Positions 1 to 64,000 of a stretch of 64,000 bases of DNA are shown here, piece by piece (the stretch's first letter is position 1; the number at the start of each line of letters is the position of its first letter). Source of the stretch: Roseococcus microcysteis (GTDB lineage: Bacteria; Pseudomonadota; Alphaproteobacteria; Acetobacterales; Acetobacteraceae). Location of the stretch: assembly GCF_014764365.1 (NCBI RefSeq), contig NZ_CP061718.1:310001-374000 (forward strand), given 5' to 3'. The notes under the pieces are model-generated. The model worked only from the letters and a program-made list of their open reading frames with translations, made no database searches and was not told where the DNA came from. Position numbers and translations under genes: made by a program.

Positions 1-508
1 CCTGCAGCCGCACCATGTCCGGAATGGCGCGCAGCATGGTGGCGAAGCGGTGGAAGGGCTTGTCCGCCAGCTCCGCGAAGGCGACGTCGTAGATGGCCTT
101 GCTGGCGGCGATGTGGCGGTCGAAGCCCTCCACATCCTCGGGTGCCAGGCGCGCCACCTCGGCGCGCATCTTCTCCACATCGGCGCTGGCGCGGAACTCG
201 GTGCCGTCGTCGAAGCGGATCACGTAGAAGGGGTCTATCGCGCGCAGATCCACCGCGTCCTGCATGCGTTCGCCGTGCAGCGTCCAGAGTTCCTCCAGCA
301 GATAGGGGGCGGTGATGATGGTGGGGCCCGCGTCGAAGACATGCCCGTCCTGGCGGAAGGTGTAGGCGCGGCCGCCCGGGGCATCGAGCTTCTCGACCAG
401 CGTGACGCGGAAGCCGCGCGCCAGCAGCCGCACCGCGGCCGCGAGCCCGCCAAACCCCGCGCCGATCACGACGGCCTCAGGGCGGGGCGGGGAGGAGATG
501 ACGTTCAT
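1..508 (-). CDS. crtI: phytoene desaturase, N-terminal part (runs off the window)
   Basis: About 169 codons of the N-terminus are visible; the gene continues beyond position 1. The N-terminus has a dinucleotide-binding motif (VIGAGFGGLAAAVRL) near residues 12-26, then the Glu-Lys segment and GGRAYTFRQDG typical of CrtI-type FAD-dependent phytoene desaturases, which convert phytoene to neurosporene or lycopene. It lies downstream of pufC in the same orientation and so belongs to the photosynthesis block. In-frame ATGs at 535 and 538 would add about ten residues; ATG 508 puts the FAD motif closest to the usual distance from the start. A carotenoid-pathway paralogue such as CrtD cannot be excluded without the C-terminus. 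Confidence 0.85.
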   Translation of the reverse strand, partial: MNVISSPPRPEAVVIGAGFGGLAAAVRLLARGFRVTLVEKLDAPGGRAYTFRQDGHVFDAGPTIITAPYLLEELWTLHGERMQDAVDLRAIDPFYVIRFDDGTEFRASADVEKMRAEVARLAPEDVEGFDRHIAASKAIYDVAFAELADKPFHRFATMLRAIPDMVRLQ

Positions 509-578
509 CGTGGCGTGTTCCTGCGAGTGCGCCATCATCGCGCATCGCGCGCGCTCAGGCCAAGGGAAAGCGCGGCTT

Positions 579-1022
579 TCAGACGAAACCGAGCGTGATG
601 AGCGCGAGCACGACATAGCGCCCGGTCTTTGCGATGGCGACGAGCAGCACGAAGCTCCAAAGCGGTTCGCGCATGATGCCCGCCACCACCGTCAGCGGGT
701 CGCCGATGATGGGCGCCCAGCTCAGCAGCAGCGACCAGCGGCCCCAGCGATGATACCAGCCCTGCGCGCGGTCGAGTGCCGCTTCGCTCGCAGGGAACCA
801 GGACCGGCCGCGGAAGCGCTCCACCAGCCGCCCCAGCACGTAGTTGATGACGGAGCCGAGCGTGTTGCCGAGGCTCGCCACCGCCACCAGCAGCCAGGGA
901 TCGATCTCGGACGCCAGCAGCATGCCGACCAGCACGGGCTCGGACGCCATGGGCAGCAGCGAGGCGGCGCCCAGCGCCACGAAGAACAGGCTGAGAAGGG
1001 CAAGCAGAGTTGTCATCGGCAC
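579..1022 (-). CDS. YqaA/DedA-type small inner-membrane protein
   Basis: A 147-residue hydrophobic protein with about four membrane segments. The stretch SLLPMASEPVLVG followed by SLGNTLGSVINYVLGR near residues 20-65 matches the YqaA branch of the SNARE-associated (VTT/DedA) family. Members are integral membrane proteins proposed to act in lipid or small-molecule transport; no reaction can be read from the sequence. It lies between pufC and crtI on the same strand, but a strong terminator separates it from pufC, so it probably has its own promoter. A start at the second Met (1016) is equally possible. Confidence 0.8.
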   Translation of the reverse strand: MPMTTLLALLSLFFVALGAASLLPMASEPVLVGMLLASEIDPWLLVAVASLGNTLGSVINYVLGRLVERFRGRSWFPASEAALDRAQGWYHRWGRWSLLLSWAPIIGDPLTVVAGIMREPLWSFVLLVAIAKTGRYVVLALITLGFV

Positions 1023-1031
1023 CGCAAAGGA

Positions 1032-1063
1032 AAGGGGCGGAAGGCCTGCGCCCTCCGCCCCTT
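1032..1063 (-). terminator. rho-independent terminator after pufC
   Basis: Read on the minus strand, AAGGGGCGGA and TCCGCCCCTT form a perfect 10-bp stem around a 12-nt loop, followed by a T-rich run (TTTCCTTT). It starts 22 nt after the pufC stop codon. It should end the bchCXYZ-pufBALMC transcript before the YqaA-like gene. Confidence 0.8.
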
Positions 1064-1084
1064 CGGTCTAGCACGGCGTACCGC

Positions 1085-2218
1085 TCAGTTCAGCGCGGGC
1101 GCCGGTGCCGCGGCCGGTTGCACGGGGGCCGAGGGGTCCGCCGCGGGGGCCGAGGTCTGGGTGGGCAGGACCAGCTCCGGATAGTTCCGCAGCATCGCCG
1201 CGCGATAGAGCGGCTGGTAGACGCCCAGGTGGCAGGTGGAGCAGTTCACCTTCAGCGTGTCGCCCAGCGGGCCCAGGCGGTTCGGCGGGAAGCGTTCACG
1301 CAGGCTCTCGATGTAGTCGTTGTTGATGGCGCGCACCATCCGGATCCCGTGCCAGGCCGTCACGCGCTGCGGCGTGCTGCTGTCCCAGGAAGCGAAGGAA
1401 CGGCTGTTGTGGCAGAAGGTGCAGTTCACGCCGAGCGACGTGGACATGTGCATCATCAGCCCATAGGTCCATTCGGTTTGCAGGATGCTCTGGTTGTTGT
1501 TCCGCTCGCGCGCGGAGCCCGAGATCACCCGGATTTCCTCGTCACCCCAGAGGTAGGGGGTGAAGGGGTCGGTCGGCAGGGTGGCGTAGCCGGTGGCCGA
1601 GACGGGCCGGTTCTGCTCGCCCGCCACCGCCCACATGCGCGAGGGCGCGGCGTTGGAGGGAAGCTGCGACCACACGGCGGCCGGCACGGCCTGGCCACGG
1701 TGGCAGGTGTAGCAGGTGACGCCCACCTCGCCATTCGCGTTCACGTGGTTGCTGAAGGTGGTGTTGATGGTGTGCACCATCTGCAGCATCCGCCGCGCCA
1801 CATGCTTGGTGTAGATGTCCTCGGAGGCGAAGTTGCCGGGGACGTGGCAGCCATTGCAGCTCTGCGCGGGATCCTCGGCGTTCGGATAGATCCACTCGCT
1901 CATCGCGAGCATGATCCGGCCGAACTGCTCCACGCTCAGATGGCCCAGGATCTGGACATTCTCGTAGATCTCGGAGGCCCGGGGGCTTTCGGGATCATTG
2001 GGAATGGCCTCGTCCATCTCGGGCACCGTGTTGCGGGCGGCCACGGCCGCGATGGTGCGGGTGTTGTACACCTGCCCCATCGAGGTGCCGCGGAAGCCGG
2101 ACTGCACGGTCTGCACGGTGGGCCGTTCGAAGGTGACGACCAGGAAGGCCGCGGCGGCGAGAGCCACCACCGCGGTGCCGAAGAGGAAGTTGAACTTCCT
2201 GAAGAACTCGGGCTTCAT
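1085..2218 (-). CDS. pufC: photosynthetic reaction centre tetrahaem cytochrome c subunit
   Basis: This 377-residue protein carries four CxxCH haem-binding motifs (CNGCH, CYTCH, CTFCH, CSTCH), the count expected for PufC, which re-reduces the photo-oxidised special pair from soluble cytochrome or HiPIP. The N-terminus has one membrane segment (about residues 13-30) with no lipobox cysteine, so it is probably held by a transmembrane anchor rather than as a lipoprotein. The C-terminal 20-25 residues are rich in Ala and Pro. It is the last puf gene, 13 nt after pufM, and is followed by a terminator. Confidence 0.97.
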   Translation of the reverse strand: MKPEFFRKFNFLFGTAVVALAAAAFLVVTFERPTVQTVQSGFRGTSMGQVYNTRTIAAVAARNTVPEMDEAIPNDPESPRASEIYENVQILGHLSVEQFGRIMLAMSEWIYPNAEDPAQSCNGCHVPGNFASEDIYTKHVARRMLQMVHTINTTFSNHVNANGEVGVTCYTCHRGQAVPAAVWSQLPSNAAPSRMWAVAGEQNRPVSATGYATLPTDPFTPYLWGDEEIRVISGSARERNNNQSILQTEWTYGLMMHMSTSLGVNCTFCHNSRSFASWDSSTPQRVTAWHGIRMVRAINNDYIESLRERFPPNRLGPLGDTLKVNCSTCHLGVYQPLYRAAMLRNYPELVLPTQTSAPAADPSAPVQPAAAPAPALN

Positions 2219-2231
2219 TTCGCTCCCTCCC

Positions 2232-3188
2232 TCAGCGCGTCGGGTCGATGATCGGGCCCCACACGGCCGGATAGGCCGGCGCGAAGCGCTTCTCGATCGC
2301 CCAGAGGTACCAGTTGTCCACGACCGTGCCGGTCAGCAGGATGCCGATGCCGCCGGTCAGTGGCGTCAGCACCGCGAACCACCAGGCCCAGCGGTGGATG
2401 CTCTCGTAGGTGGCGTTGAAGCCCATGGTCCAGCGCCAGAAGATGCCGGCGCGTTCGGCGGCGGTGCCGCGGTCCATGGCCTGGTCCACCTCGCGCTCCC
2501 CGCCGAAGCGGGCCACGGCCAGGATCGTGGCGCCGTGCATGGCGAACAGCAGCACGGAGCCGTAGAGGAACACGATCGAGAGCGCGTGGAACGGGTTGTA
2601 GAAGAGGTTCCCGTAGCGGATCGAGAAGGCGGCCGTCCAATCCAGGTGCGGGAAGATGCCGAAGGGCACCGCCTCGCTCCAGGAGCCCATCCAGAGCGGG
2701 CGCAGGAAGCCCAGCACCAGGTAGAGCCAGATGGCCGCCGCGAAGGCCCAGAAGGTGTGCTGGCCGAGGCCCAGCTGGTCCGCCCGGCGCCAGGTGCGCG
2801 CAAGCCAGAGCAGCACGGAGGCCGTCAGGAAGAAGCCGGCCATCAGCCACCAGCCGCCCTGGTTCAGCGGCGGGATGCGCAGCCCCCATTGCGGGCCGGG
2901 GGGCTCCAGCGCCAGCCAGGGCAGCAGGCGGATGAACTCCACCACGTTCCAGTTCACCGAGGCCAGCATGTTCAGGCCGATGATCTCGAAGGCGATGAAG
3001 CCGCAGGCCACCGAGAGCAGGCCGAGCCAGCCCAGGTAGAAGGGCCCGATCTGCGCGTCGGCGAAGAGGCCGAGCAGACGGCTGTGGCGCGCATTGCCCA
3101 CACGCACCTGGTTGTCACGCGGCAGCTTCACGCCCGGGTAGGAAGGCGGGTGCGGCTGGACCCGCGTGAAGATGAATTGATATTCCAT
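2232..3188 (-). CDS. pufM: photosynthetic reaction centre M subunit
   Basis: PufM, 318 residues, with five membrane helices. Visible hallmarks are [10 protein letters not shown], the special-pair histidine region [15 protein letters not shown], a second histidine in FAMHGAT, and the iron/quinone-site segment [13 protein letters not shown]. It pairs with PufL to hold bacteriochlorophyll, bacteriopheophytin, quinone and the non-haem iron in the inner membrane. A 15-nt gap separates it from pufL, as is usual for this pair. The frame is intact, unlike that of pufL. Confidence 0.98.
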
Positions 3189-3203
3189 CGTCGCGTCCCT
3201 CCC

Positions 3204-4027
3204 TCAGTTCCAGATCGGCAGCTGAAGCCACCAGTTCCACCATTCGGGCCAGCCGCGGGTCCAGAAGGGGCCGCTGATCACGATGCACACCGCGCTCCAG
3301 AACCCCGCCGACAGCGCGATGAACAGGCCGAGGCGATGGATGCCCAGCGTGCCGATCGAGTAGCCGATGAAGTCGCGGTAGAAGGTGTTCTCGTGCTCGG
3401 CGGTCTTCACCGTCTCACCCTTCTTGGGGTTGATGGCGGCGAGCACCAGCGAGGCATGGAGCGACAGCGCGAGCGTCGTGGTGAAGAAGAAGGTCACCGC
3501 GATCATGTGCGCCGGGTTGTAGTGGAAGTGGAGGTACTGGTAGCCGACGTTGCTCACCCAATCGAGGTGGCTGAAAATCCCGTAGGGGAAGGCATGCCCC
3601 AGGCGCCCATCAGCACCGGGCGGATGACCACCAGGGTGATGTAGGCGAAGACCGCCATGCTGTAGGCCCAGGGAATGTGCATCCCCATGCCGAGCTTGCG
3701 CGAGATCTCGGCCTGGCGGAGTGCCCAGGACACGAAGGCGCCGATCGCGCAGATGGTGATCATCTGCCACAACCCGCCCTCGCGCAGCGGAGCAAGGCCC
3801 AGGCCATAGCGAAGATCCGGCGGCGCGATGTTGATCAGCCACGGATTCCACGTGCCGCCGATGGCCGCGCCGTAGAGGATCAGGGCCGTGCCCACCAGCG
3901 AGAAGAAGAAGGTCGTGAGGCCGAAGAAGCCCACGTAGAAGGGACCCACCCAGAAATCGAACAGGTTCCCCCCGACGAGGGTGCCTCCCCGAACACGATA
4001 TTTGGCTTCGAAAGTCAGCATCGCCAT
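3204..4027 (-). pseudogene. pufL: reaction centre L subunit, interrupted by a one-base deletion
   Basis: The first part (start ATG 4027, [15 protein letters not shown]) reads as PufL up to VLMGAWG, then leaves frame and stops at 3554. The rest of PufL, from [13 protein letters not shown] to the end at 3204, continues in the next frame with the expected histidines ([19 protein letters not shown]). Restoring one base at about 3596, where the minus strand reads GGGGCATGCC instead of a likely GGGGCCATGCC, rebuilds a 274-residue protein of normal length. The change lies beside a homopolymer and neighbouring genes are intact, so a sequencing or assembly error is likely. If real, the strain cannot assemble a reaction centre. 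An AGGAG ribosome-binding site precedes the start. Confidence 0.93.
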
Positions 4028-4046
4028 GGCTTGATGCTCCTGTCAT

Positions 4047-4065
4047 GGCAGGCGCGGAACCTGCC
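4047..4065 (-). other. short hairpin in the pufL leader
   Basis: GGCAGG and CCTGCC form a 6-bp stem with a 7-nt loop about 20 nt upstream of the pufL ATG. With the next hairpin it makes the pufA-pufL gap highly structured. Confidence 0.4.
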
Positions 4066-4086
4066 CCTGTGTGTCGTCATCCGCGA

Positions 4087-4105
4087 CAGCGGGCGACGCC
4101 CGCTG
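4087..4105 (-). other. pufA-pufL intercistronic hairpin
   Basis: CAGCGGGC, GAC, GCCCGCTG is a perfect 8-bp stem with a 3-nt loop in the 119-nt gap between pufA and pufL. Hairpins in this position are known in Rhodobacter to stabilise the 5' pufBA part of the transcript, so that LH1 is made in excess over the reaction centre. The same role is inferred here. Confidence 0.6.
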
Positions 4106-4146
4106 CGCTTGCTTCGCCCACTGCCGTGGAGCGACACGGCCTGTGC

Positions 4147-4344
4147 CTACCGGACGCCGGCGGGCGTACGGGCCACGGGCTGACCCGCCGTGTAGGCGAG
4201 GCTTTCCGAGCACCAGCCGAGGTGGTCGCAGTAACGGGGCGAGCTGAGGACCACGAAGTGGATCACCGCCGCGATGCCGATGACGCCGACGGCGCCCAGC
4301 ATGCCGAGACGGAGCGGGTTCGCCACCATCCAGATCTTATGCAT
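4147..4344 (-). CDS. pufA: light-harvesting 1 alpha polypeptide
   Basis: A 65-residue LH1 alpha protein beginning MHKIWMVANPLR with a single membrane helix. The bacteriochlorophyll-ligating histidine is in AAVIHFVVLSSP near residue 29. The C-terminal tail after the helix (about 30 residues, containing two Cys and ending in TPAGVR) is longer than in many alpha chains. It lies 63 nt after pufB. A GGAG-type ribosome-binding site (CAGGAGACC) precedes the start. Confidence 0.95.
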   Translation of the reverse strand: MHKIWMVANPLRLGMLGAVGVIGIAAVIHFVVLSSPRYCDHLGWCSESLAYTAGQPVARTPAGVR

Positions 4345-4374
4345 GTGTTGGTCTCCTGAATGAGAACGTGAGGT

Positions 4375-4402
4375 GCAGGCCGCCCGCGGACGGGCAGCCT
4401 GC
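4375..4402 (-). other. pufB-pufA intercistronic hairpin
   Basis: GCAGGC-C-GCCCG and CGGGC-A-GCCTGC pair over 11 bp with one mismatch around a CGGA loop. It starts a few bases after the pufB stop codon. It may protect or process the pufBA message, but this is inferred from position and stem strength only. Confidence 0.5.
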
Positions 4403-4407
4403 GCGCC

Positions 4408-4596
4408 TCAGTTGATGAAGAAGCGCCAGTCGGGCGGAACCACCTGGCTGCCGTAGACGAGCGGCCGCCACATCCACACCAGGATGTGCGCGCCCATCGA
4501 GGCGAAAACCGAGAAGATCCAGCCCTGCATGACGAGGCGGTGGACTTCACGCGCTTCGGGCTCGGTCAGGCCTGCCCTAGCAATCACTTCGGCCAT
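4408..4596 (-). CDS. pufB: light-harvesting 1 beta polypeptide
   Basis: A 62-residue LH1 beta protein. It shows the conserved EAREVHRLVMQGWIFS segment and the bacteriochlorophyll-binding histidine in GAHILVWMWRPL. It is the first puf gene of the superoperon and has a GGAGG ribosome-binding site. No pufQ reading frame is present between bchZ and pufB, unlike in Rhodobacter. Confidence 0.96.
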   Translation of the reverse strand: MAEVIARAGLTEPEAREVHRLVMQGWIFSVFASMGAHILVWMWRPLVYGSQVVPPDWRFFIN

Positions 4597-4689
4597 GTGT
4601 TGACCTCCATACGACCTTGCGGCCGGTTACCGCGCAAATCCCGCGCAGCAGGGTCGTGCAGGGCGAGGATCGCCCGGCACATCTGTCTT

Positions 4690-4704
4690 CCCGGCGAGGC
4701 CGGG
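4690..4704 (-). other. hairpin just after bchZ
   Basis: CCCGGC, GAG, GCCGGG forms a 6-bp stem in the 136-nt bchZ-pufB gap. It could be an mRNA processing site between the bch and puf parts of the superoperon. There is no T-run, so it is not a clear terminator. Nothing else recognisable lies in this gap apart from the pufB ribosome-binding site. Confidence 0.35.
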
Positions 4705-4732
4705 CGGGCAGTGGGTTGGGCCGGATGCGCGG

Positions 4733-6172
4733 TCATGCCGGCTGCATCTCGGGGGCAAGGATGGTGCGCGCGCGCTCCAGCGTCACACGCGGCTCACCGG
4801 CATCGCGCGCCGCCTGCTCCACCTGCTCGCGCAGGCGCTTGGCGGCCGAGATGCGGATGAGGAAGGGCTCGCGCTCCACGCGCGCATCGAGCAGCGCCTG
4901 CGCCGCCTCCTCCCACACGTCGGAGGCACGCGCGGGCGTCGCCGCGATCTTGTCGAGCTCGGTGCCCAGCGGAAGGATGTGGAACAGCGCGTCGAACAGC
5001 GCGTTGCAGTATTCCTGGATGATGTAGGTGGCACCCGCATAGCCCATGAAGGGCGTGCCGGTGGCGCGGCGGATGATGGCACCGGGGAAGCTCGCCGGGA
5101 TGTAGGCCGCCTTCTGCCCGGCCTCGGCCATGTACATGCGTTCGTTGAAGCTGCCGAAGACGACGAGGCCCGGCGCCTTCATCGCCTCGCGCGTGGCCGC
5201 GTTGTCGGGCTTCTGGCCCGCCTGGCGGCTGGCGGCATAGGCACAGGGAATGCCCATCTCCTCGGTGAGGAACTGCGTCAGCCCATGCGTGTAGGTGTGC
5301 GTCGCCACGACGGAATAGGGCGCGGAGGCGAAGAAATCCTGCGTCACCGACCGCCACAGATCCCACAGCGGCTTCAGCGTGGTGTGCTTCTCGCGCTCGA
5401 TGAAGGGCTCGGGGTCGAGGCCCGTGAGTTCGCCCAGCTTGCGCAGGAAGTTGGTGGTCGCGAACATGCCGATGGGCGCCTGGAGGTAGGGGCGCTCCAG
5501 CTCCTCGCAGAGCTTCCGGCCGAACTCGCGGTAGAGGCAGATGTTCACATCCGCATCCGGCAGCTTCGCGATGTCCTCGATGTGACTGCCCAGCGGGAAG
5601 ACCAGGTTGATCTCGCAGCCCATGCCCTCGACCAGGCGGCGGATTTCGGCCAGGTCGGAGGGCATGTTGAAGGTGCCGTAGATCGGCCCGATGATGTTGA
5701 CGCGCGGCTTCTCGCCCAGCTTGGGGTTGCGCGCGCGCACCTTGCGGCCCCGTGCGCCGAACTCGGTCCAGAGCCACATGATGGCGCGGTCCGCGGCCTG
5801 CCACTGGTCCTCATCAATGGTGCGGCAGATGAAGCGCTGCAGGTTCGAGCCCTGCGGCGTGACGCCGCCGCCGATCATCTCGGCGATGGAACCCGTCACC
5901 ACCACGGCGGGCAGCTCGGGGTCCTGCGTGGCGGCGGCGCGGCGCATGTTGGGCTCGGTGCCGTTCTGGCTGAGGCTCTCCTCATCGAGGCCCGTGACCA
6001 CGATGGGCAGCTCATGCGGCGGCAGCGCGTCGGTGTAGTGCAGCACGGCGGTGACGGGCAGGTTCTCGCAGCCCACCGGGCCATCAATCACCACGCGCAG
6101 CCCACGCACGGCCGAGAAGGCATAGATGGCGCCCCAATATCCACCGGCGCGGTCATGATCGAGAACCAGCAT
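4733..6172 (-). CDS. bchZ: chlorophyllide a reductase subunit Z
   Basis: A 479-residue nitrogenase-like (NifK-type) protein. The N-terminal [24 protein letters not shown] segment carries the cluster-ligating cysteine region near residue 35, followed by the [11 protein letters not shown] motif. BchZ with BchY forms the catalytic component of chlorophyllide a oxidoreductase, which reduces the C7-C8 bond to give the bacteriochlorin ring with electrons from BchX. It lies 3 nt after bchY in the superoperon. Confidence 0.97.
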
Positions 6173-6175
6173 GGC

Positions 6176-7675
6176 CTAGGTCCCCACCGCTTCGAGGGCC
6201 TTGGCCTGCGCGGCCCGCAGCTTGCGCTGGCGGTCGCGGAAACCGGGCGGGTCAATGGGCTTGCCGGCGAAGCCGTAGCCCGCGCCGTCGGGGGTGCCGA
6301 CACCTTCGAAGAAGCTGACCATGCGGCCGAAGCGCTCGCGGCCCTTGGTCTGCGCCGCGACGATCCCGGCCATGGAGGCCGCGCCCGCGATGCCGAAGAG
6401 CGGCCGGGCGCTGACCATGTTGGTGAAGTAGAGGGCGGGCGTGCCCATCTCCTTCGCCTTCTGCACCAGCGGCGTGGTGCCGAGCGCCAGGTCGGGCTTG
6501 GCTTCCTTCATCGCGGCCAAATCCTGTTCCAGGCTCGCGCGGTATTGCACGTGGCAGCCATGGGCCTTCAGCCATTCGGCATCGGCCGCGGACCATTCGG
6601 TGCGCGGGCAGGCGGTGCCGACATAGGGAACCTCGGCGCCGGCCTCGATCAGCAGGCGCGCCACAAGCAGCTCGCTGCCCTCATAGCCCGAGACGGTGAT
6701 GCGCGCGTTCACGCTGTTCTTCGCCAGCACGCCGCGGATGGCCGGGATCACCGCCTGGCGTGCGGCCTCGCGCTGGGCGGAGGGCACGTCCGCCGCGAGC
6801 CCGATCGCCTCGATCCACTCCGCCGTGCCCTCCACGCCCACGGGGCCGGAGCCCACCACGCGGCGCCCGGCCGCATGGAACTCACGCACGCTCGCCGTGT
6901 AGAAGGGGTGCAGGGCGGCCACCGCCGCGCAGTCCAGCGCGGCATACATGTCGCGCCATTCGCGGCAGGGCGCCTGCGCGCCGGCGGCGAGGCCCATGGG
7001 CGCCAGCACCTGCCCGATGCCCACCGGGTCGGCGGGGAACAGCTCGCCGATCAGCGTGACGCGGCGCGCATCCGTCATATTGCGCGGGCGCGCGACGGGG
7101 CCGGCCTCGGCCTCGTTGCGGGCGTAGCGCAGCATGGCACCCGCCAGCACGTCCTTGGCCTCCGCATGGGTCGGCACGCCGAAGCCCGGCACGTCAATGC
7201 CGATGATCCGCACGCCATTGATCTCCTTGGGCAGGAGTTCCAGCGGCACGCCCGAGGCGGTGGGCACGCACAAATTCGTGATGACGACCGCGTCGTAATC
7301 CTCGGGCTTCGCCATCTCGTGCACCGCGTCGCGGATGTCCTCAAACAGCTTGCCCGTGACCAGCGTCTCGGAGTTGAAGGGCACATAGCCCACGGTCCGC
7401 TTGGCGCCGTAGAAGTGGCTCGTGAAGGTCAGCCCATAGACGCAGCAGGCGCTGCCTGAGAGGATGGTCGCCACCCGCCGCATCCGCAGCCCCACGCGGA
7501 GGCTGCCGAAGGCGGGGCACATGCTCTGCGGCTGGTCATGGGGCCCGCGCGGGTAGTCGGCCATCAGCTGGTCCATCACCGCCGTCTTGCCGGCGGCGCG
7601 CGCCGCCGCGTCCAGCGTCTCGCGGCCGCCATGGCAGCCCGAGCCTTCCGTCGCGCGTGGGGGGAGGGCGTCCAT
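6176..7675 (-). CDS. bchY: chlorophyllide a reductase subunit Y
   Basis: A 499-residue NifD-type subunit of chlorophyllide a reductase, partner of BchZ. Cysteine-containing segments SMCPAFGSLR and GSACCVYGLTF (about residues 50-80) match the Fe-S ligating region. The N-terminal 40 residues are variable. The start at ATG 7675 is 3 nt downstream of bchX, so translation is probably coupled. Confidence 0.97.
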   Translation of the reverse strand: MDALPPRATEGSGCHGGRETLDAAARAAGKTAVMDQLMADYPRGPHDQPQSMCPAFGSLRVGLRMRRVATILSGSACCVYGLTFTSHFYGAKRTVGYVPFNSETLVTGKLFEDIRDAVHEMAKPEDYDAVVITNLCVPTASGVPLELLPKEINGVRIIGIDVPGFGVPTHAEAKDVLAGAMLRYARNEAEAGPVARPRNMTDARRVTLIGELFPADPVGIGQVLAPMGLAAGAQAPCREWRDMYAALDCAAVAALHPFYTASVREFHAAGRRVVGSGPVGVEGTAEWIEAIGLAADVPSAQREAARQAVIPAIRGVLAKNSVNARITVSGYEGSELLVARLLIEAGAEVPYVGTACPRTEWSAADAEWLKAHGCHVQYRASLEQDLAAMKEAKPDLALGTTPLVQKAKEMGTPALYFTNMVSARPLFGIAGAASMAGIVAAQTKGRERFGRMVSFFEGVGTPDGAGYGFAGKPIDPPGFRDRQRKLRAAQAKALEAVGT

Positions 7676-7678
7676 GCC

Positions 7679-8659
7679 TCAGACCCCCTCGTAGACCACT
7701 TCGAGCGAGGGCTTGTTCAGAACCTCGCTGCCACACATGTCCTCCATGGTGGCGGGGTCGAGCACCACGCCACGGCCCACCGCATCGCCCTTGAACAGGT
7801 TCAGCAGGTTTTCGTGGGAGAGGGGCGTGGGGCGCAGCGGCGGCGCTTCGGCCACCTGCACGCCCAGCGCCTCGAACAGCGGGGCCCATTGGCCGCCCGG
7901 CGTGCCCACGATCTCGTAATTGGCGCTCTTGCGGCGGATGTCCTCATCGGCCGGGATGGCGGCCAGCACGGGAATGCCCACGGCATCCGCGAAGGCCTGC
8001 GCCTCGCCCGTGCCGTCATCCTTGTTGATGACCAGGCCCGCCACGCCGACATTGCCGCCCAGCTTGCGGAAGTAATCCACCGCCGAACACACATTGTTGG
8101 CCACATAGAGCGACTGCAGGTCGTTCGAGCCGACGACGATCACCTTCTGGCACATGTCGCGCGCGATCGGCAGGCCGAAGCCGCCGCAGACCACGTCGCC
8201 CAGGAAGTCGAGCAGCACGTAGTCGAAATCCCACTGGTGGAAGCCCAGCTTCTCCAGCAGCTCGAAGCCATGGATGATGCCGCGCCCGCCGCAGCCGCGG
8301 CCCACCTCCGGCCCGCCCAGTTCCATCGCGAAGACGCCGTCGCGCTTGAAGCAGACATCGCCGATCTGCACCTGTTCACCGGCCGCCTTCTTCTTGGAGG
8401 AGGTCTCGATGATGGTGGGGCAGGAACGCCCGCCGAACAGCAGCGAGGTGGTGTCGGACTTCGGGTCGCAGCCGATGAGCAGCACGCGCTTGCCCTGCTG
8501 CGCCATCATGTAGCTGAGATTCGCGAGGGTGAAGGACTTGCCGATGCCCCCCTTGCCATAGATCGCGATGATCTGTGTTTGCTTCACGGCCGGCGGCGCC
8601 TCGATCGAGGCGGCGTCGGCGGAAGACGAAGGCTGCATGTTCCCGGACACAGCGTTCAT
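7679..8659 (-). CDS. bchX: chlorophyllide a reductase iron protein
   Basis: A 326-residue NifH-like ATPase that passes electrons to BchYZ. It has the P-loop [11 protein letters not shown] and the two cluster-binding cysteine segments GRGCGGRGI and [10 protein letters not shown]. The N-terminus carries about 35 residues before the P-loop, longer than in NifH. ATG 8659 is chosen because it overlaps the bchC stop as ATGA and follows a GGAGGAAG ribosome-binding site. Confidence 0.97.
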
Positions 8660-9585
8660 TCGAACTTCCTCCAATCAAGAATCATCTTCAGGCAGCGCGC
8701 ATCGCCGAAGGCGGTGCGATAGGCATCGGGCGCCGTCGCCGCGGGTTCCCGATGGGTGATGAGACCGTCCAGCGAGAGCTTCCCGGACGTGATCAGCGCG
8801 TTCAGCGCGACCATGTCGGCGGGGTGCCACTCGGCGGCGATGCGGATGCGCGCCTCGCGCATGAAGGCGGGCGCGAAGGCGAAGGAGAGGCGGTCATAGA
8901 AGCCCGCCAGCGTGATCTCGCCGCCCGAACGCAGCCGGCCGATCAGCATGTCCAGGATGTTCGCGTCGCCGCTCGCATCGCAGATGCGGCCATAGTCGCG
9001 GCGGTTGTCGCGCTCGGCGTCGAGCACCTGGTAGCCAACGGCATCCGTGGCGCGGTGGGCGCTCGTCTCCCACACCATGGGCGCGGGCGCGCCGATGGCG
9101 AGCGTGATGCGCGCCAGCAGCCGCCCCAGCACGCCATGGCCGATGATGAGTTCGGGCGGATGCTCCGCGATGGCGTGGTAGGCGGTGGCGGCCAGCGCCA
9201 GCAGCACCGCGCGCTCACCCAGATCCTCGGCCACCGGCACCACGCGCTTGCCGGAGGAGACGAGGCGGCCGGCCGCGCCGCCGAACAGCCCGCGCACATC
9301 GCGGAAGCCGCGCGATCCGGGGATGAACACCCGCGACCCGACCGCCTGGCCCGAGGCCGGGCCGGCCTGGACCACGCGGCCCACGCTCTCATAGCCGGGC
9401 ACCAGCGGGTAACCCATGCCGGGGAAGTTCGGCATGCGGCCGGTGTAGAGAAGCTTCTCGGTGCCGGTGGAAATGCCCGACCACTCGACATCCACGACCA
9501 CATCCTCATCGCCCGGCGCGACGAGGCCAACACGCTGCAGGCGCAGGTTCTCGGGCTCGGTGAGGATGACGGCGATCGTGTCCAT
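8656..9585 (-). CDS. bchC: bacteriochlorophyllide (3-hydroxyethyl) dehydrogenase
   Basis: BchC, 309 residues, a medium-chain dehydrogenase-like protein that oxidises the 3-hydroxyethyl group to the acetyl group of bacteriochlorophyllide a. The N-terminal half shows [17 protein letters not shown] and [14 protein letters not shown], and the Rossmann part includes [13 protein letters not shown]. It is the first gene of the bchCXYZ-pufBALMC superoperon. ATG 9585 is preferred to an upstream in-frame ATG at 9660, because the latter lies inside the promoter and operators. Confidence 0.95.
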
Positions 9586-9619
9586 TTGGACGGGACTTCC
9601 CCCAGGAAGATGTAGGGTC

Positions 9620-9647
9620 ACTGTAAGGTGACGATGACAGGTGTCAA
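9620..9647 (-). promoter_or_regulatory. sigma-70-type promoter of the bchC superoperon
   Basis: On the minus strand, a perfect -35 hexamer TTGACA (9647-9642) is separated by 16 nt from TACAGT (9625-9620), which matches TATAAT at four of six positions. The bchC ATG is about 35 nt further on, preceded by GGGGGAAG. Both hexamers lie inside TGT-N12-ACA operators, which fits repression by blocking polymerase. Confidence 0.75.
9622..9639 (-). promoter_or_regulatory. PpsR/CrtJ-type operator on the bchC -10 region
   Basis: An exact TGT-N12-ACA palindrome, the known binding consensus of PpsR/CrtJ, the aerobic repressor of photosynthesis genes. Its half-site overlaps the -10 hexamer of the bchC promoter. 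Confidence 0.8.
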
Positions 9648-9659
9648 GTAAAATGGACA
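9642..9659 (-). promoter_or_regulatory. PpsR/CrtJ-type operator on the bchC -35 region
   Basis: A second exact TGT-N12-ACA match, only 2 bp from the first (20 bp centre to centre). One half-site contains the TTGACA -35 element. Tandem operators at bchC are also known in Rhodobacter, where they bind the repressor cooperatively. Confidence 0.8.
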
Positions 9660-9681
9660 TATACCCATGGTGTCGGGAAGG

Positions 9682-10542
9682 TCACATCGCTCCGGCGGGC
9701 AGGGTCTTGGGCAAAAGGCGGCGCGCGCCCTCGCGAATCAGGGCGCCCAGCGCCGCCCGGCCACGGCAGGGCGGCACGGCGGCGGCAGCCGCGTCGGCCA
9801 GCGCCTCGAGTCGCGCCACGGCACCCCGCAGCCCCAGCTCGCGCACCGCGCTGGGCCGGCCCAGCGCCGCGTCCCGGCCCACGGGCTTGCCCATCTCCTC
9901 GGCGGCCGAGATTGCGTCGCCGATGTCGTCGGCCACCTGGTAGGCCTCGCCCAGCCTTTCGCCGACCGCGCGCCATTCCTCGATGGGGCCGCCCGCCGCC
10001 GCGGCGCCCGCCATGCTGGCGCCGGCGAAAAGGGCCGCCGTCTTGGCGCGGTGGTAGGCCGAGACATCCACATGGGTCTCGCATTCCCAGGCCTGGCCGG
10101 CGACGATGCCGCTCGGAGTCCCCACGGAATCCGCCACGATGCGCATGACCTGGGCGCTCCGCGCGGGGTTGCGCGCCGGGGCGCGCAGCACGGTCTGGAA
10201 GGCGAGGACGATCAGCGCATCGCCCGCCAGCAGGGCCAGCGGCTCGCCGAAGGCGCGGTGCACGGAGAGCCGCCCGCGCCGTGTCGCGGCATCGTCGAAG
10301 CAGGGCATGTCGTCATGCACGAGCGAGGCGCAGTGCATCAGCTCGATGGCGGCCGCCGCCGCCTCGGCCAGTGCCGGGTCATCGCCGCCACAGGCCTCGG
10401 CCGCGGCCAGGCACAGCCGCGGCCGCACCCTTGCCCCGCCGGGAAAGACGGCGTGCTGCATGGCCAGGTTCAAGAGGGGCGGCGTCGCCCCGGGGGCGAG
10501 GGCCGTGTGCAGGCTCCGCTCGATCCGCGCGGTGATGTCCAT
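9682..10542 (-). CDS. crtE: geranylgeranyl diphosphate synthase
   Basis: A 286-residue trans-isoprenyl diphosphate synthase. The first Asp-rich motif is HDDMPCFDD near residue 75-83 and the second is DDIGD near residue 205. CrtE supplies geranylgeranyl diphosphate for carotenoids and for the phytyl tail of bacteriochlorophyll. IspA-like farnesyl diphosphate synthase is the alternative, but the position next to bchC favours crtE. A PpsR-type site and a hairpin over the ribosome-binding site lie upstream. Confidence 0.9.
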   Translation of the reverse strand: MDITARIERSLHTALAPGATPPLLNLAMQHAVFPGGARVRPRLCLAAAEACGGDDPALAEAAAAAIELMHCASLVHDDMPCFDDAATRRGRLSVHRAFGEPLALLAGDALIVLAFQTVLRAPARNPARSAQVMRIVADSVGTPSGIVAGQAWECETHVDVSAYHRAKTAALFAGASMAGAAAAGGPIEEWRAVGERLGEAYQVADDIGDAISAAEEMGKPVGRDAALGRPSAVRELGLRGAVARLEALADAAAAAVPPCRGRAALGALIREGARRLLPKTLPAGAM

Positions 10543-10548
10543 GGGGCG

Positions 10549-10567
10549 TCTCCCTTCCGAAGGGAGA
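10549..10567 (-). promoter_or_regulatory. hairpin enclosing the crtE ribosome-binding site
   Basis: On the transcript, TCTCCCTT, CGG, AAGGGAGA form a perfect 8-bp stem. The 3' arm is the purine-rich Shine-Dalgarno sequence, 6 nt from the ATG. Folding would hide the ribosome-binding site, suggesting translational control by temperature, a protein or an RNA; this role is inferred. Confidence 0.6.
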
Positions 10568-10590
10568 GCATGACACCGTCAGCCCCTATG

Positions 10591-10608
10591 TGTCACGCGA
10601 AACTGACA
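10591..10608 (-). promoter_or_regulatory. PpsR/CrtJ-type operator upstream of crtE
   Basis: An exact TGT-N12-ACA match about 50 bp upstream of the crtE start. It sits in a larger inverted repeat (TGTGTCA and TGACACA, 10589-10610). A convincing -10 hexamer is not obvious, so the promoter itself is not called. Confidence 0.7.
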
Positions 10609-10638
10609 CAAGAAAAATGTCCAGTCGGCAAGCAGGCC

Positions 10639-11748
10639 TTACATCATGCCCAGAACGGCTTCCGCCGCCGCCTCGCTCGGCAGGCCCTGGGCGGGGCTGA
10701 GGCGGGCCAGCGCCTCGGCGAAGCCCGCCCGCTGCGCCGCCGCCGCCTCGCCGCCCGCGAGCAAGGGACGCAATGCCACTGCCAGCTTCTCGGGCGTGCA
10801 GTCCTGCTGGATGAATTCCGGCACCACCTCACGGTCGCAGAGCAGGTTCACCAGGCTCGCGAAGCGCACCCGCACCAGGCGCCGCGCGATGGCCGCCGTG
10901 ATGGGGTTCACCCGATAGGCCACCACATGCGGCAGCCCGGCCACCGCCGCCTCCAGCGAGGAGGTGCCGGATTTGATCAGCCCGGCCGTCGCGGCCGCGA
11001 AGGCATCGGCCTTCTCGCGCGGTTCCCGCACGAAGCGGACGGGGCGGCCGAGGCTTGCGGCCTTGGCCTTCACCTCCTCCGCCACGGTGCCGGCGAGGCC
11101 CAGCACGGGCACCACCTCCGGCGGCAGGGCGCGCAGCGTTTCGGCGAAGATGGGCCAGAGCCGCCCCACCTCGCCGCGCCGGCTGCCGGGCATGACCACC
11201 AGCCCCGGCCCCTCCAGCGGGAAGCGGGCGGCATGGCCTTGCGCGGCCTCGCTCTCCAGGATGGGGTGGCCCACGAAGCTCACGGGGATGCCCGCGGCCT
11301 CGAAGAGCGGCGCCTCGAAGGGCAGCAGCGCGAGGATGCGATCCACCCGCTGCGCGATCTTCTTCACCCGCCCCGGCCGCCAGGCCCAGATCTGCGGCGC
11401 CACGTAATGCACCACCGGGATGCCCAGCGGCCTGACGCGTGCGGCGAGGCGCAGATTGAACCCGGGGCTGTCTATGGTCACCACCAGGCGCGGGCGGCGG
11501 CGCGCGATGTCGGCCACCGCCTCATCAAGCCGCCGCGCGAGGCGCCGCAGGCTGGGCAGCACCTCCAGGAACCCCATGAGCGCGAGTTCGCGGATGGGGA
11601 ACAGGCTCTCGAAGCCCTGCTCGGCCATGCGCTCCCCGCCCAGGCCGGCGAATTCCAGATCGGGCGCGCGGGCATGCAGCGCCGTGATCAGCCGCGCGCC
11701 CAGCACATCGCCCGAGGCCTCGCCGGCCGAGAGGTAGATCAGGCTCAT
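10639..11748 (-). CDS. lpxB: lipid-A-disaccharide synthase
   Basis: A 369-residue LpxB. It begins MSLIYLSAGEASGD, the family signature, and contains ITIDSPGFN-like VTIDSPGFNLR, VAPQIWAWRPGR and SGTSSLEAA. It condenses UDP-2,3-diacylglucosamine with lipid X in the lipid A pathway at the inner membrane. It is the last gene of a five-gene overlapping operon (hisI, cobW, GNAT, nitrilase, lpxB) and overlaps the preceding gene by 4 bp; the rest of the lpx pathway is elsewhere. Confidence 0.97.
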   Translation of the reverse strand: MSLIYLSAGEASGDVLGARLITALHARAPDLEFAGLGGERMAEQGFESLFPIRELALMGFLEVLPSLRRLARRLDEAVADIARRRPRLVVTIDSPGFNLRLAARVRPLGIPVVHYVAPQIWAWRPGRVKKIAQRVDRILALLPFEAPLFEAAGIPVSFVGHPILESEAAQGHAARFPLEGPGLVVMPGSRRGEVGRLWPIFAETLRALPPEVVPVLGLAGTVAEEVKAKAASLGRPVRFVREPREKADAFAAATAGLIKSGTSSLEAAVAGLPHVVAYRVNPITAAIARRLVRVRFASLVNLLCDREVVPEFIQQDCTPEKLAVALRPLLAGGEAAAAQRAGFAEALARLSPAQGLPSEAAAEAVLGMM

Positions 11749-12617
11749 GCGAAGGGCAGGGGGGCGGGGGGCGGCACGGCGGCAGGCCAGTCGCGATGGT
11801 TCCGCACCGCGCCATCGGCCCGCACCGCGTCCAGCCGTGCCGGGTCCAGGTCCGCGAAGACCAGCCCCGGCGCATCCAGCACGCCCGCCGCCACCACGCC
11901 ATCCTCCGCGAAGCCGCGGTCCACCGGGCCGAAGACGCTGGCCGCGCCGTGGTTCTCGTCCAGCGCGGCCGAGGCCGCGAAGCCGCCCACCGTCGGCGCC
12001 ACCGCCACGAAGCACTGGTTCTCCATGGCGCGGGCGGCGGCCGCGATGCGCACGCGGTGCCAGCCATGCAGCGTGTCGGTGCAAGAAGGCATGAGGATCA
12101 GCCAGGCCCCCGCCTCCACCTGCGCCCGCACCAGGCCGGGGAATTCCCCGTCATAGCAGATGGACAGGCCAAGCCTGCCCCAGGGTGTCTCGAAGACGCC
12201 CGGCGGCGCGCCCGCCTCGACGCCCCAGCGCTCGGCCTCGAAGCGCGTCATGCGGAACTTGTCCTGGAAGGCGATGCGCGCCTCGGGCGTGATCAGCGGC
12301 GCGCGGTTGATGATGCGCCCGCCCATCGCCACGGGCAGCGTGCCGGGGGCGAGCCAGATCCCGTGCCGCATCGCCGCCCGTCGCATGGCGTCCAGGATGG
12401 CGCCGCTCGCGGCCACCATGGCGCGGAGTTCGGTCGCCTCATCCGCCTCGCGATTGCCGGCCAGGGCGGCGCCCAGCTCCACGCAGGCATATTCGGCCGT
12501 CAGCAGCAGATCGGCCCCGCCGGCGCGGGCCTCGCCGCACCAATGATCGAGCTTGGCGGCATAGGCCGCCACATCGGGCAGCGGCTCCACCGGCCAGGCC
12601 AGGGTCGCGAGCCTCAC
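11745..12617 (-). CDS. nitrilase-superfamily carbon-nitrogen hydrolase
   Basis: A 290-residue CN-hydrolase. The Glu-Lys-Cys triad is visible: Glu in LLTAEYACVE, Lys in FQDKFRMTRFE and Cys in LSICYDGEFP. The substrate is unknown; relatives cleave amides of small metabolites. It overlaps both neighbours by ATGA, so it is co-translated with the GNAT gene and lpxB. Confidence 0.9.
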   Translation of the reverse strand: MRLATLAWPVEPLPDVAAYAAKLDHWCGEARAGGADLLLTAEYACVELGAALAGNREADEATELRAMVAASGAILDAMRRAAMRHGIWLAPGTLPVAMGGRIINRAPLITPEARIAFQDKFRMTRFEAERWGVEAGAPPGVFETPWGRLGLSICYDGEFPGLVRAQVEAGAWLILMPSCTDTLHGWHRVRIAAAARAMENQCFVAVAPTVGGFAASAALDENHGAASVFGPVDRGFAEDGVVAAGVLDAPGLVFADLDPARLDAVRADGAVRNHRDWPAAVPPPAPLPFA

Positions 12618-13204
12618 GCCAATTCCTTCACCCAGAAGGAGAGGGTGTGCGGCGTCTCCCGGTCATCCTCCAATTCCCGCCAGCGCATCACGCAGGAGAG
12701 TTCCGGATGATGGACATAGCCGCGCTTGCGCCAGAACGCGTCGAGCGGCGTGTAGTCCGCGGGCCGTCGCGGGTCGTTCGGGTTGCGGACCACGGCGCAA
12801 AAGGTGGCGATGCGCAGGCCCAGCGCGCGCGCATGCGCCTCGCGCGCCGTGAAGAAGCCGACGCCGATGCCCTGGCCGCGATAGGAAGCCCGCAGCACGG
12901 ATTCCCCGAAATAGCAGCTGGCCGCGATGTCATGGCCCGAGCGTGCGAAAGCCTCCCGCACCTCGCCATGGGTTTCCGCCATGGGCTGGCAGGTGGCGGC
13001 CCCCACCGCCGTCTCGCCCTCCAATGCGACCACGATGGCGGCGCCGCGCCCTTCGGCATAGGTGGCGAGGTAGCGGGCCTCCTCCTCGCGGTCACCCGCG
13101 TAGAGATAGGGGTATTCGGCGAAAACCTCCGTCCGCAGCGCGGCCAGCGATGCGAGGTGCGGCCGCGCGGCGGCGCCGGCCAGCGTTTCCAGCCGCAGGC
13201 TCAT
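12614..13204 (-). CDS. GNAT-family N-acetyltransferase
   Basis: A 196-residue protein with a GNAT fold. The acetyl-CoA-binding loop YRGQGIGVGFF lies near residues 108-118, followed by AREHAR-like helices. The substrate cannot be read. It sits between cobW and the nitrilase gene with 4-bp overlaps on both sides. Confidence 0.85.
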   Translation of the reverse strand: MSLRLETLAGAAARPHLASLAALRTEVFAEYPYLYAGDREEEARYLATYAEGRGAAIVVALEGETAVGAATCQPMAETHGEVREAFARSGHDIAASCYFGESVLRASYRGQGIGVGFFTAREAHARALGLRIATFCAVVRNPNDPRRPADYTPLDAFWRKRGYVHHPELSCVMRWRELEDDRETPHTLSFWVKELA

Positions 13205-14181
13205 GCCGCCGCCTCCAGGAAGGCGCGCAACCCGTCCTCCACCACCTTCGGCTCCAGATCGCGCAGGATGAAGACGAGGCGCGAGGACCGGTCATCCCCC
13301 GCCGGCCATTCCGCCAGGCGCTGGGGCGGGTGGAAGCTGTGCTGCACGCCGTGCATCACCACGGGCCCGGCCTCGCCCTTCAGGTTCAGGATGCCCTTCA
13401 CGCGCAGCATCCGCTCGCCCTGGGTCATGGCCATCATTTCCAGGTAGCTGGCGAGGCTCTCCCAGGGCAGGGGGCTGTCGAAGCGCAGGCACAGCGCGCG
13501 GATGCGCGCATCATGCCGGTTCACGTCGTGGTGGTGATGGTGGTGGTGGTGCCCGGCGGCGGCGATCCAGCCCGTGATGTCGGGCAGCTTGCCATCGGCG
13601 CCGAAGGGCCCGGCGTCGAGCAGTTCCTCGACGGTTGCCGTGCGCGCATCCAGCACCGGCGCCACCGGGTTCAGCGCGGCGAGGCGTTGGCGCAGCGGCG
13701 CGGGGTCCGCGAGGTCCGTCTTGCTGATCACCAGCCGATCCGCGACCGCCACCTGCCGCCGCGCCTCCTCCTGGGCATCGAGCGTCGCCATGCCCGCGAC
13801 CGCATCCACCAGCGTCACCACGCCATCGAGGCGATAGTCGCGCAGCAGCAGCGGGTCGCGCATCAGGGTGTGCAGGATGGGGGCGGGGTCGGCCAGGCCC
13901 GTCGTCTCGATCACCACGCGGCGGAACTCGCGCCCCCGGGCGGCCAGGTCACGCAGCGCGCGCGACAGGTCGCCGCGGATGGTGCAGCACAGGCAGCCCG
14001 AGGCCAGCAGCACCGAATCCTCCTCCGGCGCGGAGATGAAAAGGTGGTCCAGCCCCACCTCCCCGAACTCGTTGATCAGCACGGCGGTGCCGGCCATGGC
14101 GGGGTCGTGCAGCAGGCGGTTGAGCAGCGTGGTCTTGCCCGCGCCCAGGAAGCCGGTCAGCAGCGTAACGGGGGTGCTCAT
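13201..14181 (-). CDS. COG0523 (CobW/ZNG-type) metal-chaperone GTPase
   Basis: A 326-residue G3E GTPase. It shows the P-loop GFLGAGKTT at residues 9-17, the CxCC metal motif SGCLCC, SKTDLAD as the guanine-recognition segment, and a His-rich run of eight histidines near residue 210. The C-terminal CobW domain begins near residue 225. COG0523 proteins deliver zinc to client enzymes, and many belong to Zur regulons. Here it overlaps hisI, which encodes a zinc enzyme, and a Zur-like regulator is divergent. A role in zinc supply is therefore favoured over cobalamin synthesis. Confidence 0.9.
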
Positions 14182-14606
14182 GCGCCATAGAGCCTTTCGG
14201 GGCTGATGAGGGGGGCCATGATTTCGGCCAGCTCGCCCTCGCGCGGGGCCAGATAGAAGCAGCTGCGCCTTCCGGTGTGGCAGGCCACACCATGCTGGTG
14301 CACCAGCAGGAGAATGGTGTCGCCATCGCAGTCGAGGCGCAAATCCCGCACCTCCTGGTGCTGGCCGGAGGTCTCGCCCTTGCGCCACAGCCCGCCGCGG
14401 CTGCGGCTGTAGTAGCAGGCGCGGCCGGTGGCGAGCGTCTCGTCCAGCGCCTCGGCGTTCATCCAGGCCATCATCAGCACCTCGCCCGTGTCGTGCTGCT
14501 GGGCGATGGCCGGCACCAGGCCGCGCATGTCGAAGCGCACCGCGGCCAGGATGCGGGCGCGGGCGGCCGCATCCTGGAGAGGGAGGGGGGAGGGGGTGTC
14601 CGTCAT
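14178..14606 (-). CDS. hisI: phosphoribosyl-AMP cyclohydrolase
   Basis: A 142-residue stand-alone HisI catalysing the third step of histidine synthesis. It shows [27 protein letters not shown], the metal site DCDGD and the zinc-binding [10 protein letters not shown]. The HisE domain is absent, as is usual in alphaproteobacteria. It is the first gene of the cobW-to-lpxB operon. ATG 14606 is 3 nt from the candidate Zur operator and lacks a clear ribosome-binding site, so the mRNA may be nearly leaderless. Confidence 0.95.
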
Positions 14607-14608
14607 CG

Positions 14609-14627
14609 TCCGACACTATATGTCAGA
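14609..14627. promoter_or_regulatory. candidate Zur operator between hisI and zur
   Basis: A 19-bp imperfect palindrome: TC-N-GACA, 5 bp, TGTC-N-GA. It occupies most of the 44-bp gap between divergent hisI and the Fur/Zur-type gene. The role is inferred from position and symmetry. Confidence 0.5.
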
Positions 14628-14650
14628 AGCGGCAGCGCGATGAGGGGCGG

Positions 14651-15103
14651 ATGGAGCTGGACACCATGCTCGAACAGGCGGCGGCGCAATGCGCGAAGCG
14701 CGGCGCGCAATTGACGCCCCTGCGCCGCCAGGTGCTGCGCCTGGTGCTGGAGGCCGAGCAGCCCGTGGGCGCCTACGCCCTGCTGGACCAGTTGAAGGCC
14801 CAGCGCGCCGGCGCCGCCCCGCCCACCGTCTATCGCGCCCTGGATTTCCTGCTGGAACAGGGGCTGATCCACAAGCTGGAGCGGCTGAACGCCTTCACCC
14901 CCTGCATCGAGGCCGGGCACGACCATGGCGCCCACAGCCACCCCCACCAATTCCTGATCTGCCGCCGCTGCGGCACCACCACCGAACTCACCGACCACGC
15001 GGCGGCGCACGCCCTGGAAGCGGCCGCCGCCCGCGCGGGCTTCCGCGTGGAGCGCATGACGGTGGAACTGGAAGGCCTCTGCGCCGCCTGCGCCAAGCCC
15101 TGA
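14651..15103 (+). CDS. zur: Fur-family transcriptional regulator, probably Zur
   Basis: A 150-residue Fur-superfamily repressor. The N-terminal winged helix includes LTPLRRQVLRLVLEA and PPTVYRALDFLLEQGLIHK. The C-terminal half has HDHGAHSHPHQFLICRRCG and a final CAAC, giving two CxxC pairs for structural zinc plus the sensory site. The sequence around CRRCGTTTEL resembles Zur more than Fur. Divergence from hisI and the COG0523 GTPase supports zinc sensing. Confidence 0.85.
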   Translation: MELDTMLEQAAAQCAKRGAQLTPLRRQVLRLVLEAEQPVGAYALLDQLKAQRAGAAPPTVYRALDFLLEQGLIHKLERLNAFTPCIEAGHDHGAHSHPHQFLICRRCGTTTELTDHAAAHALEAAAARAGFRVERMTVELEGLCAACAKP

Positions 15104-15126
15104 ACGACCCCGAGAGAGAGACGAGC

Positions 15127-15963
15127 ATGGACATTGCCACCCCCATCGCCACCACGAAGCAGGAGGCGCTGACCGCGCGCTATGGCGCCGCCACCCCCGC
15201 TGCCGGGCCGTGGAACGAGCATATCGCGCTGCTGCTCTCCCACCGCTCCATCCGCGGCTACCGCCCCGACGCCCCGCCCGCGGGTACGCTGGAGACGCTG
15301 GTCGCCGCCGCGCAATCCGCCGCCACCAGCTCGAACCTGCAGACCTGGTCGGTCGTCTCGGTGACCGACCCGGCCAAGCGCGCGGCCATGGCGAAGCTGG
15401 CCGGCAACCAGAAGCATATCGAGCAATGCCCCATCTTCCTGGTGTGGTGCGCCGACCTCTCGCGCAACGCCCGCATGGCCGAGGAACAGGGCAAGGTGCT
15501 GGAAGGCCTGCCCTATCTGGAAAGTTTTCTGGTGGCGGCGATTGATGCCGCGCTGGCCGCGCAGAACGCCGTGGTCGCCGCGGAGTCCCTGGGCCTCTCC
15601 ACCGTCTATATCGGCGCGCTCCGCAACGACCCCGAGCAGGTGGCGCAGTTGCTGGCCCTGCCGCAGGGCGTCATGGGCGTCTTCGGCCTCTGCGTGGGCT
15701 ATGCCGCCGAGGGTGTTGCGAACGAGGTGAAGCCGCGCCTGCCCCAGGCCAGCGTGCTGCACCACGACCGCTACGCCACGCAGGACGAAGCGAGTCTGCG
15801 CGCCGCCTATGATGGCGAGATGGCCGCCTTCTCCGCGCGCCAGGGCATGGACAATGACAACTGGTCGGGCCGCGTCCTGCAACGCATGGGCAGCATCCGC
15901 GCGCTGAACGGGCGCGACCGGCTGAAGGCGGCGGTGCGCGCGCTGGGCTTCCCGCTCAAGTAG
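15127..15963 (+). CDS. oxygen-insensitive NADPH nitroreductase-like flavoprotein
   Basis: A 278-residue nitroreductase-family protein of the NfsA/FRP branch. Visible features are LLLSHRSIRGYRPD near residues 37-50 (FMN phosphate region), QSAATSSNLQTWSVV, and ESLGLSTVYIGALRN. It probably reduces nitro compounds or quinones with NAD(P)H and FMN. An aggagagaga-like purine run precedes the ATG. It lies 23 nt after zur and converges on the molybdopterin gene. Confidence 0.88.
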   Translation: MDIATPIATTKQEALTARYGAATPAAGPWNEHIALLLSHRSIRGYRPDAPPAGTLETLVAAAQSAATSSNLQTWSVVSVTDPAKRAAMAKLAGNQKHIEQCPIFLVWCADLSRNARMAEEQGKVLEGLPYLESFLVAAIDAALAAQNAVVAAESLGLSTVYIGALRNDPEQVAQLLALPQGVMGVFGLCVGYAAEGVANEVKPRLPQASVLHHDRYATQDEASLRAAYDGEMAAFSARQGMDNDNWSGRVLQRMGSIRALNGRDRLKAAVRALGFPLK

Positions 15964-15972
15964 AGAAAGGGG

Positions 15973-17634
15973 TCAGCCCTTCTCCTTCACCCGGCCGGCC
16001 TGGAAGCCCGGGCTGGCCCGCAGCGCCTCGGTCGTGTCGAAGTCGCGCAGCACGCCATCATCGGCCACCTCGACCTCCACGAGGCGGTCGGCGTGGCGGC
16101 CCACCAGTTGCCGCGCGCCCACATCGCCCGTGATCTCCATCATGGCCGGCACGAATTCCCGCCCCCAGAGCACGGGGTTGCCCTGCTTGCCGCGGAAGGT
16201 GGGCTGGACGATGGCGCGGCCCTCCTCCGGGTCGAAGGCGGAGACGAGGCGCTGGATCACGCTGGGCGTCACCAGCGGCATGTCGCCCAGTGCCACCAGC
16301 ACGCCCTCCGCGCCCTCGGGCAGGGCGGCGAGGCCGGCGCGCAGGCTGGCCGACAGCCCCTCCGCGTAATCCTCGGCATGGGCGAAGATGACGGGGCGGC
16401 CGGTCAGCGCCTCCTGCACCCGGTCGCGCTCATGGCCGGTCACGACCAGCACCGGGCGCACGCCGCTCTCCAGCACGGAATCCACCACGCGGGCGATCAT
16501 GGCCACACCTTGCGCGTCGGCCACCAGCAGCTTGTTCAGCGGCGCCATGCGGCGCGAACGTCCGGCGGCGAGAACGAGGCCCGCCACCTGGCGCGGCCGG
16601 CGCGGGGCGCGGGCGGGGGGAGGGGTTGCCGGCGCCTTCTCGCGCGGCAGGGGCCGCGTCTCGATCTCCTTGAGCAGGCCTCCCACGCCCATGGCCATGA
16701 TGTCGCGCGCCCGCACGGGAATGCCGGCGAAGAGGCGCTGCAACACCCAGTCGAAGCCGTTGAGCTTGGGGCTGCGGGCGCAGCCGGGCAGGACCATGGC
16801 CGGGATGCCATCCACCTCGCCCAGGCAGATCAGATTGCCCGGGTCCACCGGCATGCCGAAATGCTCGATGCGCCCGCCCGCCTTCACGATGGCCGCGGGG
16901 CCGACATCGCGCCGGTCCACGGTGGCCGAGGCGCCGGCGATGAGCAGCATCTCCGCCCCCTGGCGTTTGAGGCGCATCAGCGCATCGGCGGTGGGCCCGG
17001 CCTCGTGCCGCGCGCGCTCCACCGGCAGCAGCGTGCCCATCAGGGCCTCCACCCGGGCGCGGGTGACCTCCACCGCGCCCTCCATGGCGCTTTCCTTGAC
17101 GCCCGGCAGCTCGGTCATCACCAGCCCCACCTTCATGGCGCGGTAGGGGTGCAGCGACAGGGCCTGGCCGCCGCGCAACAGCGCCTCCGCCACCGCCAGC
17201 GCCGGGCCGGGCACGGCGAAGGGGATGATCTTGATGGTGGCCAGCATCTCCTTGGGGCTGACCTGGCTGTAATTGGGCAGGGTCGCGATGGTGATGCTTT
17301 CGTCCAGCGTGTTCAGCCGCTCGATCAGCGCGGCATCCAGCACCAGCAGCCCCGCGCTCTCCGCCAGCAGGTTCACCCGCCCCGTGGCCGACTTGCTGCG
17401 CGCGATCAACGGGCGCAACGCCGCATCGGCGATGCGCGCCGCGGCCTCGTCCTCCGGCACATCGCCCGGGGCCATGCGGGCGGCCACCACCTGGGGCTGG
17501 CCCGCGGCGCGCAGCGCGGCCACGGCGTCGGCGTCCAGCACCGTGCCCTTCTTCAACACGCGGTCCTTGAGGCGGATGGTGTGGGCGAGGATGGCGCCCT
17601 CGGCCTCGTCCAGGGGCGTGGGACCAAAGATCAT
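15973..17634 (-). CDS. molybdopterin-binding domain / MobA-like nucleotidyltransferase fusion
   Basis: A 553-residue two-domain protein. Residues about 1-330 form a MoaB/MogA-type molybdopterin-binding domain (LLIAGASATVDRRD, VLPGCARSPKLNG). Residues about 345-540 form a MobA/MocA-type NTP-transferase with LVLAAGRSRRM and LGDMPLVTP. Such fusions mature the cofactor of xanthine-oxidase-family enzymes by adding CMP to molybdopterin. It overlaps the xdhC/coxI gene by ATGA and is the last gene of the CO-dehydrogenase maturation operon. Confidence 0.9.
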   Translation of the reverse strand: MIFGPTPLDEAEGAILAHTIRLKDRVLKKGTVLDADAVAALRAAGQPQVVAARMAPGDVPEDEAAARIADAALRPLIARSKSATGRVNLLAESAGLLVLDAALIERLNTLDESITIATLPNYSQVSPKEMLATIKIIPFAVPGPALAVAEALLRGGQALSLHPYRAMKVGLVMTELPGVKESAMEGAVEVTRARVEALMGTLLPVERARHEAGPTADALMRLKRQGAEMLLIAGASATVDRRDVGPAAIVKAGGRIEHFGMPVDPGNLICLGEVDGIPAMVLPGCARSPKLNGFDWVLQRLFAGIPVRARDIMAMGVGGLLKEIETRPLPREKAPATPPPARAPRRPRQVAGLVLAAGRSRRMAPLNKLLVADAQGVAMIARVVDSVLESGVRPVLVVTGHERDRVQEALTGRPVIFAHAEDYAEGLSASLRAGLAALPEGAEGVLVALGDMPLVTPSVIQRLVSAFDPEEGRAIVQPTFRGKQGNPVLWGREFVPAMMEITGDVGARQLVGRHADRLVEVEVADDGVLRDFDTTEALRASPGFQAGRVKEKG

Positions 17635-18305
17635 TTGCCGCGCCTCCGCGCCACCACTTGCGCCATGATGGACAGCGCGATTTCAGGCGCCGTCACGGCG
17701 CCGATGTCCAGCCCCACCGGGGCCGCGATACGGGCGATGGCGGCATCGCCATGCCCCAGTTCCTTGAGGCGGTCCACGCGCTTCGCATGGGTGCGCCGGC
17801 TGCCAAGTGCCCCGATGTAGAAGGCGGGGCTCTTCAGCGCCACATCCAGCGCGGGGTCGTCGAGCTTCGGGTCATGCGTCAGCGTCACGATGGCCGTGCG
17901 CGTGTCGGGCGAGAGCGCCGTCATCGCCTCGTCTGGCCATTCATGGTTGAGGGTGACGCCCGCGAAGCGTTCCTCGGTGGCGAAGGCGCGGCGCGGGTCC
18001 ACGATGGTGACGTCAAAGCCCATCCCCGCCGCCATGGGCGCCAGCGCCTGTGCCACATGCACGGCGCCCACGATGACGAGGCGCAGGGGCGGGTTGTGCG
18101 GCTGGACGAACCAGGCCTCGCCCTCGCTCTCGATATTCGCGGTGCGGTCGGAATCCAGCGCCGCCTGCGCGGCCTCGGCCAGCGCACCCGGCAGCGCCTC
18201 GTCGGGCCAGAGGCATTGATGGCCGTCGGAGAGGCGCGTCAGCAGCACCACGGGGCGACCCGCCGCGCGGGCGGCGCGCAGGCTGGCCAGCAGGGAGAGT
18301 TTCAC
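17631..18305 (-). CDS. XdhC/CoxI family protein, C-terminal Rossmann part
   Basis: A 224-residue protein with the XdhC C-terminal Rossmann domain (LRLVIVGAVHVAQALAPMA, then FYIGALGSRRTHAKR and GLDIGAVTAPEIALSIMAQV). XdhC/CoxI proteins hold and sulfurate the molybdenum cofactor before insertion into the apo-enzyme. The N-terminal XdhC_CoxI domain is in the separate upstream gene, so the usual single protein is split in two here. Confidence 0.9.
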   Translation of the reverse strand: MKLSLLASLRAARAAGRPVVLLTRLSDGHQCLWPDEALPGALAEAAQAALDSDRTANIESEGEAWFVQPHNPPLRLVIVGAVHVAQALAPMAAGMGFDVTIVDPRRAFATEERFAGVTLNHEWPDEAMTALSPDTRTAIVTLTHDPKLDDPALDVALKSPAFYIGALGSRRTHAKRVDRLKELGHGDAAIARIAAPVGLDIGAVTAPEIALSIMAQVVARRRGK

Positions 18306-18616
18306 GCCAGTTTCTCCACGAAGACCTTGAGCTTCCCGCCGCAGGCCAGCCCCACCTCCCAGGCGCGCTCATCGCTGATGCCGAAATCGAGCAGTTGCGG
18401 CTGGCCGGTGCGCATCGTCTCCTGCGCCACCTCGGCCACCGCCCCCTCGATGCAGCCGCCCGAGACCGAACCCGCCATCCGCCCCGAGGCGGTGACGACC
18501 AGCATGGACCCCGCCGGCCGCGGCGAGGAACCCCAGGTTTCCACCACCGTCGCGATGGCCACCTGCTCACCGGCTTCGGCCCAGGCGGCGGCGGTTTCCA
18601 GCATGTCCTCGGTCAT
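18302..18616 (-). CDS. XdhC/CoxI family protein, N-terminal domain only
   Basis: A 104-residue protein made almost wholly of the XdhC_CoxI domain (VETWGSSPRPAGSMLVV, GSVSGGCIEGAVAEVAQE). It overlaps the Rossmann-domain gene by ATGA, and the two products probably work together on the molybdenum cofactor. The conserved Cys in SGGCIEG is the family cysteine proposed to contact the cofactor. Confidence 0.9.
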   Translation of the reverse strand: MTEDMLETAAAWAEAGEQVAIATVVETWGSSPRPAGSMLVVTASGRMAGSVSGGCIEGAVAEVAQETMRTGQPQLLDFGISDERAWEVGLACGGKLKVFVEKLA

Positions 18617-19812
18617 CGTCCGTGCTCCCGCTTGGGGGTTTCGCTCAGCGCATCCACCAGCGCCTTGAGGCTGGCGAGGTTGTGCACCGGGCGGAAGTCA
18701 TGGACATGGGGCAGCATCGCCCGGATGCCCTGGGATTTGGGTTGGAAGCCGGCGTAGCGCAACAGCGGATTCAGCCAGATCAACCGCCGGCAGGAGCGTT
18801 GCAGCCGGTCCGTGGCCTCGGCCAAGCCCCGCCCGCCCTCGCGGTCCAGCCCGTCCGTGATCAGCAGCACCACGGCTCCCTGGCCCAGCACGCGGCGGCC
18901 CCAATCCTGGTTGAAGCGTTCCAGCGCCTCGCCGATGCGCGTCCCGCCCGACCAGTCGGGGACGATGTGGCTGATCATCTCGAAGGCGATCTCGGGGTCC
19001 TTGTGGCGCAATTGCCGCGTGATGTTGGACAGCCGCGTGCCGAAGAGGAAGCTGTGCACCCGGTCGCGGTCCGCCGTCACGGCGTGCATGAAATGCAGCA
19101 GGATCTGCGCGTAGCGCGCCATGCTGCCCGAGATGTCGCAGATGGCCACCAAGGGCGGCGTCCGCTCCACCTGGCGACGCCGGGCGATGGTCGCGATCTC
19201 GCCGCCCGTGCGCGTCGCGGCACGGATGGTGGCGCGGATGTCCACGCGCGGGCCCAGGGGGTCCGGGCGGAAGCGGCGGGTGGGGCGGGCGTCCAGCGGC
19301 AGGACGAGCTTGCGGATCTCCTGCTTGGCCTGGCTGATCTCGGCGGCGCTCATCGCCTCGAAATCCATCTGCTGCAGGCGTTCGCGCTCGGACACCGTCA
19401 TGGAGGCGTCCAGCTCGCGCTTTTCCTCCTCCTCCGGAGGCGGGGGCTTGGGGCGGTCGCCCGCCATGGCCTCGGCGAGGCGCCGCCCTCCCGGCTTCGC
19501 GCGCTCCTCGGGCTTCTGGGCCTCCATCAGCGCCATGGCCGCACCCGCCCGCGCGCGCTCGGGGTCACGCCAGAACAGTTCGAAGGCGGCGTCGAAGATG
19601 TCGTTCTGCTCGTGCTTGCGCAGCAGCGTGGCCTTGAGCGCGGCGCGGAAGCCCGCCCGGCTGTCGAGCCCCGCGATGCTCAGCGCCTCCATGGCCAGCA
19701 GCGCATCGCCGGGGCCGACCTGAAGGCCGGCCCGGCGCAGCAGGCGCACGAAGGCCTGGATGTTCGGCGCGAGGGCGGCCGCCGGCCTGAGCGGCGCCGG
19801 CGGAACCTGCAT
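18613..19812 (-). CDS. coxE: CoxE-like VWA-domain protein
   Basis: A 399-residue protein. The C-terminal von Willebrand A domain has the MIDAS motif CDISGSM, then SGGTRIGEAL and LLITDGLDREGG. The middle is charged and proline-rich (PKPPPPEEEEKR). CoxE acts with the AAA protein CoxD in assembling the copper-sulfido-molybdenum site of CO dehydrogenase. An alternative GTG start at 19833 would overlap the coxD stop as GTGA, matching the overlaps in this operon. Confidence 0.9.
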   Translation of the reverse strand: MQVPPAPLRPAAALAPNIQAFVRLLRRAGLQVGPGDALLAMEALSIAGLDSRAGFRAALKATLLRKHEQNDIFDAAFELFWRDPERARAGAAMALMEAQKPEERAKPGGRRLAEAMAGDRPKPPPPEEEEKRELDASMTVSERERLQQMDFEAMSAAEISQAKQEIRKLVLPLDARPTRRFRPDPLGPRVDIRATIRAATRTGGEIATIARRRQVERTPPLVAICDISGSMARYAQILLHFMHAVTADRDRVHSFLFGTRLSNITRQLRHKDPEIAFEMISHIVPDWSGGTRIGEALERFNQDWGRRVLGQGAVVLLITDGLDREGGRGLAEATDRLQRSCRRLIWLNPLLRYAGFQPKSQGIRAMLPHVHDFRPVHNLASLKALVDALSETPKREHGR

Positions 19813-19829
19813 GGATTCGCGCGGCGGGA

Positions 19830-20726
19830 TCACGCCCGCGCGCCTTCCTTCGCCTCCGCCACCAGTCGCGCCGCCTCCTCGCCGCGCAGCTTCGCGATGT
19901 CGTCCTGGTATTTCAGCAGCACGCCGAGCGTGGCGTTCACCGCGCCGGCCTCCAGCTCCCGCGCATCCAGCGCCGCCAGGGCGTTGGCCCAATCAATGGT
20001 CTCGGCGACACCGGGCAGCTTGTAGTAGTCGCCCTGGCGCAGGCGCTGCACGAAGGCCACCACCTGGGCCGAGAGCGTCTCCGCCACCTGCGGCGCGCGC
20101 AGCGCCAGGATGGCGCGCTCGCGCGCCGCGTCGGGGTAGTCCACCCAGTGATAGAGGCAGCGCCGACGGATGGCGTCATGCACCTCGCGCGTGCGATTCG
20201 ACGTGATGATGACCACGGGCGGCGTGGCCGCATGGATGGTGCCGAGCTCGGGCACCGTGATCTGGAAGTCGCTCAGCACCTCCAGCAGGAAGGCCTCGAA
20301 GGGCTCGTCCGCGCGGTCCAGCTCATCAATGAGCAGGACGGAGGGCTCGCCCTCCAGCGCGCGCAGCAGGGGCCGCGCCTCCAAATAGCGGCGTTCGTAG
20401 ATGGAAGCTTCGAGATTGGCCGTCTCGCCCCGCGCCTCGGCCATGCGGATGGCCATGAGCTGGCGCGCATGGTTCCACTCATAGGCCGCGGCCGAGAGGT
20501 CCAGCCCGTCATAGCATTGCAGCCGCACCAGGCCGCGCGGCAGTTGCGCGGCCAGCACCTTCGCGATCTCGGTCTTGCCGGTGCCGGGCTCGCCCTCCAG
20601 AAAGAGGGGGCGGCCCATGCGCAGCGCCAGGTGGACCGTGGTGGCCAGCGCCGCATCCGCCACATAGCCGCCCGCCGCGAGCAGCGCGGTGGTGGCCGCG
20701 ACATCGGCCGGCAGCGTGGCGGTCAC
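19830..20726 (-). CDS. coxD: MoxR-family AAA ATPase, CoxD-like
   Basis: A 298-residue AAA protein. Walker A is GEPGTGKTEIAK near residues 42-53, Walker B is LLIDELDRAD, and sensor 1 is VVIITSNRTRE. CoxD in Oligotropha is a chaperone for sulfuration and copper insertion at the CO dehydrogenase active site. It overlaps coxG by ATGA and is followed by coxE. Confidence 0.92.
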   Translation of the reverse strand: MTATLPADVAATTALLAAGGYVADAALATTVHLALRMGRPLFLEGEPGTGKTEIAKVLAAQLPRGLVRLQCYDGLDLSAAAYEWNHARQLMAIRMAEARGETANLEASIYERRYLEARPLLRALEGEPSVLLIDELDRADEPFEAFLLEVLSDFQITVPELGTIHAATPPVVIITSNRTREVHDAIRRRCLYHWVDYPDAARERAILALRAPQVAETLSAQVVAFVQRLRQGDYYKLPGVAETIDWANALAALDARELEAGAVNATLGVLLKYQDDIAKLRGEEAARLVAEAKEGARA

Positions 20727-21337
20727 GTCAGGAAGATCAGGAACAGCACGAAGAGCATGGCCGCGCTGCCGATCCAGAAGACGAGAGGCATTCCAAGGAA
20801 CTCCGAAGGGATGAGGGAGAAGACCGAGATCGCGGCGGGCGCGGGCGCGGGGGCCGGCGGGGGCGCCGCGCCGGGCATCGCCACCACATGGGCCTTGGGC
20901 TCCAGGTTCGCCTTGAAGCGGTCGAAGAACTGGTCGGCCATCTGCTTGGCGGTGCTGTCAATGAGCCGCGCGCCGAGCTGCGCCATCTTGCCGCCCACCT
21001 GCGCCTTCACATGATAGCGCAGCAGGGTCTCGGTGGGGCTGACCTCGTCCAGATGGACATCGGCGCCGCCCTTGGCGAAGCCCATGGCACCGCCATTGCC
21101 CTCGCCGGTGATGGTGTAGCTGGCCGGCGGGTTGAGGTTGTCGAGCTTCACCTTCGCCGAGAACTTCGCGGCCATGGGGCCGATCTTGATGGCCAGCCGG
21201 GCCGCAAGCTCGGTCTCGGACAGTTTCTCGATGCTCTCGCAGCCCGGGATGGCGGCCTTCAGCGCCTCGGGGTCGTTCAGGGCCGCCCAGACCTCGGCGC
21301 GGGGCGCCTCGATCCGGCGCTCGCCGGACATTTCCAT
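20723..21337 (-). CDS. coxG: CoxG-family protein, membrane-anchored SRPBCC
   Basis: A 204-residue protein. Residues 1-145 form an SRPBCC/CoxG domain (MSGERRIEAPRAEVWAALNDPEALKAAIPGC region; LNPPASYTITGEGNG). A Pro-Ala linker and one C-terminal membrane helix (VFWIGSAAMLFVLFLIFLT) follow. CoxG recruits CO dehydrogenase to the membrane and may bind quinone. It is the first gene of the maturation operon. Confidence 0.92.
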   Translation of the reverse strand: MEMSGERRIEAPRAEVWAALNDPEALKAAIPGCESIEKLSETELAARLAIKIGPMAAKFSAKVKLDNLNPPASYTITGEGNGGAMGFAKGGADVHLDEVSPTETLLRYHVKAQVGGKMAQLGARLIDSTAKQMADQFFDRFKANLEPKAHVVAMPGAAPPPAPAPAPAAISVFSLIPSEFLGMPLVFWIGSAAMLFVLFLIFLT

Positions 21338-21390
21338 GGGATATCTCCTAAGCTTGTCGCGTTATTAGGGGCCGGGGCGCCCCCACGCAA

Positions 21391-21412
21391 ACCCCCCGGT
21401 GCGCCGGGGGGT
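21391..21412. other. strong palindrome between coxG and the antiporter gene
   Basis: ACCCCCCGG, TGCG, CCGGGGGGT is a perfect 9-bp stem in the 155-bp gap between divergent genes. There is no T-run and no gene ends here, so it is not a normal terminator. It could be an operator or leader hairpin. Confidence 0.4.
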
Positions 21413-21492
21413 GTCCCAAGGGCTGGAAACCGTGGTCGTTCTGTTGACGCGCGGGGTTTTTTGGGGAAAGCCTTGGCCGCTTTTTCCAGGGG

Positions 21493-22896
21493 GTGGCCTT
21501 GCGTCCGGTTCTGATCGCGCTCTTGCTCGCCTGTGTCGTCACCCCCGCCCATGCCGCGTCCATAGATGGCAGCCAGATCGGATTGATCTGGGGCCTGCCC
21601 TTCGCGGGCATCCTGCTCTCCATCGCGCTGATGCCGCTGCTGGCGCCGCATTTCTGGCACCACCACTACGGCAAGGTGGCGGCCGCCTGGGGTGCGGCCT
21701 TCCTCATTCCCTTCGCCGCCCTCTTCGGTGTGGGGGCCGCGGCGAACGAGGTCGCCTTCGTGCTGGTGGACGAGTACATCCCCTTCATCGTGCTGCTGCT
21801 GGCGCTCTACACCACGGGCGGCGGGGTGCTGCTGCGCGGCACGCTGGTGGGCACGCCGCTGACCAACACGGCCATCCTCGCCGTCGGCACCATCCTGGCC
21901 AGCATGATGGGCACCACCGGGGCCTCGATGCTGCTGATCCGCCCGTTGCTGCGCGCCAATGCGGACCGCACGCGCAAGGTGCACAGCTTCGTCTTCTTCA
22001 TCTTCCTGGTGTCGAACATCGGCGGCAGCCTGACGCCCATCGGCGACCCGCCGCTCTATCTCGGCTTCCTGAAGGGCGTGTCCTTCTTCTGGCCCACCAT
22101 CCACCTCTTCCTGCCCTTCGCCGTCTGCGCCGTGGTGCTGCTGGGCATCTACTTCCTGCTCGACACCTGGCTCTACGCGAAGGAGCCGGTGAAGCCCGGC
22201 TTCGAGGGCGCGCGCGTGCGCCTGTCCATCGAGGGCTGGGTGAATGTGGGCCTCATCCTGGTCGTGGTCTTCGGCGTGCTGCTCCAGGGCATCTGGAGCC
22301 CCGGCACCACCACCGTCCTCGGCCAGACCGTGGGGATCGAGCGGCTCGTCGCCATCGCGATCTTCCTGGCCGTCACCGCCGTCTCCATGCTGCTGACGTC
22401 GAAGTCCCTGCGCGAGGCGAACGGCTTCACCTGGGGCGCCATGGCGGAGGTGGCCAAGCTCTTCGCCGCCATCTTCCTCTGCATGGGCCCGGTCATCGCC
22501 ATCCTGAAGGCCGGCCCCGCGGGCGCCATGGCGCCGCTGGTGGCGCTGACCTCCGATGGCGCGGGCGCGCCCATCCCCTGGGTGTATTTCTGGCTGACCG
22601 GCGCGCTGTCGAGCTTCCTCGACAACGCACCCACCTACCTCGTCTTCTTCAACCTGGCGGGTGGTGATCCACAATTCCTGATGACGCAGGGCGCGGCCAC
22701 GCTCGCCGCCATCTCGGCCGGCGCGGTCTTCATGGGCGCCAACACCTATATCGGCAACGCGCCCAACTTCATGGTGAAGGCCATCGTGGAGGAGAACGGG
22801 GTGCGCATGCCCTCCTTCTTCGGCTATTTCGGTTGGGCCTGCCTGTTCCTGGTGCCGCTCTTCGTGCTGTGCACCTTCCTCTTCTTCCTCCACTGA
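21493..22896 (+). CDS. NhaD-like sodium:proton antiporter family membrane protein
   Basis: A 467-residue ion-transporter-superfamily protein with about 11-12 membrane segments and an N-terminal signal-like helix. Visible motifs are VSNIGGSLTPIGDPPLYLGFLKG and FLDNAPTYLVFFNLAGG, the two conserved half-repeats of the NhaD/ArsB/citrate group. Na+/H+ exchange is the most likely activity; a carboxylate substrate is possible. The start is GTG 21493. Confidence 0.85.
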   Translation: MALRPVLIALLLACVVTPAHAASIDGSQIGLIWGLPFAGILLSIALMPLLAPHFWHHHYGKVAAAWGAAFLIPFAALFGVGAAANEVAFVLVDEYIPFIVLLLALYTTGGGVLLRGTLVGTPLTNTAILAVGTILASMMGTTGASMLLIRPLLRANADRTRKVHSFVFFIFLVSNIGGSLTPIGDPPLYLGFLKGVSFFWPTIHLFLPFAVCAVVLLGIYFLLDTWLYAKEPVKPGFEGARVRLSIEGWVNVGLILVVVFGVLLQGIWSPGTTTVLGQTVGIERLVAIAIFLAVTAVSMLLTSKSLREANGFTWGAMAEVAKLFAAIFLCMGPVIAILKAGPAGAMAPLVALTSDGAGAPIPWVYFWLTGALSSFLDNAPTYLVFFNLAGGDPQFLMTQGAATLAAISAGAVFMGANTYIGNAPNFMVKAIVEENGVRMPSFFGYFGWACLFLVPLFVLCTFLFFLH

Positions 22897-22909
22897 CGGG
22901 AGCCCTGCC

Positions 22910-23833
22910 ATGCCCTATGTCATCGGCGCCGACCTGCCCGACCGTCCCGCCGGCGAGCGTTTCCGCGCCCTGCTGGACCGCCCGAACATCCTGCAGATGC
23001 CCGGCGCGCATCTCGGCCTGGCCGCGCTGCTGGCGCAGAAGCAGGGCTTCGAGGCGCTGTATCTCTCGGGTGCCGCCATGTCGGCCACCATGGGCCTGCC
23101 CGACCTCGGCATGATCACGGTGGAGGATGTCTGCTTCCACATCCGCCAGGTGGCGCGCGCCACCGGAATGCCGCTGCTGGTGGATGGCGACACCGGCTAT
23201 GGCGAGGCGCTGAACGTCATGCACATGGTCCGCGCCTTCGAGGATGCGGGGGCGGCCGCGGTCCACCTTGAGGACCAGCACCTTCCCAAGAAGTGCGGCC
23301 ACCTGAACGACAAGAAGCTCGCCTCCGTGGACGAGATGGCCGCCAAGGTCGCCGCCGCCCGCAAGGCGCGTCGCCACCTCTACGTCATCGCCCGCACCGA
23401 CGCGGTGGCGAGCGAGGGCATGGACGCCGCCGTGGACCGCGCCAAGCGCTACCTCGAAGCCGGCGCCGACGCCATCTTCCCCGAGGCGCTGGTCACCCGC
23501 GACATGTTCATCGAGTTCGCGCGGCGGATGCCGGGCGTGAAGCTGCTCGCCAACATGACCGAGTTCGGCCGCACCCCCTTCTTCACCGCCGCCGAATTCG
23601 AATCCATGGGCTATTCCATGGTGATCTGGCCCGTCTCGCACCTGCGCATCGCCGCCAAGGCCTGGGAAAAGCTCTACGCCCAGATCGCGGCCGAGGGCGG
23701 CACCCAGGGCGCGCTCGACCGCATGCAGACCCGGGCCGAGCTCTACGCCACCATCCGCTACCACGAATATGAGGAGCTGGACGCGAGCCTCGTTCGCACC
23801 ATCATCCCCGAGGGCATGCCGCAAAGCTCTTGA
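22910..23833 (+). CDS. prpB: methylisocitrate lyase / isocitrate lyase family
   Basis: A 307-residue PEP-mutase/ICL-superfamily protein with LLVDGDTGYGEALNV, LEDQHLPKKCGHL (the catalytic KKCGH) and LANMTEFGRTPFF. It should cleave 2-methylisocitrate to pyruvate and succinate in the methylcitrate cycle. The other prp genes are not adjacent, so the exact substrate is less certain. It lies 13 nt after the antiporter gene and overlaps the deacetylase gene. Confidence 0.9.
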   Translation: MPYVIGADLPDRPAGERFRALLDRPNILQMPGAHLGLAALLAQKQGFEALYLSGAAMSATMGLPDLGMITVEDVCFHIRQVARATGMPLLVDGDTGYGEALNVMHMVRAFEDAGAAAVHLEDQHLPKKCGHLNDKKLASVDEMAAKVAAARKARRHLYVIARTDAVASEGMDAAVDRAKRYLEAGADAIFPEALVTRDMFIEFARRMPGVKLLANMTEFGRTPFFTAAEFESMGYSMVIWPVSHLRIAAKAWEKLYAQIAAEGGTQGALDRMQTRAELYATIRYHEYEELDASLVRTIIPEGMPQSS

Positions 23834-24951
23834 GCCGCCCGCTGCTGGTGGGCAGCGAGATCTATCGCCGCTCCACCTATGGCCCCAAGCACCCGCTGGC
23901 CATCCCGCGCGTCTCCACCACGCTCGACCTCATCCGGGCGCTGGGCTGGGTGGAGCCCGCGCAATACCGCGACAGCCCCATGGCGGATGTCGCGGCGCTG
24001 ACCCGCTTTCACGACCCCGGCTACATCGCGGCCCTGCAGCGCGCCGAGGAAGCGCAGGCGGTGACGCCCGAGGACCGCGAGCGCTATCGCATCGGCGCCG
24101 ACGGCAACCCCGTCTACCGCGAGGTCTTCCGCCGCCCCGCCACCAGCGCGGGCGGCGTGCTGCTGGCCGCCGAACTCACGCGCCAGGGCGGCGTGGTGCA
24201 TGTGCCGGGCGGCGGCACGCATCATGGCCGGCGCGATCGTGGCTCCGGCTTCTGCTACGTGAACGACGCCGTGCTGGGGCTGCTCGCCTGGCTGGACCAG
24301 GGGCTGACGCGCCTTCTCTACCTCGACGTGGACGCGCATCACGGCGATGGCGTGCAGGACGCCTTCCAGGACGAGCCGCGCGTGGTCACCGTCTCCATCC
24401 ATGAGGGCGCCCGTTGGCCCTTCAGCGGCGCGGCCGAGGACATGGCCGGCGGCCAGGCCCTGAACCTGCCGGTGCCGGCGGGCTTCCATGACACCGAGAT
24501 GCGCGCGCTGCGCGAGGGGCTGATCGAACCCCTCATCGCGCGCCTCCGCCCCCAGGCCATCATGCTGCAATGCGGCTCCGACGCGCTGCTAGAGGACCCG
24601 CTTTCGCGCCTCGCCCTCTCCAACAATGCGCATCGGGACCTCGTGGCTTCGCTGCGCGGCGCGGCGCCGCGGCTGATCCTGCTGGGGGGAGGGGGCTACA
24701 ACCCCTGGTCCGTGGCCCGCTGCTGGACGCTGGCCTGGGCGGAGCTGAACGGCATCGCCCCACCGCTGCGCCTGCCGGACGCCGCCGAACAGGTGCTGCG
24801 CGGCCTCAGCTTCCACCGCGCCGCCGGCCGCAACCCCGCGCCGCACTGGTTCACCACCTTGCTCGACGCCCCGCGCGAAGGCCCCGTGCGCGCGGAGGTG
24901 CGCGCCCTGCTCGCCCGGGGGCTGCCCGAAAGCCTCTTCGCCATGGCATGA
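23830..24951 (+). CDS. histone-deacetylase-family (AcuC-like) enzyme
   Basis: A 373-residue class I HDAC-like zinc hydrolase. It shows VPGGGTHHGRRDRGSGFCYVNDA, the metal motif DVDAHHGDGVQ and LGGGGYNP. AcuC proteins deacetylate lysines of acyl-CoA synthetases. Location just after prpB fits control of propionyl- or acetyl-CoA enzymes. The start is TTG 23830, overlapping the prpB stop. Confidence 0.92.
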   Translation: MSRPLLVGSEIYRRSTYGPKHPLAIPRVSTTLDLIRALGWVEPAQYRDSPMADVAALTRFHDPGYIAALQRAEEAQAVTPEDRERYRIGADGNPVYREVFRRPATSAGGVLLAAELTRQGGVVHVPGGGTHHGRRDRGSGFCYVNDAVLGLLAWLDQGLTRLLYLDVDAHHGDGVQDAFQDEPRVVTVSIHEGARWPFSGAAEDMAGGQALNLPVPAGFHDTEMRALREGLIEPLIARLRPQAIMLQCGSDALLEDPLSRLALSNNAHRDLVASLRGAAPRLILLGGGGYNPWSVARCWTLAWAELNGIAPPLRLPDAAEQVLRGLSFHRAAGRNPAPHWFTTLLDAPREGPVRAEVRALLARGLPESLFAMA

Positions 24952-24958
24952 TGGCGCC

Positions 24959-25435
24959 ATGAAGAAGCGCCCCTTCCTGCTCGCCCTCCTGCTGGCGCCT
25001 TTCATGGCCGCCGCCCAGCCCGGCGTGGACCGCCCGCAGCCGCGCCTGCCCACGGAGCCCCTGGTCATCGTGACCCGCGACGGCGCCCGCCACACCTTCC
25101 GCACCGAGATGGCCCTCAGCCCGGACCAGCAGATGGTCGGCATGATGTTCCGCAGCAGCATGGAGCCGGATGAGGGCATGCTCTTCGACTGGGGCGCGCC
25201 GCGCGAAAGCTCCATGTGGATGCGCAACACGCTCATCTCGCTGGACATGGTGTTCATCCGCGCCGATGGCCGCATCCATCGTATCCATGAGCGCGCGACA
25301 CCGCTCAGCCTCGCCACGATAGACAGCCGCGGCCCGGTGCGCGCCACGCTGGAATTGCAGGCGGGGGCCGCCGAACGCTTCGGGCTGCGCGTCGGAGATC
25401 TGGTCGAGCACCGCATCTTCGGCACCGCCCGCTGA
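24959..25435 (+). CDS. DUF192 family protein, exported
   Basis: A 158-residue protein with a signal peptide (KKRPFLLALLLAPFMAAAQP) and a DUF192 domain, including GMMFRSSMEPDEGMLFDWG and SSMWMRNTLISLDMVFI. Its function is unknown. It is 8 nt after the deacetylase gene and 25 nt before the SDR, probably in one operon. Confidence 0.88.
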   Translation: MKKRPFLLALLLAPFMAAAQPGVDRPQPRLPTEPLVIVTRDGARHTFRTEMALSPDQQMVGMMFRSSMEPDEGMLFDWGAPRESSMWMRNTLISLDMVFIRADGRIHRIHERATPLSLATIDSRGPVRATLELQAGAAERFGLRVGDLVEHRIFGTAR

Positions 25436-25460
25436 ACGTCACCACACAAGGGAGAGAGAG

Positions 25461-26243
25461 ATGGACCTCGGCATCAAGGGGCGCAGCGCCATCGTCTGCG
25501 CGGCCAGCAAGGGGCTCGGCCGGGCCTGCGCCTTCGCGCTGGCAGGGGAGGGCGTGCGCCTCGTCATCACCGCGCGTGGGCGTGAGGCGCTGGAGGCCAC
25601 CGCCGCCGAAATCCGCGCCGCCACCGGCGCCGAGGTGACGGCCGTCGCCGGCGACATCACCACCGAGGAAGGCCGCGCCGCCGCACTCGCCGCCTGCCCG
25701 GAGCCGGACATCCTGATCAACAACGCCGGCGGCCCGCCCCCTGGCGATTTCCGCGACTGGGAGCGCGACGCCTGGATCAAGGCGCTGGACGCCAACATGC
25801 TGACGCCGATCTTCCTGATCCGCTCGGTGGTGGATGGGATGATCGCGCGGCGCTTCGGGCGCATCGTGAACATCACCTCCGCCTCGGTGAAGGCGCCCAT
25901 CCCGGCGCTGGGCATGAGCAATGGCGCGCGGGCGGGTCTGACGGGCTTCGTGGCGGGGCTGGCGCGCCAGGTAGCGGCGCACAACGTGACCATCAACGGG
26001 TTGCTGCCCGGCCCCTTCCTGACCGACCGGCTGCGCGGCAATGCGGCCGCGGCCGCGGCGAAGAGCGGCAAGACGGCCGAGGAGGAGCTGGCCGCCAACG
26101 CCGCGCGCAACCCCGCCGGCCGCCTGGGCGACCCCGACGAATTCGGCCGCGCCTGCGCCTTCCTGTGCAGCGCGCAGGCGGGCTTCATCGTGGGGCAGAA
26201 CCTCGTGATGGATGGCGGCGCGTTCAATTCCTCGATGGGCTGA
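25461..26243 (+). CDS. short-chain dehydrogenase/reductase with altered active site
   Basis: A 260-residue SDR. The cofactor site is CAASKGLGRACA in place of TGxxxGIG, and NNAGG and NITSAS are normal. Where YxxxK is expected, the alignment gives SNGAR, so the catalytic Tyr is Ser and Lys is Arg. This NGAR-type variant exists in a recognised FabG-like SDR branch, so the gene is not necessarily broken. The substrate is unknown. It is followed by a terminator. Confidence 0.88.
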   Translation: MDLGIKGRSAIVCAASKGLGRACAFALAGEGVRLVITARGREALEATAAEIRAATGAEVTAVAGDITTEEGRAAALAACPEPDILINNAGGPPPGDFRDWERDAWIKALDANMLTPIFLIRSVVDGMIARRFGRIVNITSASVKAPIPALGMSNGARAGLTGFVAGLARQVAAHNVTINGLLPGPFLTDRLRGNAAAAAAKSGKTAEEELAANAARNPAGRLGDPDEFGRACAFLCSAQAGFIVGQNLVMDGGAFNSSMG

Positions 26244-26252
26244 ACACGAAAA

Positions 26253-26278
26253 AGCCCCCGCCGTTTCCGGCGGGGGCT
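26253..26278. terminator. bidirectional terminator between convergent genes
   Basis: AGCCCCCGCCG, TTTC, CGGCGGGGGCT is a perfect 11-bp stem with flanking A residues on the SDR side. It lies between the SDR stop and the OB-fold gene stop. Confidence 0.8.
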
Positions 26279-26287
26279 GCTGGCCAG

Positions 26288-26337
26288 GCGCCTGATCCGC
26301 GGAGGCGGAATCGCCGGAGCGGTGAATCAGTCGCTCA
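26288..26337. repeat. hairpin element with TGA bulge, single copy
   Basis: This element has outer arms TGAT/ATCA and CCGC/GCGG, inner stem GGCG/CGCC with loop GAAT, GGA on both sides as an internal loop, and unpaired TGA before the last ATCA. It is nearly identical to the three tandem copies at 43421-43587. It sits beside a terminator in the 102-bp gap between convergent genes. Confidence 0.8.
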
Positions 26338-26345
26338 AAAACGTA

Positions 26346-26744
26346 TCAGGCCAGGACGAACATCGGCACCGGGGCGCCATCGCCCTCGGTCGCCTTGAAC
26401 TTCACCTTCACCTTCTGGCCGCACTTCAGCGCGTCCAGGTCGCACTCGATGATGTTGGTCAGCATGATCGGACCTTCATCGAGCTTCACATAGGCCACGC
26501 AGAACGGCTCCTTCCCGCGCGCGACGGACCAGGAATAGATCTCGCCCGTGCCCTTCGCCTCGACGAACTCGACATTGTTCGAGAGGGTGAAGGGCGAGAC
26601 ATGGCGCGGGTAGTGGAACAGCTTCCCCGTGTCCTTGCACTTGCCCAGGATCAGCTTGCCTTCGCGGCAGCCGTCGAAATAGGGCTTGTTGTCGGGGCTT
26701 TCCGCGGGCGCCTGGGGCGTGCGGTCAAAGGCTTGCGTTGCCAT
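26346..26744 (-). CDS. zinc-ribbon OB-fold acyl-CoA-associated protein (DUF35)
   Basis: A 132-residue DUF35-type protein with a rubredoxin-like zinc ribbon (Cys in YFDGCREGKLILGKC) and an OB fold (GEIYSWSVARG). These proteins bind a partner thiolase and shield or channel the acyl-CoA. It starts 5 nt after the thiolase stop, as expected for a complex partner. Confidence 0.88.
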   Translation of the reverse strand: MATQAFDRTPQAPAESPDNKPYFDGCREGKLILGKCKDTGKLFHYPRHVSPFTLSNNVEFVEAKGTGEIYSWSVARGKEPFCVAYVKLDEGPIMLTNIIECDLDALKCGQKVKVKFKATEGDGAPVPMFVLA

Positions 26745-26749
26745 GAGGA

Positions 26750-27916
26750 TCACTCCCTCTCCAGGATGACGGTGCCGCAGCCATGCCGCGTGCCGAGGTT
26801 GCCGCCCTTGCCGTTGGCGAGCACGAGGTCGGCGTTCGGAACCTGCACCTTCGGGTGGGCCTCGCCGCGCGCCTGGCGCACCGCCTCGATCACCTTGGTC
26901 ATGCCGCCGCGGTTGGACGGGTGGTTGTTGCAGAGCCCGCCGCCATCCGTGTTGAAGGGCAGCTTGCCCACGCCCGAGATCAGGCCGCCATCCTGCACGA
27001 ACTGGCCGCCCTTGCCCTTCTCGCAGAAGCCGAGGTCTTCCAGCTGCACCAGCACCGAGATGGTGAAGCTGTCATAGATCGAGGCGTATTTGATGTCGGA
27101 AGGCTTCACCTTGGCCTTCTCATAGGCCATCGGCCCCGACATCGCGGCGGCGGAGTAGGTCAGGTCGATGCCGCCGGAGTTCTGGTGCTTGTAGGCCTCG
27201 CCCCAGCCCTTCACGCCCACCTTGGGGCGGTTCAGCGACTTCGCGATCTCGGGCCGCGCGACGATCAGCGCGCCGCCGCCATCGGAAATCACGCAGCAGT
27301 CGAGGCGGTGCAGCGGGTCCGCCACCATGGGCGAGTTCACCACATCCTCGACCGTCACCACCTTGGGCAGCATGGCGTGCGGGTTGTACTGCGCATGGGT
27401 GGACGCCGCGACCTTGATCCAGGCGAGCTGTTCGCTGGTCGTGCCGAATTCGTACATGTGCCGCGTGGCGACCATGGCGTGCATGGTGGCGATGGTGCGG
27501 CCATAGGGCAGCTCGAAGCTCTCATCGGGCACGCCCGCGCCGAAGCTGCGCACGGCGGTGCCGGTCTGCATGCCCTCGGCGCGCGGACGGCCGGCCAGCG
27601 TGATCAGCGCGACATTGCACTTGCCCTGGATGATGGCCTCGACCGCATGGCCCACATGGATCACGTAGGAGGAGCCACCGCTCTCCGTCGTGTCATAGTG
27701 GCGCAGCTTGTTGAGGCCCATGTAGTCGATCATGGACAGGCCGCCCATGCCGGGCGCGTCGCCGGCGCAGAAATAGCCGTCGATGTCGGAGGCCTGCAGC
27801 CCCGCATCCTGCAGCGCGCCATAGGCGACTTCCGCATGGAGCTGGGCGGTGGACTTGGTCTCGGCCTTGCGCGTCGGGTGCTCGAAGGCACCGACGATGT
27901 AGGCGGGATTCTTCAT
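26750..27916 (-). CDS. thiolase-family protein (SCP2-type acetyl-CoA acetyltransferase)
   Basis: A 388-residue protein of the SCP-x/non-classical thiolase group. It starts MKNPAYIVGAFEHPTRK and shows GYFCAGDAPG, GGSSYVIHVGHAVEAI, CNNHPSNRGG and a C-terminal ARHGCGTVIL-like segment. The classical catalytic Cys near residue 90 is replaced by Ser in GGSS, as in other SCP2-like thiolases. Together with the OB-fold partner it probably acts on acyl-CoA side chains. Confidence 0.85.
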   Translation of the reverse strand: MKNPAYIVGAFEHPTRKAETKSTAQLHAEVAYGALQDAGLQASDIDGYFCAGDAPGMGGLSMIDYMGLNKLRHYDTTESGGSSYVIHVGHAVEAIIQGKCNVALITLAGRPRAEGMQTGTAVRSFGAGVPDESFELPYGRTIATMHAMVATRHMYEFGTTSEQLAWIKVAASTHAQYNPHAMLPKVVTVEDVVNSPMVADPLHRLDCCVISDGGGALIVARPEIAKSLNRPKVGVKGWGEAYKHQNSGGIDLTYSAAAMSGPMAYEKAKVKPSDIKYASIYDSFTISVLVQLEDLGFCEKGKGGQFVQDGGLISGVGKLPFNTDGGGLCNNHPSNRGGMTKVIEAVRQARGEAHPKVQVPNADLVLANGKGGNLGTRHGCGTVILERE

Positions 27917-27993
27917 GGGCGTTTGGCCCCCTTTCTGGCGTGTGGCGTCATCGCGGAATTCAACTCCCCCCGGGATCGGCGTCAGCATTCATG

Positions 27994-28012
27994 CCGCGAG
28001 CGATCATCGCGG
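27994..28012. other. weak hairpin in the thiolase upstream region
   Basis: CCGCGA and TCGCGG pair around a 7-nt loop in the 170-bp gap between the thiolase start and the Bug receptor stop. It could be a terminator for the receptor gene only if read on the plus strand, so no role is assigned. Confidence 0.25.
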
Positions 28013-28086
28013 GCAGAGGGTTGCCCCCACGCCGCGATCCGTCAACCGCATGGCCGATGAAATGGCCCGCTTTTCCGTTCGCGCCC

Positions 28087-29085
28087 TCAGCCCAGGCCGA
28101 GCCGCCGCGCGATGTCGCGGTAGAGGGTGATCTGCGCCAGCACATGCGCCCGGGCGCCCGCGCCATCGGTGATGATGGGGCGGCTGCCCTCGGCCTCGGT
28201 CTCGCGGACCCAGCGCGGGTCGGCGCCCACGCGCTGGATCACGCCCTCCCACTCCCGGGCCAGCTCATCGGGCAGGCCGGCGGGGGCGGCGATGGCGCTC
28301 CAGCCCGACAGATGCGCCATGTCGGGCAGCCCCGCCTCGGCGGTGCTGGGCACCTGGGGCAGCAGGGGCAGCCGCGCATTCCCCGCGATGGCGAGGGGCC
28401 GCACGCGCCGCGCGCGGATGGCCTCCATCATGTCGCCGAGGTTGCCGCCGAGAAAATCCGCCTCGCCCGCGAGCATGGCGGCCAGCGCCTCGCCCCCGCC
28501 GCGCGTCGCCACCGCCTCCGCCGCGTCAATCGGCAGGCCCGCGAGCACGAACATCTTGCGGATGCCAAGGTCGAGGATGGTGGCCGGCCCGCTGGTGGCG
28601 AAGCGCAGCGGCGGCTGGGCGGTGTCGTGCAGCCGGGCCAGCAGCGCGGGAAGGTCCGCGAAAGGCGCGCCCGCCGGCACGGCGATGACGAAGGGGTTGG
28701 CATCGAGCAGGCCGAGCCAGGTGAAGTCATCCAGCCCATAGGCCGTGCGCGGGTCGGTGGCGGGCAGGATGGCGGAGGAGGCGACGCGCGCCAGCAGCAG
28801 CGTCTCGCCGTCTGGCGCCGCGCGCGCCACGGCGGCCGTGCCCAGCGCGCCCGAGGCGCCGGGCATGTTCTCGACCCGCAGCGGCAAGGCGCCGGCGCCA
28901 CGATGGCGCACGGCGTGGCGGGCGAAGCGGCGGGCCGCGATGTCGGCGACACCCCCCTCCGAGAAGGGCGTGACGAGGCGCACCGAACCCGGTGTTGCCG
29001 TCTGGGCACGCGGAGACGACAAGACGGTGGCGCAACCAAGCGAAGCAGCGGCAGCGGTCAGCAAAATGCGGCGGGAATTTGGCAT
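28087..29085 (-). CDS. Bug-family periplasmic tripartite-tricarboxylate receptor
   Basis: A 332-residue TctC/Bug solute-binding protein. The signal peptide begins with a twin-arginine-like NSRRILLTAAAAS. The mature part shows RLVTPFSEGGVADIAAR, MPGASGALGTA and VPSTAEAGLP. It would bind an organic acid in the periplasm. No TctA/TctB membrane genes are adjacent, a common situation for Bug proteins. Confidence 0.88.
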   Translation of the reverse strand: MPNSRRILLTAAAASLGCATVLSSPRAQTATPGSVRLVTPFSEGGVADIAARRFARHAVRHRGAGALPLRVENMPGASGALGTAAVARAAPDGETLLLARVASSAILPATDPRTAYGLDDFTWLGLLDANPFVIAVPAGAPFADLPALLARLHDTAQPPLRFATSGPATILDLGIRKMFVLAGLPIDAAEAVATRGGGEALAAMLAGEADFLGGNLGDMMEAIRARRVRPLAIAGNARLPLLPQVPSTAEAGLPDMAHLSGWSAIAAPAGLPDELAREWEGVIQRVGADPRWVRETEAEGSRPIITDGAGARAHVLAQITLYRDIARRLGLG

Positions 29086-29244
29086 GAAATTACCTTCCTC
29101 CTGCATCAGATGGGGCAGTCCTGGCCTCAGGAAAACCACTTGGGTTGCCCTTTCGCGTCACAGCATGCTACGCGCTGTTTCATGTTGGACGGGCATCACC
29201 TTCCCACGGCAGCGCCGGATCGGCGTGCACCCTGGGGCCCCCGC

Positions 29245-29964
29245 ATGGCGTACAAGCGCTTTGCTTTCGCAATACTTGCCGGCTGCGTCCTCGCGGTCGG
29301 CTTTTCTGTCGCGCCAAGTAGTGCGCGAGCGGACCAGCCGCGCATGCGCGACGCCCCGCAGGAGCTGCTGCCGGCCTTCGACCCGCAGTTCCGGGGCGCC
29401 ACGCGCGGCCCCCGGGCCGCCTGCCTGCTGGCCACCCGCCGGGCCGAGGACATCCACGGCCTGCCCCGCGGGCTGCTGACCGCCATCGCCCTGTCGGAGA
29501 GCGGGCTGCACGCCCATGCGCTGTCCATCCGCGGCACCCCCCACTATCCGGCCGACCTCGATGAGGCGCGCCAACTGCTCCGCCAGGCGCGTGGCAGCGT
29601 CATGGCGGGCTGCATGCAGGTGAATGCGCGCGTCCATGCGCGCGGCGAGGACTGGCCGCTCGATCCCTTCACCGCCGCCGACTGGGCGGGCGGCGTGCTG
29701 GCGCGCTGGGCACGGGAGAACAACGGCTCCTGGACCGAGGCGCTGCGCCGCTGGCATGGCGCGAGCCCGGGCAACACGCGCAGCCTGGTCTGCCGCGTGC
29801 GCGCCAAGCTGGAGGTGACGAACCCCGGCAGCGACCTGTTCCAGAGCACGCGCTGCCCCGAGGCCACGGCCCAGCGTCTGCGCAATGACGCGGAGGCCCA
29901 TCTGCAGACCGCGGAGGCCCAGGCGGGCCGCCGCGGCGTCGCGAGCGCCGCCGCGGGTTTCTGA
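29245..29964 (+). CDS. lytic-transglycosylase-like exported protein
   Basis: A 239-residue protein with an N-terminal signal peptide and an SLT-like domain. The catalytic Glu is in LTAIALSESGLHAHAL near residue 90, and GCMQVNARVHARG follows. It would cleave peptidoglycan glycan strands in the periplasm. It is divergent from the Bug receptor across 159 bp that must hold both promoters; no operator was recognised there. Confidence 0.8.
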   Translation: MAYKRFAFAILAGCVLAVGFSVAPSSARADQPRMRDAPQELLPAFDPQFRGATRGPRAACLLATRRAEDIHGLPRGLLTAIALSESGLHAHALSIRGTPHYPADLDEARQLLRQARGSVMAGCMQVNARVHARGEDWPLDPFTAADWAGGVLARWARENNGSWTEALRRWHGASPGNTRSLVCRVRAKLEVTNPGSDLFQSTRCPEATAQRLRNDAEAHLQTAEAQAGRRGVASAAAGF

Positions 29965-29981
29965 CCCACGGCGGCCGCGCC

Positions 29982-31622
29982 CTACAGGCGGGAGACCTCG
30001 GTCTCCTTGCTGGTGATGAATTCGAGCAGCGCGGGCACGCCGTTGCGCGTCTGCTCGATGCCCCGCTGGATGGCGGGGATGATCTGCGCCACCTCCGTCA
30101 CCCGCTCGCCATAGCCGCCGAAGGCCCGCGCCATGGCGGCGTAGTCGCCGCTGATGTCGGTGGTGCGGTATTTCTCGGTGCTGAGGGCCATGATCTTCAG
30201 CTCGATCGCCATCGAGAAATTGTTCAGCAGGATGGACAGGATGGGGATGCGCTCACGCACCGCCGTCTCGAAATCCATCCCCGTGAAGCCGATGGCCGCA
30301 TCGCCCCAGACATTGATGCAGAGCTTGTCGGGGGCCGCGAGCTTGGCGCCCATGGCCAGCCCCAGCCCATAGCCGAGCTGCGTGGTCTTGCCCCAACCCA
30401 GGTAGGACAGCGGCGTGCGGCTGATCCAGAAGGGGGAAAGCTGGTCACGCGGGCTGCCCGCATCATGGGTGATGATGGTGTTGTCCACATCCACCGTGCG
30501 CCAGAGGTCGCGCAGCACGCGGTAGGGGTTGAGCGGGGCGTCGTTGGAATCCCGCTTGTGCGCCCATTGCGCGAGCCAGGGCGCGCGGATGGCCTCGATC
30601 TCCTGCTGCACCGGCGCGTGGTCGCGCTTTTCCTTCACGCGGCCGCGCAGCTCCTCCAGCAGCGCGTCCAGGATCAGCGCGGCATCGCCCACCAGGCCGA
30701 TGTCGCAGCGGATGTCCTTGTCGATATGGTCGGGGTCCAGCGTGGCGTGGATGAACTTCACGCCGCCAGGCTTCCGCGCCGGCATCTTCACGCCGAAATT
30801 CGTCTCGGTGAAGGAGCAGCCGATGCCGAAGATCACATCGGCATTGTCCAGGAAATGCCGCACCGGCTTGGGCATGGCGAGGCCGCTCGAGCCCAGCGCC
30901 AGCGCATGATCCTCGGGGAAGGAGGACTTCCCGCCCAGGCTGGACGTCACGGGAATGGCCAGCAGTTCCGCCAGCTCCCGCAGCTGCGGCCAGGCCTGCG
31001 CCCAATGCACGCCGGTGCCGGCATAGATCACGGGGCGGCGGGCATTGGCCAGCATCTCGGCGGCGCGGCGGATGTCCACCGGATCGGCGCCGGAGCGCGT
31101 GGCGACGACGGGCGTGTAGTCCAGCTCGCCGGGCAGTTCCTCGTTGAACATGTCGGTCGGGATTTCGACCAGCACGGGCCCGCCGCGCCCGTTCCGCAGC
31201 CGCGCGAAGGCGCGGCGCATGATGTTGGGGACCTCGGCCGCCGACATGATCGCCTCGGCGGATTTCGTCACGCCGCGCATCTGGATGGTGGAATTGTAGT
31301 TGGGCGGCACATGCGCGATGCGCCGCGGATAGCCCATGGGCATGACCAGCACCGGAATGCTCTCGCCGAAGCATTGCGCGATACCGCCATAGGCGTTCTC
31401 CGCCCCCGGCCCGTGCTGCATGCAGAAGGCGCCGAGCTTCTTGCCCGAGGTGACCCGGCTGATGGCATCCGCCATGTGCAGCCCGATGCGCTCCTGCCGG
31501 ACCATGACGGGGCGGATATCCACCGCCGCCGCGTGCTCGATGAGGTGGTTCACGGGGTAGCCGGTGAGGATTTCGATCCCCTCCCGCTTCATGATCTCCG
31601 CGATGGCGTCGCCGACCTTCAT
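29982..31622 (-). CDS. thiamine-diphosphate-dependent enzyme (acetolactate-synthase-like)
   Basis: A 546-residue ThDP enzyme with three domains. The activating Glu is in MVRQERIGLHMADA near residue 43. The ThDP motif is NVWGDAAIGFTGMDFETA...NN near residues 440-470. It differs enough from IlvB that the reaction (decarboxylase, oxalyl-CoA-like or carboligase) is left open. It is divergent from the small-protein/amidase pair. Confidence 0.85.
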   Translation of the reverse strand: MKVGDAIAEIMKREGIEILTGYPVNHLIEHAAAVDIRPVMVRQERIGLHMADAISRVTSGKKLGAFCMQHGPGAENAYGGIAQCFGESIPVLVMPMGYPRRIAHVPPNYNSTIQMRGVTKSAEAIMSAAEVPNIMRRAFARLRNGRGGPVLVEIPTDMFNEELPGELDYTPVVATRSGADPVDIRRAAEMLANARRPVIYAGTGVHWAQAWPQLRELAELLAIPVTSSLGGKSSFPEDHALALGSSGLAMPKPVRHFLDNADVIFGIGCSFTETNFGVKMPARKPGGVKFIHATLDPDHIDKDIRCDIGLVGDAALILDALLEELRGRVKEKRDHAPVQQEIEAIRAPWLAQWAHKRDSNDAPLNPYRVLRDLWRTVDVDNTIITHDAGSPRDQLSPFWISRTPLSYLGWGKTTQLGYGLGLAMGAKLAAPDKLCINVWGDAAIGFTGMDFETAVRERIPILSILLNNFSMAIELKIMALSTEKYRTTDISGDYAAMARAFGGYGERVTEVAQIIPAIQRGIEQTRNGVPALLEFITSKETEVSRL

Positions 31623-31708
31623 GGCGCTTCCTTTCCTTGCTGGTTGGGGGCCACGCTAGACCTCGCGCCGGAGCGGCCGCAAGCTGGTGGCCCGCACAGG
31701 AGACGCGC

Positions 31709-31915
31709 ATGGCCGAGTTGCACCCGCCCTTGAGCCCCGAGGAATTCAGCCTGGTGATGCGCCAGGTGGGCCTCGACCTCCCGCCCGCCGAGGCGGAGGC
31801 GCTGCGCCTGGCCCACCCCCATCTGCGCGTGCTGCTGGACCGGCTGCGCGCGCCCTCCAACCCCATGGCCGCCGAGCCTGCCTATACCTTCGCCGTGCCG
31901 GTGGCGCGCGCATGA
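31709..31915 (+). CDS. small GatC/AtzG-like amidase partner
   Basis: A 68-residue protein with a good AGGAG ribosome-binding site. The layout LSPEEFSLVMRQVGLDLP...LLDRLRAPSNP...EPAYTF resembles GatC and AtzG (DUF4089), small subunits that wrap around amidase-signature enzymes. It overlaps the amidase start as ATGA, which supports a two-subunit enzyme. The family call is from pattern only. Confidence 0.7.
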   Translation: MAELHPPLSPEEFSLVMRQVGLDLPPAEAEALRLAHPHLRVLLDRLRAPSNPMAAEPAYTFAVPVARA

Positions 31916-33285
31916 TCCCGACCATCGCCGAGGCCGCGCGCGAGATCGCGGCCAAGCGCCTTTCGCCCGTGGAACTCGCGCAGGCCTGCCTGGCGCGCGT
32001 GGAGGCCCACCAGCCCGCCCTGCACGCCTTCATCCTGCAAACGCCCGAACGTGCCCTGGACGATGCCCGCGCCGCCGAAGCGCGCCAGATGGCGGGCCGC
32101 CTGCGCGGGAAGCTCGACGGCATCCCCATCGGCCACAAGGACATCTACGAGACGGCCGGCATCCCCACCACTGGCCATTCCGCGCAGATGCAGGACCATG
32201 TGCCGGCGCAGGACGCCTTCACCGTGGCGCGCTGGCGCGAGGCGGGTGTCGTGCTCCTGGGCAAGCTCGCCACCCATGAATTCGCCTTTGGCGGCCCCAG
32301 CTTCGACCTGCCCTGGCCCCCCGCCCGCAACCCCTGGGACACGGAGCGCTTCACCGCCGGCAGCAGCAGCGGCACGGGTGCCGCGGTGGCGTCCGGCATG
32401 ATCCTGGGTGGCACGGGCTCGGACACGGGCGGGTCCATCCGGGGCCCGGCGGCGCTGTGCGGCATCGCCGGCATCAAGCCGAGCTACGGGCTGTGCTCAC
32501 GTTCGGGCGTGCTGCCGCTGGCGCACACGCTGGACACGACCGGGCCCATGGCCTGGACCAGCGAGGATTGCGCCCTGCTGCTGGAAGCCATGGCCGGCCA
32601 CGACCCCGCCGACCCCAGCAGCGCCAGCCACCCGCTGCCCAGCTTTGACGTGAAGCAGGACCTCCGCGCGCGGCGCGTGGGCGTGATCCGACATTTCCAC
32701 GAGAGCGACCACCGCGTCTCCGACGCCACGCTGCGCGGCATCGAGGAGAGCCTCGCCATCTTCCGCGCGCGGGGCATGGAGGTGGTGGAGGTCACCCTGC
32801 CGCCGCTCCAGGATTTCCACGCCGCGGGCTGGGTAACGCTGGCGGCCGAGGCCTGGGCCGTCCATGAGCCCTGGATGCGCGAAAAGCCCATGAAGTATGG
32901 CGAGGCCCTGCGCGCGCGCCTGGGCATGGGCGCGCTGCTGACGGCGGGCGACTACCTCCAGGCCCAGCGCAGGCGGCGCGAGATCATCGCGCGGAGCTTC
33001 GCCGCGACCGAGGGCGTGGATCTGCTGGTCACCGCCGCCGTGGTGGGCGAGGCGCCGAAGATCACGGAGGTGGGCAAGTTCGCCAGCATCGAGAAGCCGG
33101 GCTTCACCATCCCCTTCAACATCCTGGGCTGGCCGGCACTCTCCGTGTGCACGGGCTTCGGCGCCGGCGGGCTGCCGGTGGCGGTGCAGATCGTGGGCAA
33201 GCCCTGGCAGGATGGGCTGGTGCTGGCGGCCGGCCACGCGCTGGAGACCGAGAACGGCCACCGCGCGAAAAGACCCGCCTTGTAG
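31912..33285 (+). CDS. amidase-signature-family enzyme
   Basis: A 457-residue amidase. The Ser-cisSer-Lys triad regions are visible: Lys in IPIGHKDIYETAG, then TAGSSSGTGAAVASG and TGSDTGGSIRGPAALCGIAGIKPSYG. With its small GatC/AtzG-like partner it could act on a ureido or biuret-type compound like AtzE, or another amide. GatB is not adjacent, so tRNA amidation is unlikely. Confidence 0.92.
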   Translation: MIPTIAEAAREIAAKRLSPVELAQACLARVEAHQPALHAFILQTPERALDDARAAEARQMAGRLRGKLDGIPIGHKDIYETAGIPTTGHSAQMQDHVPAQDAFTVARWREAGVVLLGKLATHEFAFGGPSFDLPWPPARNPWDTERFTAGSSSGTGAAVASGMILGGTGSDTGGSIRGPAALCGIAGIKPSYGLCSRSGVLPLAHTLDTTGPMAWTSEDCALLLEAMAGHDPADPSSASHPLPSFDVKQDLRARRVGVIRHFHESDHRVSDATLRGIEESLAIFRARGMEVVEVTLPPLQDFHAAGWVTLAAEAWAVHEPWMREKPMKYGEALRARLGMGALLTAGDYLQAQRRRREIIARSFAATEGVDLLVTAAVVGEAPKITEVGKFASIEKPGFTIPFNILGWPALSVCTGFGAGGLPVAVQIVGKPWQDGLVLAAGHALETENGHRAKRPAL

Positions 33286-33288
33286 GCG

Positions 33289-35932
<2,644 letters not shown>

Positions 35933-36045
35933 GGGAGGCCGGGCGGTAGCGCGCCCCAAGCCCGCACGCAACCGGCGCCACAGCATGCCGGATGACCGCA
36001 CGCCCCCACCATGCCAGGATGGGCCGAACCGGAGAGACTCGCCCC

Positions 36046-37263
36046 ATGTCCGCCACCCCCCGCGCCGCGGGGCTGCTGATCGCCTGTGCCGTGCTGGGTG
36101 CCGCCCTCGCCATGGGGCTGCGCCAGAGCTTCGGCCTCTTCCTCGCCCCCATGACGACCACGCTGGGCTGGTCGGCCTCGGGCTTCGCGCTGGCCATCGC
36201 CTTGCAGGTGCTGGTGAATGGCGTGGCCCAGCCCATCTGCGGCCAGGTGGCCGACCGCATCGGCGGGCGGCGCGTCATCATGGGCGGCGCCCTGTTCTAC
36301 GCGCTCGGCATCATGGGCATGGCGCTGTCCACCTCGCTGTTCTGGTTCACCTTCTTCGCGGGCATCGTGATGGGCGTGGCGGTTTCCGCCGCCGGCATGC
36401 CCGTCATCATCGCGAGCCTGACGCGGCTGCTGCCGCCCGAGATGCGCGGCCGCGCCGTGGGCCTGGGCACGGCGGGCTCCAGCTTCGGTCAGTTCCTGGT
36501 GGTGCCGCTGAGCCAGTTGGGCATCTCGGTTGCCGGCTGGCAGGGGGCGCTGTTCCTGCTGGCCGGGGCCGCGCTGCTGATGGTGCCGCTCGCCCTGCCG
36601 CTGAACGACAAGCCCGCCCCCCCGGTGGCGGGCGAGGTGGAGCAGACGGCGGGCGAGGCGCTGCGGCTGGCTTTGCGTTCGCCGACTTTCTGGTGCCTCT
36701 TCTTCGGCTTCTTCGTCTGCGGCCTGCATGTCAGCTTCCTCGCCGTCCACATGCCGGGCTTCGTGGCCTCCTGCATGCTGCCGGCCAGCGTGGGCGCGGC
36801 ATCCATCGCGCTGATCGGGCTGTTCAACATCGCGGGCTCGCTGGCCGCGGGCGAACTCTCCCAGCGCTGGCGGCGGCGGGAATTGCTGGTGCTGATCTAT
36901 GCCGGCCGCGGCGTGCTGATGACGGCCTTCCTGCTCGCCGACAAGACGACGACCAATGTGTTGATCTTCTCGGCGATGATGGGCGTGCTGTGGCTCTCCA
37001 CCGTGCCGCCCACCGTGGCCCTGGTCGCCCGCAACTTCGGCACGCGCTGGCTGGCCACCATCTTCGGCCTGGTCTTCCTGGGCCACCAGATCGGCGGCTT
37101 CACCGGCGCCTATCTGGGCGGGCTGATCTTCGACCTGACCGGCAGCTATGACCTGATGTGGAGCCTCAGCATCGCCGCCGCCGCCTTCGCCGCCCTGGTG
37201 CATCTGCCCGTGCGCGACGGGCCGGCTTTGGCACTCCCCGCGCAAGCCGCTACAAAGCCCTGA
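36046..37263 (+). CDS. MFS transporter
   Basis: A 405-residue major facilitator with 12 membrane segments. GQVADRIGGRRVIMGG between helices 2 and 3 is the MFS motif A. Similarity is to the oxalate/formate-type and monocarboxylate group (RQSFGLFLAPM). The substrate is not predictable. It starts at the ATG after a GGAGAG ribosome-binding site, divergent from queA. Confidence 0.88.
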   Translation: MSATPRAAGLLIACAVLGAALAMGLRQSFGLFLAPMTTTLGWSASGFALAIALQVLVNGVAQPICGQVADRIGGRRVIMGGALFYALGIMGMALSTSLFWFTFFAGIVMGVAVSAAGMPVIIASLTRLLPPEMRGRAVGLGTAGSSFGQFLVVPLSQLGISVAGWQGALFLLAGAALLMVPLALPLNDKPAPPVAGEVEQTAGEALRLALRSPTFWCLFFGFFVCGLHVSFLAVHMPGFVASCMLPASVGAASIALIGLFNIAGSLAAGELSQRWRRRELLVLIYAGRGVLMTAFLLADKTTTNVLIFSAMMGVLWLSTVPPTVALVARNFGTRWLATIFGLVFLGHQIGGFTGAYLGGLIFDLTGSYDLMWSLSIAAAAFAALVHLPVRDGPALALPAQAATKP

Positions 37264-37284
37264 CCCCGGCCCGGAGAATTCACC

Positions 37285-37716
37285 TTGCCCAGCTTGCGCC
37301 GCCGTTCCCTGCTGCTCGCCGCCCCCGCCCTCGCGGCCCCCGCGACGCTGCGCGCCCAATCGGGCCCGCCCCATGAATGGCTCTTCGGCACCTGGACCGG
37401 CGGCATCTTCCCCGCCGTGGACACCCAGGGGCCGGGCTGCTTCGGCAATGCCGTCGTCATCTTCACGCGCGACGTGATCATGCGCATGGCCAACCTGGAC
37501 GTGGCCTACCGCCAGCGCCTGATCGAGACGGTGGCGCTGACCAATGACGGGGTGGAAATCCGCCTCGTCTCGCAGGGCGGGCGGATGATGCCCGAATCCG
37601 GCTTCGGCTGCGAGAACAACCCGGACCTGCTGCGCGTGGTCCGCCGCGGCGATGACGAGATCGCCTTTCCCAACTGCATCGAATTCCCCTCGGTGCTGCG
37701 CCGCTGCCGGACCTGA
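37285..37716 (+). CDS. exported protein of unknown function
   Basis: A 143-residue protein not recognised as a named family. It has a twin-arginine-like signal (SLRRRSLLLAAPALAAPATLRAQ) and a mature part with two or more Cys (GPGCFGN, FGCENNP, FPNCIEF). The start is TTG 37285 with GGAGAA upstream. It lies between the MFS gene and the racemase-like gene, probably in the same operon. Confidence 0.7.
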   Translation: MPSLRRRSLLLAAPALAAPATLRAQSGPPHEWLFGTWTGGIFPAVDTQGPGCFGNAVVIFTRDVIMRMANLDVAYRQRLIETVALTNDGVEIRLVSQGGRMMPESGFGCENNPDLLRVVRRGDDEIAFPNCIEFPSVLRRCRT

Positions 37717-37721
37717 CGCAC

Positions 37722-38363
37722 ATGGCCCACCGCATCACCCTGATCCACGCGCTGCGCCATTCGCCGCCGCCCATCGAGGCCGCCTTCGCGCGAATCTGGC
37801 CCGGCCAGGTGCTGATGAACCTGCTGGATGACAGCCTCTCGGCCGACCTGGCGCGGGAGGGGCAGCTCACCCCCGCCATGACCGAACGCTTCCTGACGCT
37901 GGGGCGCTACGCGGCCGGCACGGGGAGTGCCGCCATCCTCTTCACCTGCTCCGCCTTCGGCCCCTGCATCGAGGCGGTGGCGGCGGAGCAGGCCGCCATC
38001 CCCGTGCTCAAGCCCAATGAGGCGATGATCGAGGAGATCATCGAGGCCGGCCACCGCCGCATCGGCCTGCTGGCCACCTTCCCCGGCACGCTGACCTCCA
38101 TGCCCCCCGAATTTCCGCCGGGCATCGAGGTGGTGCCCATGCTGGCCGAGGGCGCGCTGGCCGCGCTTGATGCCGGCGGGGTGGCGCGGCACGACGCCCT
38201 GGCCATCGAGGCGGCGCAGCGTTTCCAGGGCGTGGACGCCATCGCACTCGGCCAGTTCAGCCTGGCCCATGTGGCGCCCGCGGTGGCCGAGGCCACGGGC
38301 CTGCCCGTCTTCACCACCCCCGACAGCGCGGTGCGCAAGCTGCGCCGCGTGCTGGGCGGTTGA
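37722..38363 (+). CDS. Asp/Glu/hydantoin racemase-family protein, one-cysteine variant
   Basis: A 213-residue protein with the racemase fold. The first catalytic-type Cys is in ILFTCSAFGP near residue 75. The second expected Cys is missing: the matching segment reads ALGQFSLAH. A lyase, isomerase or non-racemase role is possible. It lies 5 nt after the exported protein gene. Confidence 0.75.
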   Translation: MAHRITLIHALRHSPPPIEAAFARIWPGQVLMNLLDDSLSADLAREGQLTPAMTERFLTLGRYAAGTGSAAILFTCSAFGPCIEAVAAEQAAIPVLKPNEAMIEEIIEAGHRRIGLLATFPGTLTSMPPEFPPGIEVVPMLAEGALAALDAGGVARHDALAIEAAQRFQGVDAIALGQFSLAHVAPAVAEATGLPVFTTPDSAVRKLRRVLGG

Positions 38364-38418
38364 AAGACATGGGCGCGGACGCATCTGCGGTTCGCGACCA
38401 GAGAGGGATGCGCGCGAG

Positions 38419-38886
38419 ATGAGCGAATTGTCGGTGGGCGATGTGGCGCCGGATTTCACCATGCCGGCCTCGGGCGGGCGGCAGGTCAGCCGCGCGGCGC
38501 TGAAGGGCCAGCCCTACCTGCTCTATTTCTACCCCAAGGCCGACACGCCCGGCTGCACCAAGCAGGCCTGCGGCATCCAGGAGGCGCTGCCGCAGCTCGG
38601 CAAGCTCGGCCTCACCGTCATCGGCGTCAGCCCCGACGCCATGCCGCCCATCGAGAAATTCGCGAAGAAATACGGGCTGGAATTCCCCCTGGCCTCGGAC
38701 GCGGACCAGAAGGTCGCCAGCGCCTATGGCACCTGGGTCGAGAAATCCATGTATGGCAAGAAATACATGGGCATGGAGCGGACGAGCTTCCTGGTCGGCG
38801 CCGATGGCACCATCAAGGCCATCTGGCGCAAGGTGAAGCCCGAGGCGCATGCCGCCCAGGTGATGGAAGCCGCGAAGGCGCTCTGA
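38419..38886 (+). CDS. bcp: thioredoxin-dependent thiol peroxidase (BCP/PrxQ)
   Basis: A 155-residue peroxiredoxin. The peroxidatic Cys is in YPKADTPGCTKQACG, with the resolving Cys five residues later in the typical BCP spacing. It reduces peroxides using thioredoxin in the cytoplasm. It is followed by a bidirectional terminator. Confidence 0.95.
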   Translation: MSELSVGDVAPDFTMPASGGRQVSRAALKGQPYLLYFYPKADTPGCTKQACGIQEALPQLGKLGLTVIGVSPDAMPPIEKFAKKYGLEFPLASDADQKVASAYGTWVEKSMYGKKYMGMERTSFLVGADGTIKAIWRKVKPEAHAAQVMEAAKAL

Positions 38887-38904
38887 AGGGCGCGCTCTGA
38901 AGGG

Positions 38905-38924
38905 AAGGGGGGCGCGCCCCCCTT
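38905..38924. terminator. bidirectional terminator between bcp and the next gene
   Basis: AAGGGGGG, CGCG, CCCCCCTT is a perfect palindrome whose right end touches the stop codon of the minus-strand gene. It separates convergent genes. Confidence 0.75.
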
Positions 38925-39210
38925 ACAATTCCTGGTCGGCGTCCGGGTGGCGCAGGTGCCACAGCCGCTCATGCGCGGCCACCAGCGTCTCGATGTTGCG
39001 GCGGCGGTTGGCGTCGGGCGAGACGGCACGGCGCGTCAGCATCATCTCCAGCACGCGCAGCAACTGCTCCGCCACCTCGAAATCCGACTGGTCGCAGGCC
39101 TGGTGGAAGGCCACCAGGATCTTGTCCGACAGGCGGCGGCCCTGGCGCGGCGGCGCGCCGGCGCGCGTGCCCTCTTCTCCGGCCTGGCCGTGGTCGTCTT
39201 CATCCGCCAT
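38923..39210 (-). CDS. small conserved-looking protein of unknown function
   Basis: A 95-residue acidic-then-basic protein. The N-terminal 30 residues are low in complexity, followed by a helical part (LSDKILVAFHQACDQSDFEVAEQ...VAAHERLWHLR) that looks like a helical-repeat pair. GGAG precedes ATG 39210. I do not recognise the family. Confidence 0.65.
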   Translation of the reverse strand: MADEDDHGQAGEEGTRAGAPPRQGRRLSDKILVAFHQACDQSDFEVAEQLLRVLEMMLTRRAVSPDANRRRNIETLVAAHERLWHLRHPDADQEL

Positions 39211-39333
39211 GTCGCACTCCTCGCACGGCGGCGCCGCGCCTGTCGTTCTCAATTGGAAATCTTATGGACATGGAACAGCCCGTGTCGCCAGGGGCCGATG
39301 CATGCGCGCCCCTTTGGCCAGCCACGCGCCGCC

Positions 39334-40029
39334 TCACGCGCCGGTGCGCCCCGCGGCGCGCAGCTGGCCGCGCACCGCCGCCGCCATGGCCTCGGGCGTG
39401 GTCTCGGCGCGGAACAAAGTCCGCACCAGCCCATCCGGCCCCACCAGATAGACGAAGCTGGAATGGTCCATGGTGTATTCCGTCATCTCCGGCCGCTGGG
39501 CGCGGGCGTAGAAGACGCGGTAGCGCCGCGCGGCATCGGCCACCTGCTGCGCCGTGCCGGTCAGGCCGATCATGCGCGGGTGGAAGGCCGCCACATAGTC
39601 GGCCAGCTGCGCGGGCGTGTCGCGCTCCGGGTCCACGGTGATGAGCAGGGGCGTCACCGCCTCGCCCTCCGGGCCCATGATGTCCAGCGCGGCCGCGATG
39701 GTGCCGAGTTCGGTCGGGCACACATCCGGGCAATAGGTGAAGCCGAAATAGACCAGCATCCAGCGCCCGGCGAAATCCTGCTGGGTCACGTCGCGGCCGG
39801 TGTGGTCGGTCAGGCTGAAGGCGCCGCCCAGCGTGACCCCGGGGGGCAGCTGCATGCCGCCGCCGCCGGCCGAGGGGCTCGGCATGTCCTGCCCGAAAAC
39901 CGAGGCCAGGCGGTTGGCGAAGGCCTCGCCCAGGGTTTCCTGCGGGGATTTGGTGGCCCAGGCGAAGGCCCAGACGCCACCCACCATCAGGATCAGGAGC
40001 AGGCTGGAGAGACGAAGGATTCGAAGCAT
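39334..40029 (-). CDS. SCO1/SenC copper chaperone
   Basis: A 231-residue membrane-anchored thioredoxin-like protein. It has one N-terminal helix, the copper motif GFTYCPDVCPTELG, and the distal His in TMDHSSFVYLVG. It delivers copper to the CuA site of cytochrome oxidase in the periplasm. It lies downstream of nrdB with a strong hairpin between. Confidence 0.95.
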   Translation of the reverse strand: MLRILRLSSLLLILMVGGVWAFAWATKSPQETLGEAFANRLASVFGQDMPSPSAGGGGMQLPPGVTLGGAFSLTDHTGRDVTQQDFAGRWMLVYFGFTYCPDVCPTELGTIAAALDIMGPEGEAVTPLLITVDPERDTPAQLADYVAAFHPRMIGLTGTAQQVADAARRYRVFYARAQRPEMTEYTMDHSSFVYLVGPDGLVRTLFRAETTPEAMAAAVRGQLRAAGRTGA

Positions 40030-40048
40030 GCGGCTTATATAGCGCAAG

Positions 40049-40077
40049 GCGCCGCGGCGTGCATGGGGCCGCGGCGC
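40049..40077 (-). terminator. hairpin between nrdB and sco1
   Basis: GCGCCGCGGC and GCCGCGGCGC form a perfect 10-bp stem with a 9-nt loop. It starts 11 nt after the nrdB stop. There is no T-run, so it may be a weak terminator or an attenuator before sco1. Confidence 0.5.
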
Positions 40078-40087
40078 GTGGCTGCCC

Positions 40088-41137
40088 TCAGTGCGGGGGC
40101 AGCTTGATCTCGCCCTCGGGCTGGGCGCTGCTGAAGGTGTGGCCGGCGAAGGCCTCCTCCCAGGTGCCCTCGGTCGAGGCGCGGGAATACTCGGTCGCGC
40201 GGTTCTCGAAGAAGTTGGTGTGCTCGATGGCACCCAGCATCTCGTCGAGCCAGGGCAGGGGGTTCTTCTCGACGTGGTAAAGCGGGTCGAGGCCCAGCTG
40301 CGTCAGGCGCCGGTCGGCGATGAAGCGGATGTACTGCTTCACGTCCGCCGCGGTCAGGCCTTCCACGCCGCCCAGCTCGAAGGCCAGGTCGATGAAGGCG
40401 TCCTCATGGTCCACGATGGTGGCGCAGATGAGGTAGAGGTCGCGCCGCAGCTCCTCGTTCCAGATCTCCGGGTTTTCCTGCACGAAGGTGCGGAAGAGGC
40501 GGATCACGCTGAGGCAATGCAGCGTCTCGTCCCGCACCGACCAGGAGACGACCTGGCCCATCCCCTTCATCTTGTTGAAGCGGGGGAAGTTCATGAGGAT
40601 GGCGAAGGAGGCGAAGAGCTGCAGCCCCTCGGTGAAGGCGCCGAAGGCGGCCAGCGTCTTCGCGATCTCGGTCTTGTTCTCGACCGAGAAGGCCTGCATG
40701 TAGTCGTACTTGTCCTTCATCTCCTTGTATTTGAGGAAGGCGGTATACTCCGTCTCCGGCATCCCGATGGTGTCGAGAAGGTGGGAGTAGGCGGCGATGT
40801 GGATGGTCTCGGTGTTGCTGAACGCCGACATCATCATCAGCACTTCGGTCGGCTTGAAGACCTGGGAGTACTGCTTCATGTAGCAGTTGTTCACCTCGAC
40901 ATCCGCCTGGGTGAAGAAGCGGAAGATCTGGGTGAGCAGGTTCTTCTCGGATGGCGTGAGGTTCTTCTGCCAGTCCTTCACGTCATCCGCGAGCGGCACC
41001 TCCTCCGGCAGCCAATGGATCCGCTGCTGCTGCAACCAGGCCTCATAGGCCCAGGGGTAGCGGAAGGGCTTGTAGACCGGGTTGGAGGTGAGAAGATCAA
41101 AGCGAATGGGAAGCTGGTCTTGTGTGCCGTCGGGCAT
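40088..41137 (-). CDS. nrdB: class Ia ribonucleotide reductase beta subunit
   Basis: A 349-residue NrdB that makes the tyrosyl radical for deoxynucleotide synthesis. The ETIHIAAYSH segment keeps both the metal-binding Glu/His and the radical Tyr, so it is not the Tyr-less class Ic type. ADVEVNN and DHEDAFIDLAFELGG supply further metal-ligand regions. An AAAGGACATCACC leader precedes ATG 41137. It is downstream of nrdA, separated by a nested repeat. Confidence 0.97.
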   Translation of the reverse strand: MPDGTQDQLPIRFDLLTSNPVYKPFRYPWAYEAWLQQQRIHWLPEEVPLADDVKDWQKNLTPSEKNLLTQIFRFFTQADVEVNNCYMKQYSQVFKPTEVLMMMSAFSNTETIHIAAYSHLLDTIGMPETEYTAFLKYKEMKDKYDYMQAFSVENKTEIAKTLAAFGAFTEGLQLFASFAILMNFPRFNKMKGMGQVVSWSVRDETLHCLSVIRLFRTFVQENPEIWNEELRRDLYLICATIVDHEDAFIDLAFELGGVEGLTAADVKQYIRFIADRRLTQLGLDPLYHVEKNPLPWLDEMLGAIEHTNFFENRATEYSRASTEGTWEEAFAGHTFSSAQPEGEIKLPPH

Positions 41138-41159
41138 GGTGATGTCCTTTGGTTGAACT

Positions 41160-41309
41160 CAGGGGCTCTGCCCCTGAAACCCCGCCAGGAAACTCGTTTC
41201 CTGGACCTTCATTACTTTGGCTGATCTATGGTCGAACTGGCGCGCTACAAGAAACCCGAAGGTGCAGGAAACTAAGTTTCCTGCCGGGGTCCAGGGGCAG
41301 AGCCCCTGG
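41160..41309. repeat. nested inverted repeat between nrdA and nrdB
   Basis: Two arms, about 41161-41194 and 41274-41307, are inverted near-copies of each other around 79 bp. Each arm also has its own hairpins: CAGGGGC/GCCCCTG (41160-41176) and CCAGGAAAC/GTTTCCTGG (41185-41204) on the left; CAGGAAACT/AGTTTCCTG (41265-41283) and CCAGGGGC/GCCCCTGG (41291-41309) on the right. The last hairpin abuts the nrdA stop codon. The GGGGCTCTGCCCC core recalls a repeat common in Rhodospirillales genomes (from memory). Confidence 0.85.
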
Positions 41310-43142
41310 TCACTGGCACGCCAGACATTCCTCATAATCCGTCGTGCTCGTCGCCTTCGCCAATATCGGCTGGTCCACCGCGATCGCCACCGCCTTCTCG
41401 CTCACCGCATCGGCCCGCTGGATGGAGAGCGAACGGCAGTAGTAAAGCGACTTCACCCCCCGCTTCCACGCCATCCAATGCAGCCCATGCAGGTCGCGCT
41501 TGTGGATGTTCGCCGGCAGGAACAGGTTCAGCGACTGCGCCTGGCAGATATAGGGCGTGCGGTCCGCCGCATGTTCGATCACCCAGCGCTGGTCCAGCTC
41601 GAAGGCCGTCTTGAACACGCCCTTCTCATCCTCGCTCAGGAAGTCGAGGTGCTGCACCGAGCCCTTGTTGACCGTGATGGTCGTCCAGGTGTCCGCGTCA
41701 TCCCGCCCATGCCGCGCCAGCACCTTCTTGAGGTATGGGTTGCGGACGATGTAGCTGCCGGACAGCGTCTTGTGGTTGTACACATTGGCCGCGATCGGCT
41801 CGATCCCCGGCGAGGCACCCCCGCAGATGATCGAGATGGACGCCGTCGGCGCGATCGCCATCTTGTTCGAGAAGCGTTCCTGGAAGCCGTATTCGGCCGC
41901 ATCCGGGCAGGCGCCGCGCTCTTCCGCCAGCAGGCGCGAGGCCGCATCCGCCTGGGTGCGGATGTGCTTGAACATCTTCTTGTTCCAGGCCTTCGCCACC
42001 GCGCTTTCGAAGGGCACCTCCTTCGATTGCAGGAAGGAGTGGAAGCCCATGACGCCCAGCCCCACCGAACGCTCGCGCATCGCGGAATAGCGGGCCTTGG
42101 CCATGCTGTCCGGCGCGGTGTCGATGAAGTTCTGCAGGACGTTGTCCAGGAAGCGCATCACGTCGGTGATGAACAGCGGGTCCTTGTTCCACTCGTCCCA
42201 GGTCTCGAGGTTGAGGGAGGAGAGGCAGCACACCGCCGTCCGTTGCTCGCCATGCTGGTCGAGGCCGGTAGGCAGCGTGATCTCGGAGCAGAGGTTGGAG
42301 GTCTTCACCTCCAGCCCCGCCAGCTTGTGGTGCTCGGGCCGCGCCGAATTCACGTGGTCGGCATAGATGATGTAGGGCTCGCCCGTCTCGATGCGCGCCG
42401 TCAGGATGCGGATCCAGAGGCCCCGCGCCGAGACGGTGCGCACGATCGCGCCATCCTTGGGCGAGGTCAGCGCCCAGGCCTCATCGGCCTCGACCGCGCG
42501 CATGAAGGCGTCGCTGATCAGGATGCCGTGGTGCAGGTTCAGCGCCTTGCGGTTCGGGTCGCCGCCGGTGGGGCGGCGGATTTCCACGAATTCCTCGATC
42601 TCCGGGTGGTGCACCGGCAGGTAGACCGCCGCCGAACCACGCCGCAGCGAGCCCTGGGAGATGGCCAGCGTCAGGCTGTCCATCACGCGGATGAAGGGGA
42701 CGATGCCTGAGGTCTTCCCGTTCTGCCCCACCTTCTCGCCGAGCGAGCGCAGGTTCCCCCAGTAGGAGCCGATGCCGCCGCCCTTGGAGGCCAGCCAGAC
42801 ATTCTCGTTCCAGAGCCCCACGATGGATTCGAGACTGTCGCTGGCTTCGTTCAGGAAGCAGGAGATGGGCAGCCCGCGCGTCGTCCCCCCATTGGACAGC
42901 ACGGGCGTCGCGGGCATGAACCACAACCGCGAGATGTAGTCATAGAGGCGCTGCGCATGCGCCGCGTCATCGCCATAGGCCGAGGCCACGCGCGCGAAGA
43001 GGTCCTGGTAGCTCTCGCCCGGCAGGAGGTAGCGGTCATCGAGCGTGGCGCGGCCGAAATCGGTCAGCAGCGCGTCGCGCGACCGGTCCACCTGCACCTG
43101 GTGGTGCCCCTGCAATTGTACGGCGTCGAACACGGTAGGCAC
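41310..43142 (-). CDS. nrdA: class Ia ribonucleotide reductase alpha subunit
   Basis: A 610-residue NrdA with no clear N-terminal ATP-cone. Active-site regions are visible: TPVLSNGGT, GLPISCFLNEASDS, the NLCSEITLP cysteine segment, PTASISIICG and the C-terminal CxxC (YEECLACQ) that takes electrons from thioredoxin or glutaredoxin. The start is GTG 43142 (VPTVFDAVQ), with a weak purine leader. Three hairpin elements lie 280-450 bp upstream. Confidence 0.95.
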   Translation of the reverse strand: MPTVFDAVQLQGHHQVQVDRSRDALLTDFGRATLDDRYLLPGESYQDLFARVASAYGDDAAHAQRLYDYISRLWFMPATPVLSNGGTTRGLPISCFLNEASDSLESIVGLWNENVWLASKGGGIGSYWGNLRSLGEKVGQNGKTSGIVPFIRVMDSLTLAISQGSLRRGSAAVYLPVHHPEIEEFVEIRRPTGGDPNRKALNLHHGILISDAFMRAVEADEAWALTSPKDGAIVRTVSARGLWIRILTARIETGEPYIIYADHVNSARPEHHKLAGLEVKTSNLCSEITLPTGLDQHGEQRTAVCCLSSLNLETWDEWNKDPLFITDVMRFLDNVLQNFIDTAPDSMAKARYSAMRERSVGLGVMGFHSFLQSKEVPFESAVAKAWNKKMFKHIRTQADAASRLLAEERGACPDAAEYGFQERFSNKMAIAPTASISIICGGASPGIEPIAANVYNHKTLSGSYIVRNPYLKKVLARHGRDDADTWTTITVNKGSVQHLDFLSEDEKGVFKTAFELDQRWVIEHAADRTPYICQAQSLNLFLPANIHKRDLHGLHWMAWKRGVKSLYYCRSLSIQRADAVSEKAVAIAVDQPILAKATSTTDYEECLACQ

Positions 43143-43373
43143 CCCCTCTGCTACGGCCGGCGAACATGCCCCAACTCGCCGCGGCATTCAACCACATCTA
43201 GCGGCCAAGGTGGCGCCGGATACCAGATCATGTGTGACCCCCGCGCCACAAGCGGCGGTTTTCCGCGCCTTGCGGGCGCCAGAATTGGTGCCTCGCCCGG
43301 CGGCTGCAACCGTCGCTTGTGGCATGGCAGGGGCGCGGACCGGGGGGAAGGGGGTGCCGGAAGATACCCCCGG

Positions 43374-43388
43374 GATTCACCGAATCCC
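43374..43388. other. small hairpin, possibly a decayed TGA-bulge element
   Basis: On the minus strand GGGAT, TCGG, TGA, ATCCC keeps the outer arms and TGA of the hairpin family but not the inner stem. It lies 30 bp from the tandem array. The relation is a guess. Confidence 0.3.
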
Positions 43389-43420
43389 CAGAAAACCACG
43401 CGGGACTCGCGGAAGCGAAA

Positions 43421-43587
43421 ACCAGCGCCTGATCCGCGGAGGCGGAATCGCCGGAGCGGTGAATCAGTCGCTCAAGACCAGCGCCTGATCCGCGGAGGCG
43501 AAATCGCCGGAGCGGTGAATCAGTCGCTCAAGACCAGCGCCTGATCCGCGGAGGCGAAATCGCCGGAGCGGTGATCAGTCGCCCAAA
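43421..43587. repeat. three tandem 56-bp hairpin elements with TGA bulge
   Basis: Units begin at 43421, 43477 and 43533. Each contains TGAT/ATCA and CCGC/GCGG arms, GGCG/CGCC with a 4-nt loop (GAAT in unit 1, AAAT in units 2 and 3), GGA on both sides, and TGA before ATCA. Unit 3 has lost one A near its end. They fill the 3' side of a 450-bp stretch (43143-43592) with no gene between nrdA and the nuclease gene; the rest of that stretch shows only the nearby small hairpin. Confidence 0.9.
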
Positions 43588-43592
43588 CGACC

Positions 43593-44111
43593 CTACCGGC
43601 CGGAGCGCCAATGCGCGGGCGGGGTGAAGCCCCCGGCCCAGAGCCCGCTCTGCCGGGCGCGCGCCGCGGCCTCCAGCGGCACCAGGGCCGGCTGGCGGGC
43701 GCCATCGGCCAGCGCCCAGCCGGCCGAGACGAGGGAGGCGTTCAGCTCCACCCCCTCGGCCTGGCAGACGCCCAGCGCGCGGCCGAAACGGTCCCGCCCA
43801 TGCAGGCGGCAGGTGACGGCGCGCTCGGCCACCAGCTGCGCCAGGGCGGCCGCGGCGGCGCCGCCGCAATCATAGGTCTGGCCCGCGGGCGTCACGCATT
43901 GCTGCCCGCGCTCGGGCGCATCGAGGCCATAGAGGCGCAAGGTGCGCTCGCCCAGGCGCAGCGTGTCACCATCCAGCACGCGGACATCCGGCGCATCAGC
44001 CCGCCACTCAGGATTGCGCGGAGCGGAGCCCATCAACTCCGCCGGGAGGCCAAAGCCCAGGATCAGCACGCCAAGCCCAGCGGCCCCCCGAGGAGAAGGG
44101 CCTTTCCCCAT
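43593..44111 (-). CDS. thermonuclease (SNase-like) family protein
   Basis: A 172-residue protein. A hydrophobic N-terminal segment (AAGLGVLILGFGLPAELMG) suggests export. The SNase domain shows VLDGDTLRLGERTLRLYGLDAPE and CRLHGRDRFGRALG, giving the catalytic Asp/Arg/Glu-type positions. It ends 6 bp from the tandem hairpin array. The start is tentative because no ribosome-binding site is clear. Confidence 0.8.
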   Translation of the reverse strand: MGKGPSPRGAAGLGVLILGFGLPAELMGSAPRNPEWRADAPDVRVLDGDTLRLGERTLRLYGLDAPERGQQCVTPAGQTYDCGGAAAAALAQLVAERAVTCRLHGRDRFGRALGVCQAEGVELNASLVSAGWALADGARQPALVPLEAAARARQSGLWAGGFTPPAHWRSGR

Positions 44112-44208
44112 CGAAACGGGGGGCGCGTGGGGCGGAAAATACGGCGGCGACGCATGGGGGGTCGTTAACCCGTGGGCAGGGAGGCTGGCAACCCGGAAGA
44201 TGGGAAAC

Positions 44209-45435
44209 TCATTCGCATTCATTTTCTGGGCGAGACCAGAACTGGCCTGCCTTTCGCAGCCGCGCCCAGGCCTCCAGCGCGGCCAAGCGGCTGCCCTCGG
44301 CCCGCCCCGCCGCGAAGCCCGAGACCGCGCCCAGCGCGAAGCCACCCGCGCCCTTGCCCTCCAGCCTTGCGGCCAGGCCGCGGGCCACCACAGCGTCATT
44401 GGCCAGCCCCAGCGCCTCCTGCAAGGCCGCGAGGCGCCGGTTGAAACGGCGCGGCGCCTTGCCCGGCCAGATTGCGGCGAAGGGTTCGGCCGCGTAGCGC
44501 AGCCGCTTGGCATCGAGGCGCATCTCGTGCAGCGCCTCGGCGTCCAGCTCCTTCATTTGCGCGCCCGCCCGGCGCAGCCGCTTCCAGCGCTTGCGCAGCA
44601 CCTCGGCGGCGAAGGGGCGCAGGGGCGCGTCGGGCGGCGCGGCCGGCCGCAGCGCCAGCAGGCCTATCCCGGACCAGAGGGCGCCGCGAAACAGCGGGCC
44701 CTCCAGCAGGGCGGCGACCCGTTCATAGGCCAGGGCGCGCTCCCGCCCCGCCGCGGCCAGCATGCGCTTCATCCGCGGGTCGCGGTCCAGCGCCTGGAAG
44801 GCGGCCTCGCCCAGCCCGCCCAGGAAGACATCCCAGTCGCGCGCCCCGCCCAGGATGGCGGCGGCCTCCTTGAGCTTCGCATCCCAGTCGCGCCATTCCG
44901 GGCCATCCACCACGGGCCGGAAGATCCGCAGCAGGGAACGCAGGCGGCGCAGCGCCACGCGCGACTGGTGCACGCCGCGCGGCCCGGCCTCCAATGTGCA
45001 GTGGGCGCTTTCGGCCAGCAGCACCTCCAGCAGGTGGCCGATGGCCGCGCGCAACGCCTCCTCCACGGTGCGGGCCTGGCCCAGGGCGGCGGGGCCGGCG
45101 CGGCGCGGGCGGGGGGCGCGGCCCTCGGCCAGGGCGAGGGCCAGCTCGTCCAGGCTCGCGCGGGCGGGCAGCAGGGGCAGGGTCTCGGCCAGGGTGGCAG
45201 CCTGCGACAGCACCTCGGCGGCCGGTCCCTCCAGCACGAGCCGGCCCACGCGGCGCGAGGCCTCGCCCGCGATGATCCGCCCCTCGATCCAGGTCAGGCC
45301 GGGCAGGGGGGAGGTGGCGCGGCCGGTGAAGCGCGCGATCTCGGCCAGCTCGCCCTCGGGCGGCACGTCCAGCGGCACGGGGGCCGGCAGGGCGCCGGGC
45401 AGGAGGGTGGCATCCTCGGGCGGCAGGGGCTCCAC
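44209..45435 (-). CDS. CHAD-domain protein with CYTH-like N-terminus
   Basis: A 408-residue protein from GTG 45435. The CHAD domain (about residues 125-400) has conserved His/Arg helices (GVHQSRVALRRLRSLLRIF, LHEMRLDAKRLRYAAEPF) that bind polyphosphate. Coding-like sequence continues upstream in frame to a CTG at 45600 that overlaps the sixA stop as CTGA, and LRLEAECGD there looks like the start of a CYTH domain. No ATG, GTG or TTG exists between 45436 and 45600, so the true start is uncertain. Confidence 0.85.
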   Translation of the reverse strand: MEPLPPEDATLLPGALPAPVPLDVPPEGELAEIARFTGRATSPLPGLTWIEGRIIAGEASRRVGRLVLEGPAAEVLSQAATLAETLPLLPARASLDELALALAEGRAPRPRRAGPAALGQARTVEEALRAAIGHLLEVLLAESAHCTLEAGPRGVHQSRVALRRLRSLLRIFRPVVDGPEWRDWDAKLKEAAAILGGARDWDVFLGGLGEAAFQALDRDPRMKRMLAAAGRERALAYERVAALLEGPLFRGALWSGIGLLALRPAAPPDAPLRPFAAEVLRKRWKRLRRAGAQMKELDAEALHEMRLDAKRLRYAAEPFAAIWPGKAPRRFNRRLAALQEALGLANDAVVARGLAARLEGKGAGGFALGAVSGFAAGRAEGSRLAALEAWARLRKAGQFWSRPENECE

Positions 45436-45596
45436 CGCGTGCAGCCGGCGTTGGCGGCGCAGCAGCAGGGGGGCGTCGTCATCACCGGTCGGGCGCAGCC
45501 AGGTCCAGCTCTCGCGCCGCCAGCGGGGCGGCGTCCCGGAAGAAAGCAGGGGGTGGCGGGGCAGGCTGTCGCCGCACTCCGCCTCGAGGCGCAGGC

Positions 45597-46130
45597 TCAG
45601 GCGGCCACCTCCGGCAGGTCGCGCGGGGCCAGGAAGCGCACCAGCCGTCCGCTGCCCTCGCCGATCTGCCCCCAGGGCGCGGCCAGCGTGAATTCCGCCA
45701 GCGCGCCGGTCGGGAAGCCCGCCGCCAGGCGCTGCGCGGCGGCGCTGCCCATGGCCGCGCCCGCCGGGCCCAGCAGGGCCAGCGCCAGATCGTGCAGACC
45801 CGGGTTGTGGCCGATCACCATGGCCGAGCGCGCGGTCTGCGGCAGCCGGCGCAGCACGTCCAGCATGGCGGGCCAGGGGGCGAGGTAGAGGTCGTCCATC
45901 ACCTCGATGATGGGCGGGCCTTCCAGCGGCTGCAGCGCCTCCAGCGTCTGGAGCGTGCGGCGCGCGGAGGAGACCAGCACCACATCGGGCGCCAGGCCGA
46001 GTTCGCGCATCTCGGCCGCCATGGCATCGGCGGCCTTGCGCCCCCGCATGTTCAGCGGCCGGGCGTGGTCGGTGAGCCGCGCGTCATCCCAGGAGGATTT
46101 GGCGTGGCGGAACAGCAGGAGCTGACGCAT
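45597..46130 (-). CDS. sixA: SixA-type phosphohistidine phosphatase
   Basis: A 177-residue histidine-phosphatase-superfamily protein. It starts MRQLLLFRHAKSSWDD (catalytic RHA) and has the second His in MVIGHNPGLHDLA. It removes phosphate from His-phosphorylated proteins such as HPt domains. It lies just upstream of the polyphosphate-binding CHAD gene. Confidence 0.93.
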   Translation of the reverse strand: MRQLLLFRHAKSSWDDARLTDHARPLNMRGRKAADAMAAEMRELGLAPDVVLVSSARRTLQTLEALQPLEGPPIIEVMDDLYLAPWPAMLDVLRRLPQTARSAMVIGHNPGLHDLALALLGPAGAAMGSAAAQRLAAGFPTGALAEFTLAAPWGQIGEGSGRLVRFLAPRDLPEVAA

Positions 46131-46241
46131 CGCGCGGCATCATGCCACGGCGTGGGCGCCCTGTCCCACCCCCTCATCGCCGGGGTTTCGCAACCGCGAA
46201 GCCGCCCCATCTGTGCGGCCTTGCAAGGAAAGGGCAGGCGG

Positions 46242-46970
46242 ATGGCCGGACGCATCGTGATCCTGGGGGCGACGGGGGGCATCGGGGCGGCGCTGGCCCG
46301 GCGGGTGGCGGCGCGCGGGGCGACGCCCGTGCTGATGGCGCGCGACGCGGCGCGGCTGGAGGCGCTGGCCGCCGAAATCCCGGGCGCCGAGGCGCATGTG
46401 GTGGACGTGACCGACATGGCCGCGCTGAAATCCGCCGTCACCGGCCTGGACGGGCCGCTTTCGGGATTGGCCTATTGCGTGGGTTCCATCCTGCTGAAGC
46501 CCGCGACGCGGGTGACCGAGGCCGATCTGGCCGACACCTATCGCCTGAATGTCATCGGCGCGGCCATGGCGGTGCAGGCGGCCATTCCGGCGCTGCAATC
46601 CGGGAATGGCAGCGTGGTGCTGTTCAGCAGCGTGGCCGCGCGGGCGGGCTTCGCCAACCATTTGGCCATCGGCGCGGCCAAGGCGGCGGTGGAGGGGATG
46701 ACCGTCTCGCTCGCGGCCGAGCTTGCGCCCGCGGTGCGGGTGAACTGCATCGCGCCCAGCCTGACCCGGACCCGCATCGCCGAGCCCTTGACGCGCAACC
46801 CCGCCATGGCCGAAGCCATTGGCAAGCTGCACCCCATTCCGCGCCTCGGCGAGCCCGAGGACGTGGCCGCGCTCGCCGACCTGCTGCTCTCGCCTGATGC
46901 CGGCTGGATCACGGGCCAGGTCATCGGCGTGGATGGGGGGCGCGGCACCCTGCGGACCAAGACCGGCTGA
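46242..46970 (+). CDS. short-chain dehydrogenase-like protein lacking the catalytic Tyr
   Basis: A 242-residue SDR with ILGATGGIGAALARR and LFSSVAARAG. At the YxxxK position it reads IGAAK, so the Lys is kept but the Tyr is Ile. This suggests a reductase with altered chemistry or a binding protein. It is divergent from sixA and followed 9 nt later by a DUF6134 gene. Confidence 0.85.
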   Translation: MAGRIVILGATGGIGAALARRVAARGATPVLMARDAARLEALAAEIPGAEAHVVDVTDMAALKSAVTGLDGPLSGLAYCVGSILLKPATRVTEADLADTYRLNVIGAAMAVQAAIPALQSGNGSVVLFSSVAARAGFANHLAIGAAKAAVEGMTVSLAAELAPAVRVNCIAPSLTRTRIAEPLTRNPAMAEAIGKLHPIPRLGEPEDVAALADLLLSPDAGWITGQVIGVDGGRGTLRTKTG

Positions 46971-46979
46971 GGCCTTTGC

Positions 46980-47621
46980 ATGATCCTCCGACGCGCGCTT
47001 CCCCTTTTGCTCGCCACGCCCGCCACGGCTTTGGCCCCCATTTCCGCTGCGCGGGGCCAGGGGCGGGCCATCCCGCCGCGCGAGGCCTATCGCTGGCGGG
47101 TGATCCGCCAGGGCAGCGCCATCGGCACCCACAATGTCACCTTCACCCAGCGCGGCGAGGAGGTGGTGGCGCTGTCGGACGTCACCATCACGCCCTCCTT
47201 CCTGGGCGTCGTGGTCTATCGCTATGAGCATCGCTACAGCGAGGTGACGCGGGGCGGGCGCTTCGTCTCCGTCGCCTCGCGCCTCAATCGCAACGGCACC
47301 ATCGTGGAGGTCGAGGCCCGCGCCGGCGCGAATGGCGTGGAGGTGCAGGGGCCGGAGGGCGCGCTGCGCCTGCCCAGCGGCGCCGTGCCCCTCTCCTGGT
47401 GGGAGCCGCAGCGCTTCGGCGGCCAGGTGCCGCTGTTCGGCACCAGCACCGGGCGGCCCTTCGAACTGCGTTGGGCGCGCGAGGCCCTGCCGGGCGGCGG
47501 CACGCGCTGGCGCACCGCGGGCGAGATCGAGGCCGTGCTGGACTACACGGCCGAGGGCCGCTGGGTGGGCTATTCCGTGCGCGGCGATGACGGCGTGACG
47601 GTGAGCTACGCCCCTGCATGA
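46980..47621 (+). CDS. DUF6134 family exported protein
   Basis: A 213-residue protein with a signal peptide (ILRRALPLLLATPATALA) and a mature region of beta strands (YRWRVIRQGSAIGTHNVTF, VVVYRYEHRYSEV, LPLSWWEPQ-like SWWEPQ). The function of the family is not known. It lies 10 nt before the photolyase gene. Confidence 0.75.
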   Translation: MILRRALPLLLATPATALAPISAARGQGRAIPPREAYRWRVIRQGSAIGTHNVTFTQRGEEVVALSDVTITPSFLGVVVYRYEHRYSEVTRGGRFVSVASRLNRNGTIVEVEARAGANGVEVQGPEGALRLPSGAVPLSWWEPQRFGGQVPLFGTSTGRPFELRWAREALPGGGTRWRTAGEIEAVLDYTAEGRWVGYSVRGDDGVTVSYAPA

Positions 47622-47631
47622 AGAGGGGCGC

Positions 47632-49170
47632 ATGAAGGGCGGCGCGCTGCGCCTGGTGCTCGGCGACCAGCTGAGCGAGGGGCTTTCCGCCCTGGAAGGC
47701 CTGGACGCGGCGCGCGACGTGGTGCTGATGCTGGAGGTGCGGGAGGAATGCACCTACGTCCCCCACCACCCGCAGAAGATCGTGCTGATCCTCTCCGCCA
47801 TGCGCCACTTCGCGGCCGCCCTGCGGGCGCGCGGCGTGCGGGTGGACTACGTGGCGCTGGACGACCCCGCCAACACCCATTCCTTCACGGGCGAGGTCGC
47901 CCGCGCCGTGGCCCGCCACAGGCCCGAGGGCGTCATCGCCACCCACCCCGGCGAATGGCGCGTGCTGGAGGCCATGCGCGGCTGGGAAGACGCCCTGGGC
48001 ATCCCCGTGGACATCCGCGACGACACCCGCTTCCTGGCCAGCCTCGATTTCTTCCGCCGCTGGGCCCATGGCAAGAAGTCGCTGCGGATGGAGTTCTTCT
48101 ACCGCGAGATGCGCCGTGCCACCGGCCTGTTGATGGAGGGTGACGCCCCGGCCGGCGGCGAATGGAACTTCGACGCCGAGAACCGCAAGCGCCTGCCGCG
48201 CGACGTCATCCCGCCACCGCCGAAGCGCTTCCCGCCCGACGCCATCACGCGCGAGGTCATGGACCTGGTCGGCCGCAAATTCCCCCAGCATTTCGGCGAA
48301 ATGGACGGCTTCGCCTGGCCCGTGACCGCCGAACAGGCGCGCGAGGCGCTGCACGCCTTCATCACCCAGCGCCTGCCCCGCTTCGGCGACTACCAGGACG
48401 CCATGGCCGAGGGGGAAACCACCCTCTTCCACGCGCTGATCAGCACCAGCCTGAACCTCGGTCTCCTCGACCCCCGCGCGGCCTGCGACGCGGCGGAAGC
48501 CGCCTGGCGGCGCGGCGACGCGCCGCTGAACGCCGTGGAGGGCTTCATCCGGCAGATCCTAGGCTGGCGGGAATATGTGCGCGGCCTCTACTGGCTGCGG
48601 ATGCCGGGCTACGCGAAGCTGAACGCGCTGGAAGCCCATCGCGCCCTGCCCGAATTCTACTGGACCGCGAAAAGCGGCATGCGCTGCATGGACGCCGCCA
48701 TCGGCCAGACGCGCGATATGGCCTATGCCCACCACATCCAGCGCCTGATGGTCACCGGCAATTTTTCTCTCTTGGCCGGCGTGGCACCCGCGGCGATCAA
48801 TGAATGGTATCTCGCCGTCTACGCCGATGCCTATGAATGGGTGGAGTTGCCCAACACGCATGGGATGGCCATCCATGCCGATGGCGGGGTGATGGCGTCC
48901 AAGCCCTATGCGGCCTCCGGTGCCTACATCAACCGCATGAGCGACCATTGCGGGCGCTGCCGCTTCGACGTGAAGGCCAGCACGGGCGAACGCGCCTGCC
49001 CCTTCAACTATCTCTACTGGGACTTCATCGCGCGCCACGAACGCCGCTTCGCCTCCAATCCGCGCATGTCCATGCCGCTCGCCAACCTGCGGAAGATGGA
49101 GGGGGCCAAGCTCAAGGCCATGCGGGCGCAGGCGAAGGCCTTCCTGGACCAGCACGCGCCCCTGCCTTGA
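47632..49170 (+). CDS. Fe-S bacterial cryptochrome/photolyase (PhrB/CryB type)
   Basis: A 512-residue FeS-BCP family protein. It starts with the family DASH-like N-domain (LRLVLGDQLSEGL). The FAD-domain shows ILGWREYVRGLYW, and the four Fe-S cysteines lie in GMRCMDAA, SDHCGRC and GERACPFNYLYW. Family members repair (6-4) photoproducts or sense light. No phytochrome or regulator is adjacent. Confidence 0.93.
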   Translation: MKGGALRLVLGDQLSEGLSALEGLDAARDVVLMLEVREECTYVPHHPQKIVLILSAMRHFAAALRARGVRVDYVALDDPANTHSFTGEVARAVARHRPEGVIATHPGEWRVLEAMRGWEDALGIPVDIRDDTRFLASLDFFRRWAHGKKSLRMEFFYREMRRATGLLMEGDAPAGGEWNFDAENRKRLPRDVIPPPPKRFPPDAITREVMDLVGRKFPQHFGEMDGFAWPVTAEQAREALHAFITQRLPRFGDYQDAMAEGETTLFHALISTSLNLGLLDPRAACDAAEAAWRRGDAPLNAVEGFIRQILGWREYVRGLYWLRMPGYAKLNALEAHRALPEFYWTAKSGMRCMDAAIGQTRDMAYAHHIQRLMVTGNFSLLAGVAPAAINEWYLAVYADAYEWVELPNTHGMAIHADGGVMASKPYAASGAYINRMSDHCGRCRFDVKASTGERACPFNYLYWDFIARHERRFASNPRMSMPLANLRKMEGAKLKAMRAQAKAFLDQHAPLP

Positions 49171-49220
49171 CCCGGCGGCCCGCGCGCGGAACCCTCACGC
49201 GGACAACCGGAGAATATCAG

Positions 49221-49991
49221 ATGCCCCGCGCCCTCGAATGGATGAAGCTCACCGCCGCCGAGGTGCAGCAGGCGGCGGCCGAGAACGCGCTGGTCATTGT
49301 GCCCGTGGCCTCGCTGGAACAGCACGGGCCGCATCTCTGCACCGGCACGGACATCATCCTGGGCGGGAATGTCGCGGTGGAGACGGCGAAGCGCCTCCAG
49401 GCCGGCGGCATGCCCGTGATCGTGACGCCCGTGGTCTGGACCGGCCTCGCCGAGCACCACATGGCCTTCGGCGGCACCGTGACGCTCGATTCCAGCGTCT
49501 TCCAGGCATTGCTGCACGGGGTGGTGGGCAGCGTGGCGCGCCACGGCTTCCAGCGCGTGATGCTGATGAACGGCCATGGCGGCAATGCCGAGGCCATCGG
49601 CACCGCCGCCACCGAACTGGCCGTGGAATTCGGCATCCGCGTCGCCGGCGCCACCTATTGGCACATGGTGCCCGAGGCCATCGCCCCCCTGCTCGAAGCC
49701 CAGCCCACCCTGATGCATGCCTGCGAGGCCGAGACTTCCATGGTCTGGCACCTGATGCCCGAGGGCGTGCGGCCCGAGCGCCTGCCCGAGGCGGTGGGCC
49801 CGAAATCCAGCCGCGTGGAAGGCCAGCCCCCCGGCCTGCTGATGCGCCGTTCCTTCCGCGAGATCAGCGAGACCGGCGTGGTGGGCGACGCCCGCACCGC
49901 CAGCGCCGAGAAGGGCGCGAAACTGCTCGATGCCATCGCCACGCGGGCGGCCGAGGTGCTGGCCAACCCGCGCCTCTGGGGCGAGGAATAG
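49221..49991 (+). CDS. creatininase-family amidohydrolase
   Basis: A 256-residue protein with the metal sites SLEQHGPHLCTGTD, GHGGNAEAIG and EAETSMVWHLMPE. The family includes creatininase and mycofactocin/FAPy hydrolases; the substrate here is unknown. It abuts the VOC gene at its stop. Confidence 0.88.
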   Translation: MPRALEWMKLTAAEVQQAAAENALVIVPVASLEQHGPHLCTGTDIILGGNVAVETAKRLQAGGMPVIVTPVVWTGLAEHHMAFGGTVTLDSSVFQALLHGVVGSVARHGFQRVMLMNGHGGNAEAIGTAATELAVEFGIRVAGATYWHMVPEAIAPLLEAQPTLMHACEAETSMVWHLMPEGVRPERLPEAVGPKSSRVEGQPPGLLMRRSFREISETGVVGDARTASAEKGAKLLDAIATRAAEVLANPRLWGEE

Positions 49992-50396
49992 ATGGCCGGC
50001 ACCATGGTGCCGCCCGCCATCGAAAGCCTCGGCTACACCATCCTCCCGTGCCGCGACCTGCCGGGGATGCGGGCCTTCTATCAGGACGTCCTGGCCCTTC
50101 CCCTGGCGGAGGACCGGGAGAACTGGGTCAGCTTCCGCCTGGGCGCCACCATGCTGACCCTGCGCCCGCGGGGCGCCTGGTCCGTCTGCGACGATGGGCC
50201 ATGGCCGCGCGGCTCGGCCGCCATCCAGCTGGCCTTCCAGGTGCCGCTGGCCGGCGTGGATGCGTGGCACCGCCTGTTGGAAGCCCGCGGCGTTCCCATC
50301 CTCCGGGCGCCCACGGACCTGCCGCAGTGGCGGCACCGGACGCTGTTCTTCCGTGACCCGGAGGACAACATCATCGAGATCTACGCCGAATACTGA
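49992..50396 (+). CDS. VOC (glyoxalase/dioxygenase) family protein
   Basis: A 134-residue single-fold VOC protein (MRAFYQDVLALPLAEDREN, LFFRDPEDNIIEIYAE, with the C-terminal Glu metal ligand). The enzymatic role is unclear. It starts at the base after the creatininase stop codon. Confidence 0.82.
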   Translation: MAGTMVPPAIESLGYTILPCRDLPGMRAFYQDVLALPLAEDRENWVSFRLGATMLTLRPRGAWSVCDDGPWPRGSAAIQLAFQVPLAGVDAWHRLLEARGVPILRAPTDLPQWRHRTLFFRDPEDNIIEIYAEY

Positions 50397-50557
50397 CGAA
50401 GACGGACGCGCGCGGAAAATCCCATGCGCCGAGTGGCTTGCCCAGGAACCCGCAAGCGTCGTCCCGGCCCGCCCGATCTTTCCGGAAGATTGATCCCGCG
50501 CAATGATTCCCGGCCGGCGGCGGGCTTGAATGCCCCCAGGAAATTGAGGAGATCGCC

Positions 50558-51256
50558 ATGCGCGCCGAGGACATCATGACGCGGGAGGTGGTGACCGTGC
50601 GCCCCGAGACTCCCGTGGGCGAACTGGCCCGCCTCTTCTCCGACCGCGGCATCTCCGGCGCGCCGGTGGTGGACGCCGAGGGCACCCTGCTCGGCGTCGT
50701 CACCGAGACGGACCTGATGCGCCGCATCGCCGCGCCCACCGACGCCAAGCCCGGCTGGCTGGGCGGGCTGTTCCATGACCCGGCCGATCTCGCCCGCCGC
50801 TACGCCCGCAGCCATGGCCGCACCGCGCAGGATGTCATGACGCCCGAGCCCATGACGCTCGGCCCCGACGTCCCCATCGCCCGCGTGGCCAAGCTGCTGG
50901 AGGACAAGGACATCCGCCGCGTGCCCATCGTGGCGGCCGGGCGGTTGCTCGGCGTGGTCAGCCGCGCGGACCTGCTGAAGGCCGTGCTGGACGCGCCCGC
51001 CCCCGAAGCCCCGCCCGAGGCCGCGGACGATGCCGCCATCCGCGCCGAACTCGCCCGGCGCCTGCGCCAGCAGCCCTGGGTGGACCGCCACTTCCTGCAT
51101 GCCAGCGTGAAGCACGGCCACGTCACCTTCTCGGGCTTCGCCCGCAGCCCCGCCGTGGTGCAGGGGCTGCGCGCGCTGGCCGAGGGGGTGCCGGGCGTGC
51201 GGGGGGTCAGCCTTGACCTCGCGCCGCCGCCGCCCTTCATGCTCGGCATGCCGTGA
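50558..51256 (+). CDS. CBS-pair / BON-domain protein, first copy
   Basis: A 232-residue soluble protein. Two CBS domains (MTREVVTVRPETP; VMTPEPMTLGPDVP) are followed by a C-terminal BON domain (about residues 155-225). CBS pairs bind adenine nucleotides and regulate partners; BON domains bind membranes or ligands. It is followed 19 nt later by a paralogue with the same layout. Confidence 0.85.
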   Translation: MRAEDIMTREVVTVRPETPVGELARLFSDRGISGAPVVDAEGTLLGVVTETDLMRRIAAPTDAKPGWLGGLFHDPADLARRYARSHGRTAQDVMTPEPMTLGPDVPIARVAKLLEDKDIRRVPIVAAGRLLGVVSRADLLKAVLDAPAPEAPPEAADDAAIRAELARRLRQQPWVDRHFLHASVKHGHVTFSGFARSPAVVQGLRALAEGVPGVRGVSLDLAPPPPFMLGMP

Positions 51257-51275
51257 TCCCGAAAGGTTGAGGACA

Positions 51276-51956
51276 ATGCAGGTCAAGGACGTCATGTCGC
51301 GCGGGGTGCTGACCGTCGCCCCCGAGACGCCCATCCAGGAGGTCGCCGCCCAGCTGTCGGAGGCCCATGTCTCCGGCGCCCCCGTGGTGGCGGCCGATGG
51401 TTCCGTGCTGGGCGTGGTCACGGAAAGCGACCTGGCGCACCGCCTGGCCGCCAAGGCCGCCCCCGCGCCCTCCTGGCTCAAGAGCCTGTTCTCGGCGGCG
51501 CCGGCGGAGGCGCTGGACTACGCCAAGACGCGCGGCCGCACGGCGCGCGACATCATGACCGCACCGCTGAAATCCGTCTCGGAGGAGACCAGCATCGAGG
51601 AAGCGGCGCAGATGCTCGAATCGCTGAACATCCGCCGCCTGCCGGTGCTGCGGGACGGGCGGCTGGTGGGCATGCTCAGCCGCGCCGACCTGCTGCGTGC
51701 GCTGCTGACGCCCGATTCGCCCGGCCCCGCCAGCGTGGATGACCGCGACCTGCGGGCCAGCATCATCCGCGCCTTGCACCACGCCTCCTGGTCGCATGCC
51801 TATTCGGTGCATTTCACCGTGCGCGCGGGCCATGTCACCTTCTACGGCTTCGCCGAGCCCACGGAGGTGCAGCGGGCGCTGCGCGTCCTGGCCGAGGGCG
51901 TGCCGGGGGTGAAGGGCGTGAGCTTCCCGGGCGAGCCCGCGCCGGCCAAGGAGTAG
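51276..51956 (+). CDS. CBS-pair / BON-domain protein, second copy
   Basis: A 226-residue paralogue of the previous gene (MQVKDVMSRGVLTVAPETP; DIMTAPLKSVSEETS; then BON VTFYGFAEPTEVQRAL). The two copies are diverged by many substitutions, so the duplication is old. They are probably co-transcribed. A hairpin element of the TGA-bulge family follows. Confidence 0.85.
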   Translation: MQVKDVMSRGVLTVAPETPIQEVAAQLSEAHVSGAPVVAADGSVLGVVTESDLAHRLAAKAAPAPSWLKSLFSAAPAEALDYAKTRGRTARDIMTAPLKSVSEETSIEEAAQMLESLNIRRLPVLRDGRLVGMLSRADLLRALLTPDSPGPASVDDRDLRASIIRALHHASWSHAYSVHFTVRAGHVTFYGFAEPTEVQRALRVLAEGVPGVKGVSFPGEPAPAKE

Positions 51957-51970
51957 CCCTGGCCGGGAGG

Positions 51971-52009
51971 GCGATTCACCGCGACGGCGAAGCCGCCATC
52001 GCGGATCGC
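51971..52009. repeat. hairpin element with TGA bulge, variant arms
   Basis: On the minus strand GCGAT/ATCGC, CCGC/GCGG and GGCG/CGCC arms, loop GCTT, and unpaired TGA before ATCGC. It sits between convergent CBS and racemase genes. The outer arms are changed relative to the 26.3 and 43.4 kb copies but remain paired. Confidence 0.8.
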
Positions 52010-52012
52010 ACT

Positions 52013-52738
52013 CTATCCGCCATAAAGCCGGCCCAGCCCCTCCGGATAGCCCGAAAGGGGGCGGGCGCGGGGGCTGCGCCGGGCAGGTGCCATGCCCGCG
52101 AGCGCGGCCGCCAGCCGCACGCCGGCCACCGTGCCATCCACGAGCGGCACCGAAACCTCCTTCTGGAGCGTGGCGGCGACGCCCGCCAGCGGCCCACCGG
52201 CGAGGATGACCACCTCCGCGCCATCCTCCTCCACGCTGGCCCGCACCAGCTCCAGCAGCAGGCCGCGGCGTTCCTCGGCCACCTGGCCCGGGTCGCCCGC
52301 GAAGGCCGGGCCCATGCGGAAGCCGGCGCAGCGCGCGGCGAGGCCCGAACGCTCCAGGCAATCCTCGAACATGGGCCGCAGGGCGGCGGTGAAGCTCACG
52401 ATGCCGAAGCGCCGCCCCAGCAGGCAGGCGGCGTGGAAGGCGGCCTCGCTGATGCCGATCACGGGCACGTCGAACATCTCCCGCGCCGCCTCCACGCCCG
52501 GATCGCCGAAGCAGGCCACCACGGCGGCGTCGAAATCGCCCCGGTGGGCCGCCAACCCGGCAAGGGTCGCCGGCCCGGCCACCAGCCAATCCGCGCGCGT
52601 CACGATCAGGGGAAGGCCGAAAGGCGCGGTGATGGTGGTGACCTCTGCGCCCGCCGGGGCGGCGCTTTCGGCGGCATCGGCGATGCGCCGCGTCACACCC
52701 TCGGTGGTGTTGCTGTTGATGACCAGGATGCGCGCCAC
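52013..52738 (-). CDS. Asp/Glu/hydantoin racemase-family protein, one-cysteine variant
   Basis: A 241-residue protein ([22 protein letters not shown] start 52738, AAGGAA ribosome-binding site). The first Cys is in VVACFGDPG, and the matching second position is Ala in [10 protein letters not shown]. Like the protein at 37722-38363 it lacks the second catalytic Cys of true racemases. It is divergent from the MCP gene. Confidence 0.82.
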
Positions 52739-52793
52739 GGGAAGTTCCTTGTGCTGTGGCCCGGAGGGGCGGAATGGAGATAGGCTACCTCCC

Positions 52794-54410
52794 ATGGCAC
52801 CGGACACCCAGGCCCCCATCCCACCGCAGGTCGTCCCGTCGCGGGAGGCGGCGCCGCGCGGCCGCTTCATGGGACGCATCGGCACGCGCGCGGCCGGCAT
52901 CGTGCTGCTGATCTTCGCGGTGCTGGTCTATCTCGCGGGCAGTTCGCTGTGGCTGCTGTCGCGCCAGGGCGAGATCATCGAGCGCATGGGCGTGCGCGAC
53001 CGCGTGGCGACCGAGGCGGTGGACGATTTCTCCAACGACGTCGCCGAATACGCCCAGGCCTTCGCCGCCGTCATGGCCGGTGCCCTGCCACCCGGCGTCA
53101 CCGCGGGCCGCATGGTCCGCAACGCGGAGGGCATCTCGGAATCCTTCGCCCTGCTGGATGAGCTGGTGGGCCACCGGCTGGACAGCGTGGTGATCGAGGC
53201 CGCGCGCGACATGGCCGCCCGCCTGCCGGACCTGTCGGAGCGCGTGCGCGCCGCCTTCGCCGCCCGCGCGCGCGACCAGTACGGGCCGCTGCAGGAGGAA
53301 TGGCTCGACATCGTGGTGGCCTTCAATGCCGTCTCGGCCCGGGCGCGCGAGATCAGCAAGGCCGATGCCGATGCCTCGCTGGCCACCGCGCGCGGAATCC
53401 AGGATTCCGGCCGCCGCGCCATCCTGATCGCGACCGGGGTGGGCGTGCTGGGCGTGCTTCTGGTCTGGGTGGTGCTGGTGCGGCTGACGGCCCAGCCGCT
53501 GGAACGCCTGGCCCGCGCCATGCAGGCGCTCGCCCGTGGCGATGCCGGCGTGCGCGTGCCCGAGGCGGCCCGTCCCGACCAGGTGGGCGAGATGGCCCGC
53601 GCCGTGGAGGTGTTCAAGCAGAACCTCGCCAACACCCAGCGCCTGATGGACCAGGCGCTGGAAGGCGCCCGCCGCACCGCCGTCGTCACGACGCAAGCCA
53701 GCCAGGCCATCGGCCAAGTGAGCGAGGGCGCCATGACCCAGCTGGCCGAACTGCGGCAGGTCTCCGACGCCCTGTCCCAGACCGCGGACGCCATCGCCGA
53801 GGTGGGCCGCGGCACCCAGCAGGCCCGCGACACGGCGGCCGAGGCCCGCGCCCTGTTGGCGGAAAACCTGAAGAAGGTCCGCCAACTCATTGAAACCGTG
53901 GACGCGGTGGGCGAGGACACGGAGCGCGTGACGCGCATCGCGGGCGTCATCGCCAAGATCGCGACCCAGACCAACATCCTCGCCATCAACGCCGCCATCG
54001 AGGCCGCCCGCGCGGGCGAGCACGGGCGGGGCCTCGCCGTCGTGGCCGAGGAGGTCCGCGCGCTGGCCGCCAATTCCGAGGCGCTCGCGCAGGAGATCGC
54101 GGATGTGGTCCTGCTCGCCGGCCGCCGCGCGCGCGAGGGCGCGGGCACGGCGGCCGCCGTGGGCGAGGCGATGGACGGGCTGGAGACGCTCTCCAGCGAG
54201 AGCGCCCGCCTCGCCGCCGGCATCGCCGTCGCCATGGAGGAGCAGCAGGCCACCATGGCCTCGCTCGACACCCGCGTGGCGACGCTCACGCGCATCGGCC
54301 AGTCCAACGCGACGGCCGCGGAGGAAATCACCGTGACCATGATCGATCTGTCCCGCCTCGCCAGCGAGTCCCGCGCCGCGGTGGAGAGCATGGCGGCCCG
54401 CCCGGCATGA
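52794..54410 (+). CDS. methyl-accepting chemotaxis protein
   Basis: A 538-residue MCP with two membrane helices (about residues 33-56 and 203-224) around a periplasmic helical sensor region of about 145 residues. A HAMP domain and a signalling domain follow, with the conserved hairpin tip region [32 protein letters not shown]. It overlaps the receiver-PP2C gene as ATGA and is likely the input of the adjacent CheA system. It has no recognised ligand domain. Confidence 0.93.
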
Positions 54411-55558
54411 GCGCCTCCATCCTGGTCGTGGACGACAGCAGCTTCAACCGGCTGCTGTTGAAGCGCCGCCTTGGGGAACTGGGCTATCCCGAGCCGGAGA
54501 TGGTCACGAACGGCCGCGAGGCGCTGGCGGCCATCGCGGCCCGCCGCTTCGACGTGATGCTGCTGGATCTCGAGATGCCCGAACTCGACGGCATCGGCGT
54601 GCTGGAGGCGCTGCACGGCCAGCCCCATGCGCCGCCCGTGATCGTCATCTCCGCGCAGACCGAGATGTCGGGCGTGATCCGCTGCATCGAGCTGGGCGCG
54701 GAGGACTACCTCCCGAAATCCTTCGACCCGCCCCTGCTGCGCGCGCGCCTCGCCGCCGTGCTGGAGAAGAAGCGCCTGCGGGACCTGGCCGATGAGCGGC
54801 TGGCGGCGCTGGAGGCGGAACTCGAATCCGCCCGCCGCGCGCAGCTCTCCCTGGTGCCGCGCGATTTCGCGGGCCTCTCGCGCGGTGCCATCACGGTCGC
54901 CGCGCATATGGAGCCGGCGCGCGAGGTGGGGGGCGACCTCTATGACATCCTGCCGCTCGGCGCGCATCACCTGATGTTCGTGGTGGCGGATGTGGCGGGG
55001 AAGGGGGCCTCGGCCGGCATGACGATGGCGCGGGCGTTTGGCCTGCTGCGCGCGGCGGCCCGGCTGGCGGATGCCGCGGGCACGCTGCCCGACCCCGGCG
55101 CGCTGCTGGCCACCGCCAATGAGGACCTCGCCGCCGACAATGAGGACATGACCTTCATCACCGCGGCCCTCGGCATCGTGGACACGCGCGATGGCACGGG
55201 CCGCATCGCGGTGGCGGGGCATGAGGCGCCGCTGCTGCTGGGCCCGGCCGGGGTGGAGACGCTCGGCGGCTATCGCATCCAGCCCGCGCTCGGCATCATC
55301 GAGGGGCTGGCCTATGCCAGCGCCCCCTTCGCCCTGGCCCCCGGCCAGGGGCTGCTGCTGCTGAGCGATGGCGTGACCGAGGCGCAGGACCATGCCGGCG
55401 CCCTCTTCGGCAAGGAGCGTGTGGTGGAGGCGCTGACCGGCCAGGTGGAACCGGCCCCCGCCATCGCCACCCTGCTGGCGGCCGTGGCGGGCTTCGTGGA
55501 CGGCGCGCCGGCCGCCGATGACGTGACCGTGCTGGCGCTGCGCCGCGCCGCAACCTGA
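54407..55558 (+). CDS. receiver domain / PP2C-type (SpoIIE/RsbU) phosphatase
   Basis: A 383-residue response regulator. The receiver (1-120) keeps the phospho-Asp D54 ([11 protein letters not shown]), an acidic pair DD and the Lys in LPKSF. A short coiled coil leads to a PP2C phosphatase with [27 protein letters not shown] and ADDVTVLAL, giving the metal Asp residues. It should dephosphorylate an STAS protein when activated by phosphorylation. Overlap with the MCP gene ties it to the chemosensory pathway. Confidence 0.94.
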
Positions 55559-55605
55559 CGCCGCCCGATGCGCTGTTTCCCCAGACACTGCAATGAGGGA
55601 AACGC

Positions 55606-55956
55606 GTGCAGATCCAGGTGAACACGGACGACAACATCTCCGGCCGCGAAACGCTGGTGGCCCGGGTGCAGGAAGATGTGGAGCAGGGCCTGGCCCGCTT
55701 CGCCCAGCAGGTGACGCGCATCGAGGTGCATCTGAGCGACGAGAACGCCGCCAAGCCCGGCGACAATGACAAGCGCTGCCTGATGGAGGCGCGGCCCTCC
55801 GGCCAGAAGCCCGTGGCCGTGACGCATATGGCGGCCACGCTGCCCGAGGCCTGGGCTGGCGCCATCAAGAAGCTGCGCGCGCTGCTGGACACGCAGCTGG
55901 GCAAGCTGAACGAGAAAAAGGGCGCGGAATCCATCCGGGACAATGAGTTGAGGTAG
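55606..55956 (+). CDS. HPF/RaiA-type ribosome hibernation factor, short form
   Basis: A 116-residue protein with the sigma-54 modulation/RaiA fold (RIEVHLSDENA, DKRCLMEARPSGQKPVAV, AWAGAIKKLRALLDTQLGKL). It would bind the 30S subunit in stationary phase. The start is GTG 55606. It lies after the receiver-PP2C gene and may be co-transcribed with it, followed by two hairpin elements. Confidence 0.8.
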   Translation: MQIQVNTDDNISGRETLVARVQEDVEQGLARFAQQVTRIEVHLSDENAAKPGDNDKRCLMEARPSGQKPVAVTHMAATLPEAWAGAIKKLRALLDTQLGKLNEKKGAESIRDNELR

Positions 55957-55970
55957 AAAATTAAGGCGCC

Positions 55971-56070
55971 GCGTCCGATCGTCGTCGGCGCCAGCCGACG
56001 GCGTGAATCGGCCGCGCGGAAAGCGTCCGATCGTCGCCGGCGCCAGCCGGCGGCGTGAATCGGCCGCGCA
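55971..56070. repeat. two tandem 52-bp hairpin elements with a compensatory change
   Basis: Copy A (55975-56011) and copy B (56027-56063) each form CCGAT/ATCGG outer arms, a 10-bp inner stem with a GCCA loop, and an unpaired TGA before ATCGG. Between copies T55985-A55998 becomes C56037-G56050, one exact paired change. They separate the convergent HPF and CheA genes. Confidence 0.9.
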
Positions 56071-56075
56071 AAAAG

Positions 56076-58433
56076 CTACAACCCGTCCGGCTCCAGCAGC
56101 AGCACCGCCTCGCCATTGCCCAGCACGCCCACGCCGCCCACCCCCGGTGTGGCGGCGAGGTCGGGGTGCAGCGGCTTCAGCAGCAGATCCGTCCGCCGCC
56201 CCAGCCGCGCCACGGCCAGCGAAAGCTTCCCTGCCGGCCGCCGCAGCACCACCACCGCGCCGGGCCGCGCGGGCGGCAGACGCAGCACGGTCTCCAGCGC
56301 CAGGGGCGCGGCATCGGCCGGGCATTCCTCCGGGCGCAGCACCGCCTCCACCCGCCCCGCCGGCAGCGCATAGGCATGCCCGCCCGCCTCCACCAGCAGC
56401 ACGGGCTGGATGGCGGCATTGAGCGGCACGTCCAGGGTGAAGCGCGTGCCCTGGCCGCGCACGCTCTCCACCCGCACCACGCCGCCCGCGCGCCGCGCCG
56501 CCTCCTGCACCACATCGAGGCCCACGCCGCGGCCGGAGGTCTCGCTCACCGCCTCACGCGTCGAGAAGCCGGGCAGGAAGAGCAGCGCATGGATGTCGGC
56601 CGGCGCCAGCCGAGCGGCGGCGTCCGGCGAGACCAGCCCCCGATCCACCGCGCGCGCCAGGACCAGCGCCTCGTCAATGCCGCGCCCGTCATCGGAAAGG
56701 CTCACGCGCAGCCTTCCGGGCAGGCGTTCCGCGCTCAGAACCAGCTGCGCGGTGGCGGGCTTGCCCGCGGCCATGCGCTCGGCGGGCGGCTCGACCCCAT
56801 GGTCGGCGGCGTTGCGGATCAGGTGCAGCAGCGGGTCCGCCAGCGCATCGGCCAAGGCGCGGTCGAGCTGCACATCCTCGCCCTCCACCACCAGGGCGGC
56901 CTGCTTGCCCCCGGCCTCGGCGGCGGCGCGCAAGGCGCGGGGCAGGCGGGCGGCCAGGGTGGCGAAGGGCACGACGCGCAAGGCCAGCACCGCCTCATCC
57001 AGTTGGCCAAGCGTCAGGGAGACGCGGCTGGCCGCGCGTTCGGCGGCCCCCGTCGCGGCGCGCAGCCGCTCCAGCGGCCCCGCGATGCGCGCGGCGAAGG
57101 CCGGCGGCAGGCGGCCCTGCAAGGCGCCCAGCTCCGCCAGCGCCGAGCGCGCCTCGGGCGCCGCCAACGCCTCGGTCAGCGCGAGCGAGGCCGCGCGCAG
57201 CTCCGTCTCCAGCGCGATGACGGCATCAATCCGGTCCTGCCGCACCCGCATGGTGGGGGCGGGGGGCGGGGCGTCGGCGGGGGCGAGATGCGCCAGCGCC
57301 ACGCCCTCGGGGTCGGTCTCGGCGCGGAGTGCCGCGATCTCGCCGGGGGGCAGGGCGCTGGCGAGGAAGATGTCCATGGCCTCGGGCGGGCCGGCGCTGG
57401 CCAGCACCTCGCCGGCGCGGGCCAGGAAGGGGGCGGCCATGGCCTCGGCGGCGGCGAGCGGCCCGAGCCGCAGCCGCCAGATGCGCTGCCCCGATGCCAT
57501 GGCGGCGGCGGCACGCGCATGGGAAGAGGGCGGCAGCACGGCGGCGAGGCCCGGCGTCAGCGGCGGCGGGGGCGGCGCCAGCGCGCCCTCCAGCGGCCGC
57601 CCGGCGGTGAGCGCGGCTTCCAGCCCGGCGGGCCGGGGCAGGCCGCGCAGGGCGAGGTCCTGCACCTGCCGACCAAGCGTCTCGGCCCCTTCCATGCCAT
57701 GGGCGAGGGCGGCATCGGCGTAGTCGCGCGCGGCTTCGGCCAAGGCGGCGTCGGAGGCGGCGCGCAGCGGGTCCGGGTCGGGCGGGTCGGGCCAGGCGAT
57801 GCTGGCACCGGCGGGCAGGCCGGTATTCGCCTCCAGCAGAAGCAGCGCCGCGCGCAGCCGGCCGAAACCGGCGGCGGAACCGGGGGCGGCGCGCAGCAGC
57901 ATGGCGAGCCGCGGCAGCCCCGCGCCCTCGGCGGCCTCGGCCAGGCCGGGCAGGGCCTCGCCCCGCGCCAGGGCCGGCACCTCCTCGGCGAGCCGCGCGG
58001 CGAGGCTGAGGCGGAGCGGCGAAGCGCCCGTGACCGGGCCGGCGGAGGCGGCGGCGGGCGCGGCCTCGGGGCGTCCTTCCGCCAAAGCCGACAGCCGCGT
58101 CAGCAAATCGGGCGGCGGCGGCGCATCGGCCTGGCGTTCCAGCAGCGCCGTCCGCTGCGCCCGCAGCGCGTCCACCGCCGCCAGCAGCGCGTCACGCGCC
58201 GGCGCGTCCAGCGCCATGCGGCCGGCCCGGACCAGGCCCAGCACATCCTCGGCGCGATGGGCCAGCGCGCCCATGCCCTGCGCGCCAAGGGCCGCCGACA
58301 TGCCCTTCAGGCTGTGCATGGCGCGGAACAGCACATCCACCGGCGCGCTGCCGTCCAGCCCCTGTTCGAGCGTGTCCAGATGCTCCGCCGTCTCGGCCGC
58401 GAATTCCTGCCAGAGCGGGTCGTCGGCTTCCAT
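56076..58433 (-). CDS. cheA: chemotaxis histidine kinase CheA
   Basis: A 785-residue CheA. An HPt domain with the phosphorylated H40 (FRAMHSLKGMSAALG) is followed by a long Ala/Pro-rich region without a clear P2. Then come a dimerisation part, an HATPase with LIRNAADHGVEP, DDGRGID and GRGVGLDVV, and a CheW-like C-terminus. It would be activated by the MCP and phosphorylate receiver proteins. The start ATG 58433 overlaps the preceding gene by one base, giving TGATG. Confidence 0.93.
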   Translation of the reverse strand: MEADDPLWQEFAAETAEHLDTLEQGLDGSAPVDVLFRAMHSLKGMSAALGAQGMGALAHRAEDVLGLVRAGRMALDAPARDALLAAVDALRAQRTALLERQADAPPPPDLLTRLSALAEGRPEAAPAAASAGPVTGASPLRLSLAARLAEEVPALARGEALPGLAEAAEGAGLPRLAMLLRAAPGSAAGFGRLRAALLLLEANTGLPAGASIAWPDPPDPDPLRAASDAALAEAARDYADAALAHGMEGAETLGRQVQDLALRGLPRPAGLEAALTAGRPLEGALAPPPPPLTPGLAAVLPPSSHARAAAAMASGQRIWRLRLGPLAAAEAMAAPFLARAGEVLASAGPPEAMDIFLASALPPGEIAALRAETDPEGVALAHLAPADAPPPAPTMRVRQDRIDAVIALETELRAASLALTEALAAPEARSALAELGALQGRLPPAFAARIAGPLERLRAATGAAERAASRVSLTLGQLDEAVLALRVVPFATLAARLPRALRAAAEAGGKQAALVVEGEDVQLDRALADALADPLLHLIRNAADHGVEPPAERMAAGKPATAQLVLSAERLPGRLRVSLSDDGRGIDEALVLARAVDRGLVSPDAAARLAPADIHALLFLPGFSTREAVSETSGRGVGLDVVQEAARRAGGVVRVESVRGQGTRFTLDVPLNAAIQPVLLVEAGGHAYALPAGRVEAVLRPEECPADAAPLALETVLRLPPARPGAVVVLRRPAGKLSLAVARLGRRTDLLLKPLHPDLAATPGVGGVGVLGNGEAVLLLEPDGL

Positions 58434-59086
58434 CAGCGCTCCAATGCGGCGCGGGCGGCGCGCAGGATGGCCTCGCCCGACCGCGCGGCGAGGTCGGGCG
58501 AGAGCGCGCCCGAGGGCTTGGCCACCGCCGCCCGCGCCCCGCGCCGCAGCGCCTCCAGCGCCGCCGGGCTGCCCGGGTGCGCGGCGGAGGAGACCACCAC
58601 CACCTCGCCCGGCCCCGTCAGCGCCCATTCGGCCAGGAAGCCCATGCCGTCCAGCACGGGCATCTCGAGGTCGAGCAAGGTGAGGTCCGGCCGCAGCCGG
58701 GCCAGTTCGGCGAGGCCCGCGCTTCCGTCCATCGCCTCGCCCACCACCGTGAAGAAAGGGTCGGTCGCCAGGATTTCGCGCAGCAGGCGGCGGATGGTGG
58801 CGCTGTCATCCACGATCAGCACGCGGGCGGTGGTGTCGGCGGCGGGGGCGTCGCCGGAGGCGAGCGCGGCCAGCACGGGGGCGGCCTGGCGCAGGGCCTC
58901 CAGCGCCTCCTCGCCCTCCAGCGCGGCCAGGGCATCGCGCAGCGGCGCCATCTCCAGCGCCTCCGCCATGGCGAGAAGCTGCGCCACCTGGCGCCGCGCG
59001 GCCGTGAGGTCGGGGGCGGTGGCCAGGGCGGCGCAGCCGGCGGCGAATTCCTCCTGGAAGGCGGCGAGAAGCTCGGGGTCGGTCAT
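58433..59086 (-). CDS. receiver protein with helical N-terminal domain
   Basis: A 217-residue protein. Residues 1-80 are helical (ELLAAFQEEFAAGCAAL...EALEMAPLRDALAALEGEEALEAL), unlike a known effector. A receiver domain with LIVDDSATIRRLLRE and phospho-Asp LLDLEMPVLDG follows. It may be the CheY-equivalent or an HPt-like phosphate relay. No His in the HPt position is obvious. It lies between cheA and cheB with overlaps. Confidence 0.82.
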   Translation of the reverse strand: MTDPELLAAFQEEFAAGCAALATAPDLTAARRQVAQLLAMAEALEMAPLRDALAALEGEEALEALRQAAPVLAALASGDAPAADTTARVLIVDDSATIRRLLREILATDPFFTVVGEAMDGSAGLAELARLRPDLTLLDLEMPVLDGMGFLAEWALTGPGEVVVVSSAAHPGSPAALEALRRGARAAVAKPSGALSPDLAARSGEAILRAARAALER

Positions 59087-60099
59087 GCGGGCCACCAGCC
59101 GCGCAGCAGCGCGCCGAGATCGGCGGGCGGCAGCGCCTCCGCCCCCGTCACACGGGCGGCGGTGGCGCGCGGCATGCCCGGCACCACGGCGCTTTCGGCG
59201 GATTGGACCAGCACGCGGCCCCCAATCGCGGCCAGCGCCTCGGCCCCCGCCGCGCCATCCTCGCCCATGCCGGTCAGCACCACGGCGGCGGCCGCCAGGC
59301 CGGAGGTGGCGGCGGAACGGAACAGCAGGTCGGCCGAGGGATGCACCACGCCACCGCCGGGGGCCAGGCGCAGCCGCAGCCCGTCGCCCGCGCGCAGCAC
59401 CACGCCATCCTCCGGCAGCAGCAGCGCCTCGCCGCCGCGCAGCGCCTCCTCCGGCCCCGCCGCGCGCACCGTCCAGCCCGCGCGGCGCGTGAGTTGCGCG
59501 GCCAGTTCCGGCGCCAGGCCGCGCGGCATGTGCTGGGCGATCACCATGGGCACGGGCAGCGGGCCCGAGGCGGCCAGCAGCGCGGCCAGCGCCTCCGGCC
59601 CGCCGGTCGAGGCCGCGACCAGCACGAGTGGCGGCGGCGCCCCCAGCGCTTCCCGCCCCGGCATGGCCCCCGGGCGCGAAACCTGCGCCCGCGCCCGCGC
59701 CCAATGCCGCAGCCGGTCGCGCAGGGCGCGGTCGAGATGACCCAGGTCGAGCCCGCCCAGCCCCGTCTCCTTGCTGATGTAGTCCGCCGCGCCCGCGGCC
59801 AGCGCCTCCAGCGCGGCCGGGCTGGCGTCCTGGGTGTGCTGGCTGACCATGACGACGGCGGGCGGGGCGTCGAGCGCCATGATGCGCCGCGTGGCCTCGA
59901 TGCCCGACAGCACGGGCATTTCCACATCCATCGCCACGAGTTCGGGCCGCAGGCGGCGCACGGCCTCGACGCCGGCCGCGCCATCCGCGGCCTCGCCCAC
60001 CACGCTGAGGTCGCCATCGGCCTCGATGATGCGGCGCAGCGCCATGCGCATGAAGGCGCTGTCATCCACCACGACCACGCGGAGGGGGGCGCCGCTCAT
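59083..60099 (-). CDS. cheB: protein-glutamate methylesterase CheB
   Basis: A 338-residue CheB. A receiver domain (VVVDDSAFMRMALRR, VAMDVEMPVLSGIEA) precedes the methylesterase domain with the catalytic triad Ser in ASTGGPEALA, His in IAQHMPRG and Asp in GMGEDGAAG. It removes methyl groups from MCPs. It overlaps both neighbours by 4 bp. Confidence 0.95.
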   Translation of the reverse strand: MSGAPLRVVVVDDSAFMRMALRRIIEADGDLSVVGEAADGAAGVEAVRRLRPELVAMDVEMPVLSGIEATRRIMALDAPPAVVMVSQHTQDASPAALEALAAGAADYISKETGLGGLDLGHLDRALRDRLRHWARARAQVSRPGAMPGREALGAPPPLVLVAASTGGPEALAALLAASGPLPVPMVIAQHMPRGLAPELAAQLTRRAGWTVRAAGPEEALRGGEALLLPEDGVVLRAGDGLRLRLAPGGGVVHPSADLLFRSAATSGLAAAAVVLTGMGEDGAAGAEALAAIGGRVLVQSAESAVVPGMPRATAARVTGAEALPPADLGALLRGWWPA

Positions 60100-61034
60100 G
60101 CCGCCAGCGCCGTGGGGGAGAGCAGCATCAAATTCTCCCCCTGGACCCGGGCGAGGCCCGTGACGAGGCCTTCGCCGGCCCCCAGCGGCGTGATGTCGGC
60201 GGCCGGGACGCGCCGCACCCCCTCGATGGCCGAGACGGCCACCAGGCATTCGCGGCTGAGCGCCAGCCGGATCATGGGGGCCGCGGAACCGTTTGCGGCG
60301 GGGGCGGCGCCCAGGCGCAGCCCGGCGTCGCGCACCGGCAGCAATTCGCCCCGGTGCGGCGCCACCACACCGCCACCACCGGGCAGGGATTGCGCGCGGA
60401 CGGGGGCGAGCACGGCGCGCACCGCCTCGGCCGGCAGGGCGGCGCGCAGCCCGCCCGCCCGGAACAGCACCAGATGGCGTTCGGGGATGGTGCGGCTGGT
60501 GGCCTCTTCCAATGCGGGAGGGGCCAGCGCCAGCGCCGCCCGCGCCTCGGGGCCGTCCAGCCATTCCTCGAAGCGCCGCAGCGCGGGCACGGCCGGCCCG
60601 GCCGCGATGCGCGCAGCGGGCAAGCCGAGCCGCCGCCCCTGCCAGCGCAGCGCCAGCAGCCAGGCGGGGGCCTCCTCCACGCCGCCGCCGCCGGCGAGGG
60701 CGAGGCTGTCCAGCACAAGGACGGGCGCGCCGCCGGCCAGCGCCAGCCCGCGCACGCAAGGGGGCGCGCCGGGCAGGGGCAGCAGCTCGGGCATGGGGTG
60801 GATGTGCTCGGCGAGCGCGGAGGGCAGGGCCAGCGCCACGCCCCCGAGGCTCAGATGCAGCGCCTCCAGCCCCGTGCCTCGGCGGCGCGCGGCGGGGGGC
60901 GGCGCGGCTTCGGGCAGGGGCGCGGCCTGGGCCTGCGGCGCGCGTGGCGGGGCGGCGACGGGCTCGGCCGTGCCGCCGCCCAGCGCGCACCAGCCGCCGC
61001 CGGGCAAGGGCAGCAGGGGGGCGGGCTCAGCCAT
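60096..61034 (-). CDS. cheW: double CheW-domain coupling protein
   Basis: A 312-residue protein with a Pro/Ala-rich N-terminus and two CheW-like SH3 folds (about residues 55-180 and 185-312; PEVLP-like PMPELLPLPGAP, LPVRDAGL, LARVQGENLMLLS). Ordinary CheW has one domain of about 150 residues. It probably links the MCP to CheA. It shares 8 bp with cheR. Confidence 0.8.
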   Translation of the reverse strand: MAEPAPLLPLPGGGWCALGGGTAEPVAAPPRAPQAQAAPLPEAAPPPAARRRGTGLEALHLSLGGVALALPSALAEHIHPMPELLPLPGAPPCVRGLALAGGAPVLVLDSLALAGGGGVEEAPAWLLALRWQGRRLGLPAARIAAGPAVPALRRFEEWLDGPEARAALALAPPALEEATSRTIPERHLVLFRAGGLRAALPAEAVRAVLAPVRAQSLPGGGGVVAPHRGELLPVRDAGLRLGAAPAANGSAAPMIRLALSRECLVAVSAIEGVRRVPAADITPLGAGEGLVTGLARVQGENLMLLSPTALAA

Positions 61035-61791
61035 GGAGAAGGTTCTCGCCCAGATGCGCCATTCCGGGTGGGTGGCGGTCGGTGGGGCCGAGGCCCAGCA
61101 CGCCGCCGGGCGCCAGCGCGGCCGCGAGCCGCGCCAGCAGCGCCTCCCGCGCCGCCTCCGTCAGGTAGATCAGCACGTTGCGGCAAAAGATGACGTCGAA
61201 TTCGCCGGCGGCGCCAAGTCCCGCATGCAGGTTGGCGCGGCGGAAACGCGCCCGCGCGCGCAGGGCGGGCGAGGGGTGGCCCCCCGCGAAATCCGGCAGC
61301 AAGGCAGGGGGCACCAGGGCCAGCGGGTCACCCAGGCCGGGTTCCAGCCGGCCCGATTGCGCGCGGGCCAAAGCGGGGCGGCAGAGGTCCACCCCCAGCA
61401 CCTCCACCGGCCATTCGGGCGCCGCGGCGCGCGCCAGGGCGGCGAGGGTGAAGGCCTCCTCGCCCGAGGCGCAGCCGGCCGAGAGCAGGCGCAGCGCCCG
61501 CCCCTCGGCCCGCGCGCGCGCCGCGAGTTCCGGCAGCAGGGCGCCCAGTGCGGCGCATTGCGCAGGGATGCGGAACAGCCGCGTCTCCTGCACCGTCACC
61601 GCATCGAGCAGCGCGGCCCAGGCCGGGTGGTCATGGTCTTCGGGGGCCTCGGCGCAGGCGGGCAGCAGCGCCGAGGCGGCCGCGAGCCGCCCCGCCAGCA
61701 CGGGCGAGGGCGCCAGCCCCGCGATGCGCCCGAGCGCGCCCATCACGCCCTCCGCCAGGTCGCCATCGGCCAGGCGGGCGGGCGCGGACAT
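61027..61791 (-). CDS. cheR: chemotaxis protein methyltransferase CheR
   Basis: A 254-residue SAM-dependent CheR. It has TRLFRIPAQCAAL, the SAM loop LLSAGCASGEEAFTLA and IFCRNVLIYLTEAARE. It methylates MCP glutamates. There is no C-terminal TPR or pentapeptide-binding extension. It lies 6 nt after the STAS gene. Confidence 0.93.
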   Translation of the reverse strand: MSAPARLADGDLAEGVMGALGRIAGLAPSPVLAGRLAAASALLPACAEAPEDHDHPAWAALLDAVTVQETRLFRIPAQCAALGALLPELAARARAEGRALRLLSAGCASGEEAFTLAALARAAAPEWPVEVLGVDLCRPALARAQSGRLEPGLGDPLALVPPALLPDFAGGHPSPALRARARFRRANLHAGLGAAGEFDVIFCRNVLIYLTEAAREALLARLAAALAPGGVLGLGPTDRHPPGMAHLGENLLHG

Positions 61792-61797
61792 GGGCGG

Positions 61798-62121
61798 TCA
61801 GCCCGCGGCGGCGTCGGCCCGCGTGTCGTAGGCGGGGATGATCTTGTCGAAGCCGCTGATCTCGAAGACCTCGCGCACGGCGGGCTGGAGCCCCGCCACC
61901 GCGAAGCCATGCCCCGCCGCCTTGGCCTGCTTCGCCGCCTTGAGCAGCACGCGCAGCCCGGCCGAGGAGACGTAGCGCACCGCCGAGAGATCCGCGATCA
62001 CGGCACCCTGGCCCAGCATCGCCAGCAGCTTCGCCTCGGCCGCCGCCGCCGTCGCGGTGTCGAGGCGGCCGTCGAGCACGGCCACCGCCTTTCCGCCTTC
62101 GCTGGTCTCGGTGATCTCCAT
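61798..62121 (-). CDS. STAS-domain anti-anti-sigma factor
   Basis: A 107-residue stand-alone STAS protein. The motif YVSSAGLRVLLKAA contains the Ser (S53) that aligns with SpoIIAA S58, the site phosphorylated by the kinase partner and dephosphorylated by PP2C proteins. It lies between the kinase gene (62229-62642) and cheR, so a CheA-regulated switch is inferred. Confidence 0.92.
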   Translation of the reverse strand: MEITETSEGGKAVAVLDGRLDTATAAAAEAKLLAMLGQGAVIADLSAVRYVSSAGLRVLLKAAKQAKAAGHGFAVAGLQPAVREVFEISGFDKIIPAYDTRADAAAG

Positions 62122-62228
62122 GCGTGGTCGCTCCGTTGTGGGGGCCGTCCGCGAGGGCGGAGGCCCATTGTCAGGCGCAGGTTAATCCAAGATGCGCGCG
62201 GCGCGAAATCCGGCCCGCGCGGGCAATT

Positions 62229-62642
62229 TCAGCTTTCGCGCGGCAGCAGGCAGGTCAGCCGGTTCACGCCGCCCGCGCGTTCCCAGGCGGCGCCCCGCGT
62301 CATCTTCCGCAGCAGATGCAGGCCGAGCCCGCCCACCTCGCGCGACTCCACACCCTCCTGGGTGTGGGCGGCGGGCGCGGCCAGCGGGTCGAATTCCGGC
62401 CCGTCATCCTCGAAGGTGATGGCCACACCCGCCTCGGTGACCTCGGCGGTGAAGGCGAAGAAGCCCGCGCCCGTGCCATGCATGACGACATTGGCCGCCA
62501 GCTCCTCCGCCACCAGAGCAAGCCGCATGGCCAGCGCGGTGGGGATTTCGGCCTGCTCCGCGAAGGCCTCCACCTCGTCGAGCAGCCGCGCCACCTCCTC
62601 CGTGCCGGGGGGCAGGCGCAGCGTCATGCGGGGCTGGTCCAT
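62229..62642 (-). CDS. RsbW/SpoIIAB-type HATPase anti-sigma kinase
   Basis: A 137-residue GHKL kinase. The N-box is VAEELAANVVMHG, G1 is FEDDGPEFDP, and G2 is GGLGLHLLRKM. It would phosphorylate the adjacent STAS protein and may bind a sigma factor or other target. It is the first gene of the minus-strand operon. The 107-nt gap to the STAS gene shows nothing notable. Confidence 0.9.
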   Translation of the reverse strand: MDQPRMTLRLPPGTEEVARLLDEVEAFAEQAEIPTALAMRLALVAEELAANVVMHGTGAGFFAFTAEVTEAGVAITFEDDGPEFDPLAAPAAHTQEGVESREVGGLGLHLLRKMTRGAAWERAGGVNRLTCLLPRES

Positions 62643-62776
62643 GCGGGGCGGGCCTTGAGTCGTTGGGCGGTGAGACTAGCCCGTGCCGCCGCGAGGGGGA
62701 AACCTCGGCTTGACGCGGCGCGCCGTGGCGCCGACGCTCCCCCTCAACCAAGGATGACAAGCGGGAGGGGCGCGCC

Positions 62777-63964
62777 ATGAATGACGGCATGCCGGCACGC
62801 GCCGGCGCGGCGGAATTCGCCGAATACCTGGAGAATGTCCGCCGCCTGGTGGACGAGGTGCTCATCCCCGCCGAGCCCCGCCTGGAAGGCCAGGAAACCC
62901 TGCCTGAGGACCTGACGCAGCGCCTGCGTGACATGGGCCTCTTCGGCATCTCCATCCCCACACGCCATGGCGGGCTGGGCCTCAGCATGGAGCAGCAGGT
63001 GCGCGTCATGCTGGAGGTGACGCGGGCGAGCTCGGTGTTCCGGGCGCGCTTTTCGACCACGATCGGCCTCGGCTCCCAGCCCATCCTCTACAATGGCAGC
63101 GAGGCGCAGCGCGCCGAATGGCTGCCCCGCATGGCGAGCGGCGAAGTCACCGCCGCCTTCTGCCTGACCGAGCCCGAGGCCGGCAGCGACGCCGGCGGCG
63201 TGCGGACCACCGCGCGCCGTGACGGCGGCGACTACGTGCTGGACGGGGTGAAGCGCTACATCACCAATGCCCGCCAGGCGGATGTCTTCATCGTGATGGC
63301 GCGCACGGATCTGGAGACGCGCGATGCCTCCGGCATCTCGGCCTTCATCGTGCCCGCGGGCACGCCGGGCCTGAGCTGCGGCCCCGCCGACCGCAAGATG
63401 GGCCAGGATGGCAGCGCGACCTCGGAGGTCTTCTTCGATGGCGTGCGCGTGCCGGCGGAGAACCTCATCGGCGGGCGCGAGGGCGGCGGCTTCAAGACCG
63501 CCATGCGCGGCATCAACCACGCGCGCCTGCATGTCGCCGTCACCTGCGCGGGCCAGGCCGAGCGGCTGATCCAGGAGACGCTGTTCCACGCCCGCAACCG
63601 CCGGCAATTCGGCCAGGCACTGGCGGAATTCCAGATGGTGCAGGGGCGGCTCGCCGACATGCGCAGCGAAGCGCTGGCCGCCCGCAGCATGATCCTGGAG
63701 ACGGCCCGCGCCTTCGACGCGGCGGGCGAGGCGCAGGGCCCCATCATCGCCGACATCGCCTGCTGCAAGCTCTTCGCCTCCGAGATGGTGGGCCGCGTCG
63801 CCGACCACGCCGTGCAGATCCATGGCGGCGCCGGCTACATGCGCGGCACGGCCGTGGAGCAGTTGTTCCGCGACGTGCGGCTCTTCCGCATCTTCGAGGG
63901 CGCCTCCGACATCCAGCGCCTGCTGATCGCCCGCGACATGATCAAGGAGAGGAACGCAAGATGA
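62777..63964 (+). CDS. acyl-CoA dehydrogenase
   Basis: A 395-residue flavoprotein. The fold is marked by CLTEPEAGSDAGGVRTTA, YITNARQADVFIV, and QIHGGAGYMRGTAVEQLFRD near the C-terminus, with the catalytic Glu region at AVEQLFRDVR. It oxidises an acyl-CoA of unknown chain. It is divergent from the kinase gene across 134 bp. Its stop overlaps the next gene's start. Confidence 0.93.
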   Translation: MNDGMPARAGAAEFAEYLENVRRLVDEVLIPAEPRLEGQETLPEDLTQRLRDMGLFGISIPTRHGGLGLSMEQQVRVMLEVTRASSVFRARFSTTIGLGSQPILYNGSEAQRAEWLPRMASGEVTAAFCLTEPEAGSDAGGVRTTARRDGGDYVLDGVKRYITNARQADVFIVMARTDLETRDASGISAFIVPAGTPGLSCGPADRKMGQDGSATSEVFFDGVRVPAENLIGGREGGGFKTAMRGINHARLHVAVTCAGQAERLIQETLFHARNRRQFGQALAEFQMVQGRLADMRSEALAARSMILETARAFDAAGEAQGPIIADIACCKLFASEMVGRVADHAVQIHGGAGYMRGTAVEQLFRDVRLFRIFEGASDIQRLLIARDMIKERNAR

Positions 63965-64000
63965 TGCGACGCCGCCACCTGCTCGCCGCGCCGGCTTTGC
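63961..64000 (+). CDS. start of a gene with an export signal, cut by the window edge
   Basis: Thirteen codons from ATG 63961 (MMRRRHLLAAPAL) begin like a twin-arginine or Sec signal peptide. It overlaps the acyl-CoA dehydrogenase stop (ATGA). The product cannot be named. Confidence 0.55.
   Translation, partial: MMRRRHLLAAPAL

Follow-up and report, generated by a model that had tools for sequence, protein, structure and literature searches.

REPs are abundant bacterial repeats credited to RAYT transposases, and in general terms they are palindromes of 20 to 50 nt that occur in high copy number and mostly between genes, a description that fits the elements analyzed here. The group-2 REPs of E. 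coli (y, z1, and z2) are substrates of TnpA_REP, and in that system the GTAG was called crucial and filling of the bulge abolished activity (PMC8266576). SELEX on the same system selected the bulge bases only moderately (PMC8266576), and the analogy with the bulge of our elements is therefore imperfect. In the nrdA-nrdB spacer of E. coli, REPs read GTAG-GCCTGAT-AA-stem-GC-ATCAGGC. Two superfamilies are described by Di Nocera 2013 (PMC3733652): GTAG REPs, which lie downstream of genes, often provide TAG stops, carry an unpaired GTAG tag, and are associated with a RAYT gene, and CGTC REPs, which have a stem of 8 to 9 bp, an unpaired CGTC tag, and a CCA tail, form head-to-head dimers, are mainly alphaproteobacterial without a dedicated transposase, and are stated to be missing from Acetobacteraceae.

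The window, which is the whole 64-kb stretch of DNA that was analyzed, contains seven hairpin units at four loci, and the common architecture that the sequence-only reading had described there proved real, with all seven units in one frame.

26288..26334, plus strand: single element of the GGA/GGA-stem subfamily, outer arms GCG-C-CTGAT / ATCAG-T-CGC, TGA bulge (sequence, fold, covariance-model match)
43425..43471, plus strand: unit 1 of a three-unit head-to-tail array (sequence, fold, model match)
43481..43527, plus strand: unit 2 of this array, preceded by a 9-nt linker (sequence, model match; not folded singly)
43537..43582, plus strand: unit 3 of this array, bulge TG (sequence, fold, model match)
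51967..52013, minus strand: single element, arms GAG-T-GCGAT / ATCGC-C-CTC (sequence, strict-motif scan, fold)
55971..56015, plus strand: unit 1 of a two-unit array, inner stem of 10 bp fully paired, arms CCGAT / ATCGG (sequence, fold, model match)
56023..56067, plus strand: unit 2 of this array, after a 7-nt linker (sequence, fold, model match)

From its base inward, the frame has 3 bp, then a pyrimidine-pyrimidine mismatch, 5 bp of which the last three are GAT/ATC, an unpaired TGA (TG once), and an inner stem with a tetraloop, and it was recovered every time when six of the seven units (43481 excepted) were folded as RNA and three as DNA. Two features shown by all seven units, the 3 bp at the base and the Y.Y mismatch, had been overlooked, as had the minus-strand orientation of the element at 51967-52013. 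The bulge, previously taken as a fixed TGA, is TGA in six units but TG in 43537-43582, where one A is missing, and this unit is also the single exception to a mechanical strict-motif scan that recovered the other six. Unit 43425..43471 is identical in sequence to the 26288..26334 element; in the latter and in the 43-kb units, a GGA/GGA internal loop interrupts the inner stem, and the inner stems of 55971..56015 and 56023..56067 differ by one compensated pair (T-A to C-G). Position 52013, the first base of the minus-strand element, is the final base of the TAG stop of a minus-strand Asp/Glu racemase-like gene. Independent gene calls also placed three of the four loci between convergent genes, and the 64-kb window gave no Rfam match above the gathering score.

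Across the 4.2-Mb genome there are at least 170 copies, typically imperfect palindromes of 47 nt, grouped in 117 arrays. The covariance-model search that had been proposed, built from the seven window units, returned at least 148 matches (150 of 9,457 candidates scored), so that more copies do exist, and the pattern GATC-N18..32-GTGAATC matched 144 times versus 0 for the reversed control. Among the 170 copies, the bulge letters T, G, and A were present in 170, 168, and 168 and GAT in 161, counts that were shaped by the scan's demand for at least 5 of the 6 letters of TGAATC. The claim that the outer arms differ yet pair held in two tests. In rows picked by a pairing-aware scan, 92.7% of cells were paired, with 98 two-sided changes versus 28.1 in shuffles (reached by 0 of 500), and when copies were selected by sequence only, all five outer pairs formed in 105 of 126 unique copies versus a shuffled mean of 45. 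Selection on a structure rather than simple duplication had been proposed from covariation with a fixed bulge; the covariation is strongly supported, but the copies also spread and duplicate, and the "not simple duplication" part is only half right because identical copies sit at unlinked loci and tandem arrays occur. All units lay on one strand, head-to-tail, in 34 of the 35 multi-unit arrays, and the alternating orientation of BIMEs was thus not seen. No plasmid matched the three-unit array in blastn, no viral contig matched one 35-mer pattern, and the genome had no usable skew for an analysis of replication-strand bias.

Compared with the described systems, the elements are a REP-like variant that differs in its TAG tag, its head-to-tail arrays, and the lack of a detected RAYT. 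They share with group-2 REPs the long imperfect palindrome, a lower stem that ends in CTGAT/ATCAG or CGGAT/ATCCG, an irregularity immediately inside the GAT/ATC foot, and a 5' tag ending in TAG. Unlike group-2 REPs, they have a one-sided TGA bulge instead of the AA/GC mismatch, 3 additional bp and the Y.Y mismatch beneath the foot, a TAG whose G is paired instead of GTAG, and tandem rather than inverted (BIME) units, and the cognate TnpA_REP/RAYT gene that often lies near the REP in a REPtron was not found in this genome. Their downstream position and the stop codons provided by the element's TAG recall the GTAG superfamily, but the conserved unpaired 5' GTAG is absent, and the bulged architecture was not encountered in the sections compared (PMC3733652). 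With CGTC REPs the elements share the alphaproteobacterial setting and the lack of a dedicated transposase, and the 5' arm reads GCGTC in many genome copies; however, these CGTC letters are mostly paired, the inner stem typically has 10 to 11 positions, there is no CCA tail, and the units are tandem, and the elements are not CGTC REPs. Two weak look-alikes were the only candidates for classical CGTC REPs in the DNA examined. The CIR repeats of Caulobacter, attributed to Chen and Shapiro (2003), are reportedly inverted repeats that lie between genes, carry a CcrM site in one of their arms, exceed 100 bp, and number up to 21 copies. The present elements are likewise mostly intergenic inverted repeats and have GANTC in an arm; 161 of 170 copies show it, a number partly built in because the scan required at least 5 of the 6 letters of TGAATC. 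With 47 nt and at least 170 copies they differ from that description of CIR.

The arrays often lie at gene ends. By our own gene calls, 112 of the 117 were intergenic, with 65 between convergent and 7 between divergent genes, and 51 of 116 began precisely at the final base of the stop codon of a co-oriented gene, which was TAG in 48 of the 51 cases. TAG preceded 59 of 116 founding copies versus 7 of 52 later tandem copies, and away from stop codons it still preceded 11 of 65 founding copies versus a background of 1.2% (p=3e-10); the base ahead of the tag was not fixed, and the G of TAG is paired within the hairpin. Runs of at least five T in the 10 nt past the hairpin were found in 0 of 170 copies on the element strand and 4 of 170 on the opposite strand, and the elements are therefore not intrinsic terminators, which leaves the transcription-end function unsupported in that form. 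Of 29 listed genes that separate closely spaced arrays, 10 were annotated, with no transposase among them. The contrary outcomes named beforehand were that further copies would be missing, that arms would fail to pair, and that placement would be random; none of them came true.

Comparison with a sister genome 91% identical to this one showed copy-number change as well as shared and species-specific sites. In a 400-kb two-way comparison, 23 sites were common (at two of them, 2894534 and 2925659, coding sequence appears to match by chance), 7 were found only in this genome, and 16 only in the sister genome, so that 23 of the 46 comparable sites, the two doubtful ones included, were occupied in one species alone. 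Three empty sites had a TGA or TAA stop where the filled allele has TAG. Within the genus Roseococcus, repeat counts ranged from 1 to at least 102, with the minimum coming from a 74%-complete genome and near-complete genomes going down to 4 and 6. At 13 orthologous sites, including the two doubtful ones, element identity was 95.5% versus 94.3 and 93.6% in the flanks. An initial result of 8 kept and 13 broken pairs had suggested that pairing decays neutrally once an element has inserted; that conclusion was withdrawn, as the numbers included the two chance coding matches. With these removed, 8 pairs were kept and 8 broken (6.5 and 14.4 in the neutral simulation; P=0.01 for broken pairs), although the detection of elements itself requires pairing, and the deficit could reflect weak constraint or detection bias. 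No target duplication and no exact boundary could be fixed.

The RAYT-type transposase whose search had been suggested was not found: the profile models PF01797 (Y1_Tnp) and NF047646 (RAYT) had no match in this genome. Both models were used on 60 relatives, and NF047646, which found RAYTs in G022 and G024 that PF01797 missed, was used alone on 200 genomes of the family and on 20 chosen genomes from 11 families. No Roseococcus genome (0 of 21) exceeded the RAYT cut-off, but G016, with only 6 repeat copies, had a sub-threshold RAYT match plus Y1_Tnp matches. The 11-family set had no RAYT above the cut-off and one 14-bit match at E 0.1, while 40 of the 200 family genomes had matches, 35 of them above the cut-off. 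RAYTs (E≤0.001) occurred in 20 of 89 repeat-positive and 20 of 111 repeat-negative family genomes (p=0.48), and RAYT and repeat are thus unlinked across the family; four RAYT-bearing genomes (G075, G077, G125, and G126) had at least 23 counted copies. At 21 fetched RAYT loci, with about 1.5 kb on each side, there was no significant covariance-model match (best E, 0.16), and the Y1 loci that were fetched gave none either; a score-31 match from our own scan adjoins the broken RAYT of G024 (L276), and the models did not confirm it.

The 89 repeat-positive genomes, defined by model matches, show that the family distribution is patchy. With different stems, the same frame reached high copy number in one genome from another family, and outside the own family hairpins were read in number in G490, which had inverted heterodimers at two loci, and G294. 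One or two copies were found in G249, G362, and G475 by scan and in G278 by eye, none of which passed a stricter filter, and G250 had a single weak copy. Other candidates were set aside: G259 had 38 pattern matches and stays unconfirmed, with 0 of 4 fetched loci passing the filter; the frame was absent from the G337 match; and G049 had 62 pattern matches versus 1 for the control, yet those listed were mostly without hairpins by eye. The last case shows that, outside Roseococcus, the reversed pattern does not serve well as a null for GATC...GTGAATC, and beyond the own family only genomes in which hairpins were read are therefore claimed. The models and looser patterns were applied within the class Alphaproteobacteria.

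Judged from sequence comparison, the elements are probably REP-like non-autonomous mobile hairpins, and of the three functions offered originally this one fits best because copy number varies, empty sites exist, and the anatomy resembles E. coli REPs. By analogy with TnpA_REP, a strand-specific single-stranded DNA (ssDNA) endonuclease-transposase acting in trans would use the hairpin in single-stranded form, tag and bulge included, as its substrate. Insertions at stop codons may survive because the stop is restored by the TAG that the element brings or by its internal TGA, and tandem units would arise afterwards through duplication of the element plus its linker. The mobilizing enzyme, which would not be a RAYT recognizable in the genome, may have been lost, be very divergent, or be of another kind. 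The lack of a RAYT in this genome, the missing family-wide link between RAYT and repeat, and a tag that is not GTAG speak against mobility of the REP kind, and the reduced pair breakage at orthologous sites could mean host-level selection. Such selection, acting gene by gene on stop-codon hairpins that serve as barriers to 3' exonucleases, as pause sites for terminating ribosomes, or as transcription end points, agrees with the excess of convergent over divergent positions, the abutted stop codons, the lower pair breakage, and the ribosome stalling reported for E. coli REPs that lie no more than 15 nt from a stop codon (PMC12306157); we nevertheless regard it as unlikely, given the missing T-tract, the range of copy number inside one genus, the half of the sites filled in one species alone, and conservation barely above the flanks.

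A classical REP family driven by a RAYT that Roseococcus lost or that escaped detection appears more doubtful still: the near-group-2 anatomy and the RAYTs of the family, including the four repeat-rich genomes, favor it, but RAYTs above the cut-off were absent from all Roseococcus and chosen genomes, RAYT loci lacked significant model matches, and the family-wide association failed. There is little to recommend a CcrM-linked element, in which the hairpin would expose GANTC for methylation at its bulge and act in replication or cell-cycle control like CIR, since the same letters are already needed by the ATC arm and the TGA bulge and the GANTC count is scan-biased; GAC/GTC variants do keep both the pair and the site, and a review describes CIR repeats as CcrM-associated and strictly intergenic. 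Hairpins are common in DNA of 71% G+C and tandem copies are present, but the 144 versus 0 control matches and the covariation refute chance hairpins plus simple tandem duplication, to which we give practically no weight.

Beyond the probable mobility of these hairpins, we tentatively raise the possibility of an alphaproteobacterial superfamily of bulged hairpins, with a TAG tag, a foot of GAT, TGA bulge, and ATC, and any inner stem, that might be spread by a non-RAYT ssDNA enzyme with the same substrate logic, tag plus foot plus bulge, as enterobacterial TnpA_REP. Overall, this REP-like family is high in copy number and patchy across its bacterial family, and no RAYT exceeds the cut-off in the genome or its genus. 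Sister species with many and with few copies, between which empty sites have been mapped, form a clean set for hunting another mobilizer and for testing whether the GAT/ATC foot plus bulge is a general recognition code. Because the elements often start at stop codons, their effects on translation termination can be tested directly.

All seven hairpins claimed by the sequence-only reading (starting at 26288, 43425, 43481, 43537, 55971 and 56023, plus 51967-52013, the one on the minus strand) were present where it had placed them. The frame that it described also held, but the outer three base pairs and a pyrimidine-pyrimidine mismatch were missing from the description. Folded copies (six as RNA and three as DNA) shared 3 bp, one such mismatch, 5 bp ending in GAT/ATC, and then an unpaired TGA on the 3' side, enclosing an inner stem of 10 to 11 positions and a 4-nt loop. 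The TGA bulge was confirmed except in the unit at 43537-43582, where it is TG. Folded as RNA in their own direction, the 52-kb and 56-kb elements had inner stems paired throughout, while the inner stems of the remaining elements consisted of 4 + 4 bp flanking a GGA/GGA internal loop. By eye, a G+C-rich inverted repeat followed by a T-run on the minus strand was seen at 26249-26278; lying between convergent genes beside the 26288 element, it is likely an ordinary terminator.

The window represents positions 310001 to 374000 of a single 4,208,010-bp contig of the source genome (G000), and the further copies that a covariance model was expected to find there were numerous, with at least 148 matches from the 150 candidates scored; a sequence-only pattern gave 144 versus 0 for the reversed pattern. 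A structural scan of 97 stretches around the model matches (652,128 bp in total) accepted 170 copies, 150 of them distinct, in 117 arrays. Since acceptance required at least five of the six letters of TGAATC and rewarded pairing, the shares of copies with intact TGAATC (155/170), GAT (161/170), the pyrimidine-pyrimidine mismatch (146/170), and the CcrM site GANTC (161/170) are partly built in. Single-unit arrays numbered 82 and multi-unit arrays 35, of which 34 had all units on one strand, with gaps between tandem units of 6 to 11 nt in 49 of 53 cases.

The proposed covariation of the arms was borne out. Among 37 diverse 47-nt copies, 92.7% of cells were paired, 98 cells were changed on both sides versus 28.1 ± 5.4 in shuffles, and pairing dropped to 28 to 49% in every slid control. 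Because these rows came from the pairing-aware scan, the test was redone on a sequence-only selection, in which all five outer pairs formed in 105 of 126 copies (shuffled mean, 45). Paralogous copies carried 2,051 two-sided pair-keeping changes versus 358 in a mutation null, over 991 nonindependent pairs. Among 14 orthologs that matched one to one and had the same length, 8 changed pairs were kept, 8 were broken, and 1 had never been paired, compared with 6.5 kept and 14.4 broken in a neutral simulation (P = 0.01 for so few broken and 0.33 for so many kept); since a copy is detected only if it pairs, these numbers fit selection at individual sites and its absence alike. Inner-stem positions 5 to 7 were Watson-Crick in 65/167 copies and read GGA/GGA in 30/167 and GAA/GGA in 10/167; this opposition (40/167) is a recurrent motif and not a set of random mismatches, and its geometry would be compatible with G.A pairing.

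Mapped against genes from our own codon-usage caller, the arrays were placed nonrandomly: 65 of 117 lay between convergent genes, 40 between co-directional genes, 7 between divergent genes, and 5 in coding DNA. Additionally, in 51 of 116 same-strand arrays the first base was the last base of a co-oriented gene's stop codon, which was TAG in 48 of the 51, versus 142 of all 632 genes sampled. Of the four loci in the window, one (the 51967-52013 element) is on a TAG stop and the other three are not. TAG preceded 59/116 founding copies (the first units) versus 7/52 later tandem copies (p = 3e-6), and among founding copies away from stops it preceded 11/65 versus a background of 1.2% (p = 3e-10). 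Thus, TAG acts as a tag belonging to the founding copy, beyond its role as the neighbor's stop codon. A set of 24 arrays from six additional family genomes, representing five genera, included 14 that started with G directly after TA and 7 that were exactly on a TAG stop called with G000 codon usage; 12 of the 24 had no co-oriented called stop in reach. As for the suggested terminator function, the G000 hairpins lack the T-runs that intrinsic terminators would need: five or more T in the next 10 nt followed 0/170 copies on the element's own strand and 4/170 on the opposite one.

The sister genome (G010) was 91.2% identical to G000 over the compared DNA. A two-way comparison of 400 kb gave 23 common sites, two of which probably reflect coincidental similarity in coding DNA, along with 7 sites specific to G000 and 16 to G010; 3/33 G000 arrays and 2/41 G010 arrays were unplaceable. 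Unit numbers differed at common sites (e.g., 1 versus 2 and 2 versus 4). Over 800 kb of G010, 33 G000 arrays were present and 11 absent (n = 44) once the two chance sites were removed (35 and 11 of 46 before). At G010 807956, G010 943593, and G000 3076476, the empty allele has TGA or TAA where the filled one has TAG plus the element. TAG is present in both alleles at G010 801781 and at G000:C1:2948978, where it is followed by the element in G000 and by about 600 bp of other DNA in G010. One insertion, at G010 990056, is beside a TGA stop as read from the alignment. No target duplication was evident at the aligned empty sites, several further sites aligning too poorly to read.

The search of related Acetobacteraceae that the sequence-only reading proposed yielded copies in all 21 genus members (1 to at least 102 each) and in 89/200 genomes and 51/102 genera of the family (second model, E ≤ 1e-4; copy counts are lower bounds, with at most 30 candidates scored per genome), with one or two weak matches in 6/285 genomes from the rest of the class. 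A genome of another family (G490) had 91 matches to a looser pattern (control, 0), with hairpins in 13/13 among the matches listed; whole elements at two loci had the outer 3 bp, pyrimidine-pyrimidine mismatch, GAT, TGA bulge, ATC, and 5' yTAG. At these two loci (L362 and L406), hairpins of this frame are paired in inverted orientation with bulged hairpins of a second stem type, some 15 nt away, so that another family of Alphaproteobacteria shows a BIME-like layout. A genome of a third family (G294) had six such hairpins among its 8 looser-pattern matches. A 37-letter pattern, the one search reaching beyond Alphaproteobacteria, gave 15 loci across all named genomes: in Roseococcus thiosulfatophilus, R. 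suduntuyensis, Roseococcus sp. SDR, Roseomonas rosulenta, and Acetobacteraceae or Rhodospirillales MAGs.

The REP transposase (RAYT) proposed as a partner was not found in G000. Y1_Tnp had no match there and matched 1 of 21 genus members (G016, with 6 element copies); RAYT exceeded the cut-off in 0/21 genus members and in 0/20 chosen genomes from 11 families, hairpins being read in only part of the latter. RAYT occurred in 20/89 repeat-positive versus 20/111 repeat-negative family genomes (p = 0.48), and four family genomes with both had at least 23 counted copies each. None of 21 fetched RAYT loci had significant element matches. At L275 (G022:C69:3928-7362), in a genome of the same bacterial family, inverted 31- to 32-nt repeats starting with CGTAG or GTAG flank an intact RAYT gene, a REPtron whose REPs belong to a family other than ours:
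L275 1292-1323, 2009-2039, and 2567-2598: RAYT-flanking repeat arms
Pfam PF01797 (Y1_Tnp) missed the RAYTs of G022 and G024, another genome of the family; NCBIfam NF047646 detects both.

REPs in the Escherichia coli nrdA-nrdB spacer read GTAG-GCCTGAT-AA-GACGC-loop-GCGTC-GC-ATCAGGC. Like the TGA of our element, their irregular zone is directly inside GAT/ATC, and the base before GAT covaries as here (CTGAT/ATCAG and CGGAT/ATCCG). In one study, E. coli TnpA_REP is an HUH enzyme acting on a single strand, GTAG is described as crucial, activity was lost when the stem was made regular again, SELEX selected bulge bases only moderately, and lower-stem T11 and G32 make specific contacts (PMC8266576); by our count, T11 is the T of GAT. 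Another reports that GTAG REPs often supply the TAG stops of genes and that CGTC REPs are missing in Acetobacteraceae (PMC3733652). Our element departs from CGTC REPs in the pairing of the tag, in its stem and tail, and in how units are oriented. A titles-and-abstract-openings literature search, with most subscription journals outside its reach, found no account of this hairpin family. Caulobacter CIR repeats, the subject of a 2003 paper by Chen and Shapiro, are likewise reported to be inverted repeats in which one arm carries a CcrM site, and the two families may overlap.

Of the functions offered by the sequence-only reading, the REP-type mobile hairpin fits best. The element is not a REP in the strict sense, because its tag is TAG with a paired G, whereas the GTAG of strict REPs is unpaired, its arrays run head to tail, and the searches of G000 gave no match to the defining enzyme. 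We call it REP-like. Its anatomy, copy number, and tag are shown here, as are its placement and turnover. Overall, the simplest account of the family is a REP-like mobile hairpin, which would be mobilized in trans by a strand-specific enzyme.
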